Shown here in pieces: positions 1 to 56,535 of a stretch of DNA of 56,535 nucleotides; within the stretch, counting starts at the first letter, position 1; the number at the start of each line of letters is the position of its first letter. The notes under the pieces are model-generated. The model was not told where the DNA came from. It searched no databases and was given only the letters and a program-made list of their open reading frames with translations. This DNA comes from Elusimicrobia bacterium HGW-Elusimicrobia-2. GTDB taxonomy: Bacteria; CG03. Position numbers and translations under genes: made by a program. The stretch lies in assembly GCA_002841685.1 (NCBI GenBank), contig PHAM01000002.1, forward strand, positions 1 through 56,535, given 5' to 3'.

Positions 1-100
1 CGACCGAAGGGAGAAATCTAAAATGCTTATAATACAAAGATTTCTCGTCGCTACGCTCCTCGAAATGACACCAAGAAGGACTTATTAGAGTGGACTCAAA
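1..100. repeat. Dispersed intergenic repeat, upstream copy
   Basis: Non-coding sequence with two blocks that recur after the following gene. Bases 16-44 match 1919-1949 (AATCTAAAATGCTTATA then ACAAAGATTTC), and 55-98 matches 2044-2087 (GCTCCTCGAAATGACACC then GAAGGACTT). The copy at 1919 carries about 95 extra bases between the blocks. The style (CCTCGAAATGACA, ATTCCGAGC) is that of short dispersed repeats found many times in some bacterial genomes. Confidence 0.7.
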
Positions 101-144
101 CATGATAAGCGCACCGGCATGTTTTGAATTAGGCAGGCATTTGA

Positions 145-156
145 TATAATCCGAGC
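145..156 (+). promoter_or_regulatory. Possible -10 box 6 nt before the start codon (leaderless promoter)
   Basis: A perfect TATAAT lies at 145-150, only six bases before the ATG at 157, and there is no Shine-Dalgarno sequence. A start site about 7 nt after the -10 would fall on the ATG, giving a leaderless mRNA. The -35 is poor (TTTTGA at 122-127), so the promoter is tentative. Confidence 0.45.
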
Positions 157-1821
157 ATGACTGTGGAAATGCTGTTTATGCTGATGGGTGGCCTTGGGTT
201 TTTCTTTTTCGGCATGGAACTGATGTCGGACGGCCTTAAAAAGGTTTCAGGGGAAAAACTTAAATCATTCTTACACAGCGCAACCAAATTTCCCGTGATG
301 GGTGTTTTCGTCGGGGCAATTGTAACCTGTTTAATACAGTCTTCCAGCGCAACGACGGTTATGGTGGTAGGTTTCGTGAACGCCGGGCTTCTCTCTCTAA
401 GCCAGGCAATAACCGTTGTTATGGGCGCCAATATAGGGACAACATTCACCGCATGGCTGGTATCCTCAATGTCAATATTTGAAGTTACCAGCTATTCGCT
501 GCCCGCAATAGGAATAGGTTTTCTTTTAACAAAATTGGGGAAGACCCGAAAAATCAAGTCGGCAGGGCAGGTAATTCTGGGGTTTGGGATTCTCTTCACG
601 GGACTTTCTTTCATCAAGGACGCTTTTACACCTCTAAAGAACAGCAGTTACATAATCAGCGTATTTGCCGCATGGGGGTCTCGCCCTATATTAGGGGTCC
701 TGGCCGGAATCATTTTTACAGCTCTATTGCAAAGCTCAAGCGCAACAATAGCCATTGTTCAGGTACTGGCTTTTAACGGAGTATTAAGTTTTCCTACCGC
801 AATAGCAATTGTACTCGGGGATAATATCGGTACGACAATAACCGCTCAGTTGGCCGCACTAAATACAAATATAGCGGCAAAAAGAACAGCAATGGCGCAT
901 ACATTGTTTAATGTGATAGGAACGGTTTACATGCTGGTTTTTCTGTACACCGGCCTCTATGAAAAAGCGGTATATTTAATTATCCCCGGGGAAATATCCT
1001 CAAAGAGCATAATGTTCTACATTGCGGTGGCCCACAGCTTGTTTAATGTCGTAAACACCATAGTATTTCTGCCCTTGACCGGATGGCTTGAAAAAATCAG
1101 TGTATTTCTGGTTCCAAAAAAAGAAGGCGCGGTGGATATAGGAACTCAGTATCTTGAAAAACATGTTCTCGCAACACCGGCCATAGCGCTGGATCTGATA
1201 AAAAAGGAAACAGGGTATATGCTTAGATTGGCGGCAGAATCGGTTTCATTGGCCTTTGAAAGTTTCATGAAAAACGAAGTAAGCAATATAAAAAGAGTGG
1301 CAAGACTGGAAGATGCCGTCGATAATCTGCAATCCGAGATAACTCAGTATATTGTTGAACTGTCCGGAAAAGACCTGTCCGAGGATGAAAACAGTCAGCT
1401 GCCTGTGCTGATACACAATGTAAATGACATAGAAAGAATAGGAGATCACTCGGAAAATATTATTGAACTTGCCGAAAGAAAAATTGAAGACAGGCTTCCT
1501 CTGACCAGCGCGGCGATGGCAGAGTTAAATCTTATGTGGGCTGAACTAAACAGCATGATAATAGAAACCGGACGGCTTCTTGCCGGCAATGATATCTCCG
1601 GAGTAAAAAAAATATTCGCGCATGAAGAAAGGATAAACCGTTTTCAGAATGACCTGAAAAAAGGGCATGTTGAGAGGTTGAACAGGCGTGAATGCAACTT
1701 GAAAGCAGGTATATTGTTTCTTGATCTTGTGGACAATCTTGAAAAAATAGGAGACCATCTGTCTAATATTGCGCAGGGGATTGCGGGCGATATGAAATGG
1801 ATGGGCCGAAAACATAAATGA
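157..1821 (+). CDS. Na+/phosphate symporter family protein with C-terminal PhoU-like domain
   Basis: A 554-residue inner-membrane protein of the NptA/YjbB type. The family imports or exports inorganic phosphate with sodium. The first about 320 residues hold two inverted Na_Pi cotransporter repeats, each with the signature QSSSAT (residues 61-66 and about 193-198) followed by G(A/D)NIGTT (about 90 and 222). From about residue 345 the protein is helical and soluble, with two PhoU-like segments (LEDAVDNLQ...IERIGDHSENI and LVDNLEKIGDHLSNI). This is the usual length and order for the family. ATG 157 lacks a ribosome-binding site but has a TATAAT six bases upstream. The gene stands alone between two copies of a dispersed repeat, and nothing nearby links it to the glucan genes. 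Confidence 0.93.
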   Translation: MTVEMLFMLMGGLGFFFFGMELMSDGLKKVSGEKLKSFLHSATKFPVMGVFVGAIVTCLIQSSSATTVMVVGFVNAGLLSLSQAITVVMGANIGTTFTAWLVSSMSIFEVTSYSLPAIGIGFLLTKLGKTRKIKSAGQVILGFGILFTGLSFIKDAFTPLKNSSYIISVFAAWGSRPILGVLAGIIFTALLQSSSATIAIVQVLAFNGVLSFPTAIAIVLGDNIGTTITAQLAALNTNIAAKRTAMAHTLFNVIGTVYMLVFLYTGLYEKAVYLIIPGEISSKSIMFYIAVAHSLFNVVNTIVFLPLTGWLEKISVFLVPKKEGAVDIGTQYLEKHVLATPAIALDLIKKETGYMLRLAAESVSLAFESFMKNEVSNIKRVARLEDAVDNLQSEITQYIVELSGKDLSEDENSQLPVLIHNVNDIERIGDHSENIIELAERKIEDRLPLTSAAMAELNLMWAELNSMIIETGRLLAGNDISGVKKIFAHEERINRFQNDLKKGHVERLNRRECNLKAGILFLDLVDNLEKIGDHLSNIAQGIAGDMKWMGRKHK

Positions 1822-1835
1822 GTCCGCTCTAAAAA

Positions 1836-2095
1836 GCGTTACGCCTGTCATTCCGAATCCCTCGCTCCTGTCATTCCGAGCAAAGCGAGGAATCTTGCTC
1901 GGGACAGGCTCCGTGAGGAATCTAAAATGCTTATAACACAAAGATTTCAAGCGAAGCGCTTGCAATTCTTGATACTTGTGCATTGTCTCGTCGCGGAGTT
2001 TACCCTGAGCGAAGTCGAATGGGCTCCCGCCACGGCGGACGAAGCTCCTCGAAATGACACCGAGAAGGACTTCTTAGAGCGAACTCATAAATAAT
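1836..2095. repeat. Dispersed intergenic repeat cluster, downstream copy
   Basis: This fills most of a 450-base gap without a convincing gene. It contains CTGTCATTCCGA twice (near 1846 and 1868), a CGAGCAAAGCGAGGAATCT block, and the two blocks shared with 1-100. A copy of the same general type occurs at 16553-16654. Just after it, CCCCATTCTTGAT is repeated directly (2117-2142). Confidence 0.7.
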
Positions 2096-2146
2096 ATTGG
2101 TCAAATAGGAACCGTCCCCATTCTTGATCCCCATTCTTGATACTTA

Positions 2147-2176
2147 TTGACGGGAGATTTGTTTTTTGTGTACAAT
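2147..2176 (+). promoter_or_regulatory. Sigma70-type promoter of the LacI-family gene
   Basis: TTGACG (2147-2152), an 18-base spacer and TACAAT (2171-2176) make a good vegetative promoter. The predicted start near 2183 is directly in front of the palindromic operator at 2186-2215, a classic position for repression by a LacI-family protein. Confidence 0.6.
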
Positions 2177-2185
2177 CAAAAAGTG

Positions 2186-2215
2186 ATAGGTTAATCGGTT
2201 AACTGATTAACCTAT
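2186..2215. promoter_or_regulatory. Palindromic operator, probable LacI-family binding site
   Basis: A 30-base palindrome with two mismatched positions about the dyad: outer arms ATAGGTTAATC and GATTAACCTAT around a central GTTAAC. It overlaps a perfect TATAAT (2213-2218) and sits just after the 2147-2176 promoter. LacI-family regulators bind such dyads, so autoregulation of the next gene, and probably of the amylase behind it, is likely. I saw no second copy in the window. Confidence 0.7.
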
Positions 2216-2272
2216 AATTTTCCGTTGAAACATCCGAACAGTGCTGAAAAATAAGGAGCCCCGGGTACGTTT

Positions 2273-3325
2273 ATGTATGGAAATCAGAACATTAGAAAAG
2301 ACATAGGTAATACAGCGCTCCGCAATCATCATGTGACAATTAAGGATATCGCAAGTTCTGTTGGTGTGTCGACAGCGACGGTTTCGCTTGCTCTTTCAGG
2401 CAATTCAAGGATTTCAGAAGAGACCTGCCGGAAAATTATTATGACCGCGAAAAAATTCGGATACAGTCCGTCCTCCGCCGCCCGCAGTCTCGCTATGAAT
2501 AAATCTGGAAATATCGCTCTTATGATTCCCAATTTGGATCAAATATTTCAGCAGTCTTTTTTTGCGCTTGCCATGAATGGCGTGTATGACGCCTGCCTTG
2601 CGAAATCATATAGTCTCCGGCTGGAAGTCGTATCGGACAGCTTTGTAAGCAGCCGGCGGTTTATCAAACTTTTCCAGGAAAGAAGTGTGGACGGAATGCT
2701 GTATGCGGGTTCAACATCCGCGGATACTTATTTGAATCAATTGTACGAGTTGAAGTATCCTTTTATTTTTGCGGGGAGCTATCTTAACGGCAGTAATCTT
2801 CCTTTCGTCACGGGGGACAATAAAAAAGGGGGGGCTCTCGCGGTTGAGCATCTGCTGAATTCGGGCCGCCGGAAAATAGCTCATATCTACGGAGATTTTA
2901 ATATTACAAGTTCGCTGGATAGATTTAACGGATACAGGGATGCCCTGGAAAAAGCGGGCATAGTTTTTGATGATAGTTTAACTGCCCCCGGAGGATTCAG
3001 CGAAAAAGGCGGCGCTTCGGCGATGAAAAAACTTCTTAAACAAAAACCCGATGCTGTTTTTGCGGGGAACGATATTATGGCCGCGGGCGCAATAAGGGAG
3101 ATAAAGCGTTCAGGGCTCAGTGTGCCGGACGACATTTCGGTCTGCGGAATGGATGATATTCCTTTGGCTTCGGCGATGTCGCCCGCTCTTACGACGGTGA
3201 AATATGATATTTACGGCATTGCCCGGCGCGCTGCGGAAAAGCTCATTGATATAATTGAGGGCAGGCAGCCGGAACAGGTCAAAGAATTTTTGCCGGTTGA
3301 ATTGATTAAGAGAGATTCCTGCTGA
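2273..3325 (+). CDS. LacI-family transcriptional regulator
   Basis: A 350-residue DNA-binding repressor of the LacI/GalR family. The helix-turn-helix and hinge helix lie at about residues 21-75 (VTIKDIASSVGVSTATVSLA). The rest is the periplasmic-binding-protein-like sensor (GMLYAGS, VTGDNKKGG, VFAGNDIMAAGAI, VCGMDDIPLASAMSPALTTV). The HTH is preceded by 20 extra residues. ATG 2273 has AAGGAG 14 bases upstream, rather far, and GTG 2333 (VTIKDI) is an alternative. The next gene is a secreted amylase 60 bases on, so the natural inducer is probably a maltooligosaccharide. This is inferred from context, not from residues. Confidence 0.93.
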   Translation: MYGNQNIRKDIGNTALRNHHVTIKDIASSVGVSTATVSLALSGNSRISEETCRKIIMTAKKFGYSPSSAARSLAMNKSGNIALMIPNLDQIFQQSFFALAMNGVYDACLAKSYSLRLEVVSDSFVSSRRFIKLFQERSVDGMLYAGSTSADTYLNQLYELKYPFIFAGSYLNGSNLPFVTGDNKKGGALAVEHLLNSGRRKIAHIYGDFNITSSLDRFNGYRDALEKAGIVFDDSLTAPGGFSEKGGASAMKKLLKQKPDAVFAGNDIMAAGAIREIKRSGLSVPDDISVCGMDDIPLASAMSPALTTVKYDIYGIARRAAEKLIDIIEGRQPEQVKEFLPVELIKRDSC

Positions 3326-3385
3326 TAAACGCCGGAGGCAGCGGTGAATTTTTGACAAATTTGAGTTTAGTGTAAAGGAGATGTA

Positions 3386-5842
3386 ATGAAAAAAATTATT
3401 TTGGTTTTGGCGCTGATGATTGCCGGTGAATTGCATTTGTATGCGAAAAAGGAAGACGTCACTTTTGAGTATAAGAGCCCGGTAAAGGTGGAAGCTGTTT
3501 ATGTGACCGGGGATTTCGCCGACTGGAATGCGACAGCGCATAAAATGACGTATTACGAAGCCGAAGACATTTACAGGGAAACACTGAAATTTGAGGAGGG
3601 AAAATATCTCTACAAGTTTGTGGTAAACGGCAGTGACTGGAAGAGTGATCCGAAAAACAGCGAAAAAACCGACGACGGACAGGGAGGTTTTAATTCCGTT
3701 CTTTTGGTCGGCGCCTCTTATAAGGTTAAGTTTAACGAGAAAACCGGCGACGGGAAAATAAGGGACGAGGGGTTGTCGTTTGATATGAAAGACGCCGTGA
3801 GTTTTAATCCTTATGCGGAGAAAAGAATACGCTTTACGCTCCGCACGGCGGCGCATGATATAGAAAGAGCGGAGCTTTTGATTAAGGGCGCGGAAAAACC
3901 AAAATACGAGCTCACGCGTTTTTACAGCGACGGGAAGTTTGATTATTTTGTCTCTTATGTGACGTGCGCCAAAGATGATATCAGTTTTGTCTTCTGCGCG
4001 TATGACTCCGGCGCGAAAAAATATTTCGGTAAATCAGGGGCATCTGCCGATAGTTTAGCGGCCGGCGAATTTGAAAGCAGAAACACTTTTTCGGATTACC
4101 TCAAAACTCCGGAATGGGCAAAGCATGTCGTATGGTATCAGATAATGGTGGACCGTTTCCGCAACGGCGACAACTCTAACGACCCGACCTTTGACGTTCT
4201 GCCTTTTTCATGGGACTGGTTTAACCCCACACCGAATGAAAAAAATAAAGGATTTTACAACGCTGTTTGGGACAGAAAATTCGGTGGTGATTTGATAGGA
4301 GTAAAAGAGGAACTCCCTTATTTGCAGAATCTCGGTATAACCGCTGTCTATTTTAATCCGGTTTTTAAATCGGAATCATATCAGAAATACAACACCGCCG
4401 ATTTCAGGCACATTGACGATACTTTTTATCAGAAGGGGGATTTGCTCGCGGCTTCCGGTGAAACGGACGACCCCGCGACATGGAAATTTACAGCTACCGA
4501 TAAATATTTTTTTAAGTTTATAGATGACGCTCACAGCAAAGGAATCAGAGTCATCGTGGACGGCGTTTTTAATCATTCAGGCACGGAGATGTTTGCTTTT
4601 GAGGATTTGAGAATGAAAAAAAAGGCCTCAAAATACGCCGACTGGTACAAGGTGTCTTCGTGGGAACCTTTTAAGCATATAGGCTGGGCGGGTTTCGGTT
4701 CTCTGCCGGAATTTAATCAGGATGAAAAAGGTCTTGTGCCTCCGGTAAAAGAATTTATCTTTAATATCACGAGAAGGTGGGAAAAGCCCGGGGTCGGCCT
4801 CACGGGAATTGACGGCTGGCGGTTGGATGTGCCCATGTGCGTAAAAAAAGATTTCTGGGAGGGTTGGCGGAAAGTTGTGCGTGAATCCAATCCTGACGCT
4901 TTTTCGACCGGCGAGATATGGACGGACGCTTCCGTTTGGCTTAATGACGGTAAAACTTTTGATTCTGTAATGAATTATGAATTCGCGAAACTGCTTGTTG
5001 ATTATTTTATAGACAAAAATACTAAAATTTCAGCGAATGAATTTGATATGAAATTGAGAGAGCTTGCCGTGCGTCATCCCCAGCAGGTTGTTTTTGTGCA
5101 GTATAATTTGACGAATTCCCATGACACCGACAGGATTGCCTCAATGATTAAAAATCCGGACAGGGAATACAACACGCGCAACCGTCTTCAGAATGCCGAC
5201 GGCAGAAATTACGATAATTCCCGTCCATCGGAGAAAGACTATAATATTCTGAAACTTATCAGAGCCGCCCAGTTCGCTTTTCCGGGTGCCCCGGCGGTAT
5301 ATTACGGGGATGAAATCGGTATGTGGGGTTCCGACGACCCGAATAACAGGAAACCCATGTGGTGGGATGATATCAAATACGAGAATAAACAGTACAAGCC
5401 GAATAAGAAACTCAAAGAATTTATGCGTCGGCTGATAGCAGTCAGAAACACGTATCCTGTAATGAGAACAGGCGTATTTTATCCTGTTTCGGCGGATGAC
5501 GCGACCGATGTTGTTATTTACAGAAGAGAGCTCGGAGATGAAACGGCGTATATTTTAATCAATAACTCGGCGAGCAGGCAATCTGTGGAGTTGACGGCGG
5601 ATGAAGAACTGTGGGATGTTTTGAATGTTAAAGGTGAAATAAAAGCCGTGACAAAAGATGAATATGTTCAAAACGGCGCGGCTCACCCCGACGGTACAGG
5701 TATATATATAAACGGCAGTCATGCGGTTAACTGTGTATCAATAGATAAAAAACCGACGTATAAACCGTCCGGCGGTAGAGTGAAAGTGAAGTTAAAACCC
5801 AAAACAGGTCTTTACCTCATAAATAAAGCATATGTTTTCTGA
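3386..5842 (+). CDS. Secreted CBM48-GH13 alpha-amylase / neopullulanase-like enzyme
   Basis: An 818-residue exported glycoside hydrolase cutting alpha-1,4-glucans. A signal peptide spans about residues 1-20. A CBM48/E-set glycogen-binding domain covers about 25-110 (VYVTGDFADWN, YLYKFVVNG), and a second beta domain follows to about 240. The GH13 barrel starts at VVWYQIMVDRFRNGD. All four signature regions are intact: VDGVFNH (391-397), DGWRLDVP with nucleophile D481, GE510 as acid/base, and NSHD with D580. The sequence resembles the neopullulanase/cyclomaltodextrinase group, though the exact specificity cannot be read off. It has a good ribosome-binding site (AAAGGAG). It lies 60 bases after the LacI gene and is probably co-transcribed. 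The stop codon is directly followed by a solo repeat arm (5851-5895). Confidence 0.93.
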   Translation: MKKIILVLALMIAGELHLYAKKEDVTFEYKSPVKVEAVYVTGDFADWNATAHKMTYYEAEDIYRETLKFEEGKYLYKFVVNGSDWKSDPKNSEKTDDGQGGFNSVLLVGASYKVKFNEKTGDGKIRDEGLSFDMKDAVSFNPYAEKRIRFTLRTAAHDIERAELLIKGAEKPKYELTRFYSDGKFDYFVSYVTCAKDDISFVFCAYDSGAKKYFGKSGASADSLAAGEFESRNTFSDYLKTPEWAKHVVWYQIMVDRFRNGDNSNDPTFDVLPFSWDWFNPTPNEKNKGFYNAVWDRKFGGDLIGVKEELPYLQNLGITAVYFNPVFKSESYQKYNTADFRHIDDTFYQKGDLLAASGETDDPATWKFTATDKYFFKFIDDAHSKGIRVIVDGVFNHSGTEMFAFEDLRMKKKASKYADWYKVSSWEPFKHIGWAGFGSLPEFNQDEKGLVPPVKEFIFNITRRWEKPGVGLTGIDGWRLDVPMCVKKDFWEGWRKVVRESNPDAFSTGEIWTDASVWLNDGKTFDSVMNYEFAKLLVDYFIDKNTKISANEFDMKLRELAVRHPQQVVFVQYNLTNSHDTDRIASMIKNPDREYNTRNRLQNADGRNYDNSRPSEKDYNILKLIRAAQFAFPGAPAVYYGDEIGMWGSDDPNNRKPMWWDDIKYENKQYKPNKKLKEFMRRLIAVRNTYPVMRTGVFYPVSADDATDVVIYRRELGDETAYILINNSASRQSVELTADEELWDVLNVKGEIKAVTKDEYVQNGAAHPDGTGIYINGSHAVNCVSIDKKPTYKPSGGRVKVKLKPKTGLYLINKAYVF

Positions 5843-5850
5843 AAAAAATG

Positions 5851-5895
5851 GGGACGGAGGTAATTTAATTTCCAAAAATACAAGGAATTATAATT
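5851..5895 (+). repeat. Solo, degenerate left arm of the RAYT-related repeat
   Basis: GGGACGGAGGTAATTTAATT followed by a decayed start region (TCCAAAAATACAAGGAATT instead of TGCCAAGAATTCCAAG). The same left arm opens the elements at 19274, 20236, 23973, 28749 and 36771. No right arm is found in the next 200 bases, and the start codon is lost (TTT in place of TTG/ATG). Confidence 0.8.
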
Positions 5896-6023
5896 AAAAA
5901 GGGCGAATGGGAAATGAATATTTTGGGAAAATATAATGTGATAGAAATAGCGTTGAATAGCGTCAATTTTCGCTATATCGGAGTGAAGTAGTTTGAAAAT
6001 GGTAAATTATGGGGGGAAATAAA

Positions 6024-6812
6024 ATGAAAAAAGTTGTTATGCTTTCGTTTTTTTGTTTGTTAATAGGCGCGCAAATAGTTAAGGCGAGCGACGTGAAGGT
6101 TAAGCTGAATTCCGCCGATGGTTCGACGTCCTTTCAGGTGAGGGATTCGGCTGATGTTGTTGTTTCAAGCATAACATCCGACGGCAATGCGGTGTTTGCC
6201 ACGATTACAACTACACACACAATCACTGCCGGGTCAGATATCCGTGTCAAGGGAAATGATATTTTTTTCGGCGATAGTCAGACTGACAGAAAAATTTATG
6301 ATGACGCGGCAAATTACGCAACACGATTTTCCTCCAATGTTTATATAGAGCAAGGGGCATTAAGAGACAGAACCGTGGAATCAGGGGATTTGATTGTAAT
6401 TTCAAGTTGCACATTTTTAACTGACACAGTTTCAGTTGATTCAGCATTTGATACCTTTGTAAGTATTCCCGGGATGTATGCAGAACTTAACGTTACCGCG
6501 CAACCGTCTATGATTTTTGTTAATTTTTGTGCTCCTGTTAAAAATAGCAATGCGGCTGAATGGGCAAGATGCAGGTTAAAAGCATATGTTGTTACCCCTT
6601 CCGAGTCCTATGTGGAAGTTGGATTTAGTGATGGAGTATGTCCAGTAGGGAATGCTAATAATTTACTCCCGATGAATGTGTGCGGTGCCTATAGAGCCAC
6701 TGTAACCGGAACATACAAGGTTTTAATACAATGGACTGACGGTGGGTTTGGAGGAGAAGCTACAACCGCAGGCGGAAGATCATTTTATACTTATTGGTTA
6801 GGGTGCAATTGA
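6024..6812 (+). CDS. Secreted protein of unknown function
   Basis: A 262-residue product. I chose ATG 6024 over 6009 because GGGGGGA lies eight bases upstream and it begins a standard signal peptide (MKKVVMLSFFCLLIGAQIVKAS). The mature part is rich in Ser/Thr/Val/Asp. It has short beta-strand-like repeats near the start (TTTHTITAGSDIRVKGNDIFFG), which resemble tail-fibre or adhesin stalk sequence, and a C-terminal half with several cysteines. I do not recognise the family. It lies between the first amylase and the giant GH13 protein, so a cell-surface role is possible. A weak TATAAT (5932-5937) lies upstream without a clear -35. Confidence 0.75.
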   Translation: MKKVVMLSFFCLLIGAQIVKASDVKVKLNSADGSTSFQVRDSADVVVSSITSDGNAVFATITTTHTITAGSDIRVKGNDIFFGDSQTDRKIYDDAANYATRFSSNVYIEQGALRDRTVESGDLIVISSCTFLTDTVSVDSAFDTFVSIPGMYAELNVTAQPSMIFVNFCAPVKNSNAAEWARCRLKAYVVTPSESYVEVGFSDGVCPVGNANNLLPMNVCGAYRATVTGTYKVLIQWTDGGFGGEATTAGGRSFYTYWLGCN

Positions 6813-6889
6813 AATGGATAATTGTGTGAAAAAGGAGAATAAAATTGTCACCTAAACATTATCTGGAAATAGTTTTGCATGGAAAGAAA

Positions 6890-6994
6890 TTAGATTTTCT
6901 TAAAAGATTGTTTTTTGTCCTGAATATGAGCGACTATGCCGATTGCAAGGACAAAAATCAAAACACCCGTAAGAAGAATGTAAAGACCTGTCAT
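6890..6994 (-). CDS. Tiny single-pass membrane protein (34 aa), second gene of a two-gene module
   Basis: Reads from ATG at 6994 down to TAA at 6890. The first about 23 residues are one hydrophobic helix (MTGLYILLTGVLIFVLAIGI), followed by a charged tail (HIQDKKQSFKKI). The ATG overlaps the TGA of the upstream 63-residue gene as ATGA, and GGGAGGG sits just before it, so the two are translationally coupled. The same arrangement occurs at 47241-47545 (35-residue partner). The sequences differ, but size, topology and charged end agree. The function is unknown, and the coupling and the second copy are the main evidence that it is real. Confidence 0.6.
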   Translation of the reverse strand: MTGLYILLTGVLIFVLAIGIVAHIQDKKQSFKKI

Positions 6995-7182
6995 TTTCCC
7001 TCCCTGTTAAAATTTGTCGCGATGACAAAAGATGCTATAAACAAGAACAACCCGAGTATGAAAATGGGGATGTCTAAACTTCTGGATATAAGCTGTCCGA
7101 TTACAAGGACGGCCAATAACAGTTTTCCGACATCATATAATGCTTTGGCTAATTCTTTTCGCTGGGTTTTATCTAATTCCAT
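6991..7182 (-). CDS. Small two-helix membrane protein, DUF6722-like
   Basis: A 63-residue protein starting at MELDKTQRKELA, with two hydrophobic helices (about 19-33 and 38-56). The start at 7182 is preferred to 7221 because promoter-like TTGACA (7213-7218, minus strand) and TAAAGT (7191-7196) lie just upstream, which would make the transcript leaderless. A paralogue is found at 47351-47545 (DKxQRKELA motif shared, same size and topology). It is the opposite strand to everything around it. The plus-strand frame 6845-7252 is its shadow. The DUF assignment is from memory and moderate. Confidence 0.78.
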   Translation of the reverse strand: MELDKTQRKELAKALYDVGKLLLAVLVIGQLISRSLDIPIFILGLFLFIASFVIATNFNREGK

Positions 7183-7190
7183 ACACTTTA

Positions 7191-7218
7191 ACTTTAACAA
7201 AATAAGCGAATTTGTCAA
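7191..7218 (-). promoter_or_regulatory. Promoter of the small membrane-protein pair
   Basis: On the minus strand: TTGACA (7213-7218), 16 bases, TAAAGT (7191-7196), then eight bases to the ATG at 7182. The paralogous pair has TTGACA and a similar following stretch (AATTCGCTT here, AATTTTCGCTT there), with TAGAAT eight bases before its ATG. Confidence 0.5.
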
Positions 7219-7262
7219 CACAAAGAAGTGTAAATGCGGGAACGAAGGATGATAGAGGATTG

Positions 7263-10200
7263 ATGAAGTTAAATAGCAGAATGCAAAACGCGAAATGCAG
7301 ATTGCAAAAGTTTAATCTCTTAATCTCTGTTCTCTCAATATTCTTATTGTCTTCTTACGTTTCCGCATCGTTTATAATTGACGGCGGGACGGTCACATTA
7401 AGTAACTCAGCGACGCTTGAGGTTTCAAGCGGGATTGTCGTCGGCGCGGGCGCTGTGCTTGACGGCGGAAGCGCTCATATCAATGTCGCGAGGCGCTGGC
7501 AGAACGACGGGACATTCAATTGCGGGACTTCCACCGTAACTTTTTATACGACATATTCAAGCACACTCACGGGCAACACGACATTTTACTGTCTTGAATG
7601 TAAGACCGCGGCAAAGGAAATCCGGTTTGCCGCTCTTTCAACGCAGACGGTTACGAACGTTTTGACACTTGACGGTTCTATAGGAAATAGAATAAAACTG
7701 CGCTCTACGATTGACGGAACCACATGGTATATTCGCTTGCTCAGCTCGCAGACGGCAAGTTATGTGGACGTAAAGGACGGGAACGCAATTGACCGTACGA
7801 TTTCATGCAGCGAATCTGTGGATTCGGGGAATAACAATGATAAATGGATATTTCTTGCTCCCGATGTGACCGCCCCCTGCGCTATATCAAATCTTACGGC
7901 GCTTACGGGAACGGCCAACGATGGAGATGTTAAACTGGCATGGACGGCCCCCGGAGACGACGGCACAAGCGGTAATATTTCGGGGGGCCTATACAGAATA
8001 AAAGCCGCCACATATTCTGTTACCGTGGATAATTTTGTTTCCATTGCTGATAACGGTTTTTATTCTTTCGCGATTGATATCTCAACTTCTTACAGCACGC
8101 AGGGGACGGAGCACTGTTACACAATGACGGGACTTAATCCGGGGACGACATATTATTTTGGCATTATGACCCGTGATGAAGCGGGTAACTGGTCTTCCAC
8201 ATGGACTGTTTCCGGCGTAAATTCAGAAAATAGCGACCAGTCACTTGACCTCGCACCGTCGGAAGCGGTGGTGTCGGTGATAAGCAACAGTTCTCATACG
8301 GTCAATGTGAGCTGGTCGAAACCGGTACCGGACTATGTGGACGACTTATCAAAATATTATTTATACAAAGCGACATTCAGTTTTTCTAACATAACAACGG
8401 CTAATGTCGTGCACATAGCGACGGTCCCTCATCCGACGGACGTTTATAACGAATCAGGGCTTGTGACAGGCACGACTTATTATTACCGTGTAGTTGTCTA
8501 TGACAAAGGTGATGTCGGTAACGGGCTTTTTAGCAATGTGCTGAATTCCGCTCCATCAAATGAAGCGAGCGCCTGCCCCTTGCCGACGGATCCGGCTAAA
8601 GTAAAAGTGAGTGTTGTTTACGATTCCCGCTCTAACGATAACAAAAATAATTACGGAGTTGTTGACGGGATTGAAGACTGCGACGGGAAAGTTACATTTG
8701 ACTGGCCGTTTATTCCTGACGGTGGCACAATCGTTAATTATTTTATTGAGGTGTCTTCAAATCTCAATTTTACAACTTACTTTTCATCGGCGACAATAGC
8801 GGCGGATGTGAGCACTTACACGGTCAGCGGTCTTTTACGCGGCGAATTTTATTGGGCGCAGGTAAAAGCCAAAAACAGCGAGGGAACGACCGGAGAAGGG
8901 ACGGTTTCAGACGGTATTTATATAAACCGCAAACAGACAGACAGCAATAACTCTGATTGGACGGGGACATATGCGACGGTTACGGACTCTATTACCGTTT
9001 CAGCAGGCGACGCGCTTTGGCGGGACGCTGTGGGCGATCAGAGGGGGGATTTGCACACTTCCAGTCAATTTGATATTTCCTCATTTACAATATCATGCGA
9101 CAAATACAATCTTTATTTTTATTTCAGTTTTGCCAGCACCTCAACTTCCGGATTTGACGGAAGGAATTATTTCCAGATAATGGTTGATAACGACGCATTT
9201 TCCACCGAAAGGGTGTTTCGCGGCAACGGCAATCAGTATCAGGATTCTTATTGCGCGGGTGATGTTCCATGGGAATATTTGATTGAGATTAAAACGGGCA
9301 ATGATATTGTCACCGTTGAAAATTCTCTTTTTTCAAATATGCGGTATGCGAAATATGCGGAGCACAACAGCGGTTATTTCTATGAAATAGCTGTTCCGCT
9401 TGATTTTATGGGCGGCGCCGGTAAGTTTTTAGGAAAAACCGTGAATTTTACCGCGGCTACTTTCTGGAATGACGGCGGCGGGGTCGGCTTGTGCGGCAGC
9501 GACAGCAATTCAAACATTGTTGACGTTGTCACATCATCCGGTACAAATACATGGAACGAGGTGCAGGATAAAGTTGTTGATTATTACTTGCAGGTTACAT
9601 TTTCTACCGCCGGCATTGTAACCTCCGCAGAAGGAAAAAAAGTCGCTCATGTTCCACCCCCGGAGGAGCCTGAGCCGATATCAAACGGCGTTCCGCCGGC
9701 GCCCCCGTCGGCGCTGGATTACATTTTATACAACATGTTTATTGACGCGTGGTATAACGGAGATACATCAAACGACGACATAAACGATACGAATGATTAC
9801 GGCGGTGATTTTCAGGGCGTTATTGACAAAATTGATTATCTTAACGATATGGGGATAAATATGGCATACTTCGGGCCGCCGACGGAATTCGGCGGCGGAA
9901 TATGGGGCTTTAACATAGACGACGCTTTCAGGCACGAAACAAAATTTGGCGGCACGGCAATGTACATTGAAATGGTGAAAGCGCTTCATAACCGCAATAT
10001 TGACGTGATGATTGACTGGGTTTGCGGTCAGGTTGGCAGCAAGGATTCTCCGACGGCAAAGAAAAATCCGACTTATTTTCAAGATGAACAGTTCGGATGG
10101 GGGACAAAACAGGAGTTCGCTGAACCGCGCGCTTTCTGGCTGAATAATATGGTATGGTATTTTTCCATCTGCGATGCCTTCCGTTACGATAACCCTAAAT

Positions 10201-13200
10201 TCTGGAATTACGATATAGGCCCCGAGGAAGCGGAATTCAACAGGGCTCTGAGAAAAATTTCGGACAGATGGGACCCGCAGCTTTTCATTATGGGAGAGAT
10301 ACCGCAAGATGTTGGTGCGGTGAATAATTATACAGGAACACGCGGACCTATGATTCACGGCGGCGAGGATATGAAGTCGGGAGGATATAAAAACGACAGG
10401 GCCGCCCATATTTGCTCGTGGGTAAGAGAAGGAGGCGATAAACAGACCACTGCAACGGCGGCACAGGGTATAAAAGACCAGCAGGTCAACTGGAAAAATG
10501 AATGGTCAATAAATCCGATAATGATGGAAAATCACGATGAGATGAGATTTATTTCAAGAGGTCGCGGCGACGACGGAGCGAGTTGGGGTTACGATTCGCA
10601 GGTGGGTTATATGACGGCGCTGACAGTAGCGGCTCCCGCAATAATTTTCTACGGCGGAGAAATAGGTCTTGAAGGACCTTATGACGGCGGCAATTCCGCA
10701 AAGATGGATCGGGACGGTAATGTCCGTCTTATGGAATTTGACAGAGTGAATATAGACCCGTGGAACAATGTTCAGCCGGCAATAAGACGAACCGTGCAGG
10801 CAAAGGCGAATTTCGCTCCATTGAGAAGCGACCCGTATAAAGATGGCTGGAGTTGGCCGTCATTCACAGCTGACGCCGGTGATGATGTCATGGTTTATTT
10901 GCGCAAATGGGGCGCTGACCAATATGTTCTCTGCATGATGAACCGTGATGATGTTACCAAAAATGTAACTAATGTGCATGGATTGCCTGCAAATGCAACA
11001 TGGAAAAACTGGATGACAGATAATTCCGAAGGCACTTATTATACGAATAATGACGGTTATCTTAATCTTGACGGAAATTACACTATTGATGTCGGTTCGC
11101 ATTATGGTCTGATTCTTGTTAAGGGAGGGTACAGTACTGCTACGGTTTCGGGTGTGGTGAGTGTTGCGAATGCAATCATTGATATTGATGGCAGAAGTCA
11201 CTGGACGACAACCGCCGATTCAAACGGTAATTACGAGATTAAAAGGGTTCTCGCAGGCGATTGGACAATAAAGGCGTGGGTTTTGGGTTATGCGATAAAT
11301 ACGAAGAACGAAACAATTTCTGCAGGAAATAACACTGTTAACTTTACTTTGACCGTTGATAATTCCGCTCCGGCGGCGCCTATATCGCTCGCCGGTCAGC
11401 CGAGAGACAGGGCGGCTATGCTCTCCTGGCAGGCCAACACGGAAGAGGATTTGCAGACATATCTGATTTACAGGAGTCAGTCGCATATTGCCGACGGCTC
11501 TTTTCCCGCTCCCGTTTTTGAAGTTTTTAAGACTTTTTACTATGACAATAATCTTGACGGCGATCTGGACTCGGAAGACAACAGCATAAACCGTCTGCAG
11601 AATGGCACAACTTATTATTATAGAGTTAGGGCAGTTGATAGAAACGGGAATAAGTCGGCTTTTTCAAATGAGATAACTGTTGTGCCGAGGAAGGTGAAAG
11701 TAACTTTCTGGCTGGATGCGCGGGACTGCGGGTGGACGCCTTCAATCGTGAACATCGCGGGAGGGGTGCTGGAATTCAGCGAGAACTATTGGGGGGAAGT
11801 ACCGTTGACATCAAACGGCGACGGAACATATCAGAGGACTTTTGAGTTTGATGACACGACGTTTTTGGAATATAAATATGTTATTGACGGTAACTGGGAA
11901 GGCGCGGCGGACTATAAATTTCTTGATGGGTCATGCAGCGACGCCAACCGTGGAGAACTGATGGATGACGCTGTGCCTGATGTTGAAATAATTGATGAGG
12001 GCGGCGGCAAAATGACAATTGCCAATGTCTGGAAGTACTATAACGACAGAGCGCCGCGTATTCCTTCAGGAATAAGTCTCGAGGCTGTTTTTTGTCAAAT
12101 CACTGTTTCCTGGACTAAGAATGTTGAGCCCGATATGGATTATTATACCGTTCTGCGTTCAACTTACAGCTCAACGGAAGGTTTTTCCGAAATAGCGCGC
12201 AAGAGCTCCGCCGCTAATAATTATGTTGACAAAAATCTGACAAACAATAACACCTATTATTACAAAATCAGCGCTAAGGACAGGAGAGGCAACGAAAGCG
12301 CCTACACATCCGTTTATTCGGATTTTCCGAAAAGCGGGGACACAACAGCTCCGGCCGCTCCGTTGGGGCTCGTTGCTCACGGATACGGTAACTATGGTTT
12401 GGGCGGCATTGAAATTAGTTGGGATTTAAATTCGGAAGGAGACCTTGCCGGATATAATATACACAGGTCAACGGAATCCGGATTTACACCGTCTTCACTG
12501 AATAAGTTAAACAGCACTCTTGTCTCCCCCGAAAAAGATTATTACACAGATACCGGAATTTCGCAGGAAACGACATATTATTATAAACTTGCCGCGGTTG
12601 ATTCGTCCGGCAACTCTTCTCCGTCCAGCTCTCAGCTTTATGCCCGGCTCGTACCGCTTGTTTTTAAGATAGACACCGGAAACATAAATCCGGTGGATGT
12701 CGGAATTTTGGGCAACACGGAACCTCTTTACTGGACGGCATCAAGCACAATGGCTGAAAGCGGAAATGTTTACAGCATAACTATGGGTTTTGTAACGGGC
12801 GCGACAATTCAGTATCAGTTCGGATATAATAATCTTCAAACGAAAGAACAAGGCTTTGCCACGGATTCCGGTTACAGGGACTATCTCGTATCGACGGCAT
12901 CAAGCACGCTGAATCAGAATTGGGAGGAAAACCCCGACGGTGTTTCCGGCGTAATTGCGTATCCCGGCGTGAGTAAGGCCTATATTTATTGGGACAGAGT
13001 GACAACGGCGGAAGATATTGCGGGATATAATATTTACAGAGACGACGGTGTTACGGGGAATCCGACGATTCTTGTGAATTCAAGTCCCGTGAGTTATTCT
13101 CAACCTTATACGGTCGCCGATTTGAATTCGGGAACGAATTATAGTTTTAAAGTGCTTGCCGCCGATTCCGGAAATACGGCGCTGGAAAGCAGCACATGGA

Positions 13201-15071
13201 CTGTTGTTTCGGCATATATAAGTAGTCAGGTTTTTGTTCATTTTGGCGTTCCTTATTCTGCCGGATTGAGTTCAAGTCCATGGGGAGACAGTACCCGCCT
13301 CAAAATGTATCTCGCGGTTATGTCTTCAACGCAGACTTCCGTGTGGAGTTCATCGGACCGCGCGGATGTAACGGGGGGGCGTCAGGAGATGACGGCAGAT
13401 GCGGCCGCGGGAACATACAAAACGGTTGTGCCACTTTTAAAGGGAGAGTATTATAATTTTTTGTTTTTTGCCGAAACCACATCAGACCCGCCGAATGGAC
13501 TCAAGGCGAATTATCAGTATTATGACACTGTCCCGAACACCGGAACATTTATAGTGTCAAATTCTTCAACTTCCATTGCGGGAGATCAGACAGGTGTTTT
13601 CTATCCCGTCGGCACCAACCGCGACGCCCGCCGCATGATACAGGTGCCCGCGTCTCTTGACGACAACTCGACGTGGTACGTTTACGCGAATTTCGGTTCC
13701 ACGCCGACGGCTCCGACTTATATTCAGGCTGTTCCGTCGGACAGCTCCGCCGCGCTTTACTGGTCGGCTCCCTATGGGGCGGCATGGGTTAATATAAGAA
13801 ACAATGAGCCGACGAGCGCCGGCGAGGAGATGAAAGCGGCCGATGTCGTCTGCGGCGGTTGTTATCATATTTATATGACGACTTTTATGCCCGGAAATTT
13901 TTCGTCATACAAAATAACAGCGACGGTCGCGGGCACAGTATTTTCAAAGAATTTTGCCGGCCTTACCAACAATGTGACATATTATTTTCTGATGAGGTCT
14001 TCCGACACTTTCAAAGCGAAGGCCGGAGAAATAGGCGCAAATAGTTACAGCGTTTTATCTTCAACGGTAAGCGTTTGTCCGAACGCGGACTTTATTATTG
14101 CGAAAATACGCGTAAACAGCAATTCCTCTTCACCATGGCCGGCGGTGAGAAAATCAATCGCTATACAGGAAGGAACAACCGTTTCGGCATGGGATAGCGA
14201 CGGGCGCTCAAATGTGACGCCGACCGGATGCGCTGTCGCGATGAGCGCGCCTGACGGACTGCCTGATGAACTTGAGTTTTCAGCGTCTCTCACCCCGGGA
14301 ACGACATATAATTTTATTCTTTTTGCTCATTCAACTTACAGTATTTCCGGCCTTCTCGCTAATACAACTTATTTTGATACGGTTCCCGCGTCGGGCAGCG
14401 CGGGCATGCTGACTTCCACATCAACTTTAACGACAACAAATCACGGCAGCGTCCGCTTTGGCGGGGTCGGAGGAACAGGGGAGACGAGGAGGATTTTTTG
14501 CGTTCCGAAAGAACTTGCAAGCGGTACAACCGTTTATGTTTTCTGCAATTTTTCGGGCGCGCCTAACACATCGGAAGTTTATGCCGTGCCGGTTAATTCT
14601 TACACAATTCAGCTTGACTGGTCGCCATACGGGTCGTGGGGAACAGGGGCAGAAACAAGTAAAGCCGCCGATGTGCTCGCCGGAGGAAGCTATGAAATCT
14701 ACCGCTCGAGCGTGAGTGAGGCGGGACCTTATATTAAGATACTTTCCACATCCGGTGTTTCCGAATTGACGGATAATGACCGGGTGGTTGAGGGGGATAA
14801 TGCAGGGCTTCTGAAGGAGGTGGAGTATTTTTATGTTGTTGTCTCTTCCGACGCCTATTGCGGAGACCCTGCGAAGGCGCAAATACCGAATCTCGCGCGG
14901 ACAGGGGCGCCGGAATTCAGCTCTTCCGACGGCAGCGCGATACCGAACGATGCAATACCCGTTTATTTTAAGGTGGATTACATCGGGCCGGAAAAGCAAA
15001 AAATATTTACGGCGATGCTTGCGCGGGGAATGAAAATTCGGGGCGCGGGAGCGCGGGCGGTGATAAGGTGA
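7263..15071 (+). CDS. Giant secreted multidomain protein with embedded GH13 amylase domain and fibronectin-type repeats
   Basis: About 2602 residues from ATG 7263 (AGAGGA upstream, good signal peptide; 7212 is an alternative). Order: signal peptide to about 37; a beta-rich domain; FnIII-like domains about 205-560 (TAPGDDGTS, GTTYYFGI); a DOMON/CBM9-like domain about 565-790; a GH13 barrel about 815-1230; a carboxypeptidase-regulatory-like fold about 1295-1365; FnIII; a CBM20/48-like domain about 1480-1595 (LEYKYVIDGNW); more FnIII; and two 220-residue modules near the end. GH13 nucleophile D976, acid/base E1012 and D1092 (ENHDE) are present. Region I reads IDWVCGQ, without the usual Asn-His pair. 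This may lower or change activity. There is no FlgD tail. It is probably surface-bound or released and acts on alpha-glucan. Confidence 0.88.
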   Translation: MKLNSRMQNAKCRLQKFNLLISVLSIFLLSSYVSASFIIDGGTVTLSNSATLEVSSGIVVGAGAVLDGGSAHINVARRWQNDGTFNCGTSTVTFYTTYSSTLTGNTTFYCLECKTAAKEIRFAALSTQTVTNVLTLDGSIGNRIKLRSTIDGTTWYIRLLSSQTASYVDVKDGNAIDRTISCSESVDSGNNNDKWIFLAPDVTAPCAISNLTALTGTANDGDVKLAWTAPGDDGTSGNISGGLYRIKAATYSVTVDNFVSIADNGFYSFAIDISTSYSTQGTEHCYTMTGLNPGTTYYFGIMTRDEAGNWSSTWTVSGVNSENSDQSLDLAPSEAVVSVISNSSHTVNVSWSKPVPDYVDDLSKYYLYKATFSFSNITTANVVHIATVPHPTDVYNESGLVTGTTYYYRVVVYDKGDVGNGLFSNVLNSAPSNEASACPLPTDPAKVKVSVVYDSRSNDNKNNYGVVDGIEDCDGKVTFDWPFIPDGGTIVNYFIEVSSNLNFTTYFSSATIAADVSTYTVSGLLRGEFYWAQVKAKNSEGTTGEGTVSDGIYINRKQTDSNNSDWTGTYATVTDSITVSAGDALWRDAVGDQRGDLHTSSQFDISSFTISCDKYNLYFYFSFASTSTSGFDGRNYFQIMVDNDAFSTERVFRGNGNQYQDSYCAGDVPWEYLIEIKTGNDIVTVENSLFSNMRYAKYAEHNSGYFYEIAVPLDFMGGAGKFLGKTVNFTAATFWNDGGGVGLCGSDSNSNIVDVVTSSGTNTWNEVQDKVVDYYLQVTFSTAGIVTSAEGKKVAHVPPPEEPEPISNGVPPAPPSALDYILYNMFIDAWYNGDTSNDDINDTNDYGGDFQGVIDKIDYLNDMGINMAYFGPPTEFGGGIWGFNIDDAFRHETKFGGTAMYIEMVKALHNRNIDVMIDWVCGQVGSKDSPTAKKNPTYFQDEQFGWGTKQEFAEPRAFWLNNMVWYFSICDAFRYDNPKFWNYDIGPEEAEFNRALRKISDRWDPQLFIMGEIPQDVGAVNNYTGTRGPMIHGGEDMKSGGYKNDRAAHICSWVREGGDKQTTATAAQGIKDQQVNWKNEWSINPIMMENHDEMRFISRGRGDDGASWGYDSQVGYMTALTVAAPAIIFYGGEIGLEGPYDGGNSAKMDRDGNVRLMEFDRVNIDPWNNVQPAIRRTVQAKANFAPLRSDPYKDGWSWPSFTADAGDDVMVYLRKWGADQYVLCMMNRDDVTKNVTNVHGLPANATWKNWMTDNSEGTYYTNNDGYLNLDGNYTIDVGSHYGLILVKGGYSTATVSGVVSVANAIIDIDGRSHWTTTADSNGNYEIKRVLAGDWTIKAWVLGYAINTKNETISAGNNTVNFTLTVDNSAPAAPISLAGQPRDRAAMLSWQANTEEDLQTYLIYRSQSHIADGSFPAPVFEVFKTFYYDNNLDGDLDSEDNSINRLQNGTTYYYRVRAVDRNGNKSAFSNEITVVPRKVKVTFWLDARDCGWTPSIVNIAGGVLEFSENYWGEVPLTSNGDGTYQRTFEFDDTTFLEYKYVIDGNWEGAADYKFLDGSCSDANRGELMDDAVPDVEIIDEGGGKMTIANVWKYYNDRAPRIPSGISLEAVFCQITVSWTKNVEPDMDYYTVLRSTYSSTEGFSEIARKSSAANNYVDKNLTNNNTYYYKISAKDRRGNESAYTSVYSDFPKSGDTTAPAAPLGLVAHGYGNYGLGGIEISWDLNSEGDLAGYNIHRSTESGFTPSSLNKLNSTLVSPEKDYYTDTGISQETTYYYKLAAVDSSGNSSPSSSQLYARLVPLVFKIDTGNINPVDVGILGNTEPLYWTASSTMAESGNVYSITMGFVTGATIQYQFGYNNLQTKEQGFATDSGYRDYLVSTASSTLNQNWEENPDGVSGVIAYPGVSKAYIYWDRVTTAEDIAGYNIYRDDGVTGNPTILVNSSPVSYSQPYTVADLNSGTNYSFKVLAADSGNTALESSTWTVVSAYISSQVFVHFGVPYSAGLSSSPWGDSTRLKMYLAVMSSTQTSVWSSSDRADVTGGRQEMTADAAAGTYKTVVPLLKGEYYNFLFFAETTSDPPNGLKANYQYYDTVPNTGTFIVSNSSTSIAGDQTGVFYPVGTNRDARRMIQVPASLDDNSTWYVYANFGSTPTAPTYIQAVPSDSSAALYWSAPYGAAWVNIRNNEPTSAGEEMKAADVVCGGCYHIYMTTFMPGNFSSYKITATVAGTVFSKNFAGLTNNVTYYFLMRSSDTFKAKAGEIGANSYSVLSSTVSVCPNADFIIAKIRVNSNSSSPWPAVRKSIAIQEGTTVSAWDSDGRSNVTPTGCAVAMSAPDGLPDELEFSASLTPGTTYNFILFAHSTYSISGLLANTTYFDTVPASGSAGMLTSTSTLTTTNHGSVRFGGVGGTGETRRIFCVPKELASGTTVYVFCNFSGAPNTSEVYAVPVNSYTIQLDWSPYGSWGTGAETSKAADVLAGGSYEIYRSSVSEAGPYIKILSTSGVSELTDNDRVVEGDNAGLLKEVEYFYVVVSSDAYCGDPAKAQIPNLARTGAPEFSSSDGSAIPNDAIPVYFKVDYIGPEKQKIFTAMLARGMKIRGAGARAVIR

Positions 15072-15140
15072 GAGATATGGGGTGCTCAGCAAAAATTGAG
15101 AATTATGCAGATAAGATGCTTTTTAATAAAAGTGTTTTTT

Positions 15141-15200
15141 ACCCTTCGGGCACGAAGGGTAGCCGCGGGCTTTAGCCTGCGAAATAACATGTCCCTTTGC
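15141..15200. repeat. Hairpin repeats (REP-like, GCGGGCTTTAGCCTGC type)
   Basis: A perfect 8-bp stem, ACCCTTCG / CGAAGGGT with loop GGCA (15141-15160), is followed by a second inverted repeat, GCGGGCT TT AGCCTGC. The pattern is a widespread dispersed hairpin type. The T-run precedes the first stem, so on the plus strand it is not a textbook intrinsic terminator. It separates the giant gene from the next one and may still stabilise the 3' end. Confidence 0.6.
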
Positions 15201-15284
15201 GGGCTAAAAAGGAGGTGATAAAAAAGTAAAAGTCAAAATTTTGTTTAAATTTTAATGGACTGTTGGTAAATTTAGGAGGGAAAA

Positions 15285-16343
15285 ATGAAAAAGTTTTTGG
15301 TTATGGTTTTGTTGAGCGGCTTGATGGCGGCTCAGTCTTTTGCGGCAATGGGCGGCGCGGGAGCAAGTAGCGCCTGGGGAGATAAGAGAGTCCAGAAAAA
15401 AATCTCAATCCAGCAGGGGACTTCGGTCGGGGCATATGTGGATCGCGGAGATATTCTGATGGCTTCAACAATGACGGCTGTTGGAGACGGGACATATTAC
15501 ATAAAGGTTGAAAATCTACTTTGTCCAGGCGCGGTTTACAACTATCAGTTTATGGCGGTTTCAACTTCGGCGCCGACAGGCCTTACATCCGGAACAACTT
15601 ATTATGACCCCGTGCCAAGTAGCGGTAGTGATGCGGCTTTTGTTGTATCGGCAAGTTCGGGGGGAGCTGGCCAACCAGCCCTCAGCAACATATCGGGAGC
15701 GGGCTATTATGGTGGTACAGGAGACGGTGGGAGGAGAATTCTCAGTATCCCCTATGATGTTAGCCAACTGTGGGTGTATAACAATTGGGGTTCAACGCCG
15801 AGCGTCGCGAGTGTCCAGGCATCACCTACGGGAGCGGACAGCGTTACCGTGAGTTGGGTGCAGACGGACCCGTGGACGGGGGGAATATCCAAACCGATTG
15901 ACGTAATTATGGGCGGTAAATATTTCGTTTACCAATCCACGGGGCTCGCCTCGGTTTATGAATTTTCCACTTCAACGCATGGTTACAGCACTTCAATCAG
16001 CACACAGGGCCTTATAACGGGTTCGACTTATTATTTTGTTGTTGTTTCTTCCGACGCTTATGCGGGATTGACAAACACGCCGAACACGCCCGACGGTAAT
16101 CTTGCCACATACGCCTATAGCACCGTAATCTCAACAACGGCCGGCGGCACGGATGTTCCCTACAGCGCCAGCGCTCGTCCGTCAGCCGCTATTCCGGTTT
16201 ATTTCAAGGTTGAAAAACCGAACTGGGATTACATTGAAGCAAACGGCTATCTTGTTTATCTGACGCCGGTTGGCGAAGATGGCAGGTATTTCCGCAATAA
16301 GATACAGGGTAAAATTACCAGAGTGTGTATGCCGAGGACATAA
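15285..16343 (+). CDS. Secreted protein made of one starch-locus module
   Basis: A 352-residue protein with a clear signal peptide (MKKFLVMVLLSGLMAAQSFA) and ribosome-binding site AGGAGG. It is a single copy of the roughly 220-residue module that occurs twice at the C-terminus of the preceding giant protein. Shared landmarks are KKISIQQGT, TYYD.VP.SG, G..RRI..VP and VY.NWGSTP, then a FnIII-like segment (GSTYYFVVVSSDAY) and the shared AIPVYFK ending. The module looks like a beta-sandwich and may bind carbohydrate, but that is inference from its company. The separate gene probably arose by duplication of the end of its neighbour. Confidence 0.82.
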   Translation: MKKFLVMVLLSGLMAAQSFAAMGGAGASSAWGDKRVQKKISIQQGTSVGAYVDRGDILMASTMTAVGDGTYYIKVENLLCPGAVYNYQFMAVSTSAPTGLTSGTTYYDPVPSSGSDAAFVVSASSGGAGQPALSNISGAGYYGGTGDGGRRILSIPYDVSQLWVYNNWGSTPSVASVQASPTGADSVTVSWVQTDPWTGGISKPIDVIMGGKYFVYQSTGLASVYEFSTSTHGYSTSISTQGLITGSTYYFVVVSSDAYAGLTNTPNTPDGNLATYAYSTVISTTAGGTDVPYSASARPSAAIPVYFKVEKPNWDYIEANGYLVYLTPVGEDGRYFRNKIQGKITRVCMPRT

Positions 16344-16784
16344 TTGGCTGGATTTTAATCCCGTGTGTAGGCGGAGATTAAACCCCGCGTTGTGAGAAAA
16401 TGATAAGGGGGTTGATGAATTAGTCCTGTTTATTGATTGCGAAGTTTTGTCCGCATACGGACAGAATTGCCCTTTTTGTAAAAAGGGGTGTTTCGCCTTA
16501 TGGCGGGACGGGGTATTAGCAGAGCTGCCTGTTCCTCGTAGGCGGGGAAACTGAGATTCCTCACTTCGTTCGGAATGACAGGAGTGAATGTCATTTCGAA
16601 AGAGTTTTTACGACTGAGAAATCTAAGATTCCTCACTTCGTTCGGAATGACAGGTGGGAGACTGTTCCTCGCCGGCGGATTTTCCGCGAACGCGCGAAAA
16701 GGAAGGTTGAATATAGATGATGGAAGTTGAGCGAAGGTGGAAGATGCGTAAAATCCGCGGTGTAATGTGGGAGGATTTTTGTAT
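16344..16784. repeat. Repeat-rich intergenic region with no convincing gene
   Basis: A 440-base gap. It holds GATTCCTCACTTCGTTCGGA twice (16555 and 16627, each continuing to ATGACAGG), CTGTTCCTCG twice (16529, 16662), and several hairpins: GTCCG/CGGAC near 16450, CCCTTTTT GT AAAAAGGG (16470-16487), and CGCC TTAT GGCG near 16495. These are dispersed-repeat remnants of the same style as 1836-2095. The promoter of the long array starting at 16785 should be here, but I could not identify one. Confidence 0.65.
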
Positions 16785-19268
16785 ATGAATAAAAGTGTAA
16801 AAATGCGTTTTGCCTGTCTGACAGTAGGCGCGGCGTTTTTCATTTTTCATTTTGCTTGTTCCATGCTTCACGCCTACTCCGGTATTCCGTCGTCAGTGAG
16901 TATAAAAGGCGTTTATATAAGCGGTAAAACACCGTCTCATTTGAAGGAAGGCGATGTGGGCTTCTGGGAAGGCGTCGTTTCTTCAATGACCTGGCAGTCA
17001 ACGGGCACTTGCTGGGGAAAGCCGGTGAGTCTGATACCGGGAAACACATACTATTACAAGTATGCGCTTGAATACGGCACCGGCTCTGTGACGACGCGGA
17101 TATGGGAACAAACTAACTTCTGGCATTCGGTTTATGTCGGTTATGAGAATAATGTTTATCTTGACGGCAACTTCACAAAATCAATTCCGGCCTCTTCGGT
17201 TATGGATAACTGGGCGGGGGCTCCCTTCCCCCCGCAGGATCCTGTTGTGGAAGTTGACGACAGCCGCGTAAAAGTTAAATGGACGGTTCCGCATTTCGGA
17301 GGCTTCGGCCTGCTTGACAATAAGGGTTATCTCATTTATCTTTCGACCGACAATATAAACTGGAAAAATTACAACGACACTTCTACGCTGATATCGCCGG
17401 ATGCCGCGCAGGTTGAGATAGAGTCACTAAAAAACAACGCGACTTATTATCTGAGATTAAGATCTGTAGATAAGTACGATTACGCGGATATTGACATAAA
17501 TTCAGAACTCTATCCCGCCTCGTCCGCTGTCCGTACTTTCCGCTGGAATTATTCTCAAACCGTTAAGTTCAGGCCGAATAAGAGGATAAAATGCAGGTTT
17601 GCGCTGACGTATCCGGGACGGAATGAGATTTCCCTGTCGTTGAACGGGGAAAATTACGCCCTTAAAAAGGAAGGGGAATACTACACCTCATGGGTGACGC
17701 TTACGGAAATGGAGACATACAGTTATTCGTACCAAAGTCCGAGCGCGGAAGATCCCTCCGGCGCAAGGCCGGTAAAAATCATTGATATAGACGGCGACGG
17801 AAAGTTCTATGTTTTTGATACATGGGGAGTGAACACGGCGGATTCTCTGCCGGAGGCGATAATCGGCTGGAAAATTGTCGCAAGCACCGGTGATATTAAT
17901 TTTTCATGGAAGAAAAACCCCGAATACGACGATAATGTGACGGTTTACAAGAGCACCGACGGGCTGAATTGGAGTGTTGTTATTTCTACGGGCGGTTCGG
18001 GCTTTTTGTGGAACGTTTCGCTTGCGGGGAAGAAATATTATTTCGCGATAGGTTCTTTTTTACTTCAGTCCGCGCCGCAGGAAGTGGATACATCAACGGC
18101 TTCCGTCGTGAAAATACCGGAGGCGCTTTTTGTAAGCGGAATAGTGGATCAGAAATTTACAGCCGAGCCTTATTCCGATAAGGTAAAAATAACATGCAGC
18201 GCTCCGTTTAAGAATAATGACTCGTTTACCGGTATATACTGGGTTTTAAAATCGACGTATAATCGGAATATCGTTCAGGGGTCGGAGATTGACTGGGAGA
18301 AATATGAATTTGTTGCGAAAAGGAGAGGTTTTTCGCCGGCTGAGGCGCTGAAGTTTTATTCAAAAATTTCGGATATCCCTCTTCAAACATTTTATCTGTG
18401 GAATATGAATATTTTCGGCAATGGCGAAGTTTATTGTTCCAACCCTGATGTATTTGTCACGCCGCAGGAAGTGGATAAAAAAGGAGGTTATTATTGCAAG
18501 ACAGCCAGTATCTTTTTTCCGAAAACGTCGCTTCCCGCGAAAAAGGCATTTTTGACAATATATGACAGAGAAGAGCTCGCCGCGGCAAATAAGTTTAAAG
18601 AACTTTCGGCGAAGATAGAAGCGGCAAATACGCAAGCGGGGCAGATTTCATATCAGCAGGAAATGGCCACTTCTACGATATTTATGTTCAATCTCAGGAA
18701 AATGGACGGTACCTTGCTGGAAGAGGAATTCAGAAGGCCCGTTGAAATAACTCTGCCTTATCCCGCCGGAGCAGACACGGAGAACATCGCCGCTTTTTAT
18801 CTTGACGAGGAATATAATTTTTGGAAGAAGGTACAAATAGGACCGCATTTTGAAAAACCGGAGATAAACAGTTCCAGCGCTACGATTACTTTCAGGACAA
18901 TGCATTTTTCGGTTTTTGCGCTTATGACGGTTGCGGGAGAACCGGATCTTTCAAACGCTGTAATTTATCCCAATCCTTTTAAGCCTTTTGATAAAAAGTT
19001 TGAGACCGGGGCGGTTTACAGCGAGGGGAATAAGTACTCTGGAATTCATTTTACAAAGTTGACTTCAAATACGAAAATAAGGATATTTACTATTGACGGA
19101 GTGCCGGTGAGAGGCGGTTTGCAATCTTCTAACGACGGCAATTGTGTGTGGGATGCCAAAAATGACGATGGAAGAGATGTGTCTTCGGGGCTTTATCTTA
19201 TTCTTGCCGAGGATCCGAACGCGCTTGGCGAAAAGAAATTTATAGGCAAGGCGGCAATAATCCGATGA
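16785..19268 (+). CDS. Secreted FnIII-containing protein with FlgD/Ig-type C-terminal sorting-like domain
   Basis: 827 residues from ATG 16785 (GGAGGA ten bases before; better than 16767). The signal peptide ends near FACSMLHAYS. FnIII-like segments follow (NNATYYLRLRSVDKYDYAD) and a CBM-like stretch. The C-terminal about 85 residues begin with VIYPNPFKP and end KFIGKAAIIR, with TKIRIFTIDG and CVWDAKNDDGRDVSSGLY. This is the FlgD-Ig / type-A CTD pattern of proteins exported with PorV-like partners. The TGA overlaps the ATG of the next gene, a PorV-like protein, which fits. It heads the long array. The substrate is unknown but the context is alpha-glucan use. Confidence 0.85.
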   Translation: MNKSVKMRFACLTVGAAFFIFHFACSMLHAYSGIPSSVSIKGVYISGKTPSHLKEGDVGFWEGVVSSMTWQSTGTCWGKPVSLIPGNTYYYKYALEYGTGSVTTRIWEQTNFWHSVYVGYENNVYLDGNFTKSIPASSVMDNWAGAPFPPQDPVVEVDDSRVKVKWTVPHFGGFGLLDNKGYLIYLSTDNINWKNYNDTSTLISPDAAQVEIESLKNNATYYLRLRSVDKYDYADIDINSELYPASSAVRTFRWNYSQTVKFRPNKRIKCRFALTYPGRNEISLSLNGENYALKKEGEYYTSWVTLTEMETYSYSYQSPSAEDPSGARPVKIIDIDGDGKFYVFDTWGVNTADSLPEAIIGWKIVASTGDINFSWKKNPEYDDNVTVYKSTDGLNWSVVISTGGSGFLWNVSLAGKKYYFAIGSFLLQSAPQEVDTSTASVVKIPEALFVSGIVDQKFTAEPYSDKVKITCSAPFKNNDSFTGIYWVLKSTYNRNIVQGSEIDWEKYEFVAKRRGFSPAEALKFYSKISDIPLQTFYLWNMNIFGNGEVYCSNPDVFVTPQEVDKKGGYYCKTASIFFPKTSLPAKKAFLTIYDREELAAANKFKELSAKIEAANTQAGQISYQQEMATSTIFMFNLRKMDGTLLEEEFRRPVEITLPYPAGADTENIAAFYLDEEYNFWKKVQIGPHFEKPEINSSSATITFRTMHFSVFALMTVAGEPDLSNAVIYPNPFKPFDKKFETGAVYSEGNKYSGIHFTKLTSNTKIRIFTIDGVPVRGGLQSSNDGNCVWDAKNDDGRDVSSGLYLILAEDPNALGEKKFIGKAAIIR

Positions 19269-20257
19269 AAAAGAAAATAGGGACGGAGGTAATTAAATTG
19301 CCAAGAATTCCAATCTTTAGAATTAAATTGAGGTCGTTCACGGAAACAATTTCTTGGATAATTGGCATTTTTATATTTTTAATTACCTCCGTCCCTATTT
19401 TTGGAGCCGGAGAGACGGCGCTTAATTTTTTGAGGATAGGAACTTCCGCTCGCGGCGCCGCGCTTGCCGATTCTCTCGCCGCTGATTATTCTGATTCTTC
19501 GGCGGTGGAATATAATCCCGCCACTCTTTTGACTCTCGAAGGCCGGGAGATTCAGCTGATGCATATAAACCTTTATGCCGATATAGATTATGAATCGCTT
19601 ATTTATGTTGAGCAGTTTGATAAATTTAATCTTGCGCTTTCACTGAACTATCTTCATACAAACGCTCTCCGCACGGTGATAGATACTTCTGATCCATACG
19701 GTTATAAAAATATTGGTAAATTCGTTTTTCAGGATAGATGTTTTGCCGCTACATTTACCCCCCGAAAAGGGATATGGGGAGGGCGGGTGAAATATATAGA
19801 GGAACGAATAGAGGATGAGAAAGCAGGCACTCCCGCTGCCGATTTCGGATTTTTAGTTCCGGGTAAATTATCTTACGGGGCGGCGCTATGCAATATGGGA
19901 CCCGAAATCAAATTTATAGATGTTAAAGAAAAATTACCTCAGACACTGCAGATGGCTGTGAAGCTTAATTTAAAATACATATCCCTTTATTCGGCAGGGA
20001 ATTTTTATATTGACAGAAAAACTTCAGGTGCTTGCGCTATGGAGGCGAATATTATAAATGTTGTATTTCTGCGGGCGGGATATAAGTATATACCAGAGGA
20101 TAACGGGGAATTCCCCGGATTTACATTCGGTATCGGAATTAAGATAAGGGAAATAGGTTTTGATTATGCGTTTATTCCCTTCGGGGAATTCGGCGATACT
20201 CAAAGATTTTCGCTACAGGTGAAATGGGGAAAAAGAAAAGGGGACGGAGGTAATTAA
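19265..20257 (+). CDS. PorV/PorQ-family outer-membrane protein with repeat-derived signal peptide
   Basis: A 330-residue beta-barrel of the PorV/UPF0164 family (N-terminal FLRIGTSARGAALADSLAA and YNPATL motifs, many short amphipathic strands). Family members act at the outer membrane with CTD-bearing exoproteins. The first about 45 residues are encoded by a RAYT-related element (19274-19401): KLPRIPIFRIK then IIGIFIFLITSVPIFGAG. ATG 19265 overlaps the upstream stop. TTG 19298, with GGAGG eight bases before it and matching the transposase start, is a real alternative. The C-terminus also runs into the next element (KGDGGN, stop inside the left arm), past a likely original aromatic end (LQVKW). 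Confidence 0.85.
   Translation: MKKKIGTEVIKLPRIPIFRIKLRSFTETISWIIGIFIFLITSVPIFGAGETALNFLRIGTSARGAALADSLAADYSDSSAVEYNPATLLTLEGREIQLMHINLYADIDYESLIYVEQFDKFNLALSLNYLHTNALRTVIDTSDPYGYKNIGKFVFQDRCFAATFTPRKGIWGGRVKYIEERIEDEKAGTPAADFGFLVPGKLSYGAALCNMGPEIKFIDVKEKLPQTLQMAVKLNLKYISLYSAGNFYIDRKTSGACAMEANIINVVFLRAGYKYIPEDNGEFPGFTFGIGIKIREIGFDYAFIPFGEFGDTQRFSLQVKWGKRKGDGGN
19274..19401. repeat. RAYT-related inverted-repeat element (128 bp) inside the PorV start
   Basis: Arms AAAATAGGGACGGAGGTAAT (19274-) and the complement ending at 19401 are perfect over 24 bases. The left part matches the transposase start (GCCAAGAATTCCAA), and the right part its 3' end (GGATAATTGG then TTAATTACCTCCGTCCC). It looks like an internal deletion of the 28749-29492 unit. 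It supplies a Shine-Dalgarno GGAGG, a TTG codon and a hydrophobic signal segment. Confidence 0.85.
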
Positions 20258-20386
20258 ATTGCCAAAAATTCCAAGAATTATAGAAAAATGGAAGCATGGG
20301 GTTTTGAAGTGAAGCGTTTATTTTCTTTAAAAAATCATTGGATAATTAGTATTCTTGTATTTTTAATTACCTCCGTCCCTATTTTT
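20236..20386. repeat. RAYT-related inverted-repeat element (about 150 bp)
   Basis: Left arm GGGGACGGAGGTAATTAAA (from 20240) and right arm TTTAATTACCTCCGTCCCT (20362-20380). It overlaps the 3' end of the PorV-like gene, giving its last codons and TAA, and encodes the signal segment WIISILVFLITSVPIFGA of the next gene. Confidence 0.85.
20259..20312 (+). CDS. Possible 17-residue leader peptide from the repeat's own start codon
   Basis: TTG 20259 has GGAGG eight bases upstream and continues PKIPRIIEKWKHGVLK to TGA 20310-20312. That stop overlaps GTG 20309, the best start for the next gene, so translation could pass by re-initiation. It is the decayed equivalent of the transposase start (MPRIPR). 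There is no direct evidence that it is translated. Confidence 0.3.
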   Translation: MPKIPRIIEKWKHGVLK

Positions 20387-23300
20387 GGAGCAGGCTGGTA
20401 TTCTTCGCTGATTTTAAAATCGGGAGAGAATATCACGAGTTGTATATCCGGCTTCTCCGGAGTGAGCGTTATTTACGCCGGAGGCGTCTATGGAAGCATT
20501 TACAAAATAGATACATCTTCGGATTCGCCAGTTATGACATATATAACGGGGCTCGGTTCCGAAATTACTGATATGATTTACGAGGACGGTATTATATACG
20601 CCGTTAATAATAAATTGTGGCAAATTGATGCAGAGAGCGGTTTTTCCGTGGTGATAGCTACCAATAACTGCTCATATCAAGCAATTATTGTCTGCGGAGA
20701 TCAATTTTATCTCTCGGACGAATACGGCGTTTTGCGGGAATATAATTCAAGTACCGGAGAAATGACCGAAATCGGTTCTTCGGCTCTTGGTATGACGGAT
20801 ATAGCATATTATAGCGGCGCTGTATTTGCCGTCAGCAGAGACAAATGCCTGTACAGATTTTATAAGAATGCTGGTCAATGGTTACGGGAAAAAATATATA
20901 ATGCCGGAACAAAACTTTATACAATTACTGTTTCTTCTTTTTCCGGCGAGAGCAGGCTTTATATCGGCGGCGCTGATTCGTATCTAAGGGAAATTTATTA
21001 CAAAAACGGCTGGAAAATATTTCCCGTTGATTACACCTCGGGAGGAGTGAACGGTATAGTGACAGCGGATATTACGGGGAGTGATAATATCTATCTTTAT
21101 ACCGACGGAGGAAGCTGGTGGGAATTCTCAAATTCAACTTCCGGATATGTGAAGAAAAATATACTGAATTACGGAGCAGGAATAAATACGGCTTTGTCGG
21201 CGGGGGCGACCCTTTATTTTTTTACCTCGGATAGTTATATGAGTGCGCTGTATTATTCGTCTGTCGCGCTTTCAGGCAAAGGATACAAGCATCAGCCCTC
21301 GGGCAGTCTTGAAATCGGCGGAGCGCCGTTCCCTTACAGAAATCCTGTTTTCCCGCGGAAGGACGAAAAAACAAGTTTTTATTTCACGGATTCGGCAAAA
21401 TCGCTTTCACTTTCGCCCGTGCTTTACTGGAAGCAGAAGAGCTCTTCGTCCTGGCAGACATCGTCATTTGTCTATAAAGAAACGGGCAGCTCTTATTCCG
21501 TTTATTTTACAAGTTGGACTTTTAATTATTCCACGGGGACTGTTATTGATTATTTTATTGCCGCCGGAGGTTATTATATTTTCCGCTCCGGCGAAGATAA
21601 GCTGTCCAATAACTCAAATTATACTTTCGGCATTTCTTCGGCCGCCGCCGCCGCGAAACCGTTTACTTTTATGGTCGCGGGCTTAGGAAATTGTTTTCAT
21701 TATCCCGAAACATCTTTCGGCAATACGGCTTCAATGAGGGGGCCGCGGAATCCTCTGTCCGGGGATGAAATCACTTTTTTCGTAGGCAATCAGGCGTCAG
21801 GTTCGGGGAATTACGGAAATATGAACGGTGGGCAGTTCCATTATCGCGAAAACGGTGTATGGAAAACTTCGCCCATAAACTGGAGTGAAGATATAGGAGA
21901 TTATAAATACTGGAAAACAGTATTAACGTCGACGGGGATGACATCATATTATTTTTCGGTAACTTATGATGATCATAACACTACCTATGTTTATGGTGAT
22001 GACAGTGTTTCCGTGGCGTGCGGCAGTGAGGATGAGGCAAAGGCTTCTCCTTTTACGCTGAATTTTTCCACTGTCGCGTTTAATATAAACCTAACGCCGG
22101 CGGCCACGACTCCTCAGAATTTGCTGATTTATGAAGCCGGCACGTTTATTAAAGCTTATGAAAGCGCCGTAAGTTCTTTCGCAAGCGTGTCGCTTTACAG
22201 CGGCAATTTTGAACTGATTATAAAAGACGGCAATTATCAGACGATTTATGACACTGTTTCATTTTCTTCGGTTTCAAAAACTTATAACCTTTTATATTCG
22301 TCGACGCCGCATTCATTTACGCTCGATGGAAACTGCGAAGGGAATTTTAGCGCGAACGAACTGATAGGGGTTGATTCGCAAAGTGATTCTTCCTGGGGAG
22401 CAAAAAACGATATTTATAATTTGTGGGCCACATTTGATAAGGATAATTTATATCTGGGGCTCAAGGGAGTGCTTGAAAATAATTCCGTTGTTATTTATCT
22501 TGATTGCGGAGATTACCTTGGATCTATAGACGACGCTTCCGCTCTGCCGTGGGCGCAGTCCCGGAATCATAAATTTCCTGACGGTTTCCGGCCGGATTTT
22601 CAGTTTACGTTTTGGGATTTTACAGGGGGGTTTTTTTACAGAATAACTTCCTCAACGACTCTGGATGATGTTACATCGCAGGTTTCTCAGGCGGTTAAAG
22701 GAGGCGGCAGCGGCGAGACGGGTTCCCTTGAAATTAAAATACCTTTTTCTGTAATATACAACGGAATAACGGCATTCGGAATACCCGCCGGCGCGAAATT
22801 AGGCGTTGCCGCCGCTGTGTGCGGAGGAGACGGCACTTCGGCTAAAGACATTATTCCCGATCAGTCCGCGCCTTGCGGCGATACCTTTGACGAATTTTCT
22901 TTTGATAAATGGTTTGTTCTGCCGCTTGATGAAGATATCGACGGCGTTCCTGATACAGGCAGGTATATTGCAGATATAGCGTATTCAACATCCTCCGCGG
23001 CGGCTTCACAGATGGCCGTATCTTCGGGAGAGATAAGCTATAGTAATTTCAACGCGCCGGAATATTTTTACAAAGAGCGTGATATGCCTCTGTCGGTTTA
23101 CAGCGTTGATGCCGACAGCGCCGTTTTGAAATGGAAAAATGCCGCCGAAAGCGTTTATGCTACTTTATATCCGGCGCTTAATGCGTCAACGTTTACATTC
23201 GCGGTGTCTGCGGATTATGTGTTCGGCAGTATTGATTATTATTTTGTCCTCTATAAGGGAACGGAGTCTCTGAATACCGGTGTTTACAACATAGATGTTA

Positions 23301-23968
23301 TGCCTGAAATTGTTTTAACCCCGGGAAGCAGAGAATATTCAACCGGTAAATCTAAAATTATTTTTAAGGAGCCGCTTGAAGACAGCGCAAAACTATTTTT
23401 CCTTGAGCCGGAATCATTAATTACGGATAATATTCTTCCTATTAATCCCGAAATCAATATTTCTACGGATGGTATGCGCTTGCCCGCGGAACTTTATGAA
23501 ATAGAAGGGAATATTCCGCCCGCGTCACTGACTTTGTCTTACTTTGATGATGCGGATGAAGATAAATACGCCGTTTATTTTTATGACGGAAGTAATTGGA
23601 TTTACAAAAACTCGTCGCGTGATATATCCGCCAATACTGTAACTTTTAGCGTAAATCAACACGGGAAAGCCGGTATATTTAAAATAACATCAGCGTCTCT
23701 CGTTTCGGGGAAAAATATTTCGTCCATCAGCAAACCTGTTTTTAATCCCGGTCTCGGAGAGAAGATAGAATTCAATTTCATTCAAACCCCTGCGGTAATT
23801 AAAATTGAGATATTTGATATGAACGGGAGAAAAATAAAGGAGTTGTCGGGGGAATCAAGTTGGGACGGCAGGGATCGGAACAATAACACTGTTCCGGCAG
23901 GAGCATATCTTTATCATCTGGAAACAGATTCCGATGATTTTTGGGGCACCTTAGGCGTATGGAAATAA
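20309..23968 (+). CDS. Large secreted beta-propeller-like protein with DOMON-like and FlgD/Ig C-terminal domains
   Basis: About 1219 residues from GTG 20309 (GGGG seven bases upstream, clean n-region KRLF). ATG 20288 gives 1226 residues but has no ribosome-binding site. The signal peptide ends SVPIFGA and is encoded by the repeat. Residues to about 330 look like a propeller (VIYAGGVYGSIYKID, LYIGGADSYLREIYY). A DOMON/glucodextranase-like domain lies about 670-880 (FTLDGNCEGNF, NDIYNLWATFDKDNLYLGL). The last about 75 residues are a FlgD-Ig tail (FNPGLGEKIEF, IKIEIFDMNGRKIKEL, SWDGRDRNNNTVPAGAYLY). It is probably an exoprotein handled with the adjacent PorV-like genes. Confidence 0.82.
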   Translation: MKRLFSLKNHWIISILVFLITSVPIFGAGWYSSLILKSGENITSCISGFSGVSVIYAGGVYGSIYKIDTSSDSPVMTYITGLGSEITDMIYEDGIIYAVNNKLWQIDAESGFSVVIATNNCSYQAIIVCGDQFYLSDEYGVLREYNSSTGEMTEIGSSALGMTDIAYYSGAVFAVSRDKCLYRFYKNAGQWLREKIYNAGTKLYTITVSSFSGESRLYIGGADSYLREIYYKNGWKIFPVDYTSGGVNGIVTADITGSDNIYLYTDGGSWWEFSNSTSGYVKKNILNYGAGINTALSAGATLYFFTSDSYMSALYYSSVALSGKGYKHQPSGSLEIGGAPFPYRNPVFPRKDEKTSFYFTDSAKSLSLSPVLYWKQKSSSSWQTSSFVYKETGSSYSVYFTSWTFNYSTGTVIDYFIAAGGYYIFRSGEDKLSNNSNYTFGISSAAAAAKPFTFMVAGLGNCFHYPETSFGNTASMRGPRNPLSGDEITFFVGNQASGSGNYGNMNGGQFHYRENGVWKTSPINWSEDIGDYKYWKTVLTSTGMTSYYFSVTYDDHNTTYVYGDDSVSVACGSEDEAKASPFTLNFSTVAFNINLTPAATTPQNLLIYEAGTFIKAYESAVSSFASVSLYSGNFELIIKDGNYQTIYDTVSFSSVSKTYNLLYSSTPHSFTLDGNCEGNFSANELIGVDSQSDSSWGAKNDIYNLWATFDKDNLYLGLKGVLENNSVVIYLDCGDYLGSIDDASALPWAQSRNHKFPDGFRPDFQFTFWDFTGGFFYRITSSTTLDDVTSQVSQAVKGGGSGETGSLEIKIPFSVIYNGITAFGIPAGAKLGVAAAVCGGDGTSAKDIIPDQSAPCGDTFDEFSFDKWFVLPLDEDIDGVPDTGRYIADIAYSTSSAAASQMAVSSGEISYSNFNAPEYFYKERDMPLSVYSVDADSAVLKWKNAAESVYATLYPALNASTFTFAVSADYVFGSIDYYFVLYKGTESLNTGVYNIDVMPEIVLTPGSREYSTGKSKIIFKEPLEDSAKLFFLEPESLITDNILPINPEINISTDGMRLPAELYEIEGNIPPASLTLSYFDDADEDKYAVYFYDGSNWIYKNSSRDISANTVTFSVNQHGKAGIFKITSASLVSGKNISSISKPVFNPGLGEKIEFNFIQTPAVIKIEIFDMNGRKIKELSGESSWDGRDRNNNTVPAGAYLYHLETDSDDFWGTLGVWK

Positions 23969-25332
23969 ACAAAAAAATGGGGACGGAGGTAATTAATTTG
24001 CCAAGAATTCTAATTTTTAGAATTAAATCAAGGCTGTTTGCGGGAGCAATTCCTTGGATAATTGGTTTTTTTATATTTTTAATTACCTCCGTCCCCATTT
24101 TTGCATATTATAGTTTTGTGGATTTGAAGACAAAAAGTTTGGCCGGGTCACTTGTCTCCTCCGCCTATTCCAATCCCGCTTTGATATGCGGAGAGAAGTC
24201 GCCGTCGCTGTATGCGGAATACAGCGATTTATTTTACGGTTTAAATAAACTTGATAATCCTGTCCAGGGATATTATCCTCCCGATGCGGATAAGATGGTG
24301 CTCGCGGCGATTTTTCCGTATAAAAACTATGGTATGGGAGTGAGCCGTAATTTATTGACCACGCCCATACACAAAGAATCAAAAACTTCTTTTCTGCTGG
24401 CAAGGAATCTCAATGACTTGATAATTAGAAGATTTGAGGAAAGTATAGATGTCGCCGCTTCGTTTAACATCTGCTCTTTAGAGTTTTCTCATTTCCCGTA
24501 TGAAAATTATTCCAACTCCGCCACAACATTTTCCTGGGATTTTTTTATCAGTGCCAAATTCACCGACGGTTTTGAATATGGAATGGCTTTTAAAAACCTC
24601 GGCAATACGGATATAGGTTTTAAGGAAAAAGAGCCTTTGCCCCGCGAATTTAATTTTTCGCTGGCTAAAAAAATTTCAAATATCAAACTGATTTTTTCTT
24701 ATATGGATTGTCAGCAAATACCGGATTACGGGTTTGCGGCCGAATATAATATAAAAGGATTGAATATCATGACGGGAATAAATTCAAACTATTTTTCCGC
24801 GGCCGCTCAGTTCCTTCTAAAAGAGCGCATAGAATTTTCATTTGGGGTTTCCGTGCCTTTTGTCGGAGACATAGCTTTTCAGCCCGATATAGCGGTTAAA
24901 TATTATTTCAGTACAGCCGTCGCGCAGGTTGATAAATTAGGTGAAATGAAAATTTATTATAACAGGGCTTATGAAGCCTATGTCGATAAGCGTTTTGAAG
25001 AAGCGATCCAAAATTGGGAACAAGTGCTTAAACTGAATCCGGAGCATATTCTCGCCAAGAAAAATATTGTTAAAGCCCGGGCAGATTCAAAGAAATATTA
25101 TTTTAATTTAGCCACTTACGAATATAAAATGGGCAATTACGAAAAAGCCATAGATTTTTGGCAGAAAGTTCTTGCTATAGATCCTTCTCATGATTTATCA
25201 AAGCAGAAGATAGAGAAGGCGAGAAAGCGCCTTGAATCCGGAGAGAAACTTTTACCGGCGGTTCCGCGGGATTATGAAAAATTAAAGGAAGAGGGCGGCG
25301 ATAAAGCTCCGCGCGTTGAAAATGAGCGTTAA
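23959..25332 (+). CDS. PorV/PorQ-like outer-membrane protein with C-terminal TPR repeats
   Basis: 457 residues from ATG 23959, which overlaps the upstream stop; ATG 23977 and TTG 23998 are in-frame alternatives, the last with GGAGG at eight bases. The first about 45 residues come from the repeat element (INLPRILIFRIK ... FIFLITSVPIFAYY). The middle is a PorV-like barrel (SLAGSLVSSAYSNPAL, MVLAAIFPYKNYGMGVS, EYGMAFKNLGNTDIGF). Residues about 335-435 hold two TPR motifs (AYEAYVDKRFEEAIQNWEQV and ATYEYKMGNYEKAIDFWQKV). A TPR on a barrel suggests a periplasmic protein contact. This is the second PorV-type gene of the array. Confidence 0.82.
   Translation: MEINKKMGTEVINLPRILIFRIKSRLFAGAIPWIIGFFIFLITSVPIFAYYSFVDLKTKSLAGSLVSSAYSNPALICGEKSPSLYAEYSDLFYGLNKLDNPVQGYYPPDADKMVLAAIFPYKNYGMGVSRNLLTTPIHKESKTSFLLARNLNDLIIRRFEESIDVAASFNICSLEFSHFPYENYSNSATTFSWDFFISAKFTDGFEYGMAFKNLGNTDIGFKEKEPLPREFNFSLAKKISNIKLIFSYMDCQQIPDYGFAAEYNIKGLNIMTGINSNYFSAAAQFLLKERIEFSFGVSVPFVGDIAFQPDIAVKYYFSTAVAQVDKLGEMKIYYNRAYEAYVDKRFEEAIQNWEQVLKLNPEHILAKKNIVKARADSKKYYFNLATYEYKMGNYEKAIDFWQKVLAIDPSHDLSKQKIEKARKRLESGEKLLPAVPRDYEKLKEEGGDKAPRVENER
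23973..24102. repeat. RAYT-related inverted-repeat element (130 bp)
   Basis: Arms AAAAATGGGGACGGAGGTAA and its complement TTACCTCCGTCCCCATTTTT, 24 bp in all with TTAA at the inner ends. The left half keeps GGAGG, TTG and CCAAGAATTC. The right half encodes WIIGFFIFLITSVPIFA of the TPR-barrel protein. Confidence 0.85.
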
Positions 25333-26362
25333 TGTAAAAAAAACAATTGATGTTAAGTTGTTGAGCATATATAGATTTTTACTGATTGCTTTCTATTTTT
25401 CATTTTTTATGGCGAGCGCACTTCTTTGCGCGCCGTATCACAGGATTGATATAGACGGGAATCTTGATGAATGGCCGGAGGGGGAAAAGATTGCGAATGA
25501 TATTCACGACGGAGAAGTCATGAATAGAATAGACGCTCTTTACGTCACATGGGATGCGGACAATCTTTACATAGGGGTTAACTATAAACTTGATGACTGC
25601 GGCATGCTGCTTTATCTGGATACTGATTACGGCTTGTCATCCGGCTTTGATGACCTGACAAAAATAGACACATGGAACAAAGGCGCGAAGTTTTCGGCGG
25701 GCGGCTTTCTTCCCGATTTTATGTACGGTTCATGGGACGGTGACGGCGGCAGTTTTTATCAGATTACGAGTTCCCTATCAGCGTCGGGCGTTTCCGCAAA
25801 CTGTAAGACGGATTTCAGTTCGTATGCTCCGGGCACCGAAATATCCATAGGATGGGATACCCTTTTTCCTTCTGGTTTTCCGGCGGGAACAAAAATCGCC
25901 ATGTTTTGCAGTCTGGCCGACGGAACTGCTCTTGCTCTTGACTGCGCGCCGGATAATATTGCGGTTGTGCTTCCTTTAGTGGATACCTGCACGGTGATAA
26001 ACTGTGATTCAAACAGCGATGGTGTGCCGGATAGTTTAAGTTCTTCTAATTTTGAAATTTCCTATGTGCGAATGGCTAAAATATTCTCACCCAATGCGGA
26101 CGGCATAAACGATGATTTGAATATAACTGTCGCACTCACGCAGAGTGCGGATATATATATGAAAGCTTTCAATATTGAAGGAAAAAAAGTGTGGCAAAGC
26201 GCCGGACATTCAGCTGAAGCGGGGGAAACGACGATGACGTGGAACGGCAGGGATTTTTCGGGGGCGATGATTAGAAACGGTGTTTATATTCTGAATATCA
26301 GGGCGGTGAATTCATCGGGTGAAGAAGTGTATAAAAACAAGCCGGTGGCGATAGTCAAATAA
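25322..26362 (+). CDS. Secreted DOMON-like protein with FlgD/Ig C-terminal domain
   Basis: 346 residues. ATG 25322 overlaps the upstream stop, and the earlier TTG 25316 is less likely. The signal peptide ends near MASALLCA. A DOMON/CBM9-like domain (about 40-225) begins YHRIDIDGNLDEWPEG, with ALYVTWDADNLYIGVNY and LLYLDTDYG. It is of the same type as in the propeller protein and both giant proteins. The tail (about 255-346) starts IFSPNADGINDDLNI and contains MTWNGRDFSGAMIRNGVYILNI, a CTD pattern typical of gliding/secretion-associated exoproteins. It may be a carbohydrate-binding surface protein. Confidence 0.82.
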   Translation: MSVNVKKTIDVKLLSIYRFLLIAFYFSFFMASALLCAPYHRIDIDGNLDEWPEGEKIANDIHDGEVMNRIDALYVTWDADNLYIGVNYKLDDCGMLLYLDTDYGLSSGFDDLTKIDTWNKGAKFSAGGFLPDFMYGSWDGDGGSFYQITSSLSASGVSANCKTDFSSYAPGTEISIGWDTLFPSGFPAGTKIAMFCSLADGTALALDCAPDNIAVVLPLVDTCTVINCDSNSDGVPDSLSSSNFEISYVRMAKIFSPNADGINDDLNITVALTQSADIYMKAFNIEGKKVWQSAGHSAEAGETTMTWNGRDFSGAMIRNGVYILNIRAVNSSGEEVYKNKPVAIVK

Positions 26363-26363
26363 A

Positions 26364-27230
26364 ATGATAAAAAGATTTGAAATTAAAAATAAGGGAGTGA
26401 AGAAATACTTAATGTCCGTGGCGCGGTTTGATGCGCTGTCTGTTTTAATTATTATTTTCGCGTTTTTAATTTCCTTTCCGGCAGCAGCCTCTTTTGAAAT
26501 GTGCCCCGTCTCCGCGGAGCTGCTGGGGAGGGGCGGCTGGTCGGTCGCCGATGACCGTTTGTCCAGTCTTGATAATTCTGCGGTTACGAGCGAAGTTTTT
26601 AACTGGGAAGCCGGCAGGGCCAATTATTACGGAATAAGCGAACTTAACGGAGGATTTTTGTCATTGCAGATACCGTCCAAAGCGAACAGTTTTAATTTTA
26701 TATACTCCACATTGAAATTTTCTTCAGTTTATCAGGAGAGTGTTTATTCGTTTGCTCTGGCGAAAAATCTGACAAAAAATCTGAACGCGGGCCTGCGTCT
26801 CAACACATACCGGATTGACATCGCGGAATTTGAAGACGGTATTAACACCCGCACAATGTATTCGAATTACGATTTCGCGATTCTGCGCGAAGGGCAATAT
26901 TTTAATTTCGGAGTCTCTTTCAAGCAGCTTTCTTCAAAAGATGTGACGCTGAAAAGCATACCGGAGCGAAATTCTCAGGAAATTTGCTACGGGATTATGG
27001 TTAAACCTGTTAAGGGAGCGAATCTGGGTTTGGATTACGAATTCGGTGAACCGCTGAAGGCCGGGGTTGAAGTTGAGGTGGCGGATGCGCTTAAATGCGA
27101 GATTGGAATAAGAAAAAATATGTTTACGCTCGGATTTTCGCTGAGGATGCCGGGGTTTAGGCTTAATTTTTCAACACTTCTGCACACTGAAATGGGCGAA
27201 ACTTATTTTATATCCATAAGCGGAAAATGA
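26364..27230 (+). CDS. PorV/PorQ-like outer-membrane protein
   Basis: 288 residues. The signal anchor is at about 20-42 (ALSVLIIIFAFLISFPAAAS), followed by a PorV-type opening (FEMCPVSAELLGRGGWSVADD) and alternating-strand sequence (SFALAKNLTKNLNAGLRLN, YFNFGVSFKQL, FTLGFSLRMPGFRLNFS). It starts one base after the previous stop, and its TGA overlaps the next ATG. GTG 26397 and ATG 26412 are alternative starts that would shorten the n-region. It is the third PorV-like gene in the array. Its signal peptide is not repeat-derived. Confidence 0.72.
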   Translation: MIKRFEIKNKGVKKYLMSVARFDALSVLIIIFAFLISFPAAASFEMCPVSAELLGRGGWSVADDRLSSLDNSAVTSEVFNWEAGRANYYGISELNGGFLSLQIPSKANSFNFIYSTLKFSSVYQESVYSFALAKNLTKNLNAGLRLNTYRIDIAEFEDGINTRTMYSNYDFAILREGQYFNFGVSFKQLSSKDVTLKSIPERNSQEICYGIMVKPVKGANLGLDYEFGEPLKAGVEVEVADALKCEIGIRKNMFTLGFSLRMPGFRLNFSTLLHTEMGETYFISISGK

Positions 27231-28738
27231 TAACGCATATAAAAACGATTAAGAAAATCCTGACGGTTTCGCTTCAAGCGCTGTTTCTGACGGCTGTTTC
27301 CTGCGGTGTTTTGAGAGCATATTACATAGACGGATATTATGAGAGTTATTGTGAAGCTCAAAGAGACGGAGAATACAGGTTTAATATTTCGCAGCCCAAG
27401 CATTATCTGCAGATGAATCTATGGGCTGACCCGCTGCCGTATTCGGGAATTTATTCCCAGTTTTCGGCTTCTACTTTGGAAGAATCCGCTCGCATAAAAT
27501 TTGACAGAGGTTATGCCGAAAAAACTTTTTTTGAGAAAACCAAACTCATGCTGCTTTACAAAGAGGAACGTCACTGGATATCCTCGCCCTTGCTTTATCT
27601 GATTGATACGGGAAAAGTGCAGAGGAACGCACGGGGGATAAGAGCCGAAATGTGGAATGTTGGCGGTTTTGCGGGGCAATTGATTGCTTCAAAAGACGCG
27701 TCCGAAAAAAACGATGAGTGGTATGGCAACTATTTTGACACTGATGGAAATTCAGTTGTTGGAAGGCTGAATTATTCTTATGGTATTTTTAAAATCGGTT
27801 CTGATATGATTAAACGCGAAAAAAGATACGAGAAATACGATTCCGCCGGAGCGTTTTTAAGCGATACAAAATATGGGAATACGGTGAATTCCGCGGATAT
27901 GAGTTTGTATTTCGGAAAATTTACACTGCTTGCCGAAGCCGCCCGCAGTGAATCGGACTGGCATGACACTTCGGACGACAACGGCGCATGGCAGGCTGAA
28001 ATCAGAGATTTTGTTTACGGCCCGCTGGGCTTAAATTTATCTTATTTTGATTACGGCAAAAATTTTCACGTGCAGAGTTCAAAAAAGTTTTCGGGTTATG
28101 ACGGCAATTCCGAATTCGGCAGGAAAGGCTTTTCCGGTGAATGCCTTTTCCTTGTGCCTAAAAAAGCTGTAAATTTGACATATAAATATTCAGCTTATAA
28201 GGCCGAAGGGATAAGCGTTTCAAACAATACGGATTTGAGAGAGGATTATAATGCGGTTTATTCCGGAGAGCAGAATAAAAATGTATGGAGTTTTACCGAA
28301 TTGTATATGAGGATGATGGGCGGTATAAACATGAGATTGGGTTTTGAAACCAAATCCGGTGATGCCGACGCCAGAAATTTCCTTTTTCAACTTGACGGTG
28401 AAACCCCGCTTTATTACTGCGGTTTGGTCGCAAAAGTTGTGGATATCGGCGGTGAAACTTATCCCGGCCAGAAACTTGTGCTGGCGGCGGAGCAAAAAAT
28501 TAATATAAGCGACAGACTACAGATGTTTATGCGTTTGGCTGACGCGAGAACTGACTCTCTTTCATGGAGAAGCGGTTTTTTTCAGCTCAAATACTTTATA
28601 GGTTATGATTTTGAAATATATCTGGAATGCGGTCAATCATGGCCCACGGAATCTCTCTATTCCAGCACGTCATTTTCGGATAACACTGGCCTGGATTTTG
28701 ATAAGGTTGTGAAGTTTACGATGAAGATGAATTTTTAG
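27227..28738 (+). CDS. Outer-membrane beta-barrel protein of unknown specificity
   Basis: 503 residues. The signal peptide is at about 1-31 (ILTVSLQALFLTAVSCGVLR). The mature sequence is rich in Tyr, Phe and alternating polar/apolar residues. It ends VVKFTMKMNF, an aromatic C-terminus expected of BAM-assembled barrels. No named family is recognised. Overlap with the upstream gene (ATGA) and position among PorV and CBM48 proteins suggest a channel or structural barrel of the glucan system. A RAYT unit lies immediately downstream. Confidence 0.75.
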   Translation: MITHIKTIKKILTVSLQALFLTAVSCGVLRAYYIDGYYESYCEAQRDGEYRFNISQPKHYLQMNLWADPLPYSGIYSQFSASTLEESARIKFDRGYAEKTFFEKTKLMLLYKEERHWISSPLLYLIDTGKVQRNARGIRAEMWNVGGFAGQLIASKDASEKNDEWYGNYFDTDGNSVVGRLNYSYGIFKIGSDMIKREKRYEKYDSAGAFLSDTKYGNTVNSADMSLYFGKFTLLAEAARSESDWHDTSDDNGAWQAEIRDFVYGPLGLNLSYFDYGKNFHVQSSKKFSGYDGNSEFGRKGFSGECLFLVPKKAVNLTYKYSAYKAEGISVSNNTDLREDYNAVYSGEQNKNVWSFTELYMRMMGGINMRLGFETKSGDADARNFLFQLDGETPLYYCGLVAKVVDIGGETYPGQKLVLAAEQKINISDRLQMFMRLADARTDSLSWRSGFFQLKYFIGYDFEIYLECGQSWPTESLYSSTSFSDNTGLDFDKVVKFTMKMNF

Positions 28739-28748
28739 AAAATGGTAG

Positions 28749-29492
28749 AAAATGGGGACGGAGGTAATTTAAATGCCAAGAATTCCAAGATTTACAATTA
28801 ATGATGGGTTTTATCATGTACTATGCAGAGGGCATAATAAGCGGGAAATATTTCATGAGGATAGTGATTTCTTAAAATATTTGAAAACGCTGAGAGAAGC
28901 GAAGACTGTATATAGTTTGAAGATTTATCATTTTTCACTAATTCCCAATCATGTGCATTTGATAATAAATGCTCAAAAAGGTGAAGATTTAACAAAGGCG
29001 ATGAGGTTTTTAAATCAGAATTATGCTCAATATTACAGAGCTAAATATGGCGGTTGCGGATATGTTTGGCAGGACCGATTCAAAAGTTTTTTAATACAAA
29101 GTGGAATCTACCTGATACGGTGCGGTATTTACATAGAGCTGAATTCCGTTATGGCCGGACTTGCGAATAATCCCGAGGATTATAGGTGGTCAAGCTGCGG
29201 CGTTTATGTTAGCGGAAAGAAAAGTAATTTAATTGATATTGATCCGGAATACGCGGCAATTTCGGAAAATAAGGATGAACGAAGAAGAGTGTATTCGGAA
29301 TATTTAAGGGACGGATTAAAAGAAAAAAGGTCTTTGCAAAGATATTTCAGGGACGGCGTTTATGGAGACGAGGGTTTTGTTGAAAAACTAAAAAAGAGCG
29401 GCTTACAGCAAAGAACCTGGCATAAAGGTAGACCTAAAAATGATTAGAAAACTTGGAATAATTGGAAAATTAATTACCTCCGTCCCCTTTTT
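28749..29492 (+). mobile_element. Complete RAYT unit (transposase gene plus terminal inverted repeats)
   Basis: About 744 bp. It is bounded by AATGGGGACGGAGGTAATTT on the left and TTAATTACCTCCGTCCCC on the right and encodes a Y1-type transposase. It is the likely parent of the short elements in this window, which keep its two ends and lose the middle. It sits inside the operon-like array and its right end begins the next coding sequence. Confidence 0.85.
28773..29447 (+). CDS. REP-associated tyrosine transposase (Y1/HUH, RAYT-like)
   Basis: A 224-residue single-strand transposase of the IS200-like Y1 superfamily. The HUH metal motif is HVH at 60-62 (IPNHVHLII). The probable catalytic tyrosine is Y120 in CGIYIELNSVMAG. 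Other family landmarks are GFYHVLCRG, FLNQNYAQYYRAKYG and GYVWQDRF. Length is normal. ATG 28773 has GGAGG eight bases upstream, inside the left repeat arm, so repeat and gene share the start signal. Its stop overlaps by eight bases the ATG of the next, unrelated CBM48-barrel gene. RAYTs are thought to spread REP sequences, and here the linked repeats are present in several copies. It appears intact. Confidence 0.92.
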   Translation: MPRIPRFTINDGFYHVLCRGHNKREIFHEDSDFLKYLKTLREAKTVYSLKIYHFSLIPNHVHLIINAQKGEDLTKAMRFLNQNYAQYYRAKYGGCGYVWQDRFKSFLIQSGIYLIRCGIYIELNSVMAGLANNPEDYRWSSCGVYVSGKKSNLIDIDPEYAAISENKDERRRVYSEYLRDGLKEKRSLQRYFRDGVYGDEGFVEKLKKSGLQQRTWHKGRPKND

Positions 29493-31164
29493 TCTTTGTG
29501 CTGCGTTCGGAGAGGAGTATGAATTAAAGTATTATGCGCCGAAAGCGGAAAAAGTTAATATAGCGGGAGATTTTAACGGCTGGAACCCCGACGAATTTAC
29601 TATGGATAAAACTGAGGGGGGCTATTTTCGCAAAACGCTTGAACTTGAGCCGGGGATTCACGAATACAAAGTGATAATTGACGGCGAGTGGCTGAACGGA
29701 GCAAATCTCAAATACGATACAGCGCTGCGGCAGACAATAATAACTTCAAATTTTGCGTGGTCGCCGAAAATATTCTGGAGCGGAAAATTTCTTGTGAACG
29801 TTTCCTCCTCATCCGCTGAAAGCTGCCATTCGCTTCAAGGTAAAATAACACTCAACAACAATGTTTCGGGGATGTTCATTATAAATTCTTCCGGGCGGGA
29901 TGACCGATTAAATTCTAAGGTGGAAAAGCTCTCCATGGTTTACAGAGCAGGGCTTTTTGATTTGAACTCTTTTTATAATCTGCGTGTTTTTCAGTCACCT
30001 GATCCCATGAGGCTGCTTCAAAGACAGTCACCTGCGCCTCTGCGGCAGCAGGAGATTGTTTTTTGCGATGAGACCAATCCCGCCGAAGACTTCGGCCTCG
30101 GTATGCAGGGGATCCTTATGGGATTCGGGGGCGAGGGCATTACGAGCGCGAACTTATTAATCAGCGATGATTATGAGACCGAAGAAGATACTCTTTTCGC
30201 TTCGGCCGGCATAGGCGGCATACGCGCGGAATATCTTTTGAAAAAAGGGATTGATTTTCCTTTCGCATCGTCCAGCCACTGGTTTCCTGATCCCGATGTT
30301 GCGCAGACATGGTTTGGAAGTTCCAACGCTCTTGATTGGTACAAGGGCTTTAACGAAGAAAGCGAATTATCTCTTGACGCGCAGGCTGAGCAGGGGCGGG
30401 CTGTTTATTTCGGACAGTGTGTTCTGATAAATAAAATGCTGCATGCAGTCCGCTGGAATGAAGGAGGCCTCGGAGATTCGGGCATTGATAAGAAGTGGCG
30501 TTTCTATGAAGCTAAAAAATATACGGCCGGCGTGAAATACAAAGGCCCTGTTTCCGCACAGTGCTCATACGCGTCGGAAAACGGAAAATTCTCGGAGTTC
30601 TGGAATTTTAATACGAAGAGCGAAAAATATTCTTTTCTCGCGAGGTGGAATTTTGCTGACTCGTATATAGGCGCTAAAACAGCGATAATAAAAAACCATA
30701 TTCCCGCAGGCTATAATGTGCATGATGATTTTGATCCGTACAGCATAAATTATTACTACGGAAAAACAGGAAGGTACGAAAGCTGGAAAGAATACTGGCT
30801 CCTGGGTAACTTCAAGGGGCGCAATTATAATCTAAAATTAGCCGCTAAATTTTTCCCGGCCGAAAAAATAAAAGAAGCTGTGATAACGGCCGAAAAGAGC
30901 ATCTCGCTTTTTTCATTTAAATTTTCACCCATGTATTTTTCAGACGGTGTGAAAAATTATTTATGCAGCTCATTTTCGGTAGGCGTTAAGAAAGGCGCTT
31001 TAAGTGTTGAAGCGGGAGCGGGAATGTCGCCGGAAGATTTTTCTTTGACTGATGAGAGTGATAGAAGGGAGGATTTTTTGTATAATCAGAACAGTTGGGA
31101 TAAGGGCTATGAACTTCTTAGAGAACAGGAGAAAATATGGTTAAGAGCTGTTTTAAGTTTCTGA
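29440..31164 (+). CDS. Outer-membrane barrel with N-terminal CBM48 domain
   Basis: 574 residues. The signal peptide, MIRKLGIIGKLITSVPFFLC and following AA, is encoded by the right end of the RAYT unit, and the ATG overlaps the transposase stop. Residues about 26-100 are a CBM48/E-set glycogen-binding domain (VNIAGDFNGWN, GIHEYKVIIDGEW). The rest is beta-barrel-like (LFASAGIGGIRAEYLL, YNLKLAAKFF) and ends LRAVLSF with a terminal aromatic. A glucan-binding module fused to a barrel suggests an outer-membrane glucan-capture or import protein, the closest thing here to a SusC/SusD function. That role is inferred. No TonB-plug domain is visible. Confidence 0.8.
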   Translation: MIRKLGIIGKLITSVPFFLCAAFGEEYELKYYAPKAEKVNIAGDFNGWNPDEFTMDKTEGGYFRKTLELEPGIHEYKVIIDGEWLNGANLKYDTALRQTIITSNFAWSPKIFWSGKFLVNVSSSSAESCHSLQGKITLNNNVSGMFIINSSGRDDRLNSKVEKLSMVYRAGLFDLNSFYNLRVFQSPDPMRLLQRQSPAPLRQQEIVFCDETNPAEDFGLGMQGILMGFGGEGITSANLLISDDYETEEDTLFASAGIGGIRAEYLLKKGIDFPFASSSHWFPDPDVAQTWFGSSNALDWYKGFNEESELSLDAQAEQGRAVYFGQCVLINKMLHAVRWNEGGLGDSGIDKKWRFYEAKKYTAGVKYKGPVSAQCSYASENGKFSEFWNFNTKSEKYSFLARWNFADSYIGAKTAIIKNHIPAGYNVHDDFDPYSINYYYGKTGRYESWKEYWLLGNFKGRNYNLKLAAKFFPAEKIKEAVITAEKSISLFSFKFSPMYFSDGVKNYLCSSFSVGVKKGALSVEAGAGMSPEDFSLTDESDRREDFLYNQNSWDKGYELLREQEKIWLRAVLSF

Positions 31165-31514
31165 CGGTAATTCTGCTTTTTTCATCATGCGCTTTGAGGT
31201 GGGTGAAAGAAAGAATCCCGCCTCCATCGCAGCGTGCGGACGGCAAAGTGCTTTTTCTCCTGGACGCGCCGTCCGCGAAAAGCGTTTTTGCCGCCGGAGA
31301 ATTCAACGGCTGGGAGTACCAGCCGTCGGGACAGCGCTCCATAGCGCTTAAAAAAAATAAAAACGACGTGTGGGAAGCCGCCGCGATTATTCCTTCTGGA
31401 AGGTACACTTATAAATATGTGCTTGATTCCTACACGTGGATTCTTGACCCGCACAACCCGCTTACCGTCGATGACGGCACGGGTAATGTTAATTCGCTTT
31501 TAATTGTGAAATAA
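31137..31514 (+). CDS. CBM48 lipoprotein (single domain)
   Basis: 125 residues. The signal peptide ends in lipobox LFSS-C18, so it should be a lipid-anchored envelope protein. Residues about 35-125 are one CBM48 domain (VFAAGEFNGWEY, GRYTYKYVLDSYTW, DDGTGNVNSLLI). It has no catalytic part, so it is probably a glycogen/starch-binding surface or periplasmic protein. AGGAG lies six bases before the ATG. It overlaps the upstream barrel gene by 28 bases, so the two products are probably made together. Confidence 0.88.
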   Translation: MVKSCFKFLTVILLFSSCALRWVKERIPPPSQRADGKVLFLLDAPSAKSVFAAGEFNGWEYQPSGQRSIALKKNKNDVWEAAAIIPSGRYTYKYVLDSYTWILDPHNPLTVDDGTGNVNSLLIVK

Positions 31515-31583
31515 ATAATGTATAATGCGCTTGAGTTTTCAATGTTTTGTTTTTGTCCTTTGTTTAAAAATTAGGGAGGAATA

Positions 31584-32588
31584 ATGAAATCTAAATTATC
31601 GTTTGTCTGCTCGTTTCTTTTGTTTACCGCCTGCGCTCCTCTTCCGAAAGAGACTGTTTCATCTTTACCCGGCCAGGGTGGGGCGGGGCCTGTTACAGGG
31701 AAGAACGGCACAATTTTCAGTTATACAGGGGTAGCTGATAAGGTAGTTATCGCGGGCAGTTTTAATGATTGGTCACAGGAGGCAAATCCTCTGCGCAAAT
31801 TGGGAGAAGACAGGTGGGAGACGACTTTGAAACTGCCCTCTGGTGCGCATCAGTACAAATTTGTGGTGGACGGAAACTGGATAACCGATTCTGCCAATTC
31901 CAATACGGCGGACGACGGCGTTGGCGGCGTAAACTCCGTTGTTACTGTCAGCGGGGCAGCTACCGGTAAAGCGGCTGGAGTGGTGTCCGCCGCAGGGGCA
32001 CCTAAACAGGTTAAAGGCGGAGTTCTTTTTACCTGCGCCGCCCCAACCGCGAATAAAGTTGTCCTCGCGGGCAGTTTCAATAATTGGTCTCAGGACGCTA
32101 ATCCTATGAGCAAGAATGCGGCGGGAGTATGGTCGGCGATTGTGCCTCTGGCAACGGGTGCGCATCAATACAAATTTGTGGTGGACGGAAACTGGATAAC
32201 CGATTCTGCCAATTCCAATACGGCGGACGACGGCGTCGGCGGCGTAAACTCCGTTGTTACTGTCAGCGGGGCAGCTACTACTGGTAAAGCGGCGGGAGTG
32301 GTGTCCGCCGCAGGGGCACCAAAGCAGGTTAAAGGCGGGATTCTTTTTGCCTGCGCCGCCCCAACCGCGAATAAAGTTGTCCTCGCGGGCAGTTTCAATA
32401 ATTGGTCTCAGGACGCTAATCCCATGAGCAAGAATGCGGCGGGAGTATGGTCGGCGATTGTGCCTTTGAGCTCCGGATCGCATCAATACAAGTTTGTGAC
32501 TGACGGAAACTGGATAATTGATCCGTCCAATTCCAATACGGCCGCGGACGGGCTCGGCGGAAATAATTCTGTTATAACTTTGCCATGA
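31584..32588 (+). CDS. Triple-CBM48 lipoprotein
   Basis: 334 residues. The signal peptide ends in lipobox LFTA-C17. Three tandem CBM48 domains follow a short linker (about 46-130, 140-235, 245-334), each with VV(I/L)AGSFN.WSQ.ANP, HQYKFV.DGNW and a DG.GG.NSV ending. Domains 2 and 3 are almost identical at the DNA level (periods 315 and 318 bases), a recent duplication. The linkers are Ala/Gly/Val-rich (GKAAGVVSAAGAPKQVKGG). Multivalent binding to alpha-glucan at the cell surface is the obvious role, like SusE/SusF in Bacteroides. GGGAGG precedes the ATG. Confidence 0.9.
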   Translation: MKSKLSFVCSFLLFTACAPLPKETVSSLPGQGGAGPVTGKNGTIFSYTGVADKVVIAGSFNDWSQEANPLRKLGEDRWETTLKLPSGAHQYKFVVDGNWITDSANSNTADDGVGGVNSVVTVSGAATGKAAGVVSAAGAPKQVKGGVLFTCAAPTANKVVLAGSFNNWSQDANPMSKNAAGVWSAIVPLATGAHQYKFVVDGNWITDSANSNTADDGVGGVNSVVTVSGAATTGKAAGVVSAAGAPKQVKGGILFACAAPTANKVVLAGSFNNWSQDANPMSKNAAGVWSAIVPLSSGSHQYKFVTDGNWIIDPSNSNTAADGLGGNNSVITLP

Positions 32589-32633
32589 CAGCTCAGAAAT
32601 TAAAACGGCAAAAGAGTAAAGGGAGGCTTAATT

Positions 32634-33752
32634 GTGGCTGAAGTAATCTTAAAAAATATCGCGAAGATTTACAAGGGTGATGTCGTCGGATGCAAGGATA
32701 TCAATCTGCATATAAAAGACAGAGAATTCTGCGTTTTGGTAGGGCCTTCCGGATGCGGAAAATCCACGACCCTGAGGCTGATAGCCGGTCTTGAGGATAT
32801 CACGGAGGGAGAATTGCGGATAGGCGACAGAATAGTTAATGATATTCCTCCGAAAGAAAGAGATATAGCGATGGTGTTTCAGAACTACGCCCTTTACCCG
32901 CATATGAAAGTGTGGGATAACCTCGCTTTCGGGCTGAAACTCCGAAAATATCCAGCGGATGAGATAAAAAAAAGGGTTACTGAAGCGGCGCGGATTCTGG
33001 AAATAGAGCATTTACTTGAACGTCGGCCTAAGGCGTTGAGCGGCGGGCAGAGGCAGCGTGTGGCGCTGGGCCGCGCGATAGTCAGGAAGCCGAAAGTTTT
33101 TCTTTTTGACGAGCCGCTTTCAAATCTTGACGCCAAACTCAGGGTGCAGATGCGCGTTGAAATAAAAAAACTGCACGCGAAACTTCAGATAACCTCAATT
33201 TATGTCACGCATGATCAGATTGAGGCTATGACAATGGGCGACAGAATTGTCGTGATGAAAGACGGTTTCATTCAGCAGGTTGACGACCCGATGAAACTTT
33301 ACGAACGGCCCGTGTCAAAATTTGTCGCGGGCTTCATAGGCTCTCCCCCGATAAATTTAATTAAAGTGAAAATTTCCCGTGACGGCGAAAAGTTTTTAAT
33401 AAGTGAGGCGGCCGGCGGATTTAAGCTGAAATACAGCCGCAAAGGATTTGATTTTCTCGCGGCGTTTTCCGGAAAAAATTTAATTATGGGCGTTCGTCCG
33501 GAGAACATAATAGACAGGATTTACGCGGGTGTAAAGGAAGCGGAAAATACCGTGCCTGTCGTCGTGGAAGCGGAAGAGCCCATGGGAAGTGAAAATTATA
33601 TTCATCTGAAAACGGTGGGCGGCTCCGAAATTGTGATGAAAACAGAAGGTTCAAACAGGGTAAAACCCGGGGATCGCCTTGAATTGATTTTCAACGCGGA
33701 AAAGATGCATTTTTTTCACCCCGATACAGAGAAGAGAATAAATGAAAATTAA
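32634..33752 (+). CDS. ABC sugar importer ATPase, MalK/UgpC/MsmX type
   Basis: 372 residues from GTG 32634 (GGGAGG upstream). It powers uptake of oligosaccharides. Walker A is GPSGCGKST (37-45), the signature is LSGGQRQRVALGRA, and Walker B is VFLFDEPLSNLD, with the switch histidine in YVTHDQIEAMTMGD. The C-terminal about 130 residues form the MOI/TOBE regulatory domain (MGVRPENI, EPMGSENYIHLK). The length is normal. It is followed with overlaps by two permeases and a binding protein, so the importer is complete. MalK-type ATPases often serve several importers, and the neighbours point to maltodextrins. Confidence 0.95.
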   Translation: MAEVILKNIAKIYKGDVVGCKDINLHIKDREFCVLVGPSGCGKSTTLRLIAGLEDITEGELRIGDRIVNDIPPKERDIAMVFQNYALYPHMKVWDNLAFGLKLRKYPADEIKKRVTEAARILEIEHLLERRPKALSGGQRQRVALGRAIVRKPKVFLFDEPLSNLDAKLRVQMRVEIKKLHAKLQITSIYVTHDQIEAMTMGDRIVVMKDGFIQQVDDPMKLYERPVSKFVAGFIGSPPINLIKVKISRDGEKFLISEAAGGFKLKYSRKGFDFLAAFSGKNLIMGVRPENIIDRIYAGVKEAENTVPVVVEAEEPMGSENYIHLKTVGGSEIVMKTEGSNRVKPGDRLELIFNAEKMHFFHPDTEKRINEN

Positions 33753-34671
33753 CGGCAAAAACATTCATAATAACATAACGGCGTATTTGTTTCTTGCGCC
33801 TTTTCTCATAGTTTTCTCCTTATTTCTCGCCTATCCGGTAATATATTCACTGGTGCTGAGCCTGCATAAGGTGAGCTGGACAACCAATCTGTATAATATT
33901 TTTTCAGACATGAAATTTGTGGGCTTTGATAATTATATAAAGCTTTTTCATGATTCGCGTTTCTGGTGGTCGCTGATTGTGACGGGTTATTACGCCGTGT
34001 TGACGATTCCGCTCACGGTGTTTCTGGGCTTGATCCTGGCGATACTGCTTAATAATAAACTTCCGGGAGTTTCTCTTTTCAGAAGCGCTTATTTTCTACC
34101 CAGCGTTCTGGATATTCTGGTTGTGGGCATTATCTGGACGCTTATATACAGCCCGCATTTCGGCATTCTTCCGAAAATACTGGATTCTCTCGGATTCAGC
34201 GCTTTTATGGATAAGGGTATTCTGGCAAATCCGCGGACAGCTTTACCCGGTGTGGCGATTGCGATGGTTTTAAGGGGCGCGGGTTTCGGCATGATACTTT
34301 TTCTTTCCGCCATACAGAATATTCCGGTTTCGGTTTACGAGGCGGCGGAGATTGACGGAGCCAACGCATGGCAGAAACTTATCTATATAACGATTCCGCT
34401 GGTTAAGCCCATAATACTTTTTCTTGTTATTATGGGAACAATAGGTTCGCTGAACGCTTTTACGGAAATATATTCAATGACTCAGGGCGGTCCCTATGTT
34501 GTTGAATTTATGGGGGGAATTCAGGGCGCCACCAGAGTTTCGGGCTATTATCTGTTTGAAAAATGGGAAACGATGGAATACGGTTACGCCGCCGCTGTGA
34601 GTTATGTACTGCTCTTCATAACGTTGGGAATTTCACTTGTTAACGCGAAAATGATGAGGAAGAAAAACTAA
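33742..34671 (+). CDS. ABC sugar importer permease, MalF-like
   Basis: 309 residues with six predicted membrane helices, starting after a short cytoplasmic tail (NNITAYLFLAPFLIVFSLFL). The EAA loop that docks on the ATPase reads YEAAEIDGANAWQKLIYITI. It overlaps the ATPase gene by 11 bases, and its stop shares a base with the next ATG (TAATG). It is the short MalF form without the large periplasmic loop, as in most non-enteric sugar importers. Confidence 0.94.
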   Translation: MKINGKNIHNNITAYLFLAPFLIVFSLFLAYPVIYSLVLSLHKVSWTTNLYNIFSDMKFVGFDNYIKLFHDSRFWWSLIVTGYYAVLTIPLTVFLGLILAILLNNKLPGVSLFRSAYFLPSVLDILVVGIIWTLIYSPHFGILPKILDSLGFSAFMDKGILANPRTALPGVAIAMVLRGAGFGMILFLSAIQNIPVSVYEAAEIDGANAWQKLIYITIPLVKPIILFLVIMGTIGSLNAFTEIYSMTQGGPYVVEFMGGIQGATRVSGYYLFEKWETMEYGYAAAVSYVLLFITLGISLVNAKMMRKKN

Positions 34672-35510
34672 TGGATGTAGAAAAAATAAGGGAAAGTTTG
34701 AAGAAAACTCTGCTGATGCTGGCTTTGATATTAGGCGCGCTGGTGATGCTGTTTCCTTTTTTCTGGATGCTTTTTGTCGCCGTCAAAGCGGAAGGGCATG
34801 GATTTAAGCTGGATTTTGTTTTTGCCCAGCCGCTGTTTAAGAATTTTGCGGCGGTGTGGAATAACGAGTCCTTTCCTTTTTCAAAGTTTTTTATGAATTC
34901 CCTCATTGTGGCAACGTCGGGGGCTTTTATGACGGCTCTTTTCTGCTCAATGGGGGCGTATGTTTTCGCAAAAAAGAAATTTATTTTTAAAGAAACACTT
35001 TTCTGGATACTCCTTTCCACTCTTATGATTCCAGGGATGATGTACATGGTGCCGCAGTTTGCCATAGTCACAAAACTCGGCTGGATCAACACCTACAAGG
35101 GTATGATTATACCGCATGTGGCGAATATATTCGGGCTTTTCCTGTTAAGGCAGCACATGGAAACGATTCCAGACGCTCTGATATCTTCGGCGGAGATTGA
35201 CGGCGCGAGCGAATGGCAGATTTTCAAAAATATCATGGTGCCGCTGTCCATGCCGGTCATAACGACGGTTTTTCTTTTGACCTTTCTTTTCCAATGGACA
35301 AATTTTCTCTGGCAGCTTGTGGTGAATACCCCCGACAGCATTAAGCTGACGCTGCCTGTCGGGCTGGCTCTTTTTAGAGGACAGTATGCCACTCAATGGA
35401 CATTGCTTATGGCGGCTTCGGCGTTTTCCATAATACCGATTGCCGTGCTTTTCCTCGGTCTCCAAAAATTTTTTATAGAAGGCCTGACAGCGGGAGCGGT
35501 GAAGGAATGA
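34671..35510 (+). CDS. ABC sugar importer permease, MalG-like
   Basis: 279 residues with six membrane helices. EAA loop: ISSAEIDGASEWQIFKNIMV. The start and stop overlap both neighbours (TAATG and ATGA). It pairs with the MalF-like gene to form the translocation channel. Length and order are typical. Confidence 0.94.
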   Translation: MDVEKIRESLKKTLLMLALILGALVMLFPFFWMLFVAVKAEGHGFKLDFVFAQPLFKNFAAVWNNESFPFSKFFMNSLIVATSGAFMTALFCSMGAYVFAKKKFIFKETLFWILLSTLMIPGMMYMVPQFAIVTKLGWINTYKGMIIPHVANIFGLFLLRQHMETIPDALISSAEIDGASEWQIFKNIMVPLSMPVITTVFLLTFLFQWTNFLWQLVVNTPDSIKLTLPVGLALFRGQYATQWTLLMAASAFSIIPIAVLFLGLQKFFIEGLTAGAVKE

Positions 35511-36772
35511 AAAATCAAAAATTAAAATTATTTGTTTTTTTTATCGCCGCTATCGCCGCAATAAATTCCTGCGGAAGGCCCGGCGCGGAGGGAAAGGATA
35601 TAAAGAAAGTTGTTCTCTGGGAAACATACAACAATGAAGAGCACAAAGAGCTTGAAAGTATTGCAAGGGAATTTGAAAAAAACAATCCGGGAACACAGAT
35701 AAGCGTTCAGAGAGTTCCGTGGGGCGGTCATGAGTCCAAGCTTATGACGTCAATGATAACGAATACGGCGCCGGATATAGCCCGTGTGGATGTCGCTTTT
35801 CTGCCGCGCCTGGTGATATCCGGTTCTGTTTTGGAACTGACGCAGTATGGGGAAATAAATACGGAAGATTATGTGAAGGCAGCGATAAACTCAAATGTGT
35901 GGATAGAAAACGGCGTTAAAAAAATTTACGGTTTGCCCGATCAGACAACAGGCGCCGCGCTTTTTTACAACAAAAAAATGTTCAGGGCAAGCGGTATCAA
36001 ATCCCCGCCTGAAACATGGGACGAGTTCCTCGTAGCGGCGAAACTGCTGACGAAAGATAAAAACGGCGACGGACGTCCCGATCAGTTCGGCTTTGCCATG
36101 GATAAGGAACTGTGGTGGACATTTCCGTTTTTTAACACATACGGAGTGAAGTTTCTAACGGATGACGGAAAAAGATGCATCCTTAATTCGGAAGCCGGCG
36201 TTAGGGCTCTGCAGTTTAAGGTGGACCTTTATCAAAAATATAAGGTTGAGGCTGGCGCCTGGCAGAGCGGCGCGATCGCGCCTGATACGGGCTTTATTAA
36301 CGAAATGTACGCGATGATTTTAACAGGGCCCTGGAATATAAAGAGATTTCGGGACGCGGGACTGGATTTCGGAATTGCCCTTATTCCGCGCGGTCCGGCC
36401 GGCACTTCAACAAATGTCGGAGGCTCTAATATGGTTGTTCTTAAAAAAGCCCGCCATCCCGAACTTTGTTTTAAATTTCTGAAATATCTGACCTCTGACC
36501 GGGTTCAGGCAAGGTGGGCTTCTGATCTGACTCAGATTCCGGTTAACATTAACAGCGCAAAATACATAGATTTTTCAAAGCAGCCGGACATAGAAATTTT
36601 TTTTGAACAGATGAAAACGGCAGTTGCCCGTCCTAAAGTTGTTTCTTATGCGGCTCTTGCGAATACGGTGAATCCTTATTTATATGCAGCGCTTGCGGGC
36701 AAGAAAACAGTCAAAGAGGCTCTTGATACAATTGCTGAAAAAATAGATGAAGAAGTCCTTGTTGAAAAATAA
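35507..36772 (+). CDS. ABC sugar importer solute-binding lipoprotein, MalE-like
   Basis: 421 residues from ATG 35507 (overlapping the permease stop; an in-frame ATG at 35396 lies inside the permease gene and is rejected). The lipobox is INS-C22. It is a family 1 extracellular sugar-binding protein: VVLWETYNNEEHKELESIA, NTAPDIARVDVAFLPRL, LPDQTTGAALFYNKKMF, MILTGPWNIKRFRDAG, GGSNMVVLKKA. It delivers the sugar, probably a maltooligosaccharide, to the two permeases. The stop is three bases before the next repeat element. Confidence 0.94.
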   Translation: MKNQKLKLFVFFIAAIAAINSCGRPGAEGKDIKKVVLWETYNNEEHKELESIAREFEKNNPGTQISVQRVPWGGHESKLMTSMITNTAPDIARVDVAFLPRLVISGSVLELTQYGEINTEDYVKAAINSNVWIENGVKKIYGLPDQTTGAALFYNKKMFRASGIKSPPETWDEFLVAAKLLTKDKNGDGRPDQFGFAMDKELWWTFPFFNTYGVKFLTDDGKRCILNSEAGVRALQFKVDLYQKYKVEAGAWQSGAIAPDTGFINEMYAMILTGPWNIKRFRDAGLDFGIALIPRGPAGTSTNVGGSNMVVLKKARHPELCFKFLKYLTSDRVQARWASDLTQIPVNINSAKYIDFSKQPDIEIFFEQMKTAVARPKVVSYAALANTVNPYLYAALAGKKTVKEALDTIAEKIDEEVLVEK

Positions 36773-36908
36773 TAGGGACGGAGGTAATTTAATTGCTAAT
36801 AATTCCAAGATTTCAAGAAAACAAGTTATTTAATTTATGCCATTTTTAAAAGTAATTTTTAGAATAATTGGATTTGTTGTAATATTAATTACCTCCGTCC
36901 CTATTTTT
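36771..36908. repeat. RAYT-related inverted-repeat element (138 bp)
   Basis: Left arm AATAGGGACGGAGGTAATTT (36771-36790), right arm ATTAATTACCTCCGTCCCTATTTTT trimmed to the same core (ends 36908). The left part has TTGCTAATAATTCCAAGA, the transposase-start relic. The right part encodes FVVILITSVPIFA, the signal peptide of the second amylase. Confidence 0.85.
36793..36849 (+). CDS. Possible 18-residue leader peptide from the repeat's start codon
   Basis: TTG 36793 follows GGAGG and reads 18 codons to TAA 36847-36849, overlapping ATG 36837 of the amylase in another frame. It would couple translation of the amylase to the repeat's ribosome-binding site. ATG 36837 itself has none. Inferred only from layout. 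Confidence 0.25.
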   Translation: MLIIPRFQENKLFNLCHF

Positions 36909-39155
36909 GCCACGGAGCCGAGGGCGGGTTTGCCAGGGGAAGTGATACGCGCAAAGCTTTTTATGAAAGGGGTGACAGACATTGTTTCGCCTTTTGCCGG
37001 TTTCACTTATGAGAAAGATGATTCTTTTTTTCTGAAGCTGCCTGAAAAAGAAGGCATTGAGCTTATAGACTTAAAAATTACCAAAGCGGACGGGGAAATA
37101 TCCGAAATAACTCTGCCGCTCATGATAAAAAAAATTTCTTCAAAATTATTCACTTATACGAGCGAAGGTCCGGTTCCTGCGGAGAAAGTGTCTGTCGCCG
37201 GAAGTTTTAACGGCTGGAATGCCGTTTCTGATGTTATGACGAAGAAGGCATCGGGTAATTTTGAAATTCTGATGCCCGTGCCGCCGGGTATTCACAGTTA
37301 TAAATTAGTCGTTGACGGGAAATGGATAACTGACCCGGCAAATCCCGAAAAATCCGCGGACGGCTTCGGCGGTTTTAATTCCATTTTAACTATCAAGGAA
37401 AAAAAAGTTAAAACACCTTTTCAGGAGAGAGAAAGTCTTGAGGGCGGAAAATGGAACCTCGTATTCTCGTATTTTGACGACGCTTTTAAAGGCTATAAAG
37501 TAATACTGTATTACCGGGGTGAAGTGAGAGAGAAAGTTTATGACGGAACTTCAGTAAGTTTTTCCCTACCTGAAGGAAAAGGCCTGGAAACCGCCTATTT
37601 ATGGGCTTCGGACAGGGTTGGTAATTTCTCGCCTATGTGTATAATACCGAAAAATTTTTCAGAAGACCCCTCATGGCCCCAGACTGTTATATACAGCATT
37701 GTGACCGACAGGTTCAAAGACGGCGATAAATCAAATAATAAGCCCCTCGTGCAGGAGGGGCTCAGCCCGAAAGCAAATTATATGGGCGGTGATTTCGCCG
37801 GAATAAAGCAGAAAATAGAAGAAGGGTATTTTGACCGTCTCGGCGTGAATTGTTTATGGATATCTCCCGTCGCAGACAACACTGATGAAGCTTTTAAGGA
37901 TGCGCTTCCGCCGTACCGTTATTTCAGCGCTTATCACGGTTACTGGCCGGTTTCATCCGTAAAAACCGAAGAACATTTCGGAAGCGCGGCTGATTTAAAA
38001 GCTATGATTAAAACGGCTCATGCTCACGGTATAAAAGTGATAGATGATATGGTGTTCAATCATGTCCATAAGGAGCATCCGTGGTATGGAGAACACCCTG
38101 AATGGTTTGGAAAACTGGAACTTCCCAACGGAGAAAAGAACATAAGAAAATTTGATGAGTATCCTTTCACCACATGGTTTGATTCTTTTTTACCCTCATT
38201 TGATTACAGTAATGGCAAAGCCGTTGAGGCTGTGGTAAAAAACGCGCTGTGGTGGATAGAAGAATTCGGCTTTGACGGAGCGAGGATGGACGCGGTTAAG
38301 CACATTCCTTATAATTTTTGGAAAGCTTTCGCTGGGGCGACGGAAGAAACCTTTGGCCGTAAATTTTATATGGTGGGGGAATCCATAGCGTCAAGAAAAG
38401 ACATAAACAGTTTTGTTTCCGCGGAAATGCTGGACGGACAGTTTGATTTTCCGCTTTACTGGCCCATAAGAGACGTGTTCGCCCTCGGGAAAGAAAATTA
38501 CAAAATGCTTTCAGAACAGCTTGGGGATTCGCTTGAAAACTACAAGAATGTTTATTATATGTCGCCTCTTTTGGGAAATCACGATTTTCCGCGTTTTATG
38601 GCTTATGCCGACGGCGATATTACGGGAGATGAAAAGAAAATAGGATGGGAGAATCCTCCCCGGGTAGATAATCCCGAAAGTTATGGAAAGATAAAAAACG
38701 TTTTCACTTTTCTTTTGACAAATCCGGGCGTTCCGATGATTTATTACGGGGATGAAATAGCTATGACGGGCGCCGCCGATCCGGACAACAGAAGAATGAT
38801 GACGTGGGATAATACGGGAAAAAATGAGAAGGACGTTTTTGACCGTGTTTCAAAACTTCTTCATTTCAGAGCGAAATCTCCCGCCGTCACAATGGGGCGT
38901 CACGACGATCTTTTGACGGAAGATAAACTGTGGGCATACATAAAACATTATTTTCAGGACAGCGTTATAGTTGTTTTCAACGCCCACCAGCAAAAGCGCA
39001 AGCTGGTTTTAAAGCTGCCTGAATATGTTCCCCCGGGCGGCTTTTACAAAAGCATATTTACGGGTATAAAATATAAAATTAAAAAAGGACAGGTTGTGAT
39101 AAAAATGCCCGCCGCAAGTTCCGACGTTTTCTGTTTTGTAAAAGAGTGCGAATAA
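36837..39155 (+). CDS. Secreted CBM48-GH13 alpha-amylase with repeat-derived signal peptide
   Basis: 772 residues. The signal peptide, IIGFVVILITSVPIFA, is encoded by the right arm of a RAYT-related element. A short beta domain is followed by CBM48 at about 100-190 (VSVAGSFNGWN, GIHSYKLVVDGKW, ADGFGGFNSIL) and another beta domain. The GH13 barrel starts at about 284 (VIYSIVTDRFKDGD). The signature regions are intact: DMVFNH (404-409), GARMD with nucleophile D485, VGE515 as acid/base, and NHD583. A C-terminal beta domain completes it. It directly follows the importer genes, so it probably makes oligosaccharides in the periplasm or at the surface for uptake. ATG 36837 has no ribosome-binding site of its own. 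Confidence 0.92.
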   Translation: MPFLKVIFRIIGFVVILITSVPIFATEPRAGLPGEVIRAKLFMKGVTDIVSPFAGFTYEKDDSFFLKLPEKEGIELIDLKITKADGEISEITLPLMIKKISSKLFTYTSEGPVPAEKVSVAGSFNGWNAVSDVMTKKASGNFEILMPVPPGIHSYKLVVDGKWITDPANPEKSADGFGGFNSILTIKEKKVKTPFQERESLEGGKWNLVFSYFDDAFKGYKVILYYRGEVREKVYDGTSVSFSLPEGKGLETAYLWASDRVGNFSPMCIIPKNFSEDPSWPQTVIYSIVTDRFKDGDKSNNKPLVQEGLSPKANYMGGDFAGIKQKIEEGYFDRLGVNCLWISPVADNTDEAFKDALPPYRYFSAYHGYWPVSSVKTEEHFGSAADLKAMIKTAHAHGIKVIDDMVFNHVHKEHPWYGEHPEWFGKLELPNGEKNIRKFDEYPFTTWFDSFLPSFDYSNGKAVEAVVKNALWWIEEFGFDGARMDAVKHIPYNFWKAFAGATEETFGRKFYMVGESIASRKDINSFVSAEMLDGQFDFPLYWPIRDVFALGKENYKMLSEQLGDSLENYKNVYYMSPLLGNHDFPRFMAYADGDITGDEKKIGWENPPRVDNPESYGKIKNVFTFLLTNPGVPMIYYGDEIAMTGAADPDNRRMMTWDNTGKNEKDVFDRVSKLLHFRAKSPAVTMGRHDDLLTEDKLWAYIKHYFQDSVIVVFNAHQQKRKLVLKLPEYVPPGGFYKSIFTGIKYKIKKGQVVIKMPAASSDVFCFVKECE

Positions 39156-39157
39156 TC

Positions 39158-39216
39158 GGGGCCAGATATTGACATTGAATAGGAGTATAGTATGTCAAAT
39201 GTCAAGACCTGACCCC
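39158..39216. repeat. Second REP-like inverted repeat (GGGGTCAGGTCTTGACA type)
   Basis: Left GGGGCCAGATATTGACATT (39158-39176) and right AATGTCAAGACCTGACCCC (39198-39216) pair over about 20 bases with three mismatches, leaving a loop of about 20. It is a different sequence from the GGACGGAGG family but similar in build. It lies between an amylase stop and a ribosome-binding site and may also act as an mRNA hairpin. Confidence 0.75.
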
Positions 39217-39232
39217 ATTATAGGAGGATAAA

Positions 39233-39544
39233 GTGAAGAGCAAGGAAGAGCTGATAGCCAATTTGAGAAAACAGATGCAGGATATTAAGAAAATGCCTGT
39301 CAGTCTGAAAAAAATGAAGGGCGAGATAAAATTTCTGATTGAGCAGCTTGAGGATGAGAGCAAAACCGGCACACCGCCGACGTACAATCTCGGTTCAAAA
39401 GAATACAGAGCAGCTCTTGATGATGTTATAAGAGAACTGAAAATTAATATAAAAATTCTCAAAAAAACCGGTGATTTTATAATGTCTCTGCAGAAGGAAA
39501 GCAGCATACCGCTTTCTCAGGAAGCCGTTAAATTTGACGACTGA
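39233..39544 (+). CDS. Small helical protein of unknown function
   Basis: 103 residues from GTG 39233, with AGGAGG at 39222-39227. It is charged and without a signal peptide. The first 45 residues are predicted helical (ELIANLRKQMQDIKKMPVSL), then a Pro/Gly stretch (TGTPPTYNLGSKEYR) and another helix. It overlaps the debranching-enzyme gene by 11 bases, which points to joint translation. I recognise no family. The cytoplasmic location is inferred from the absence of a signal. Confidence 0.72.
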   Translation: MKSKEELIANLRKQMQDIKKMPVSLKKMKGEIKFLIEQLEDESKTGTPPTYNLGSKEYRAALDDVIRELKINIKILKKTGDFIMSLQKESSIPLSQEAVKFDD

Positions 39545-41351
39545 AAGCAGAAAAAACATAAAGCCCGCCGAGGAATGGCTTCTGACAAATGAGTTAGGCG
39601 GATATTCTTCACAAACATCCGGTAGAAAAAACTCCCGGAGATTCCATTCCCTGCTTATGGAATCCCGCAATCTGACGCGGTATAATCTGCTCAATTCCGT
39701 TAAAATCGCCGGCTTGACAAAAGTTGTTCTTCTGCAGGTCTCCCCGAGCGTTAAGTACGCTTTGTCGGGAAAAAATTTTACGCTTATTGAAGAAATATCA
39801 TTGTCCCCCCGTAAAAACGCGGTGGAGCTGTGTTATCGCGCCGAAAACGGGAAATGCGTCAAGCCCTTTGAAATCCGGCCTTTTTTTTCAATGAGGTTGA
39901 GTCATTATCTGAGGGCTAATGCTGATGATATAATTTTTCGCGCACACGCGCTCGGCGGCAGCCTGAAAACGCCGGAAACAGTTTGTTTTTTTAAAGGTGA
40001 CAGCGCTTTTATAAGCAAAAAAAAGATTAAGAACGCTTATTATTCCGAGGACAAAATAAGAGACGGAAGCTGTCGCGAGATGCTGTTTTCTCCCGGATTC
40101 TGGAAAACGGATATCAAAAAGGGCGGTGAGTTCAGAATTGTTTTTTCATCCGGCGCCGCCGCTTTGAGCAAGTATCAGAAGATGAATTTTTCCGGACAGA
40201 GGCTGCGCAGGGGAAAAGAATTTTTGAAAAATTTCAAATGCAAAAATTCTTTTTTTGAAAAACTTCTGTTGAAATCTCCTGATTTTGACGCGCACGGAGA
40301 AATTGTCGCCGGCTTCCACTGGTTTGAGGCATGGGGCAGGGATACGATGATTTCCATGCCGGGGCTTCTTCTATGCACGGGGCGAAAAGAAAAGGCAAAA
40401 AAGATTTTCAGAAGCGCGGCCGCCTCGCTACGGAACGGCCTATTGCCGAATATTTTTTCAACGCAGGCGAATAAAGCGTCTTATAACGCTGTTGACGCGT
40501 CGCTGTGGTTTATCTGGGCTCTTTCCCAATACCGCAGAAATTTCGGCGCCCGCGATAGTTTTTTAAAAGAAATGAAAAAACCGGTGAGCGAAATTATAAA
40601 AAATTACAGAAGGGGAACGGAATTTGGCATAAAAATGGATCCCTCGGACGCGCTTATAACGGCGGGGCAGAAAGGCAAGGCTCTCACCTGGATGGACGCT
40701 GTTTTTCAAGGCCGCCCGATAACGCCCAGAGCGGGCAAACCTGTTGAAATTCAGGGCTTGTGGTATAACGCCTTAAAATTCGCAGCCGCTATGGGCGTGA
40801 AGGATGCGGGAATTCTTGCGGCGCGAGCTGCCGAATCAATTAAAGAAAAATATTTTCTTAAAGAGGGCTATATGGCTGATTTAATAGATCTCGACGGTCA
40901 AGCTGATAAGAGTTTGAGGCCGAATCAGATAATAACTCTCGCTATTATGAAAGATGTTCTTCCGTCCGCTCCCGTTTCAAAAGCTATGAAAATTATTGAC
41001 GAGAAACTGCTTACGCCTTTCGGACTGCGGACGCTTGACAGAAAAGCGCGCGAATACAAAGGGATATACTGGGGGAATCTTGAAAAAAGAGATAGCGCGT
41101 ATCATCAGGGAACAGTGTGGCCGTGGCTTCTGCAGTTTTATTATGCTCTGCGGAAACCCTCCCGCGCGAGGTTTGAAAAAATATGGACGGGCCATTTTAA
41201 AAAAGCGGGAATTGATTGTGTCTCCGAGATATTTGACGCTGACGAGCCTTATTACGGCAGAGGATGTATCCACCAGGCATGGTCAGCGGCGGCGCTGATA
41301 TATACGAGTTTCGCCAACGGCTGGATAAAAGCCCGCGGCAATCATAGATGA
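39534..41351 (+). CDS. Glycogen-debranching enzyme (amylo-alpha-1,6-glucosidase, GH133-like)
   Basis: 605 residues, cytoplasmic (no signal). TTG 39534 is the only good start, since the family N-terminus EWLLTNELGGYSS follows closely. Landmarks: SRRFHSLLMES, the catalytic-region sequence GFHWFEAWGRDTMISMPGLL, YNAVDASLWFIWAL, GLWYNALKFAA, RPNQIITLA and DSAYHQGTVWPWLL. The enzyme removes alpha-1,6-linked glucose from glycogen or limit dextrins. It would process imported branched dextrins or stored glycogen. It overlaps the genes on both sides (11 bases upstream, ATGA downstream). Confidence 0.9.
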   Translation: MTTESRKNIKPAEEWLLTNELGGYSSQTSGRKNSRRFHSLLMESRNLTRYNLLNSVKIAGLTKVVLLQVSPSVKYALSGKNFTLIEEISLSPRKNAVELCYRAENGKCVKPFEIRPFFSMRLSHYLRANADDIIFRAHALGGSLKTPETVCFFKGDSAFISKKKIKNAYYSEDKIRDGSCREMLFSPGFWKTDIKKGGEFRIVFSSGAAALSKYQKMNFSGQRLRRGKEFLKNFKCKNSFFEKLLLKSPDFDAHGEIVAGFHWFEAWGRDTMISMPGLLLCTGRKEKAKKIFRSAAASLRNGLLPNIFSTQANKASYNAVDASLWFIWALSQYRRNFGARDSFLKEMKKPVSEIIKNYRRGTEFGIKMDPSDALITAGQKGKALTWMDAVFQGRPITPRAGKPVEIQGLWYNALKFAAAMGVKDAGILAARAAESIKEKYFLKEGYMADLIDLDGQADKSLRPNQIITLAIMKDVLPSAPVSKAMKIIDEKLLTPFGLRTLDRKAREYKGIYWGNLEKRDSAYHQGTVWPWLLQFYYALRKPSRARFEKIWTGHFKKAGIDCVSEIFDADEPYYGRGCIHQAWSAAALIYTSFANGWIKARGNHR

Positions 41352-42751
41352 ATACGGAATTTAAGGATCCGGCCAACAAACAATCATTCGCAGGGAGAGG
41401 GCATGGGCGCCGGGATAATTCTCTGAAAAAATTACTTTTTGAGTGCGTCTCTTTTATTTTGATTAGCGCGGGTTTCTGGTTTGTCTTGTACATTCTGATA
41501 AAGGCGGAGTCGCCCGAACACTATTTTGTTTTTTTTATTTTTATTCAGATTGCGGCATTTCTCTTTTTTTCGACTTATGCGTCAGCTGTGATTGCTGTTC
41601 TGTCGACGCTGGTTGCTGCAGCGGCGTTTATTACGGGGTCCGACGGAGTGAAAGTTTTTGCCGCGCTTGCTGTTTTAATTTACTGGGCAATTATCTGCTT
41701 TTTGAATATGTACGAAAATAGAGAAACCGAAAGTTGCGGCCGGAATAAATTACTGCTGGAAAATATGCAAGGCGCGATCGCGGAACTTGAAACAGCCCTT
41801 AAGAGCGGAGCGAAACTTATTCCCGCGCTGAAAAAGGGCATAGCGAGTTATGAGAAAATGGCGGAATTTTCGCTGAAACTCGGCACGACTTTTTCTCTGA
41901 AGGATATTTCCATGTTTATAATAAAATTTACGCGGAGTATTTTTCAGGAAGCGGAAGTGAAACTTATAAAACAGGCGGGGGACGCCTGCGACAGATGGGT
42001 GTATTCAAGCCAGAAACCGGTGTATATAGAAAATACCGCCATGGACTACAGATTTGACCTGCACAATTCCGGCGACGCCTCGTCTATAATAGCCTGTCCC
42101 GTTTTCAACGGGGAGAACATACAGTCTATTATAAAAGTGATAGGGAGGCAGGGCGGGCTTTTACCGTCGGACTTGAGGGTTTTGACCTTAATAGCGACTC
42201 TTTCCTCGCTGGCGGTTGAGAATGTGAAGCTTTTTGAAACAACGCAGAATCTGGCAATAACGGATGATCTCACGGGGCTGTATAATCACTCGTATTTTAT
42301 GGAAAGACTGGCAGAAGAAATTTCAAGGGCATCAAGGCACGGCGAGGAATTTGTTTTCCTGATGCTGGACATTGATCATTTTAAAAAATTCAACGATGAT
42401 TTCGGTCATCAGGCCGGCGACGAGGTGATTAGACGCGTTGCCCTTGGAATTATACAAACAATACGCAACACTGATATCGTCGGCCGTTATGGCGGCGAGG
42501 AATTTTCGGTGATACTGCCGCGGACGGATTTAAAAAGAGGCCTCGTGATTGCCCGGCACATAACAGAAATGGTAAAGAAGGAAAGATTTAATTTTGACGG
42601 CAAATACGCGGGAGTCACGGTGACGGTGGGACTTTCAAGTTTTCAGGACTACAGGGAAGAAGATAAAATTATTACCGCCGCCGACGAGGCTCTGTATGAG
42701 GGCAAGAAAAAAGGGCGCGACAGGGTTGTGGCGCGAGGCAGCTTAAAATGA
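41348..42751 (+). CDS. Membrane GAF-GGDEF diguanylate cyclase
   Basis: 467 residues. Three or four hydrophobic helices lie at about 34-120, a coiled segment follows, then a GAF-like domain about 165-295 and a GGDEF domain about 305-460. The active-site loop is GGEEF (RYGGEEFSVILP), which is catalytically competent, and the product-inhibition site RxxD is present as RNTD five residues before it. It makes cyclic di-GMP. It is joined by ATGA overlaps to the debranching enzyme before it and to a second GGDEF gene after it. The signal it senses cannot be told. Confidence 0.92.
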   Translation: MNTEFKDPANKQSFAGRGHGRRDNSLKKLLFECVSFILISAGFWFVLYILIKAESPEHYFVFFIFIQIAAFLFFSTYASAVIAVLSTLVAAAAFITGSDGVKVFAALAVLIYWAIICFLNMYENRETESCGRNKLLLENMQGAIAELETALKSGAKLIPALKKGIASYEKMAEFSLKLGTTFSLKDISMFIIKFTRSIFQEAEVKLIKQAGDACDRWVYSSQKPVYIENTAMDYRFDLHNSGDASSIIACPVFNGENIQSIIKVIGRQGGLLPSDLRVLTLIATLSSLAVENVKLFETTQNLAITDDLTGLYNHSYFMERLAEEISRASRHGEEFVFLMLDIDHFKKFNDDFGHQAGDEVIRRVALGIIQTIRNTDIVGRYGGEEFSVILPRTDLKRGLVIARHITEMVKKERFNFDGKYAGVTVTVGLSSFQDYREEDKIITAADEALYEGKKKGRDRVVARGSLK

Positions 42752-44025
42752 ATTGCGGCAAAACGCGCATGAACGCGCTGCGGTTTTTTCTTGCGGCCGC
42801 GATGCTTGCCGTTTTTTTTACCGCTCCGGGGAGATACGGTATTTTTATAGCGGCCTCTTTGGGTATGATACTTATTTTTTCTATACCGCCGGGGAAAATT
42901 AACACAGCCGGCAAATTATTCGTTTCCGTTACAGCCGCCGTGCCGCTTGTGTCGTTCGGCGGCGCTATGCATTATATGTACGCGGCCCTCGCGCTGTTTT
43001 TAGTTATTCCCGATTTGAAAATACTTGCATCCCGGAAAAAGAATTACAGTGATTTTAAAATAAAATTCGGTGGGATTGAGGAGAAACTTCTTGCGCTGGA
43101 GAAAGAGAATTCCGAAACTTCAAAGGGAATTGAGGAACTTGAGAACGAAATTGAAAGATATGAAAAACTCTATGAGCTCTCAAAAACCATGGAATCTGTT
43201 TCCGACGGAAAAGAACTTGCGAAGAAATCGATTGAAACTTTTTCACTGAAACTCGGTGTGGATGCGCTCGCTTTTTTTAGCGCTACGGGCGGCGGCAACG
43301 AAATTTTATGCTCAAAAAATCTGTCGGCGGATGAATACGGGGTATGGAAATCCATGGTTGGCAAAATACAGAACAAACCCGGTGCGGAATACTATGAATT
43401 TGAACTTGTGGCCGGGGGGAAGAAGCTCGGCTCGGTCATGGCTGGGGGAAAACTTGACTCTTTGCAGATTAAAAGCGCCGAGGTTATAGCGTCACAGGTG
43501 GCGCTGGGCTGGGAAAAAATACTGCTTTACGAAAAAGTGAGGGAGCTTTCAAGAATAGACGGTTTAACAGGGCTTTTCCTCAGGAAGTATTTCATGGGCC
43601 GTCTGAACGAAGAAATTGTTCGCGCCGGAAGGTACAATTATAAAATCGCGTTTCTCATGTGCGATCTGGATCTCTTCAAAACCTATAATGATACCTATGG
43701 CCATCCTGTGGGCGATGAGGCGCTCAAAGCAGTGGCCGCTAAAATTAAGGAAAATATTTATAAATCCGATTTGGCCGGCCGTTACGGCGGCGAAGAGTTT
43801 TGCGTGTATATGCCGGTATCGGATGAAAGCGGCACACGCAAAAAAGCGCAGCGGATTGTGGAGGCGGTAAGATGCGAAACTCCCGTGACGATTTCTGCGG
43901 GGCTGGCTTTTTTCCCGGCGGATGCTTTGACCGCGGAAGATTTAATAAAGTCGGCGGATAAGGCGTTGTATAAGGCTAAAGAAAAAGGGAGAGATATCGT
44001 TTGCGAATATGAGCAAGGGGTGTGA
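42748..44025 (+). CDS. Membrane GGDEF diguanylate cyclase with coiled coil and GAF-like region
   Basis: 425 residues. Hydrophobic helices are at about 9-30, 35-50 and 55-85, then a strong coiled coil (IEEKLLALEKENSETSKGIE), a divergent GAF-like domain about 140-250 and a GGDEF domain about 260-420. The loop is GGEEF, so it is probably active. The usual RxxD inhibition site is YKSD, lacking the Arg, so it may escape product inhibition, unlike its upstream partner. The tandem pair probably arose by duplication. It is the last gene of the long array; a CRP-like site starts seven bases after its stop. Confidence 0.9.
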   Translation: MNCGKTRMNALRFFLAAAMLAVFFTAPGRYGIFIAASLGMILIFSIPPGKINTAGKLFVSVTAAVPLVSFGGAMHYMYAALALFLVIPDLKILASRKKNYSDFKIKFGGIEEKLLALEKENSETSKGIEELENEIERYEKLYELSKTMESVSDGKELAKKSIETFSLKLGVDALAFFSATGGGNEILCSKNLSADEYGVWKSMVGKIQNKPGAEYYEFELVAGGKKLGSVMAGGKLDSLQIKSAEVIASQVALGWEKILLYEKVRELSRIDGLTGLFLRKYFMGRLNEEIVRAGRYNYKIAFLMCDLDLFKTYNDTYGHPVGDEALKAVAAKIKENIYKSDLAGRYGGEEFCVYMPVSDESGTRKKAQRIVEAVRCETPVTISAGLAFFPADALTAEDLIKSADKALYKAKEKGRDIVCEYEQGV

Positions 44026-44031
44026 AAAATA

Positions 44032-44051
44032 GTTGTGATATATGTCACAAC
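44032..44051. promoter_or_regulatory. Perfect CRP/FNR-family type binding site
   Basis: GTTGTGA TATATG TCACAAC: a 7-bp perfect dyad with a 6-base spacer, containing TGTGA-N6-TCACA, the exact CRP consensus. It is about 150 bases before the next promoter (44198-44226) and just after the GGDEF gene. No CRP-family gene is in the window. The distance is long for class I activation, so another regulator of the family or a chance match remains possible. Confidence 0.5.
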
Positions 44052-44197
44052 TCGTGATTGAGGACATTTTGCGGTGTGAAAATCCCGTTCGTAAAAAATA
44101 ACTATTTTCCGACGGTATTCGTGCGCCCGCGAAAGCGGGAAGCGAACTACCCGGAAACAAGAAATCACCGTATAGCCAATAATACCAGAATTGCCCC

Positions 44198-44226
44198 TTG
44201 ACAAGATTGAACGAAGAGTTTATACT
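44198..44226 (+). promoter_or_regulatory. Strong sigma70-type promoter, probably leaderless
   Basis: TTGACA (44198-44203), 17 bases, TATACT (44221-44226). The ATG at 44236 is nine bases after the -10, so the mRNA would have at most a few leader bases. This settles the start of the next gene: the upstream in-frame ATG at 44191 lies before the -35 box. Confidence 0.75.
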
Positions 44227-44235
44227 TTCAATAAG

Positions 44236-44796
44236 ATGAGTAAAAAAATATTTACTACTCAAGAGGTGGCGCAACTGCTGTCATGCGATCTTACAACTGT
44301 TATTAAATGGGTGAACGCGGGCAAGCTCAACGCCTATAAAACCCCCGGCGGCCACAGGCGCATAGAGAAGCACGACCTCGTCAAATTCATCAGCCAATAC
44401 GACATGCCCATGCCGGAAAAACTCCGTGAGGTGAACAGGGTGCTCATCGTCGACGACGATCCCCTGTTCGTTGAGATGGCCGCGGCCATCCTGGGCAAGG
44501 TGGAGAACATCAGCATTGATTCGGCGAAAGAGGGTTTTGAGGCGGGGGAAAAGGTCATTTCGTTCAGACCCCATGTTGTCATACTGGACATGAAACTTCC
44601 CGGCATAGACGGTTTTGAGGTCTGCCGGAGGATAAAAGACAGGGAAGAGACAGCGGGGGTGAAGGTGATAGCCGTCACCGCCTACGGCACTCCCGACGAC
44701 AAAAAGCGTATTCTGGAATGCGGCGCCGATCATTATTTCCAGAAGCCGGTAAAAGCGGAACAACTTCTGAACACGGTTCAAAAACTACTGCCGTAA
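44236..44796 (+). CDS. HTH (excisionase/MerR-type) - receiver domain regulator
   Basis: 186 residues. The N-terminus (1-55) is a winged helix-turn-helix of the HTH_17 type (FTTQEVAQLLSCDLTTVIKW, GGHRR wing). Residues 67-186 are a response-regulator receiver: acidic pocket DDD (73-75), phospho-acceptor D118 (VVILDMKLPG), T148 and K170. The domain order is reversed relative to most response regulators but known in HTH_17-REC proteins. No histidine kinase is nearby. Codon use is more GC-ending than in the genes before it (GTCATCGTCGACGACGAT-type runs), so it may have a different history. Confidence 0.9.
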   Translation: MSKKIFTTQEVAQLLSCDLTTVIKWVNAGKLNAYKTPGGHRRIEKHDLVKFISQYDMPMPEKLREVNRVLIVDDDPLFVEMAAAILGKVENISIDSAKEGFEAGEKVISFRPHVVILDMKLPGIDGFEVCRRIKDREETAGVKVIAVTAYGTPDDKKRILECGADHYFQKPVKAEQLLNTVQKLLP

Positions 44797-44892
44797 TGAA
44801 CAACAATTTGATTTTTAAGAATATTTTTTTGTTTTTGAAAGTGGTAAGTAAACAGCGCGCTTCATACAGCGCGGACAATGGTTGCGGAAAAA

Positions 44893-44997
44893 ATGATCGT
44901 GAAAATAGGGATAGTGGGAAAATTAATTACCTCCGTCCCCGTTTTTTTGTGCTGTTTGGAAGCGTCCGCTCTCATGCGGGCATTGGAGGATAAATGA
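44893..44997 (+). CDS. Orphan signal-peptide-like ORF from a RAYT right arm
   Basis: 34 codons: MIVKIGIVGKLITSVPVFLC followed by CLEASALMRALEDK. It matches the start of the CBM48-barrel protein (MIRKLGIIGKLITSVPFFLC) and is encoded by a solo right arm. Its TGA overlaps the ATG of the MerR-type gene. It looks like a signal peptide that has lost, or not yet gained, a mature protein. Translation is not proven. Confidence 0.4.
   Translation: MIVKIGIVGKLITSVPVFLCCLEASALMRALEDK
44922..44950. repeat. Solo right arm of the RAYT-related repeat
   Basis: ATTAATTACCTCCGTCCCC (44922-44940) followed by a T-run and TTGTGCTG. The same TTGTGCTG follows the right end of the full unit at 29492, so the shared sequence goes beyond the inverted repeat. 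No left arm is found upstream within several hundred bases. Confidence 0.8.
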
Positions 44998-45242
44998 CAA
45001 GCGCGAAGAGGATCCGTCTGGGGAAGGGTTTGATGAAGGTCGGCGAGATCGCCGAGGAAGCCGGCGTTATGCCGTCCACGGTGAAGTTTTACACCGAGGA
45101 AGGGCTTCTGGATGTGGCTGACCGCACATTGGGCGGCTACCGTCTTTACGACAGGGACAAGACCATCAGAAGGGTTATCGCCATCCGTGCGATGACATCC
45201 CGCCGTCTTTCTCTTTCCGAACTAAGGCCGAAGCGGAACTGA
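44994..45242 (+). CDS. MerR-type helix-turn-helix protein, probably truncated
   Basis: 82 residues with GGAGGA before the ATG. Residues about 14-80 are a MerR N-terminal DNA-binding domain (MKVGEIAEEAGVMPSTVKFY, EEGLL, GGYRLYDRD). No dimerisation or effector part follows, and the end (LSLSELRPKRN) breaks off inside the usual helix. In a shifted frame the sequence continues TKAEAELRDDEKERSK, so a frameshift is possible. It overlaps the orphan signal-peptide ORF. Confidence 0.7.
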   Translation: MTSAKRIRLGKGLMKVGEIAEEAGVMPSTVKFYTEEGLLDVADRTLGGYRLYDRDKTIRRVIAIRAMTSRRLSLSELRPKRN

Positions 45243-45267
45243 GGGATGATGAAAAGGAGCGATCTAA

Positions 45268-45609
45268 ATGTCTGATTTAGTGCCGGTTGAAATAATAGCG
45301 TCTCAGATTTTTTTGATTCGCGGTCAAAAGGTGATGCTTGACAGGGACTTAGCGGAACTTTATGGAGTAGATACTGCAATGCTCAAAAGGCAGGTGAGGA
45401 GAAACAAAGAGCGCTTTCCGGATGATTTTATGTTTGCGCTTAATGACAAGGAGGTCAAGGACTTGGTGTGCCATTTTGGCATACCATCGAAATCTTATTT
45501 TGGCGGCGCGTTGCCTTTTGCTTTTACAGAACAAGGCGTAGCTATGTTGCATCCGCCAGAGAAACCGAAAGGAAAAATGCTGAAAGTCCGCCGGGGCGGA
45601 GGATTTTGA
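45268..45609 (+). pseudogene. ORF6N-domain protein, C-terminally truncated
   Basis: 113 residues. The ORF6N DNA-binding-type domain (VEIIASQIFLIRGQKVMLDR, DLAELYGVDTAMLKRQVRRN, FPDDFMF, AFTEQGVAML) is complete up to GVAML. There the family normally continues with a helical region, but this copy changes abruptly to HPPEKPKGKMLKVRRGGGF and stops two bases before the next gene. A deletion joining it to the start of the DUF1016 gene is the simplest reading. ORF6N genes are typical of phage and accessory regions. Confidence 0.7.
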
Positions 45610-45611
45610 AA

Positions 45612-46697
45612 ATGAAAAAGAGAAAAAATTCGCCCGGTAGCTTCCGACCTGTCGACGGGGAGATAAAGGGACAGGAGCGTCCTCTGCTTGGCAAAATCTC
45701 AGGTTTGATTGAGAGAGCAAGAAGAAAAGTTGCCGCATCAATCAACCATGAGATGGTGCTGCTTTACTGGAATATCGGCAAGGCAATTAAAGAGGAAATA
45801 ATGAAATCCGCCAGAGCCGGGTATGGCAAACAGGTGATTCAGTTGTTAAGCGCCAAATTGACTGAAAAATATGGCAAAGGATTTTCTGTCCAGAATCTGT
45901 GGTATATGCTTCAGTTGTATGAGATTTATCCAATTCTCCACGCAGTGCGTGGAGAATTAGAAGGGCTATCCTGGACCCATATACGAACCCTTCTGCCGAT
46001 AAAGGATAAATTAAAAAGAAAATTTTATGCGATACTCTGTCTGAAAGAACACTGGAGCACGAGGACACTCGAAAACAGAATCGGCACTATGCTTTATGAA
46101 CGGACAGCGTTATCCAAACTGCCTGAAAAGACAATTGAAATGCAACTTAAAGAATTGAAAGAGAAGGACAAAGTGACGCCCGAGATGGTTTTCAGAGACC
46201 CTTATGTGCTGGATTTCCTGGAATTATCCGATACCTACAGCGAGAAGGATTTGGAAAGCGCGATATTAAATGCTTTAGAGAAATTTATTCTTGAAATGGG
46301 CAGTGATTTTTATTTTGTCGCCAGACAAAAAAGAATCACCCTTGACAATATTGATTACTACATAGACTTGTTGTTCTATCACAGGAAACTCAGATGTTTT
46401 GTGGCGATCGACTTGAAACTGGATAAATTCCGCGCGGAATACAAAGGGCAGATGGAACTGTATCTGAGATACATAGAGAGATATGAAATGGACGAGGGTG
46501 AGAATCCGCCTGTCGGCATGATTCTTTGCGCTGAAAAGGGCAGAAAGCAGATTGAATTATTGTGCTTGCCTCAGGAGAGGATCAGGGTTTCCGAGTATCT
46601 GACAAAGTTACCGTCGAAAGAACTGTTCGCTGAAAAACTTAAAAAAGCGATACGCGTTGCGCAGTTGGAGTTAAGGAGCGAAAAAGGAAGAAAATGA
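45612..46697 (+). CDS. DUF1016 (YhcG-type) PDDEXK nuclease-domain protein
   Basis: 361 residues from ATG 45612, two bases after the previous stop; the frame is open further upstream (ATG 45468) but that part overlaps the ORF6N gene. The N-terminal DUF1016 part holds NHEMVLLYWNIGKAIKEEIM and YGKGFSVQNLWYMLQLYEIY. The C-terminal nuclease part holds NIDYYIDLLFYHRKLRCFVA, then IDLKLDKF with Asp in the usual Glu place, and YKGQMELYLRY. Such proteins are common in accessory regions beside restriction or defence genes; none is recognisable here apart from the ORF6N fragment. Its end overlaps the first copy of the 46694 repeat. Confidence 0.88.
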   Translation: MKKRKNSPGSFRPVDGEIKGQERPLLGKISGLIERARRKVAASINHEMVLLYWNIGKAIKEEIMKSARAGYGKQVIQLLSAKLTEKYGKGFSVQNLWYMLQLYEIYPILHAVRGELEGLSWTHIRTLLPIKDKLKRKFYAILCLKEHWSTRTLENRIGTMLYERTALSKLPEKTIEMQLKELKEKDKVTPEMVFRDPYVLDFLELSDTYSEKDLESAILNALEKFILEMGSDFYFVARQKRITLDNIDYYIDLLFYHRKLRCFVAIDLKLDKFRAEYKGQMELYLRYIERYEMDEGENPPVGMILCAEKGRKQIELLCLPQERIRVSEYLTKLPSKELFAEKLKKAIRVAQLELRSEKGRK

Positions 46698-46718
46698 ATA
46701 AATTAGCCGAGAGCAGAA
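46694..46718 (+). repeat. Direct repeat copy 1 (5' end of the giant gene)
   Basis: Starts ATGAATAAATTAGCCGAGAG and agrees with copies 2 (47175) and 3 (47599) over 25 bases, then diverges. It overlaps the TGA of the DUF1016 gene. Confidence 0.85.
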
Positions 46719-46815
46719 AAGCTCATTTAGACGGGGCGCGAGAAGATATTAGGAACCGTGTGCCTCGTAACTCGCCAGAGGCGATGGTATGGGGTCACCA
46801 ATATCACTATAAGAA

Positions 46816-47085
46816 TTATTTTTTGAAAAAGAGAAAAAGAACGGCAGTAATGGATGCGAATTGCCCAATCCAGAATATGAACATCCATTTGATGATTTCT
46901 GTTCTGACTTGCTCCATTTTAATTTCTAATTTTCTTAAATCATCTTTTGTTGCAATTTCATTGAGCAAAGAAGAATTATTTGTTTCTAAAGCGGACTCAA
47001 CGGCAGAAGCAATTGCTTTTGATTTAGGTTCGTCAAAGACAGGTCGAAGCGCTTCAAAAATCTTTAATGTGTTTGCATATGCCAT
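46816..47085 (-). CDS. Small coiled-coil membrane protein (DUF1640/CCDC90-like)
   Basis: 89 residues on the minus strand. A helical region (ALRPVFDEPKSKAIASAVES), then the characteristic ATKDDLRKLEIKMEQVRTEI coiled coil and a C-terminal membrane helix (WMFIFWIGQFASITAVLFLF). This is the pattern of small bacterial relatives of the DUF1640 family, whose function is unknown. It has an AGGAGG ribosome-binding site (47091-47096) and a TTGACA/TACAAT promoter of its own. The plus-strand frame 46694-47182 covering it is a shadow. It lies as a single-gene cassette between direct repeat copies 1 and 2. Confidence 0.82.
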   Translation of the reverse strand: MAYANTLKIFEALRPVFDEPKSKAIASAVESALETNNSSLLNEIATKDDLRKLEIKMEQVRTEIIKWMFIFWIGQFASITAVLFLFFKK

Positions 47086-47104
47086 AAAAACCTCCTATGC
47101 GGAA

Positions 47105-47134
47105 ATTGTAACGAATAATTATAGATTGTGTCAA
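47105..47134 (-). promoter_or_regulatory. Promoter of the coiled-coil membrane protein
   Basis: Minus strand: TTGACA (47129-47134), 18 bases, TACAAT (47105-47110), then AGGAGG and ATG at 47085. Confidence 0.65.
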
Positions 47135-47174
47135 GCCCTGCAAGCTCCATATTTCTCGCGGGGCAAGGTAAAAA

Positions 47175-47236
47175 ATGAATAAATTAGCCGAGAGCAGAAC
47201 AGAGCGCTTTGAGGCGGCGTTCGCCGACTTCAGAGC
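47175..47236 (+). repeat. Direct repeat copy 2 (5' end of the giant gene)
   Basis: About 60 bases almost the same as 47599-47660 (about five mismatches), running through GCCGACTTCAG. It would encode MNKLAESRTERFEAAFADFR, but the frame then runs into antisense of the small-protein cassette and stops at 47606 without a recognisable protein. Confidence 0.88.
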
Positions 47237-47240
47237 ACTT

Positions 47241-47348
47241 TTACTTAACTGGCTGGTGTTTTTCCTTTTTTGCGGAATAAATACCCACGCCGCCGAGTGT
47301 GAGAGCTATGATGATTACGACAAGAAAGAAAATAGAAATTTGATCCAT
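47241..47348 (-). CDS. Tiny single-pass membrane protein (35 aa), second gene of module copy 2
   Basis: Minus strand, ATG at 47348 to TAA at 47241. One hydrophobic helix (ISIFFLVVIIIALTLGGVGI) is followed by a basic tail (YSAKKEKHQPVK). It begins two bases after the stop of the 64-residue partner, and AGGAG lies in the partner's last codons. It matches the layout of 6890-6994 though the sequence is only loosely similar. Confidence 0.6.
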   Translation of the reverse strand: MDQISIFFLVVIIIALTLGGVGIYSAKKEKHQPVK

Positions 47349-47350
47349 GT

Positions 47351-47545
47351 TTATTCTCCTGTTTTACTCAATAAAATTCCCATTATAAAAAGAACGGTAA
47401 AAACTGCGACGCCGAGGATAAAGGCAAGGTTTGTTATGCTTTCGGGCGTAACTATTTTACCGATGATTACAGCGATAAAGTCCGCCTGGCAAAGATTGAG
47501 AAAAATTCTTGCCAATTCTTTCCGCTGGTTTTTATCAAAGTTCAT
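47351..47545 (-). CDS. Small two-helix membrane protein, DUF6722-like (paralogue of 6991-7182)
   Basis: 64 residues on the minus strand. It opens MNFDKNQRKELARIF, sharing DKxQRKELA with the 63-residue protein at 6991-7182. Two hydrophobic stretches follow (FIAVIIGKIV, LAFILGVAVFTVLFIMGILL). It has an excellent promoter eight bases before the ATG, so it is probably leaderless. It sits with its tiny partner between direct repeat copies 2 and 3. The function is unknown. Confidence 0.8.
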   Translation of the reverse strand: MNFDKNQRKELARIFLNLCQADFIAVIIGKIVTPESITNLAFILGVAVFTVLFIMGILLSKTGE

Positions 47546-47553
47546 ATATTTGG

Positions 47554-47582
47554 ATTCTATTAAAAGCGAAAATTTCTGTCAA
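47554..47582 (-). promoter_or_regulatory. Leaderless-type promoter of the small membrane-protein module
   Basis: Minus strand: TTGACA (47577-47582), 17 bases, TAGAAT (47554-47559), then eight bases to ATG 47545. It points away from the giant gene, whose ribosome-binding site (GGAAGGTGG) starts four bases after the -35. Confidence 0.75.
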
Positions 47583-47598
47583 GACGGAAGGTGGACTC

Positions 47599-47660
47599 AT
47601 GAATAAATTAGCCGAGAGCAGAACAGAGCGCTTTGAAGCGGCGAATGCCGACTTCAGGGC
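47599..47660 (+). repeat. Direct repeat copy 3 (true start of the giant gene)
   Basis: The copy that leads into a full-length protein. Copies 1 and 2 are probably duplicates of this segment made when the two minus-strand cassettes were inserted. Confidence 0.8.
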
Positions 47661-50600
47661 GTGCCTCGCTCATTTTGGCCTCGGCTTCACATATCTTTTC
47701 AGGTCGGTGTGGAACATCCGCCGTGGCGGAAAGCATCTGGTCACCGGCGTGCTGATAACTTTTATTTTTATCGCTCTTATGCCGGCAAAAGGTTTTGCAA
47801 CGACGAATAATACCATCACAATTGATGCCAGCCTTGCTGATTGGGCTGACGACGAGAAGTTGGGGACATCCTTTGGCCAGTTTTATTTTACATGGGATGC
47901 AAATAATTTTTATTTTGCTTATAATAAAGGTGAAACTTTTAACGCTGACCCTGACGTAGTATGGATTTATATCAGCACCGTAACCCCCACCTCTACAGCG
48001 GGAACTTTTACGTCAGTGGATTGGAGCGGTACGCATACTTTGCCGTTCCGAGCCGGATACGTCTATCTATTCAGGCCAAATAACGAATACAAAACTTATA
48101 GAAATTGGACGGGTTCGGCATGGTCAGGGGATTGGGCAGGAACCGCGGCAACAAGCCAGAATTATGGCGCGGGCATAGTGGAAATAAAAATCCCGCGGAC
48201 AGACATAGGCAGTCCTTCCAATATCAGAGTGACACTTTATATCACCAATGGGTCAAATAATTATGTTTTTGGCACTACTCCGAGGGAAAATCCAAACGGC
48301 GCTACGGGCAGGATAATGGGCTTGTCGTGGTATTATCCGAGCGCCGGCGCCAGCGGGGTTTTTCCGAATTTGATGCGGTACCGTTATCCCGGAGTAGTTA
48401 TTGCCGATATCTGTCATGACGCTGGTGCTGCAGCAAATGAATATGTGCAACTTTACAACCCTAATGATGAGCCGATTTATTTAAGTAACCTGCAATCTCA
48501 TCATGGATTGTCCCCGGGCATAGTTTTTTATTTGATGAGGTGGAATGCATCAACCGCTCAGACCGTAAACATCGCAACTGTTGTTTCTACAAATACAGTT
48601 AGATCGAGAGGTTTTAGTTTAATAGGAGCCGGAACCCTGCCTATATCAGCTGATATAACCGGCACTTCGAATATGGCTTTTGATGGAAGTAACGATGCCG
48701 CAGTTATTTCATATTCTAATCAAAGCACTGCGGCGAACAGAGCCGATCCAACTTTAAGTACTAACGTAGATAAAGTCGGATGGGGCGCCCCATCCGCAAA
48801 CGGGATAGAAACAACAGCTATCAGTGTGTTTGCGTCGGACAACAGCATTCAGCGCAAAGCGTGGTCAACAACTACCTCATCAGCCGCCATGGTGGTGGGC
48901 GGAGCAGATGAGTACGCCGCTCACTTTACGGACACTCACGACAATTCAAATGATTTTGTAACAATTGTCGGTTCATGGACACCGCGGAATAGCACATCGC
49001 CCCGCGAAGGGTTCTTAGGCAACTGCTGGCATATTCCGGATAATACCGATGACCTTGGCGTTTCTATGCGTGATCCAGTGACCGGGATTCAGCTAAATAC
49101 ACCTACCACTTTTTACGCGGGAAATCAATTCCAGGGAGCTGGAAATCCCGGTGATATGTCCGGAGGAAAGGTATATTATAAGTCAATCACTGAAACAAAC
49201 TGGCAGGAATCGGCACTAAGTTACTACAGTACGTCAGGAAATAACAAATTTTGGAAAACCATTATCACAAATTCTTATGCCGCGGGAACCACTGTGCAAT
49301 ATTATATTGACGTAAATTATGCGGACAGCCACGATACTACCAATCTTTACTGGACAAATTCCCTTGCCCGGCGGTCGTATGAAATTTTTATATCGTCTAA
49401 TAATCCTTATAGCTTTGTTGTGGCTGCAGGGGGAGCGGGAAACACCGCGCCGAACGATCCGCTGGGGCTGAATCAGTGGGACGCTTCAACAACGACTATT
49501 ATTTCTACGGGCTCATGGATAAGCAATACATACAATCAGACGGGTTTAAGCCTGTCAGTTAAGATGAGCGACCCTGATTCCAGCGAAACGCTGTATCCCA
49601 TTATTGAATATAAACCGATAGTCACGGCTTTTACGGGAGTGACTCTGACGACGGGAACAGGCGTCTCGTATTCCGGTACGGCGGTAATAGGAACAATAAC
49701 CGTTACCGGCCTGACAACGAATACGTCATATCACTGGCGGGCGAGGGTTTACGATGGGGACGATGTTTCGGGCTGGATAAGTTTCCCTTATAATGTTGGT
49801 CAGGCGGAAACAGAATCCGATTTCGGCTGCGACACTTCCTCTCCAACAAACGTTGGATGTTCAAAGCCGGCTGACGGGGCGTATAATCTTAACACTTCCA
49901 CATCTCTTACCGCTTTGACGGCGGCCGACGGAGGGTCGGGCGTTGATCAGTACAGTTTTGAGGTTTCAACCGCGTCTTCATTTGATAAGCCGGGGGATAT
50001 AGATTCCGGCTGGACAACATCGCCTTACAGCCCGCCGGGACTTGCGCAGAGCACGACTTATTACTGGCGGGTGAAAGCAAAAGACAATGTCGGCAATGAG
50101 TCCCCCTGGCGCGGAGAAGCAGATACGGCGGGGTACCGGAAATTTATAACGGCCGCGAAAATTGTTGACGGCAATCCGGCGGATTGGGGAAATTATTCCG
50201 GTTCGCAGCTTGATAACTCATCACTAATGTCCGGCACAGAATGGGTGTGGAAGGATAAGGAGTGGGACGAAAGACAGGATGTTGATACAGCGACGGATGA
50301 CCATTTTGAGTTTAAGGAATGGAGAATGTGGTCGGATGATACGGATTTGTATTTTCTTGTGAGATTTACGGGGGACATAACGGATACGCTCTATCCTTAT
50401 GTCGCGATATCTATTGATACTAATACCGCTTCCACGGGAATGAACTGGACGGCAGATGATTCGGGTGTGACGATGGGGGTGGAGTATGGAAGGGCAGGTG
50501 ACACATATCATTATCCCGAGCACAATCTCATTGTGCATCATACCAACAGCGGTTTAGCGGTTCAGATTGAGCAGTATAAAGAATCAGCGGCGGCTTGGGC

Positions 50601-53600
50601 TGCTCCCGCAACCCACGGCGGGGGCGCAAATTTTCTAAGCGCTGATAACGATGTTTTAGAATTCAAAATAGCCCGCTCTGACATTGGTCTTGACGGCAGC
50701 AAAACCGCGAGATTCACATTTTCACTTTATGCAGAGGCCCAATTGGCGGGCGAATGGTGGGCGACGGACGATAATACGACGGACTCAAACGGTATAAATA
50801 TGCCGCCGGACGCGTTGGATACGATGAGCATTATACGAATGTCTGACGGCTCAAACACATACAATGATAATTACGGGAGTATGAACGCAAATGACGAGGA
50901 TATAAACGACTCCGACCTTGATTTCTGGGTTGAACTGAGTTTTGACGCCTCAGGAATCGTCGCTAACAATGAGCCGACTGCTCCTAATACGGCTGTGTCG
51001 CCCGCGAACGCTTCCAAGATTTTTGACACGACTCCGGAGATTTCCTGGAGCGGGGCGACGGACGGCGACGCTGACGATATAACTTCGTATTTACTTCTGG
51101 TTGATACTGATACGACTTTTTATACGCCGCACACATACAAAGTCAATGTTTCAGAGACGGGCTCTTTCACGGTTCCTTCGCCTCTTGCGGGCGATAAAAC
51201 TTATTACTGGCGGGTTTATACGAGAGACAAACAGGGCGACCTTTCGCCTGTATCAACCACATGGTCTTTTTATGTAAAAGGCAGAACGATAGACGGGAAT
51301 ATTGGCGACTGGGGTTCTGAAACGCCATCCGTGGTGAACGCATCAACAATTGATACGGCGAAGAACGAGTATGTATGGAGAGACAAGATAGGGGAATCGC
51401 GGACAGTTTCCGCCGACCCCGCCAGCAATTTTGATATTGAGGAAATAAGGATCACGGCCAATGACACATACATATACTTCCTTATCAAGTCCGCGGACAT
51501 CACAGGAATTGACATACCGCATTTCGCGATTTCAATTGACACTGACACAAGTTTAACCGACTCCCAGCTGCCCTGGATAGATGATGATTCAACGGCTACC
51601 GGTTCAATGGGGCTGGGAGACGAATATAGTCAAAAGATAAGAGCGGAGAGAAATATCGTAATATGTTCAAGTGAAGCGGCAACCACAAGAGTTTTTCTGT
51701 ATGCCGACGACGGAAGCTCCTGGTATGTGCCCGTCTCAGGCGACTGGGAAGCATGCGCTTCAGAACCGAACAATGTGTTTGAATTTAAAATCAAAAGGTC
51801 GGATATCTGTCTTGATAACGCTAAGACATTCAGATTTGCTTTAGCGAGCGCTGATAATGTTATCGGCAACCCGCAGACAATTGACACAACCGAAGACTAT
51901 AATCCGGACTCTCTGGATTCAATGAGTATCGTGAGGATTTCAACGGGAAGCGGAACAGGGCAGTATCACAGCGACCCTGCTAATGATTTGAACGCCTGGG
52001 ACGAGGAAATATCCGATAGCGATATTGATTTCTGGTGCCAGCTGTCAATCTCCGCCGACGGCACACTTTCAAACAACGCCCCTGATGTTGAAGCTTCAAA
52101 CCCGAGTCCCGCGGACAACGGAAAATATTCAACGGACGCGAAGCCGCCGCTTTCGTGGACTCCGGGCTCGGACAGCGATTCAGGCGATTATGTGACTTCT
52201 TATCTGCTTGAATTCGCGACGCACACGGATCTCGGCAGTAACCTCGGCGGAGCGGGCGAATACGGTTACCGCGTGAATATCGGCTCTTCAACAAGCCCTT
52301 CCTGGACGATTCCGAATGATTTGAAAAACGACCTGACTTATTACTGGAGGGTTTTTTCAAGAGACGCTTGCGGGACTTTGTCGGCTTCGCCGGGCGTCTG
52401 GTCGGTGAAGGTGGATTCTGTCGCGCCTTCGGCAATCACGGCGCTCTCGGCATTGACAGGAGATTCCGGTGGGGAAGTAAATCTTAGCTGGACGGCGACG
52501 GGTGATAATGATTTAAGCGGCGCTCTGCCCGCGGGAAGTAATTTCAGGATTGAATACGCTTCCTGGACGGCTGTCGTCTGGAGTACAAACACGGCAACAT
52601 CGGGCGCGGGTTCTTATATAACGATAAGCACGGCTGTAAGCGCGGGAACGATATGTTCAAGAACGGTGGATTCTCTCACGGAAGGCGTGACATATTATTT
52701 CAGGATATGGACGGCGGACGAGATACCTAACTGGTCGGCGATTTCCAATGCCGCTACGGCTTACGCTTATGTGACGCCTCCCGCTCCGCCGCCGGATGAC
52801 GGAGCCATGGTGGTATATTATTCTACACTTTCAGCAGTAGCGAATATACCGCAGTATAGAACGCTAACAGAGGGAACGACGACATGGTCTTCTGTCGCGA
52901 GCGCAAATTCGGTCGGGCATTTGGTTCGGTATTGGCAGGTTCTCAGAAATTCTCCGCGAGAGAACGTCAAGCTTCTTGCAACTCTCGATCACGGCGACGA
53001 CCTGCAAACACAAAGATGGACAAGTTCCGGATGGGGCACGGTGCAGGATATAGACCTGAATGTCGGCGGACACGCCAAGCGCTGTTTTGATTTATGCTAC
53101 GAACACAATTCCGGCGACGCTCTGTTGGTTTATTATGACGGGACGGATACGACCCCGCATTATCAGACGCTTGCCAAGGGGCAGTCAGCGTGGGTTGACC
53201 ACGGAGCGGTATCGCCTTATGAAATATCGGGCGCTCCGACGTGGATTCGTCTTGAATCACGGCTCGGTTCCGATGCGATTTTACTTGCGGCGCAGGACGT
53301 CAACGCTGATTTGTTCGCGATGCTGTGGGACGGTTCAGGCTGGCTGCAGGTTTCATCAACAACTTTGACAACATCTCTTTCACATACAAATCAGTGCTTT
53401 GATGTCGCCTGCGAATATCAGTCAGGAAATTTTATGGTTGTTTACGGAACGCCGACAGTTTCCGTAAAATACAGGCGTCTTCTTTCGGGCACGACATCAT
53501 GGGAAGCGGAAGGCGGTTTAGCCGATGCCGATGCGGCGGTCAGATGGGTGAAACTCGCTTCAGAAAAGAGAGCCGGTTCAAATTACATTATCTGTGGAAA

Positions 53601-56535
53601 TCTTGATGACGGGAATGACCTTGATGTTCAGGTATGGGATGGTTCATCATGGGGGACAAGTGTTGAGGTTTCAGCAACGGTTGAGAGCGATGCAAAAAGG
53701 AGTTTTGATGTTGAATGGGAAGCAACTTCCGAACACAGGGGAATTGTTGTCTATGCCCAGAACAACTCCCAGGATTTAAGATATGGCACAATTGATGGCA
53801 AAACAGTAAATGATATAGACGGAAATTCTCTTGATGTTGATGACATAACTTCAGATGAACCCGATACGGTTCGGCTCTGCCCTGACCCTTATTCAGATGA
53901 TATATGGGCAATTTACAGTGTTGGACACACTGCCTCAACAGCAACAATCTGCGCTGAAAGATGGAAGGGAATTGCAGAAAGTTCCTGGGACGGAGCAAAA
54001 AAACTTACAACAACTTCCTATGAATCAGACCCTTATGAAAATTTTTCAATTGCCTACGGAACATATCCGGCGCCCCCTGCCGCTGATACAACGCCGCCGT
54101 GCGCGATAAGTAATCTGACGGCGATTGCGGGAAGCGACGACGGCGAGGTGACTTTAACATGGACGGCTCCGGGCGACGACGGTGCGGGCGGAAATGTTTC
54201 AGGCGGGCTTTACAGGATTAAGGCCGCGACATACAACATAACTTCGGCGAATTTTGGTTCGGTGGCAAACAACGGCTATTACAGTTTCACTGTTGATGTT
54301 TCAACGTCTTATAATACGCAGGGAACAGAACATTCATACGGTTTTACCGGCTTATATCCGGGAACGACTTATTATTTCGCGATGAAATTGAGGGACGAAA
54401 ATGCGGCCAACTGGGCTTCGTGGTCTGATACGGCAAGTTCCTCGGATACCGCCCCCGCGCAGGACCTTGCCCCTCCCGCTCCGTCAAATCTGACAGTACA
54501 GCCCGGGCAGAATAAAATATCACTGACCTGGACGGAAGTGACCGGCGAACCTGACCTTGACTATTACAAGATTTACAGGGATTCCTCCACTCCTTACAAT
54601 TACGCCGATGCCTATACAATCACGGTGGATACAGGCAATTCGTCTTATCTGGACACAGGCCTTTCAAATACGGTGACATATTATTACAAAATGACGGTTG
54701 TTGACCTGGGCGATTCCGGAAACGGACTTTTCAGCCATGCGAGAGAAAGCGCTTTTTCAAATGAAAAAAGCACCAGTCCTCTGGGCGAAATGCTGACGCC
54801 CGAGGCGTTTCTTGTTTATTTTGCGAGTTCCACTAACCAGGTTTTGAGGGAAACACCGCAGTGCGGTTCATGGAGCGGTTCTTCATGGGCGTCAGGATAC
54901 GATGTAAAGAGAATTACGCAGACGGCGACCGGATGGTATGTCGTGAAAAAATGTCCGACGGCGGACAAATGGATGTTTGGCATTCAGGACTCGGCGAAAG
55001 TTCTGAATGTGATGATTTACGATGAGACAGCGAAAGAGTGGTCGGCGCCGAAGAAATTGACAACGAATATTTCTTATGCCGGCAGCCGCGGTTTTGATAT
55101 TGAATTTGAACAGCAGTCAGGAAGGGCGGTTATCGTCTATAAAGACGCGAATACTAAAATTCCTCAGGCGGTTACCTGGACGGACACGGGCGGCTGGGGA
55201 ACGGCTTTCGCGTTAAGCATTTCAACTAACGGCGCGGGATATGTCGCCTGGCTGGAACTTATACCCAAGCCAAATTCCAATGATATGCTGCTTATGATAA
55301 GCGACAGCTACAAAGATTTGTCCGCCCATGTCTGGTTTGCTACTTCAACGCAAACAGGTTCAAGCATACTGCTTGATACAGAACTTGAAACGTATGGACA
55401 GAGTTGTTTTGACGGCGCTTATGAAATGCAGTCGGGTGACGCTATGGTCGCCTGGGATAATGATACCGGTCAGATTAGATACCGCATCTTAAGCGGTAGT
55501 TCGTGGGGCGCAGAGCAACCCGGTCCTCAGAATATTGGCGTTGATATTTGGTGGGTGCGGCTTGTTTCTGACCCAAAAAGCGACGCTATGATTTTGGGGA
55601 CTCTTGATGGAGCAACCCCTTTTGATATAAATGTTTCATCGTGGAACGGAACGAATTGGGGTACGACGACAGAAGTGGAAGCCAGCGCTTCTGTTTCCAC
55701 GACGAGGCCTTTTGATATCGCATGGGAAACAAGTTCAGGTGACGGCCTTGTCGTATTTAATGACGGCACATCTGTTCCGAAAGCAAGAAGATTGAGCGCG
55801 GGCGTCTGGGACGGGGCTGACACTTCGGCTTCCGATGTTGCCGCCGCTCCCTGCTGCGTTCAACTGGTTTCCGATAACAACACCGACGATATTATGCTTG
55901 TCACCTGCAACGCGGACGCCACGCCGGACATTTATGTTCAGAAATGGGACGGCTCGTCAAATTCTTTCGGTTCGGCGGCGCTGATTACAGACAATTCTTC
56001 AAATAAAAATGGTTCGGCTTATTCGCACAATTTCGCGGCAGCGTATCCTTATGTTCAGCCTACTGATAACACCGCTCCCGCGGCAATTACGACGCTTTCG
56101 GCGTCAACACGCACGCTGACGGGCGAGGTGGCTCTGTCCTGGGAAGCTCCGGGAGACGATAGCTGGACGGGAGAGCTCGGCGCTTCCGATGATGTGGCGC
56201 GGTTTGCGATCCAGTATGCGACATACACAGAAGTGTCGTGGAGTAAAGACAGCGCCGATGTCACAATAGACACATACACGGTGACACCGTACGATATACA
56301 GTCATATGACTTTTCCCTTAACAGCGAGACGACTTATTATTTCAGGATATGGACGAGGGATGAGGCCAGCGCCGGAAACTGGTCGGATATATCGGTCGGG
56401 GCGACGGTGTGGTGCAGAATTGCTCCGGCGGCGGTTACGGCGCTTTCGTCGCTTGCTGAAGACAACGGCGATGTTCAGCTTTCGTGGATCGCGCCGGGCG
56501 ACGACGGCACGACGGGAAGCATTTCGGACGGTCAA
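47599..56535 (+). CDS. Giant secreted repeat protein, at least 2979 residues, running off the window
   Basis: A single open frame from ATG 47599 (GGAAGGTGG upstream) to the last base. The N-terminus has about 37 unusual residues (MNKLAESRTERFEAANADFR...) before a signal segment (VTGVLITFIFIALMPAKGFA). Domains: DOMON/CBM9-like about 70-200 (IDASLADWADDE), 853-1110 (VDGNPADWG) and 1229-1480 (IDGNIGDWG); a lamin-tail-like domain near 266 (NEYVQLYNPNDEPIYLSNL); FnIII-like domains throughout (TYYWRV, TYYFRIW); and two blocks of paired 100-residue repeats (about 1730-2155 and 2400-2820). One FnIII module is nearly shared with the other giant protein. No catalytic domain is seen in this part. It is probably a surface or matrix protein. 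Confidence 0.88.
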   Translation, partial: MNKLAESRTERFEAANADFRACLAHFGLGFTYLFRSVWNIRRGGKHLVTGVLITFIFIALMPAKGFATTNNTITIDASLADWADDEKLGTSFGQFYFTWDANNFYFAYNKGETFNADPDVVWIYISTVTPTSTAGTFTSVDWSGTHTLPFRAGYVYLFRPNNEYKTYRNWTGSAWSGDWAGTAATSQNYGAGIVEIKIPRTDIGSPSNIRVTLYITNGSNNYVFGTTPRENPNGATGRIMGLSWYYPSAGASGVFPNLMRYRYPGVVIADICHDAGAAANEYVQLYNPNDEPIYLSNLQSHHGLSPGIVFYLMRWNASTAQTVNIATVVSTNTVRSRGFSLIGAGTLPISADITGTSNMAFDGSNDAAVISYSNQSTAANRADPTLSTNVDKVGWGAPSANGIETTAISVFASDNSIQRKAWSTTTSSAAMVVGGADEYAAHFTDTHDNSNDFVTIVGSWTPRNSTSPREGFLGNCWHIPDNTDDLGVSMRDPVTGIQLNTPTTFYAGNQFQGAGNPGDMSGGKVYYKSITETNWQESALSYYSTSGNNKFWKTIITNSYAAGTTVQYYIDVNYADSHDTTNLYWTNSLARRSYEIFISSNNPYSFVVAAGGAGNTAPNDPLGLNQWDASTTTIISTGSWISNTYNQTGLSLSVKMSDPDSSETLYPIIEYKPIVTAFTGVTLTTGTGVSYSGTAVIGTITVTGLTTNTSYHWRARVYDGDDVSGWISFPYNVGQAETESDFGCDTSSPTNVGCSKPADGAYNLNTSTSLTALTAADGGSGVDQYSFEVSTASSFDKPGDIDSGWTTSPYSPPGLAQSTTYYWRVKAKDNVGNESPWRGEADTAGYRKFITAAKIVDGNPADWGNYSGSQLDNSSLMSGTEWVWKDKEWDERQDVDTATDDHFEFKEWRMWSDDTDLYFLVRFTGDITDTLYPYVAISIDTNTASTGMNWTADDSGVTMGVEYGRAGDTYHYPEHNLIVHHTNSGLAVQIEQYKESAAAWAAPATHGGGANFLSADNDVLEFKIARSDIGLDGSKTARFTFSLYAEAQLAGEWWATDDNTTDSNGINMPPDALDTMSIIRMSDGSNTYNDNYGSMNANDEDINDSDLDFWVELSFDASGIVANNEPTAPNTAVSPANASKIFDTTPEISWSGATDGDADDITSYLLLVDTDTTFYTPHTYKVNVSETGSFTVPSPLAGDKTYYWRVYTRDKQGDLSPVSTTWSFYVKGRTIDGNIGDWGSETPSVVNASTIDTAKNEYVWRDKIGESRTVSADPASNFDIEEIRITANDTYIYFLIKSADITGIDIPHFAISIDTDTSLTDSQLPWIDDDSTATGSMGLGDEYSQKIRAERNIVICSSEAATTRVFLYADDGSSWYVPVSGDWEACASEPNNVFEFKIKRSDICLDNAKTFRFALASADNVIGNPQTIDTTEDYNPDSLDSMSIVRISTGSGTGQYHSDPANDLNAWDEEISDSDIDFWCQLSISADGTLSNNAPDVEASNPSPADNGKYSTDAKPPLSWTPGSDSDSGDYVTSYLLEFATHTDLGSNLGGAGEYGYRVNIGSSTSPSWTIPNDLKNDLTYYWRVFSRDACGTLSASPGVWSVKVDSVAPSAITALSALTGDSGGEVNLSWTATGDNDLSGALPAGSNFRIEYASWTAVVWSTNTATSGAGSYITISTAVSAGTICSRTVDSLTEGVTYYFRIWTADEIPNWSAISNAATAYAYVTPPAPPPDDGAMVVYYSTLSAVANIPQYRTLTEGTTTWSSVASANSVGHLVRYWQVLRNSPRENVKLLATLDHGDDLQTQRWTSSGWGTVQDIDLNVGGHAKRCFDLCYEHNSGDALLVYYDGTDTTPHYQTLAKGQSAWVDHGAVSPYEISGAPTWIRLESRLGSDAILLAAQDVNADLFAMLWDGSGWLQVSSTTLTTSLSHTNQCFDVACEYQSGNFMVVYGTPTVSVKYRRLLSGTTSWEAEGGLADADAAVRWVKLASEKRAGSNYIICGNLDDGNDLDVQVWDGSSWGTSVEVSATVESDAKRSFDVEWEATSEHRGIVVYAQNNSQDLRYGTIDGKTVNDIDGNSLDVDDITSDEPDTVRLCPDPYSDDIWAIYSVGHTASTATICAERWKGIAESSWDGAKKLTTTSYESDPYENFSIAYGTYPAPPAADTTPPCAISNLTAIAGSDDGEVTLTWTAPGDDGAGGNVSGGLYRIKAATYNITSANFGSVANNGYYSFTVDVSTSYNTQGTEHSYGFTGLYPGTTYYFAMKLRDENAANWASWSDTASSSDTAPAQDLAPPAPSNLTVQPGQNKISLTWTEVTGEPDLDYYKIYRDSSTPYNYADAYTITVDTGNSSYLDTGLSNTVTYYYKMTVVDLGDSGNGLFSHARESAFSNEKSTSPLGEMLTPEAFLVYFASSTNQVLRETPQCGSWSGSSWASGYDVKRITQTATGWYVVKKCPTADKWMFGIQDSAKVLNVMIYDETAKEWSAPKKLTTNISYAGSRGFDIEFEQQSGRAVIVYKDANTKIPQAVTWTDTGGWGTAFALSISTNGAGYVAWLELIPKPNSNDMLLMISDSYKDLSAHVWFATSTQTGSSILLDTELETYGQSCFDGAYEMQSGDAMVAWDNDTGQIRYRILSGSSWGAEQPGPQNIGVDIWWVRLVSDPKSDAMILGTLDGATPFDINVSSWNGTNWGTTTEVEASASVSTTRPFDIAWETSSGDGLVVFNDGTSVPKARRLSAGVWDGADTSASDVAAAPCCVQLVSDNNTDDIMLVTCNADATPDIYVQKWDGSSNSFGSAALITDNSSNKNGSAYSHNFAAAYPYVQPTDNTAPAAITTLSASTRTLTGEVALSWEAPGDDSWTGELGASDDVARFAIQYATYTEVSWSKDSADVTIDTYTVTPYDIQSYDFSLNSETTYYFRIWTRDEASAGNWSDISVGATVWCRIAPAAVTALSSLAEDNGDVQLSWIAPGDDGTTGSISDGQ
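52790..56060 (+). repeat. Two blocks of about 100-residue propeller-like protein repeats
   Basis: Each unit has FD(V/I)..E..SG...VVY.D, then a D..ML..T.D...D..V..WDGS.WG strand pair. The FD motifs fall at 53083, 53395 and 53701 (block 1) and 55090, 55405 and 55708 (block 2), spacing 303-315 bases. FnIII domains (54090-54780) separate the blocks. Confidence 0.75.

Follow-up and report, generated by a model that had tools for sequence, protein, structure and literature searches.

The terminal inverted repeats (TIRs) of a Y1/RAYT-type element, and short derivatives of it in which only the ends are left, have very probably been captured as Sec signal peptides by exported genes in the genome of Elusimicrobia bacterium HGW-Elusimicrobia-2. 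This reading is supported by the anatomy of the element, the frame in which it is read, its position, the replacement of other signal peptides seen when orthologues are compared, and its independent recurrence. A preliminary description had proposed that an arm of a RAYT-related element supplies the signal peptide of at least five exported proteins encoded in the window, i.e. the whole analysed stretch of 56,535 nucleotides. Frame, position and orthologue evidence bear this out, and genome-wide the number of such proteins is six.

Anatomy of the element and its captured copies

A 24 bp inverted repeat, CAAAAATGGGGACGGAGGTAATTAA ... TTAATTACCTCCGTCCCYATTTTTG, brackets a complete Y1/RAYT-like transposase gene as well as four short elements in the window (Table 1). 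When up to one mismatch is allowed, the window contains 13 copies of ACCTCCGTCC; 2.3 would be expected, and 100 shuffles gave six at most. Copies elsewhere in the genome (an uncultured lineage; 1.78 Mb, 94 contigs) were located by pattern search and their regions then fetched; 12 of the 13 copies of the extended motif AATTACCTCCGTCCC lie inside the window. Foldings revealed that the motif copies are the arms of inverted repeats, with a palindrome of about 24 bp per side. It reaches through CCYATTTTTG, so that the whole LITSVPIF stretch falls inside the arm. The left arm carries a perfect Shine-Dalgarno (SD) sequence, GGAGGT, 7 bases 5' of an ATG in the transposase gene or of a TTG in the short elements.

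The translated transposase contains the HUH motif NPNHVHLI and matches PF01797 with 46.5 bits (cut-off 23). NCBIfam NF047646 (RAYT) is still its best-scoring family, with 63.4 bits, which is below the cut-off of 80. The spacers of the four short elements, about 80–110 nt long, align with the ends of the transposase unit. The shared left end measures about 50 nt when counted from the arm, start region included, and the shared right end about 40 nt. Judging from these alignments, the short elements look like internal-deletion derivatives that kept only the two ends. Two solitary arms were also found. The right one is probably the decayed end of a lost transposase unit, and at 44718–44993 it forms a 34-aa signal-peptide-like ORF beside a MerR-like gene. 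Repeats on the minus strand at 16430–16843, with translations of the VIPNEVRNL / CHSERSEES type, are taken here to be a different, widespread bacterial repeat.

Table 1. Element copies and the genes associated with them in the window.
Feature	Position	Strand	Description
Lone left arm, right arm lost	5844–5867 (arm at 5852)	+	Downstream gene (6009) has its own signal peptide
PorV-like gene (FadL-type barrel)	19265–20257	+	Weak Toluene_X match; putative signal peptide = E1
Short element E1	19273–19402	+	Left arm 19273–19296, SD GGAGGT, TTG 19298; right arm 19379–19402 = LITSVPIF, putative signal peptide of PorV-like protein
Short element E2	20234–20386	+	Left arm 20234–20257; upstream ORF TTG 20259, 17 codons; right arm 20363–20386 = LITSVPIF
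Propeller-type exported protein, 1226 aa	20288–23968	+	Weak CHU_C match at C-terminus; putative signal peptide from E2
TPR-barrel gene	23959–25332	+	Putative signal peptide from E3; mature start YYSF as in element-free G006 orthologue
Short element E3	23973–24102	+	Left arm 23973–23996, in-frame TTG 23998; right arm 24079–24102 = LITSVPIF
Complete transposase unit	28748–29493	+	Left TIR 28748–28771, transposase, right TIR 29470–29493
Y1 (IS200-like) transposase, RAYT/TIRYT type	28773–29447	+	PF01797 match; SD in left TIR, 7 bases before ATG
CBM48-barrel gene	29440–31164	+	ATG overlaps transposase gene end; putative signal peptide MIRKLGIIGKLITSVPFFLCAAFG from right TIR
Short element E5	36768–36908	+	Left arm 36768–36791; upstream ORF TTG 36793, 18 codons; right arm 36885–36908 = LITSVPIF
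Alpha-amylase with CBM48	36837–39155	+	Putative signal peptide from E5
Orphan right arm	44923–44946 (arm at 44929)	+	Reads MIVKIGIVGKLITSVPVFLCCLEASALMRALEDK followed by a stop

At 19382, 20366, 24082, 29473 and 36888 the LITSVP frame runs through the right arm, TTAATTACCTCCGTCCC, each time with a long stop-free frame downstream, confirming the single frame that had been noted for LITSVP(I/F)F across five genes. In all five the mature domain begins a few codons after the arm, and no plausible start codon was found between the two. The sixth captured gene, on contig C61 outside the window, encodes a 1044-aa protein predicted to be exported. All six captures share the frame and lie near the N-terminus, at gene 5' ends as had been anticipated. 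A basic n-region, a hydrophobic h-region and small residues before the cleavage point were recognised by inspection and hydrophobicity, and these features, the position and the orthologues together suggest that the arm-bearing proteins are exported.

Some details of the preliminary description had to be adjusted. The propeller ORF opens with ATG at 20288 instead of 20309, and the TPR-barrel gene has candidate starts at 23941, 23959 and 23998. The right end of the complete transposase unit was correctly named as the source at 29440, where the arm ends the Y1_Tnp gene at 28773–29447. The mature proteins, called unrelated, are nearly so; the CBM48-barrel and the second amylase clearly share CBM48, and are the only such pair. 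The term start-and-export cassette is literally true only of the PorV-like and TPR-barrel genes, where the SD and TTG of the element are in frame with the signal peptide, whereas in the propeller and amylase genes the TTG opens an upstream ORF of 17–18 codons. The left arm of E2 doubles as the source of the stop codon of the PorV-like gene.

These arrangements are consistent with the following route. One frame of the right TIR encodes a short hydrophobic stretch, LI(T/S)SVP(I/F)(F/I). In an element that lies in this frame at the beginning of an exported gene, or slightly within it, this stretch and the adjacent hydrophobic codons would provide a Sec signal peptide with its h-region and a large part of its c-region. 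The captured stretch would oust the old signal peptide and leave the mature protein and the cleavage position unchanged. Translation could begin inside the element, at a codon that follows the SD of the left TIR, or at a start codon provided by the spacer. For genes behind a complete unit, an ATG that overlaps the transposase gene's end would serve. Almost any hydrophobic sequence is tolerated in signal peptides, and insertions there would therefore survive whereas those elsewhere would be purged.

Replacement of signal peptides and recurrence in other genomes

The operon is syntenic in related genomes. Within the genus, the elements of the PorV, propeller, TPR-barrel and amylase genes occupy the same sites with diverged spacers, and the amylase element is also present in genomes G001, G002 and G004, the last of which belongs to another genus. 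As a qualification of the mobile cassette first proposed, most copies in the window were inherited at the same sites across the genus and are not freshly mobile.

In genomes G005 and G006 neither the element nor a Y1 transposase was found. The available orthologues from these genomes have other signal peptides, and their mature sequence starts at the corresponding point. In the TPR-barrel, LITSVPIFA precedes YYSFVDLK, whereas LLISSGFVWG precedes YYSFTDVK in the G006 orthologue; in the PorV-like protein, ..IFG is followed by AGETALNF, and ..LHA by AGETAVNF in G006. Arm-free orthologues of the amylase and the CBM48-barrel likewise combine another signal peptide with a matching mature start. This argues that the element took the place of the earlier signal as far as the cleavage region. 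LITSVPIF without the arms was found in no orthologue. Both results agree with what the preliminary description had predicted of orthologues.

The arm of the C61 gene is present in the analysed genome only, and the signal peptide differs in each of the orthologues from G002, G003 and G005. At the CBM48-barrel site G002 contains neither the transposase unit nor the arm; the operon neighbours in G002 are mostly 92–99% identical to those of the analysed genome. Because close relatives lack the arm, these two captures look like gains in the analysed genome itself. Two element-free orthologues (loci L133 on G006:C50 and L130 on G005:C11) have signal peptides made of low-complexity repeats, e.g. STIHCPLSTVHCPLSTVHCPL (repeats of TCCACTGTCCACTG) and repeats of TTTTTCATTTTTCA. 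Repeats may be a general source of signal peptides in this family.

A 17-mer of the arm was found in several phyla. In Xanthomonadales and Fermentibacteria it forms a compact REP-like palindrome, and the copies examined are intergenic or not convincingly coding. The Xanthomonadales matches were left out of the coding count, since at their high GC content every frame contains long open stretches. In G016 (UBA4817) and G017 (CG1_02_37_114), two 'Elusimicrobia' genomes that are distant from the analysed one, some 30 loci were inspected. Most are intergenic, a further qualification of the mobile export signal first proposed, and at least eight genes have an arm in the LITSVP frame at the signal peptide or just behind it. 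Independent captures were identified in G003, G004, G016 and G017.

A systematic scan assigned 16 distinct genes to the LITSVP frame, two or three to the alternative open frame and three to the remaining frame, and the preferred frame expected from the window genes was thereby recovered. Assuming an even split between the two open frames, a hand calculation gives a P of approximately 0.001–0.002 for at least 16 of 18–19. The three third-frame cases probably lie upstream of the real starts.

Donation of N-termini is seen with other transposases as well. Several complete transposase units with TIRs of different sequence are each followed by a gene whose start coincides with, or overlaps, the end of the transposase gene, and the right end of the unit provides the signal peptide or first membrane segment of that gene. 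Several different transposases provide both start codon and N-terminus of the following gene. In four of these units the right arm is present in tandem, with spacings of 45, 27, 30 and 24 nt, each divisible by three. A hand count puts exported or membrane genes at about 18 of 25 behind transposases, a modest enrichment over a background of 44% that is itself envelope-rich, and the argument does not lean on it. Another RAYT-like unit (L350, L351 and L352, in G002, on contig C27 of the analysed genome and in G003) has an arm reading MSRPDPI, with which the product of a cytosolic nucleotidyltransferase-like gene begins; donation of N-termini thus extends beyond exported proteins. At L363 (G016:C53) and L384 (G018:C9), two transposase families with different arms stand directly before an apparently orthologous exported gene, and each shapes its N-terminus (..STNYVDIFISDL and ..STNYADIFIENL).

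Pairing of the arms and alternative explanations

In all 14 folded elements the SD is paired with signal-peptide codons, at six of six positions in 13 of them and at five of six in the G004 element. Minimum free energies are -41 to -57 kcal/mol (z -4.8 to -7.9). Furthermore, the arms are nearly invariant, whereas four-fold sites of the same genes are 34–49% identical between the compared species. Changes on both sides of a base pair were found at five pairs, with nine such cells, a level reached by none of 500 shuffles. The near-invariance and the two-sided changes indicate that it is the nucleotide sequence of the arms that is kept, through pairing or through homogenisation among repeats of the family, and this constraint coexists with the coding role. 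Such conservation exceeds the need of a signal peptide and counts against the capture reading. The double changes in G003 were dropped as clean proof of selection on pairing, since the same genomes contain a TTTCC arm variant. Its TTTCCTCC arms form a separate, mostly intergenic palindrome family with most copies in G001, which may have donated the G003 changes. In G001, at L337–L346, a sister repeat GGGACGGAGGAAAGTC..GACTTTCCTCCGTCCC is flanked by A and T tracts, and these sister TTTCCTCC repeats look like intergenic bidirectional terminators.

From the pairing of the SD, the strength of the folding, the invariance of the arms and the two-sided changes it could be argued that the hairpin is the selected part, closing the SD in the mRNA and tuning translation or mRNA stability between operon genes, with signal-peptide coding as a tolerated by-product. 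We regard this as possible but on the unlikely side. It leaves the frame preference and the restriction to exported genes unexplained, homogenisation or templated mutation would also keep palindromes, and the TTTCC family can mimic compensatory change in G003. Somewhat less likely is a combined reading, in which the element is a dual-code mobile device whose signal-peptide codons also pair with the gene's own SD, so that one inserted hairpin would give both an export signal and a translational switch. If this were true, the switch of an envelope gene would be opened by ribosomes arriving from the upstream gene.

An insertion bias without functional meaning is about as unlikely as the dual-code device: the transposase would prefer T-rich targets, and codons of the h-region are T-rich. 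This is in line with the T-run after nearly every right arm, a stretch of eight T close to the corresponding position of the arm-free G002 site, and the presence of two different transposase families ahead of one and the same exported gene in G016 and G018. However, the A/T flanks largely belong to the inverted repeat itself, T-rich intergenic copies without fusion are common, and a bias of this kind would not choose the frame. Seven of the eight loci with the extended arm in the analysed genome lie in one 57-kb contig, so local recombination may have spread arms in addition to transposition. That recombination or gene conversion between neighbouring operon genes, instead of transposition, accounts for the shared N-termini is a less probable explanation still. 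The spacer at the PorV site, which resembles E1/E3 in the analysed genome and E2 in G002 and G003, would agree with it. The elements nevertheless carry both transposase ends, two gains, that of the transposase unit and that on the separate contig C61, are confined to a single genome, and captures in other genera are independent.

For many REPs at the N-termini of ORFs, it has been suggested that the true start may be located downstream of the repeat (PMC3733652), which is why the comparison with orthologues matters here. Mis-called starts, with ordinary intergenic REP/TIR repeats and translation beginning 3' of the arm, probably do explain cases in the other two frames such as L331, L337 and L344. 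For the captures as a whole we consider this highly improbable, as in the window genes only a few codons, none of them a usable start, separate the arm from the conserved mature domain, and the orthologues all have a signal peptide at that place. Capture of the TIRs as signal peptides remains the preferred reading.

Relation to known elements and significance

RAYT genes with long flanking TIRs, termed TIRtrons or TIRYT, and repeats of their TIRs have already been described (PMC3733652). The element resembles these in its Y1 transposase, in GGGGA-type TIRs that lie near the gene ends or overlap them, and in TIR-only short repeats within the same genome. Donation of signal peptides or N-termini was not reported in that work, and the TIR motif here, GGGGACGG, differs at one position from GGGGWSAS, a motif that some TIRtrons have in common. 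REPINs, which are mobilised by RAYTs, consist of an inverted pair of short repeats with a spacer (PMC3116915), and the present element is likewise such a pair linked to a RAYT. In REPINs, however, which lie outside genes, every single REP contains a palindromic core, whereas here one arm pairs with the other and the right arm encodes protein. The pattern of two self-palindromic, extragenic REPs was not found.

Rickettsia palindromic elements are in-frame palindromes with a preferred open frame in genes of unrelated proteins (PMC10969869). As an in-frame palindromic insert in coding genes the present element works like one of these, but they occur within metabolic and other proteins, whereas the captures described here are N-terminal, resemble export signals and are accompanied by a matching transposase. 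In a survey of Enterobacterales, signal peptides were gained and lost as whole N-terminal segments between orthologues, as here; transposable elements were sought near the N-termini as a source and none was found (PMC5952966), whereas a donor element is identified in the present case. In the open-licence literature we found no report of repeated capture as signal peptides, or of signal peptides derived from transposons or REPs. We therefore rate the class of TIR-flanked RAYT elements and in-frame palindromes as known, and the recurrent role as a source of signal peptides as new.

How signal peptides are gained or exchanged is an open question, and capture of this element points to one route of acquisition in bacteria. 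Because donor, recipient and element-free orthologues are all visible, and several events are independent, the origin of signal peptides becomes directly testable. RAYT-type elements, usually seen as extragenic, would thereby gain a recurrent coding role. The captures would also suggest a simple rule, in which mobile DNA with an end that is hydrophobic in one frame survives on export signals.
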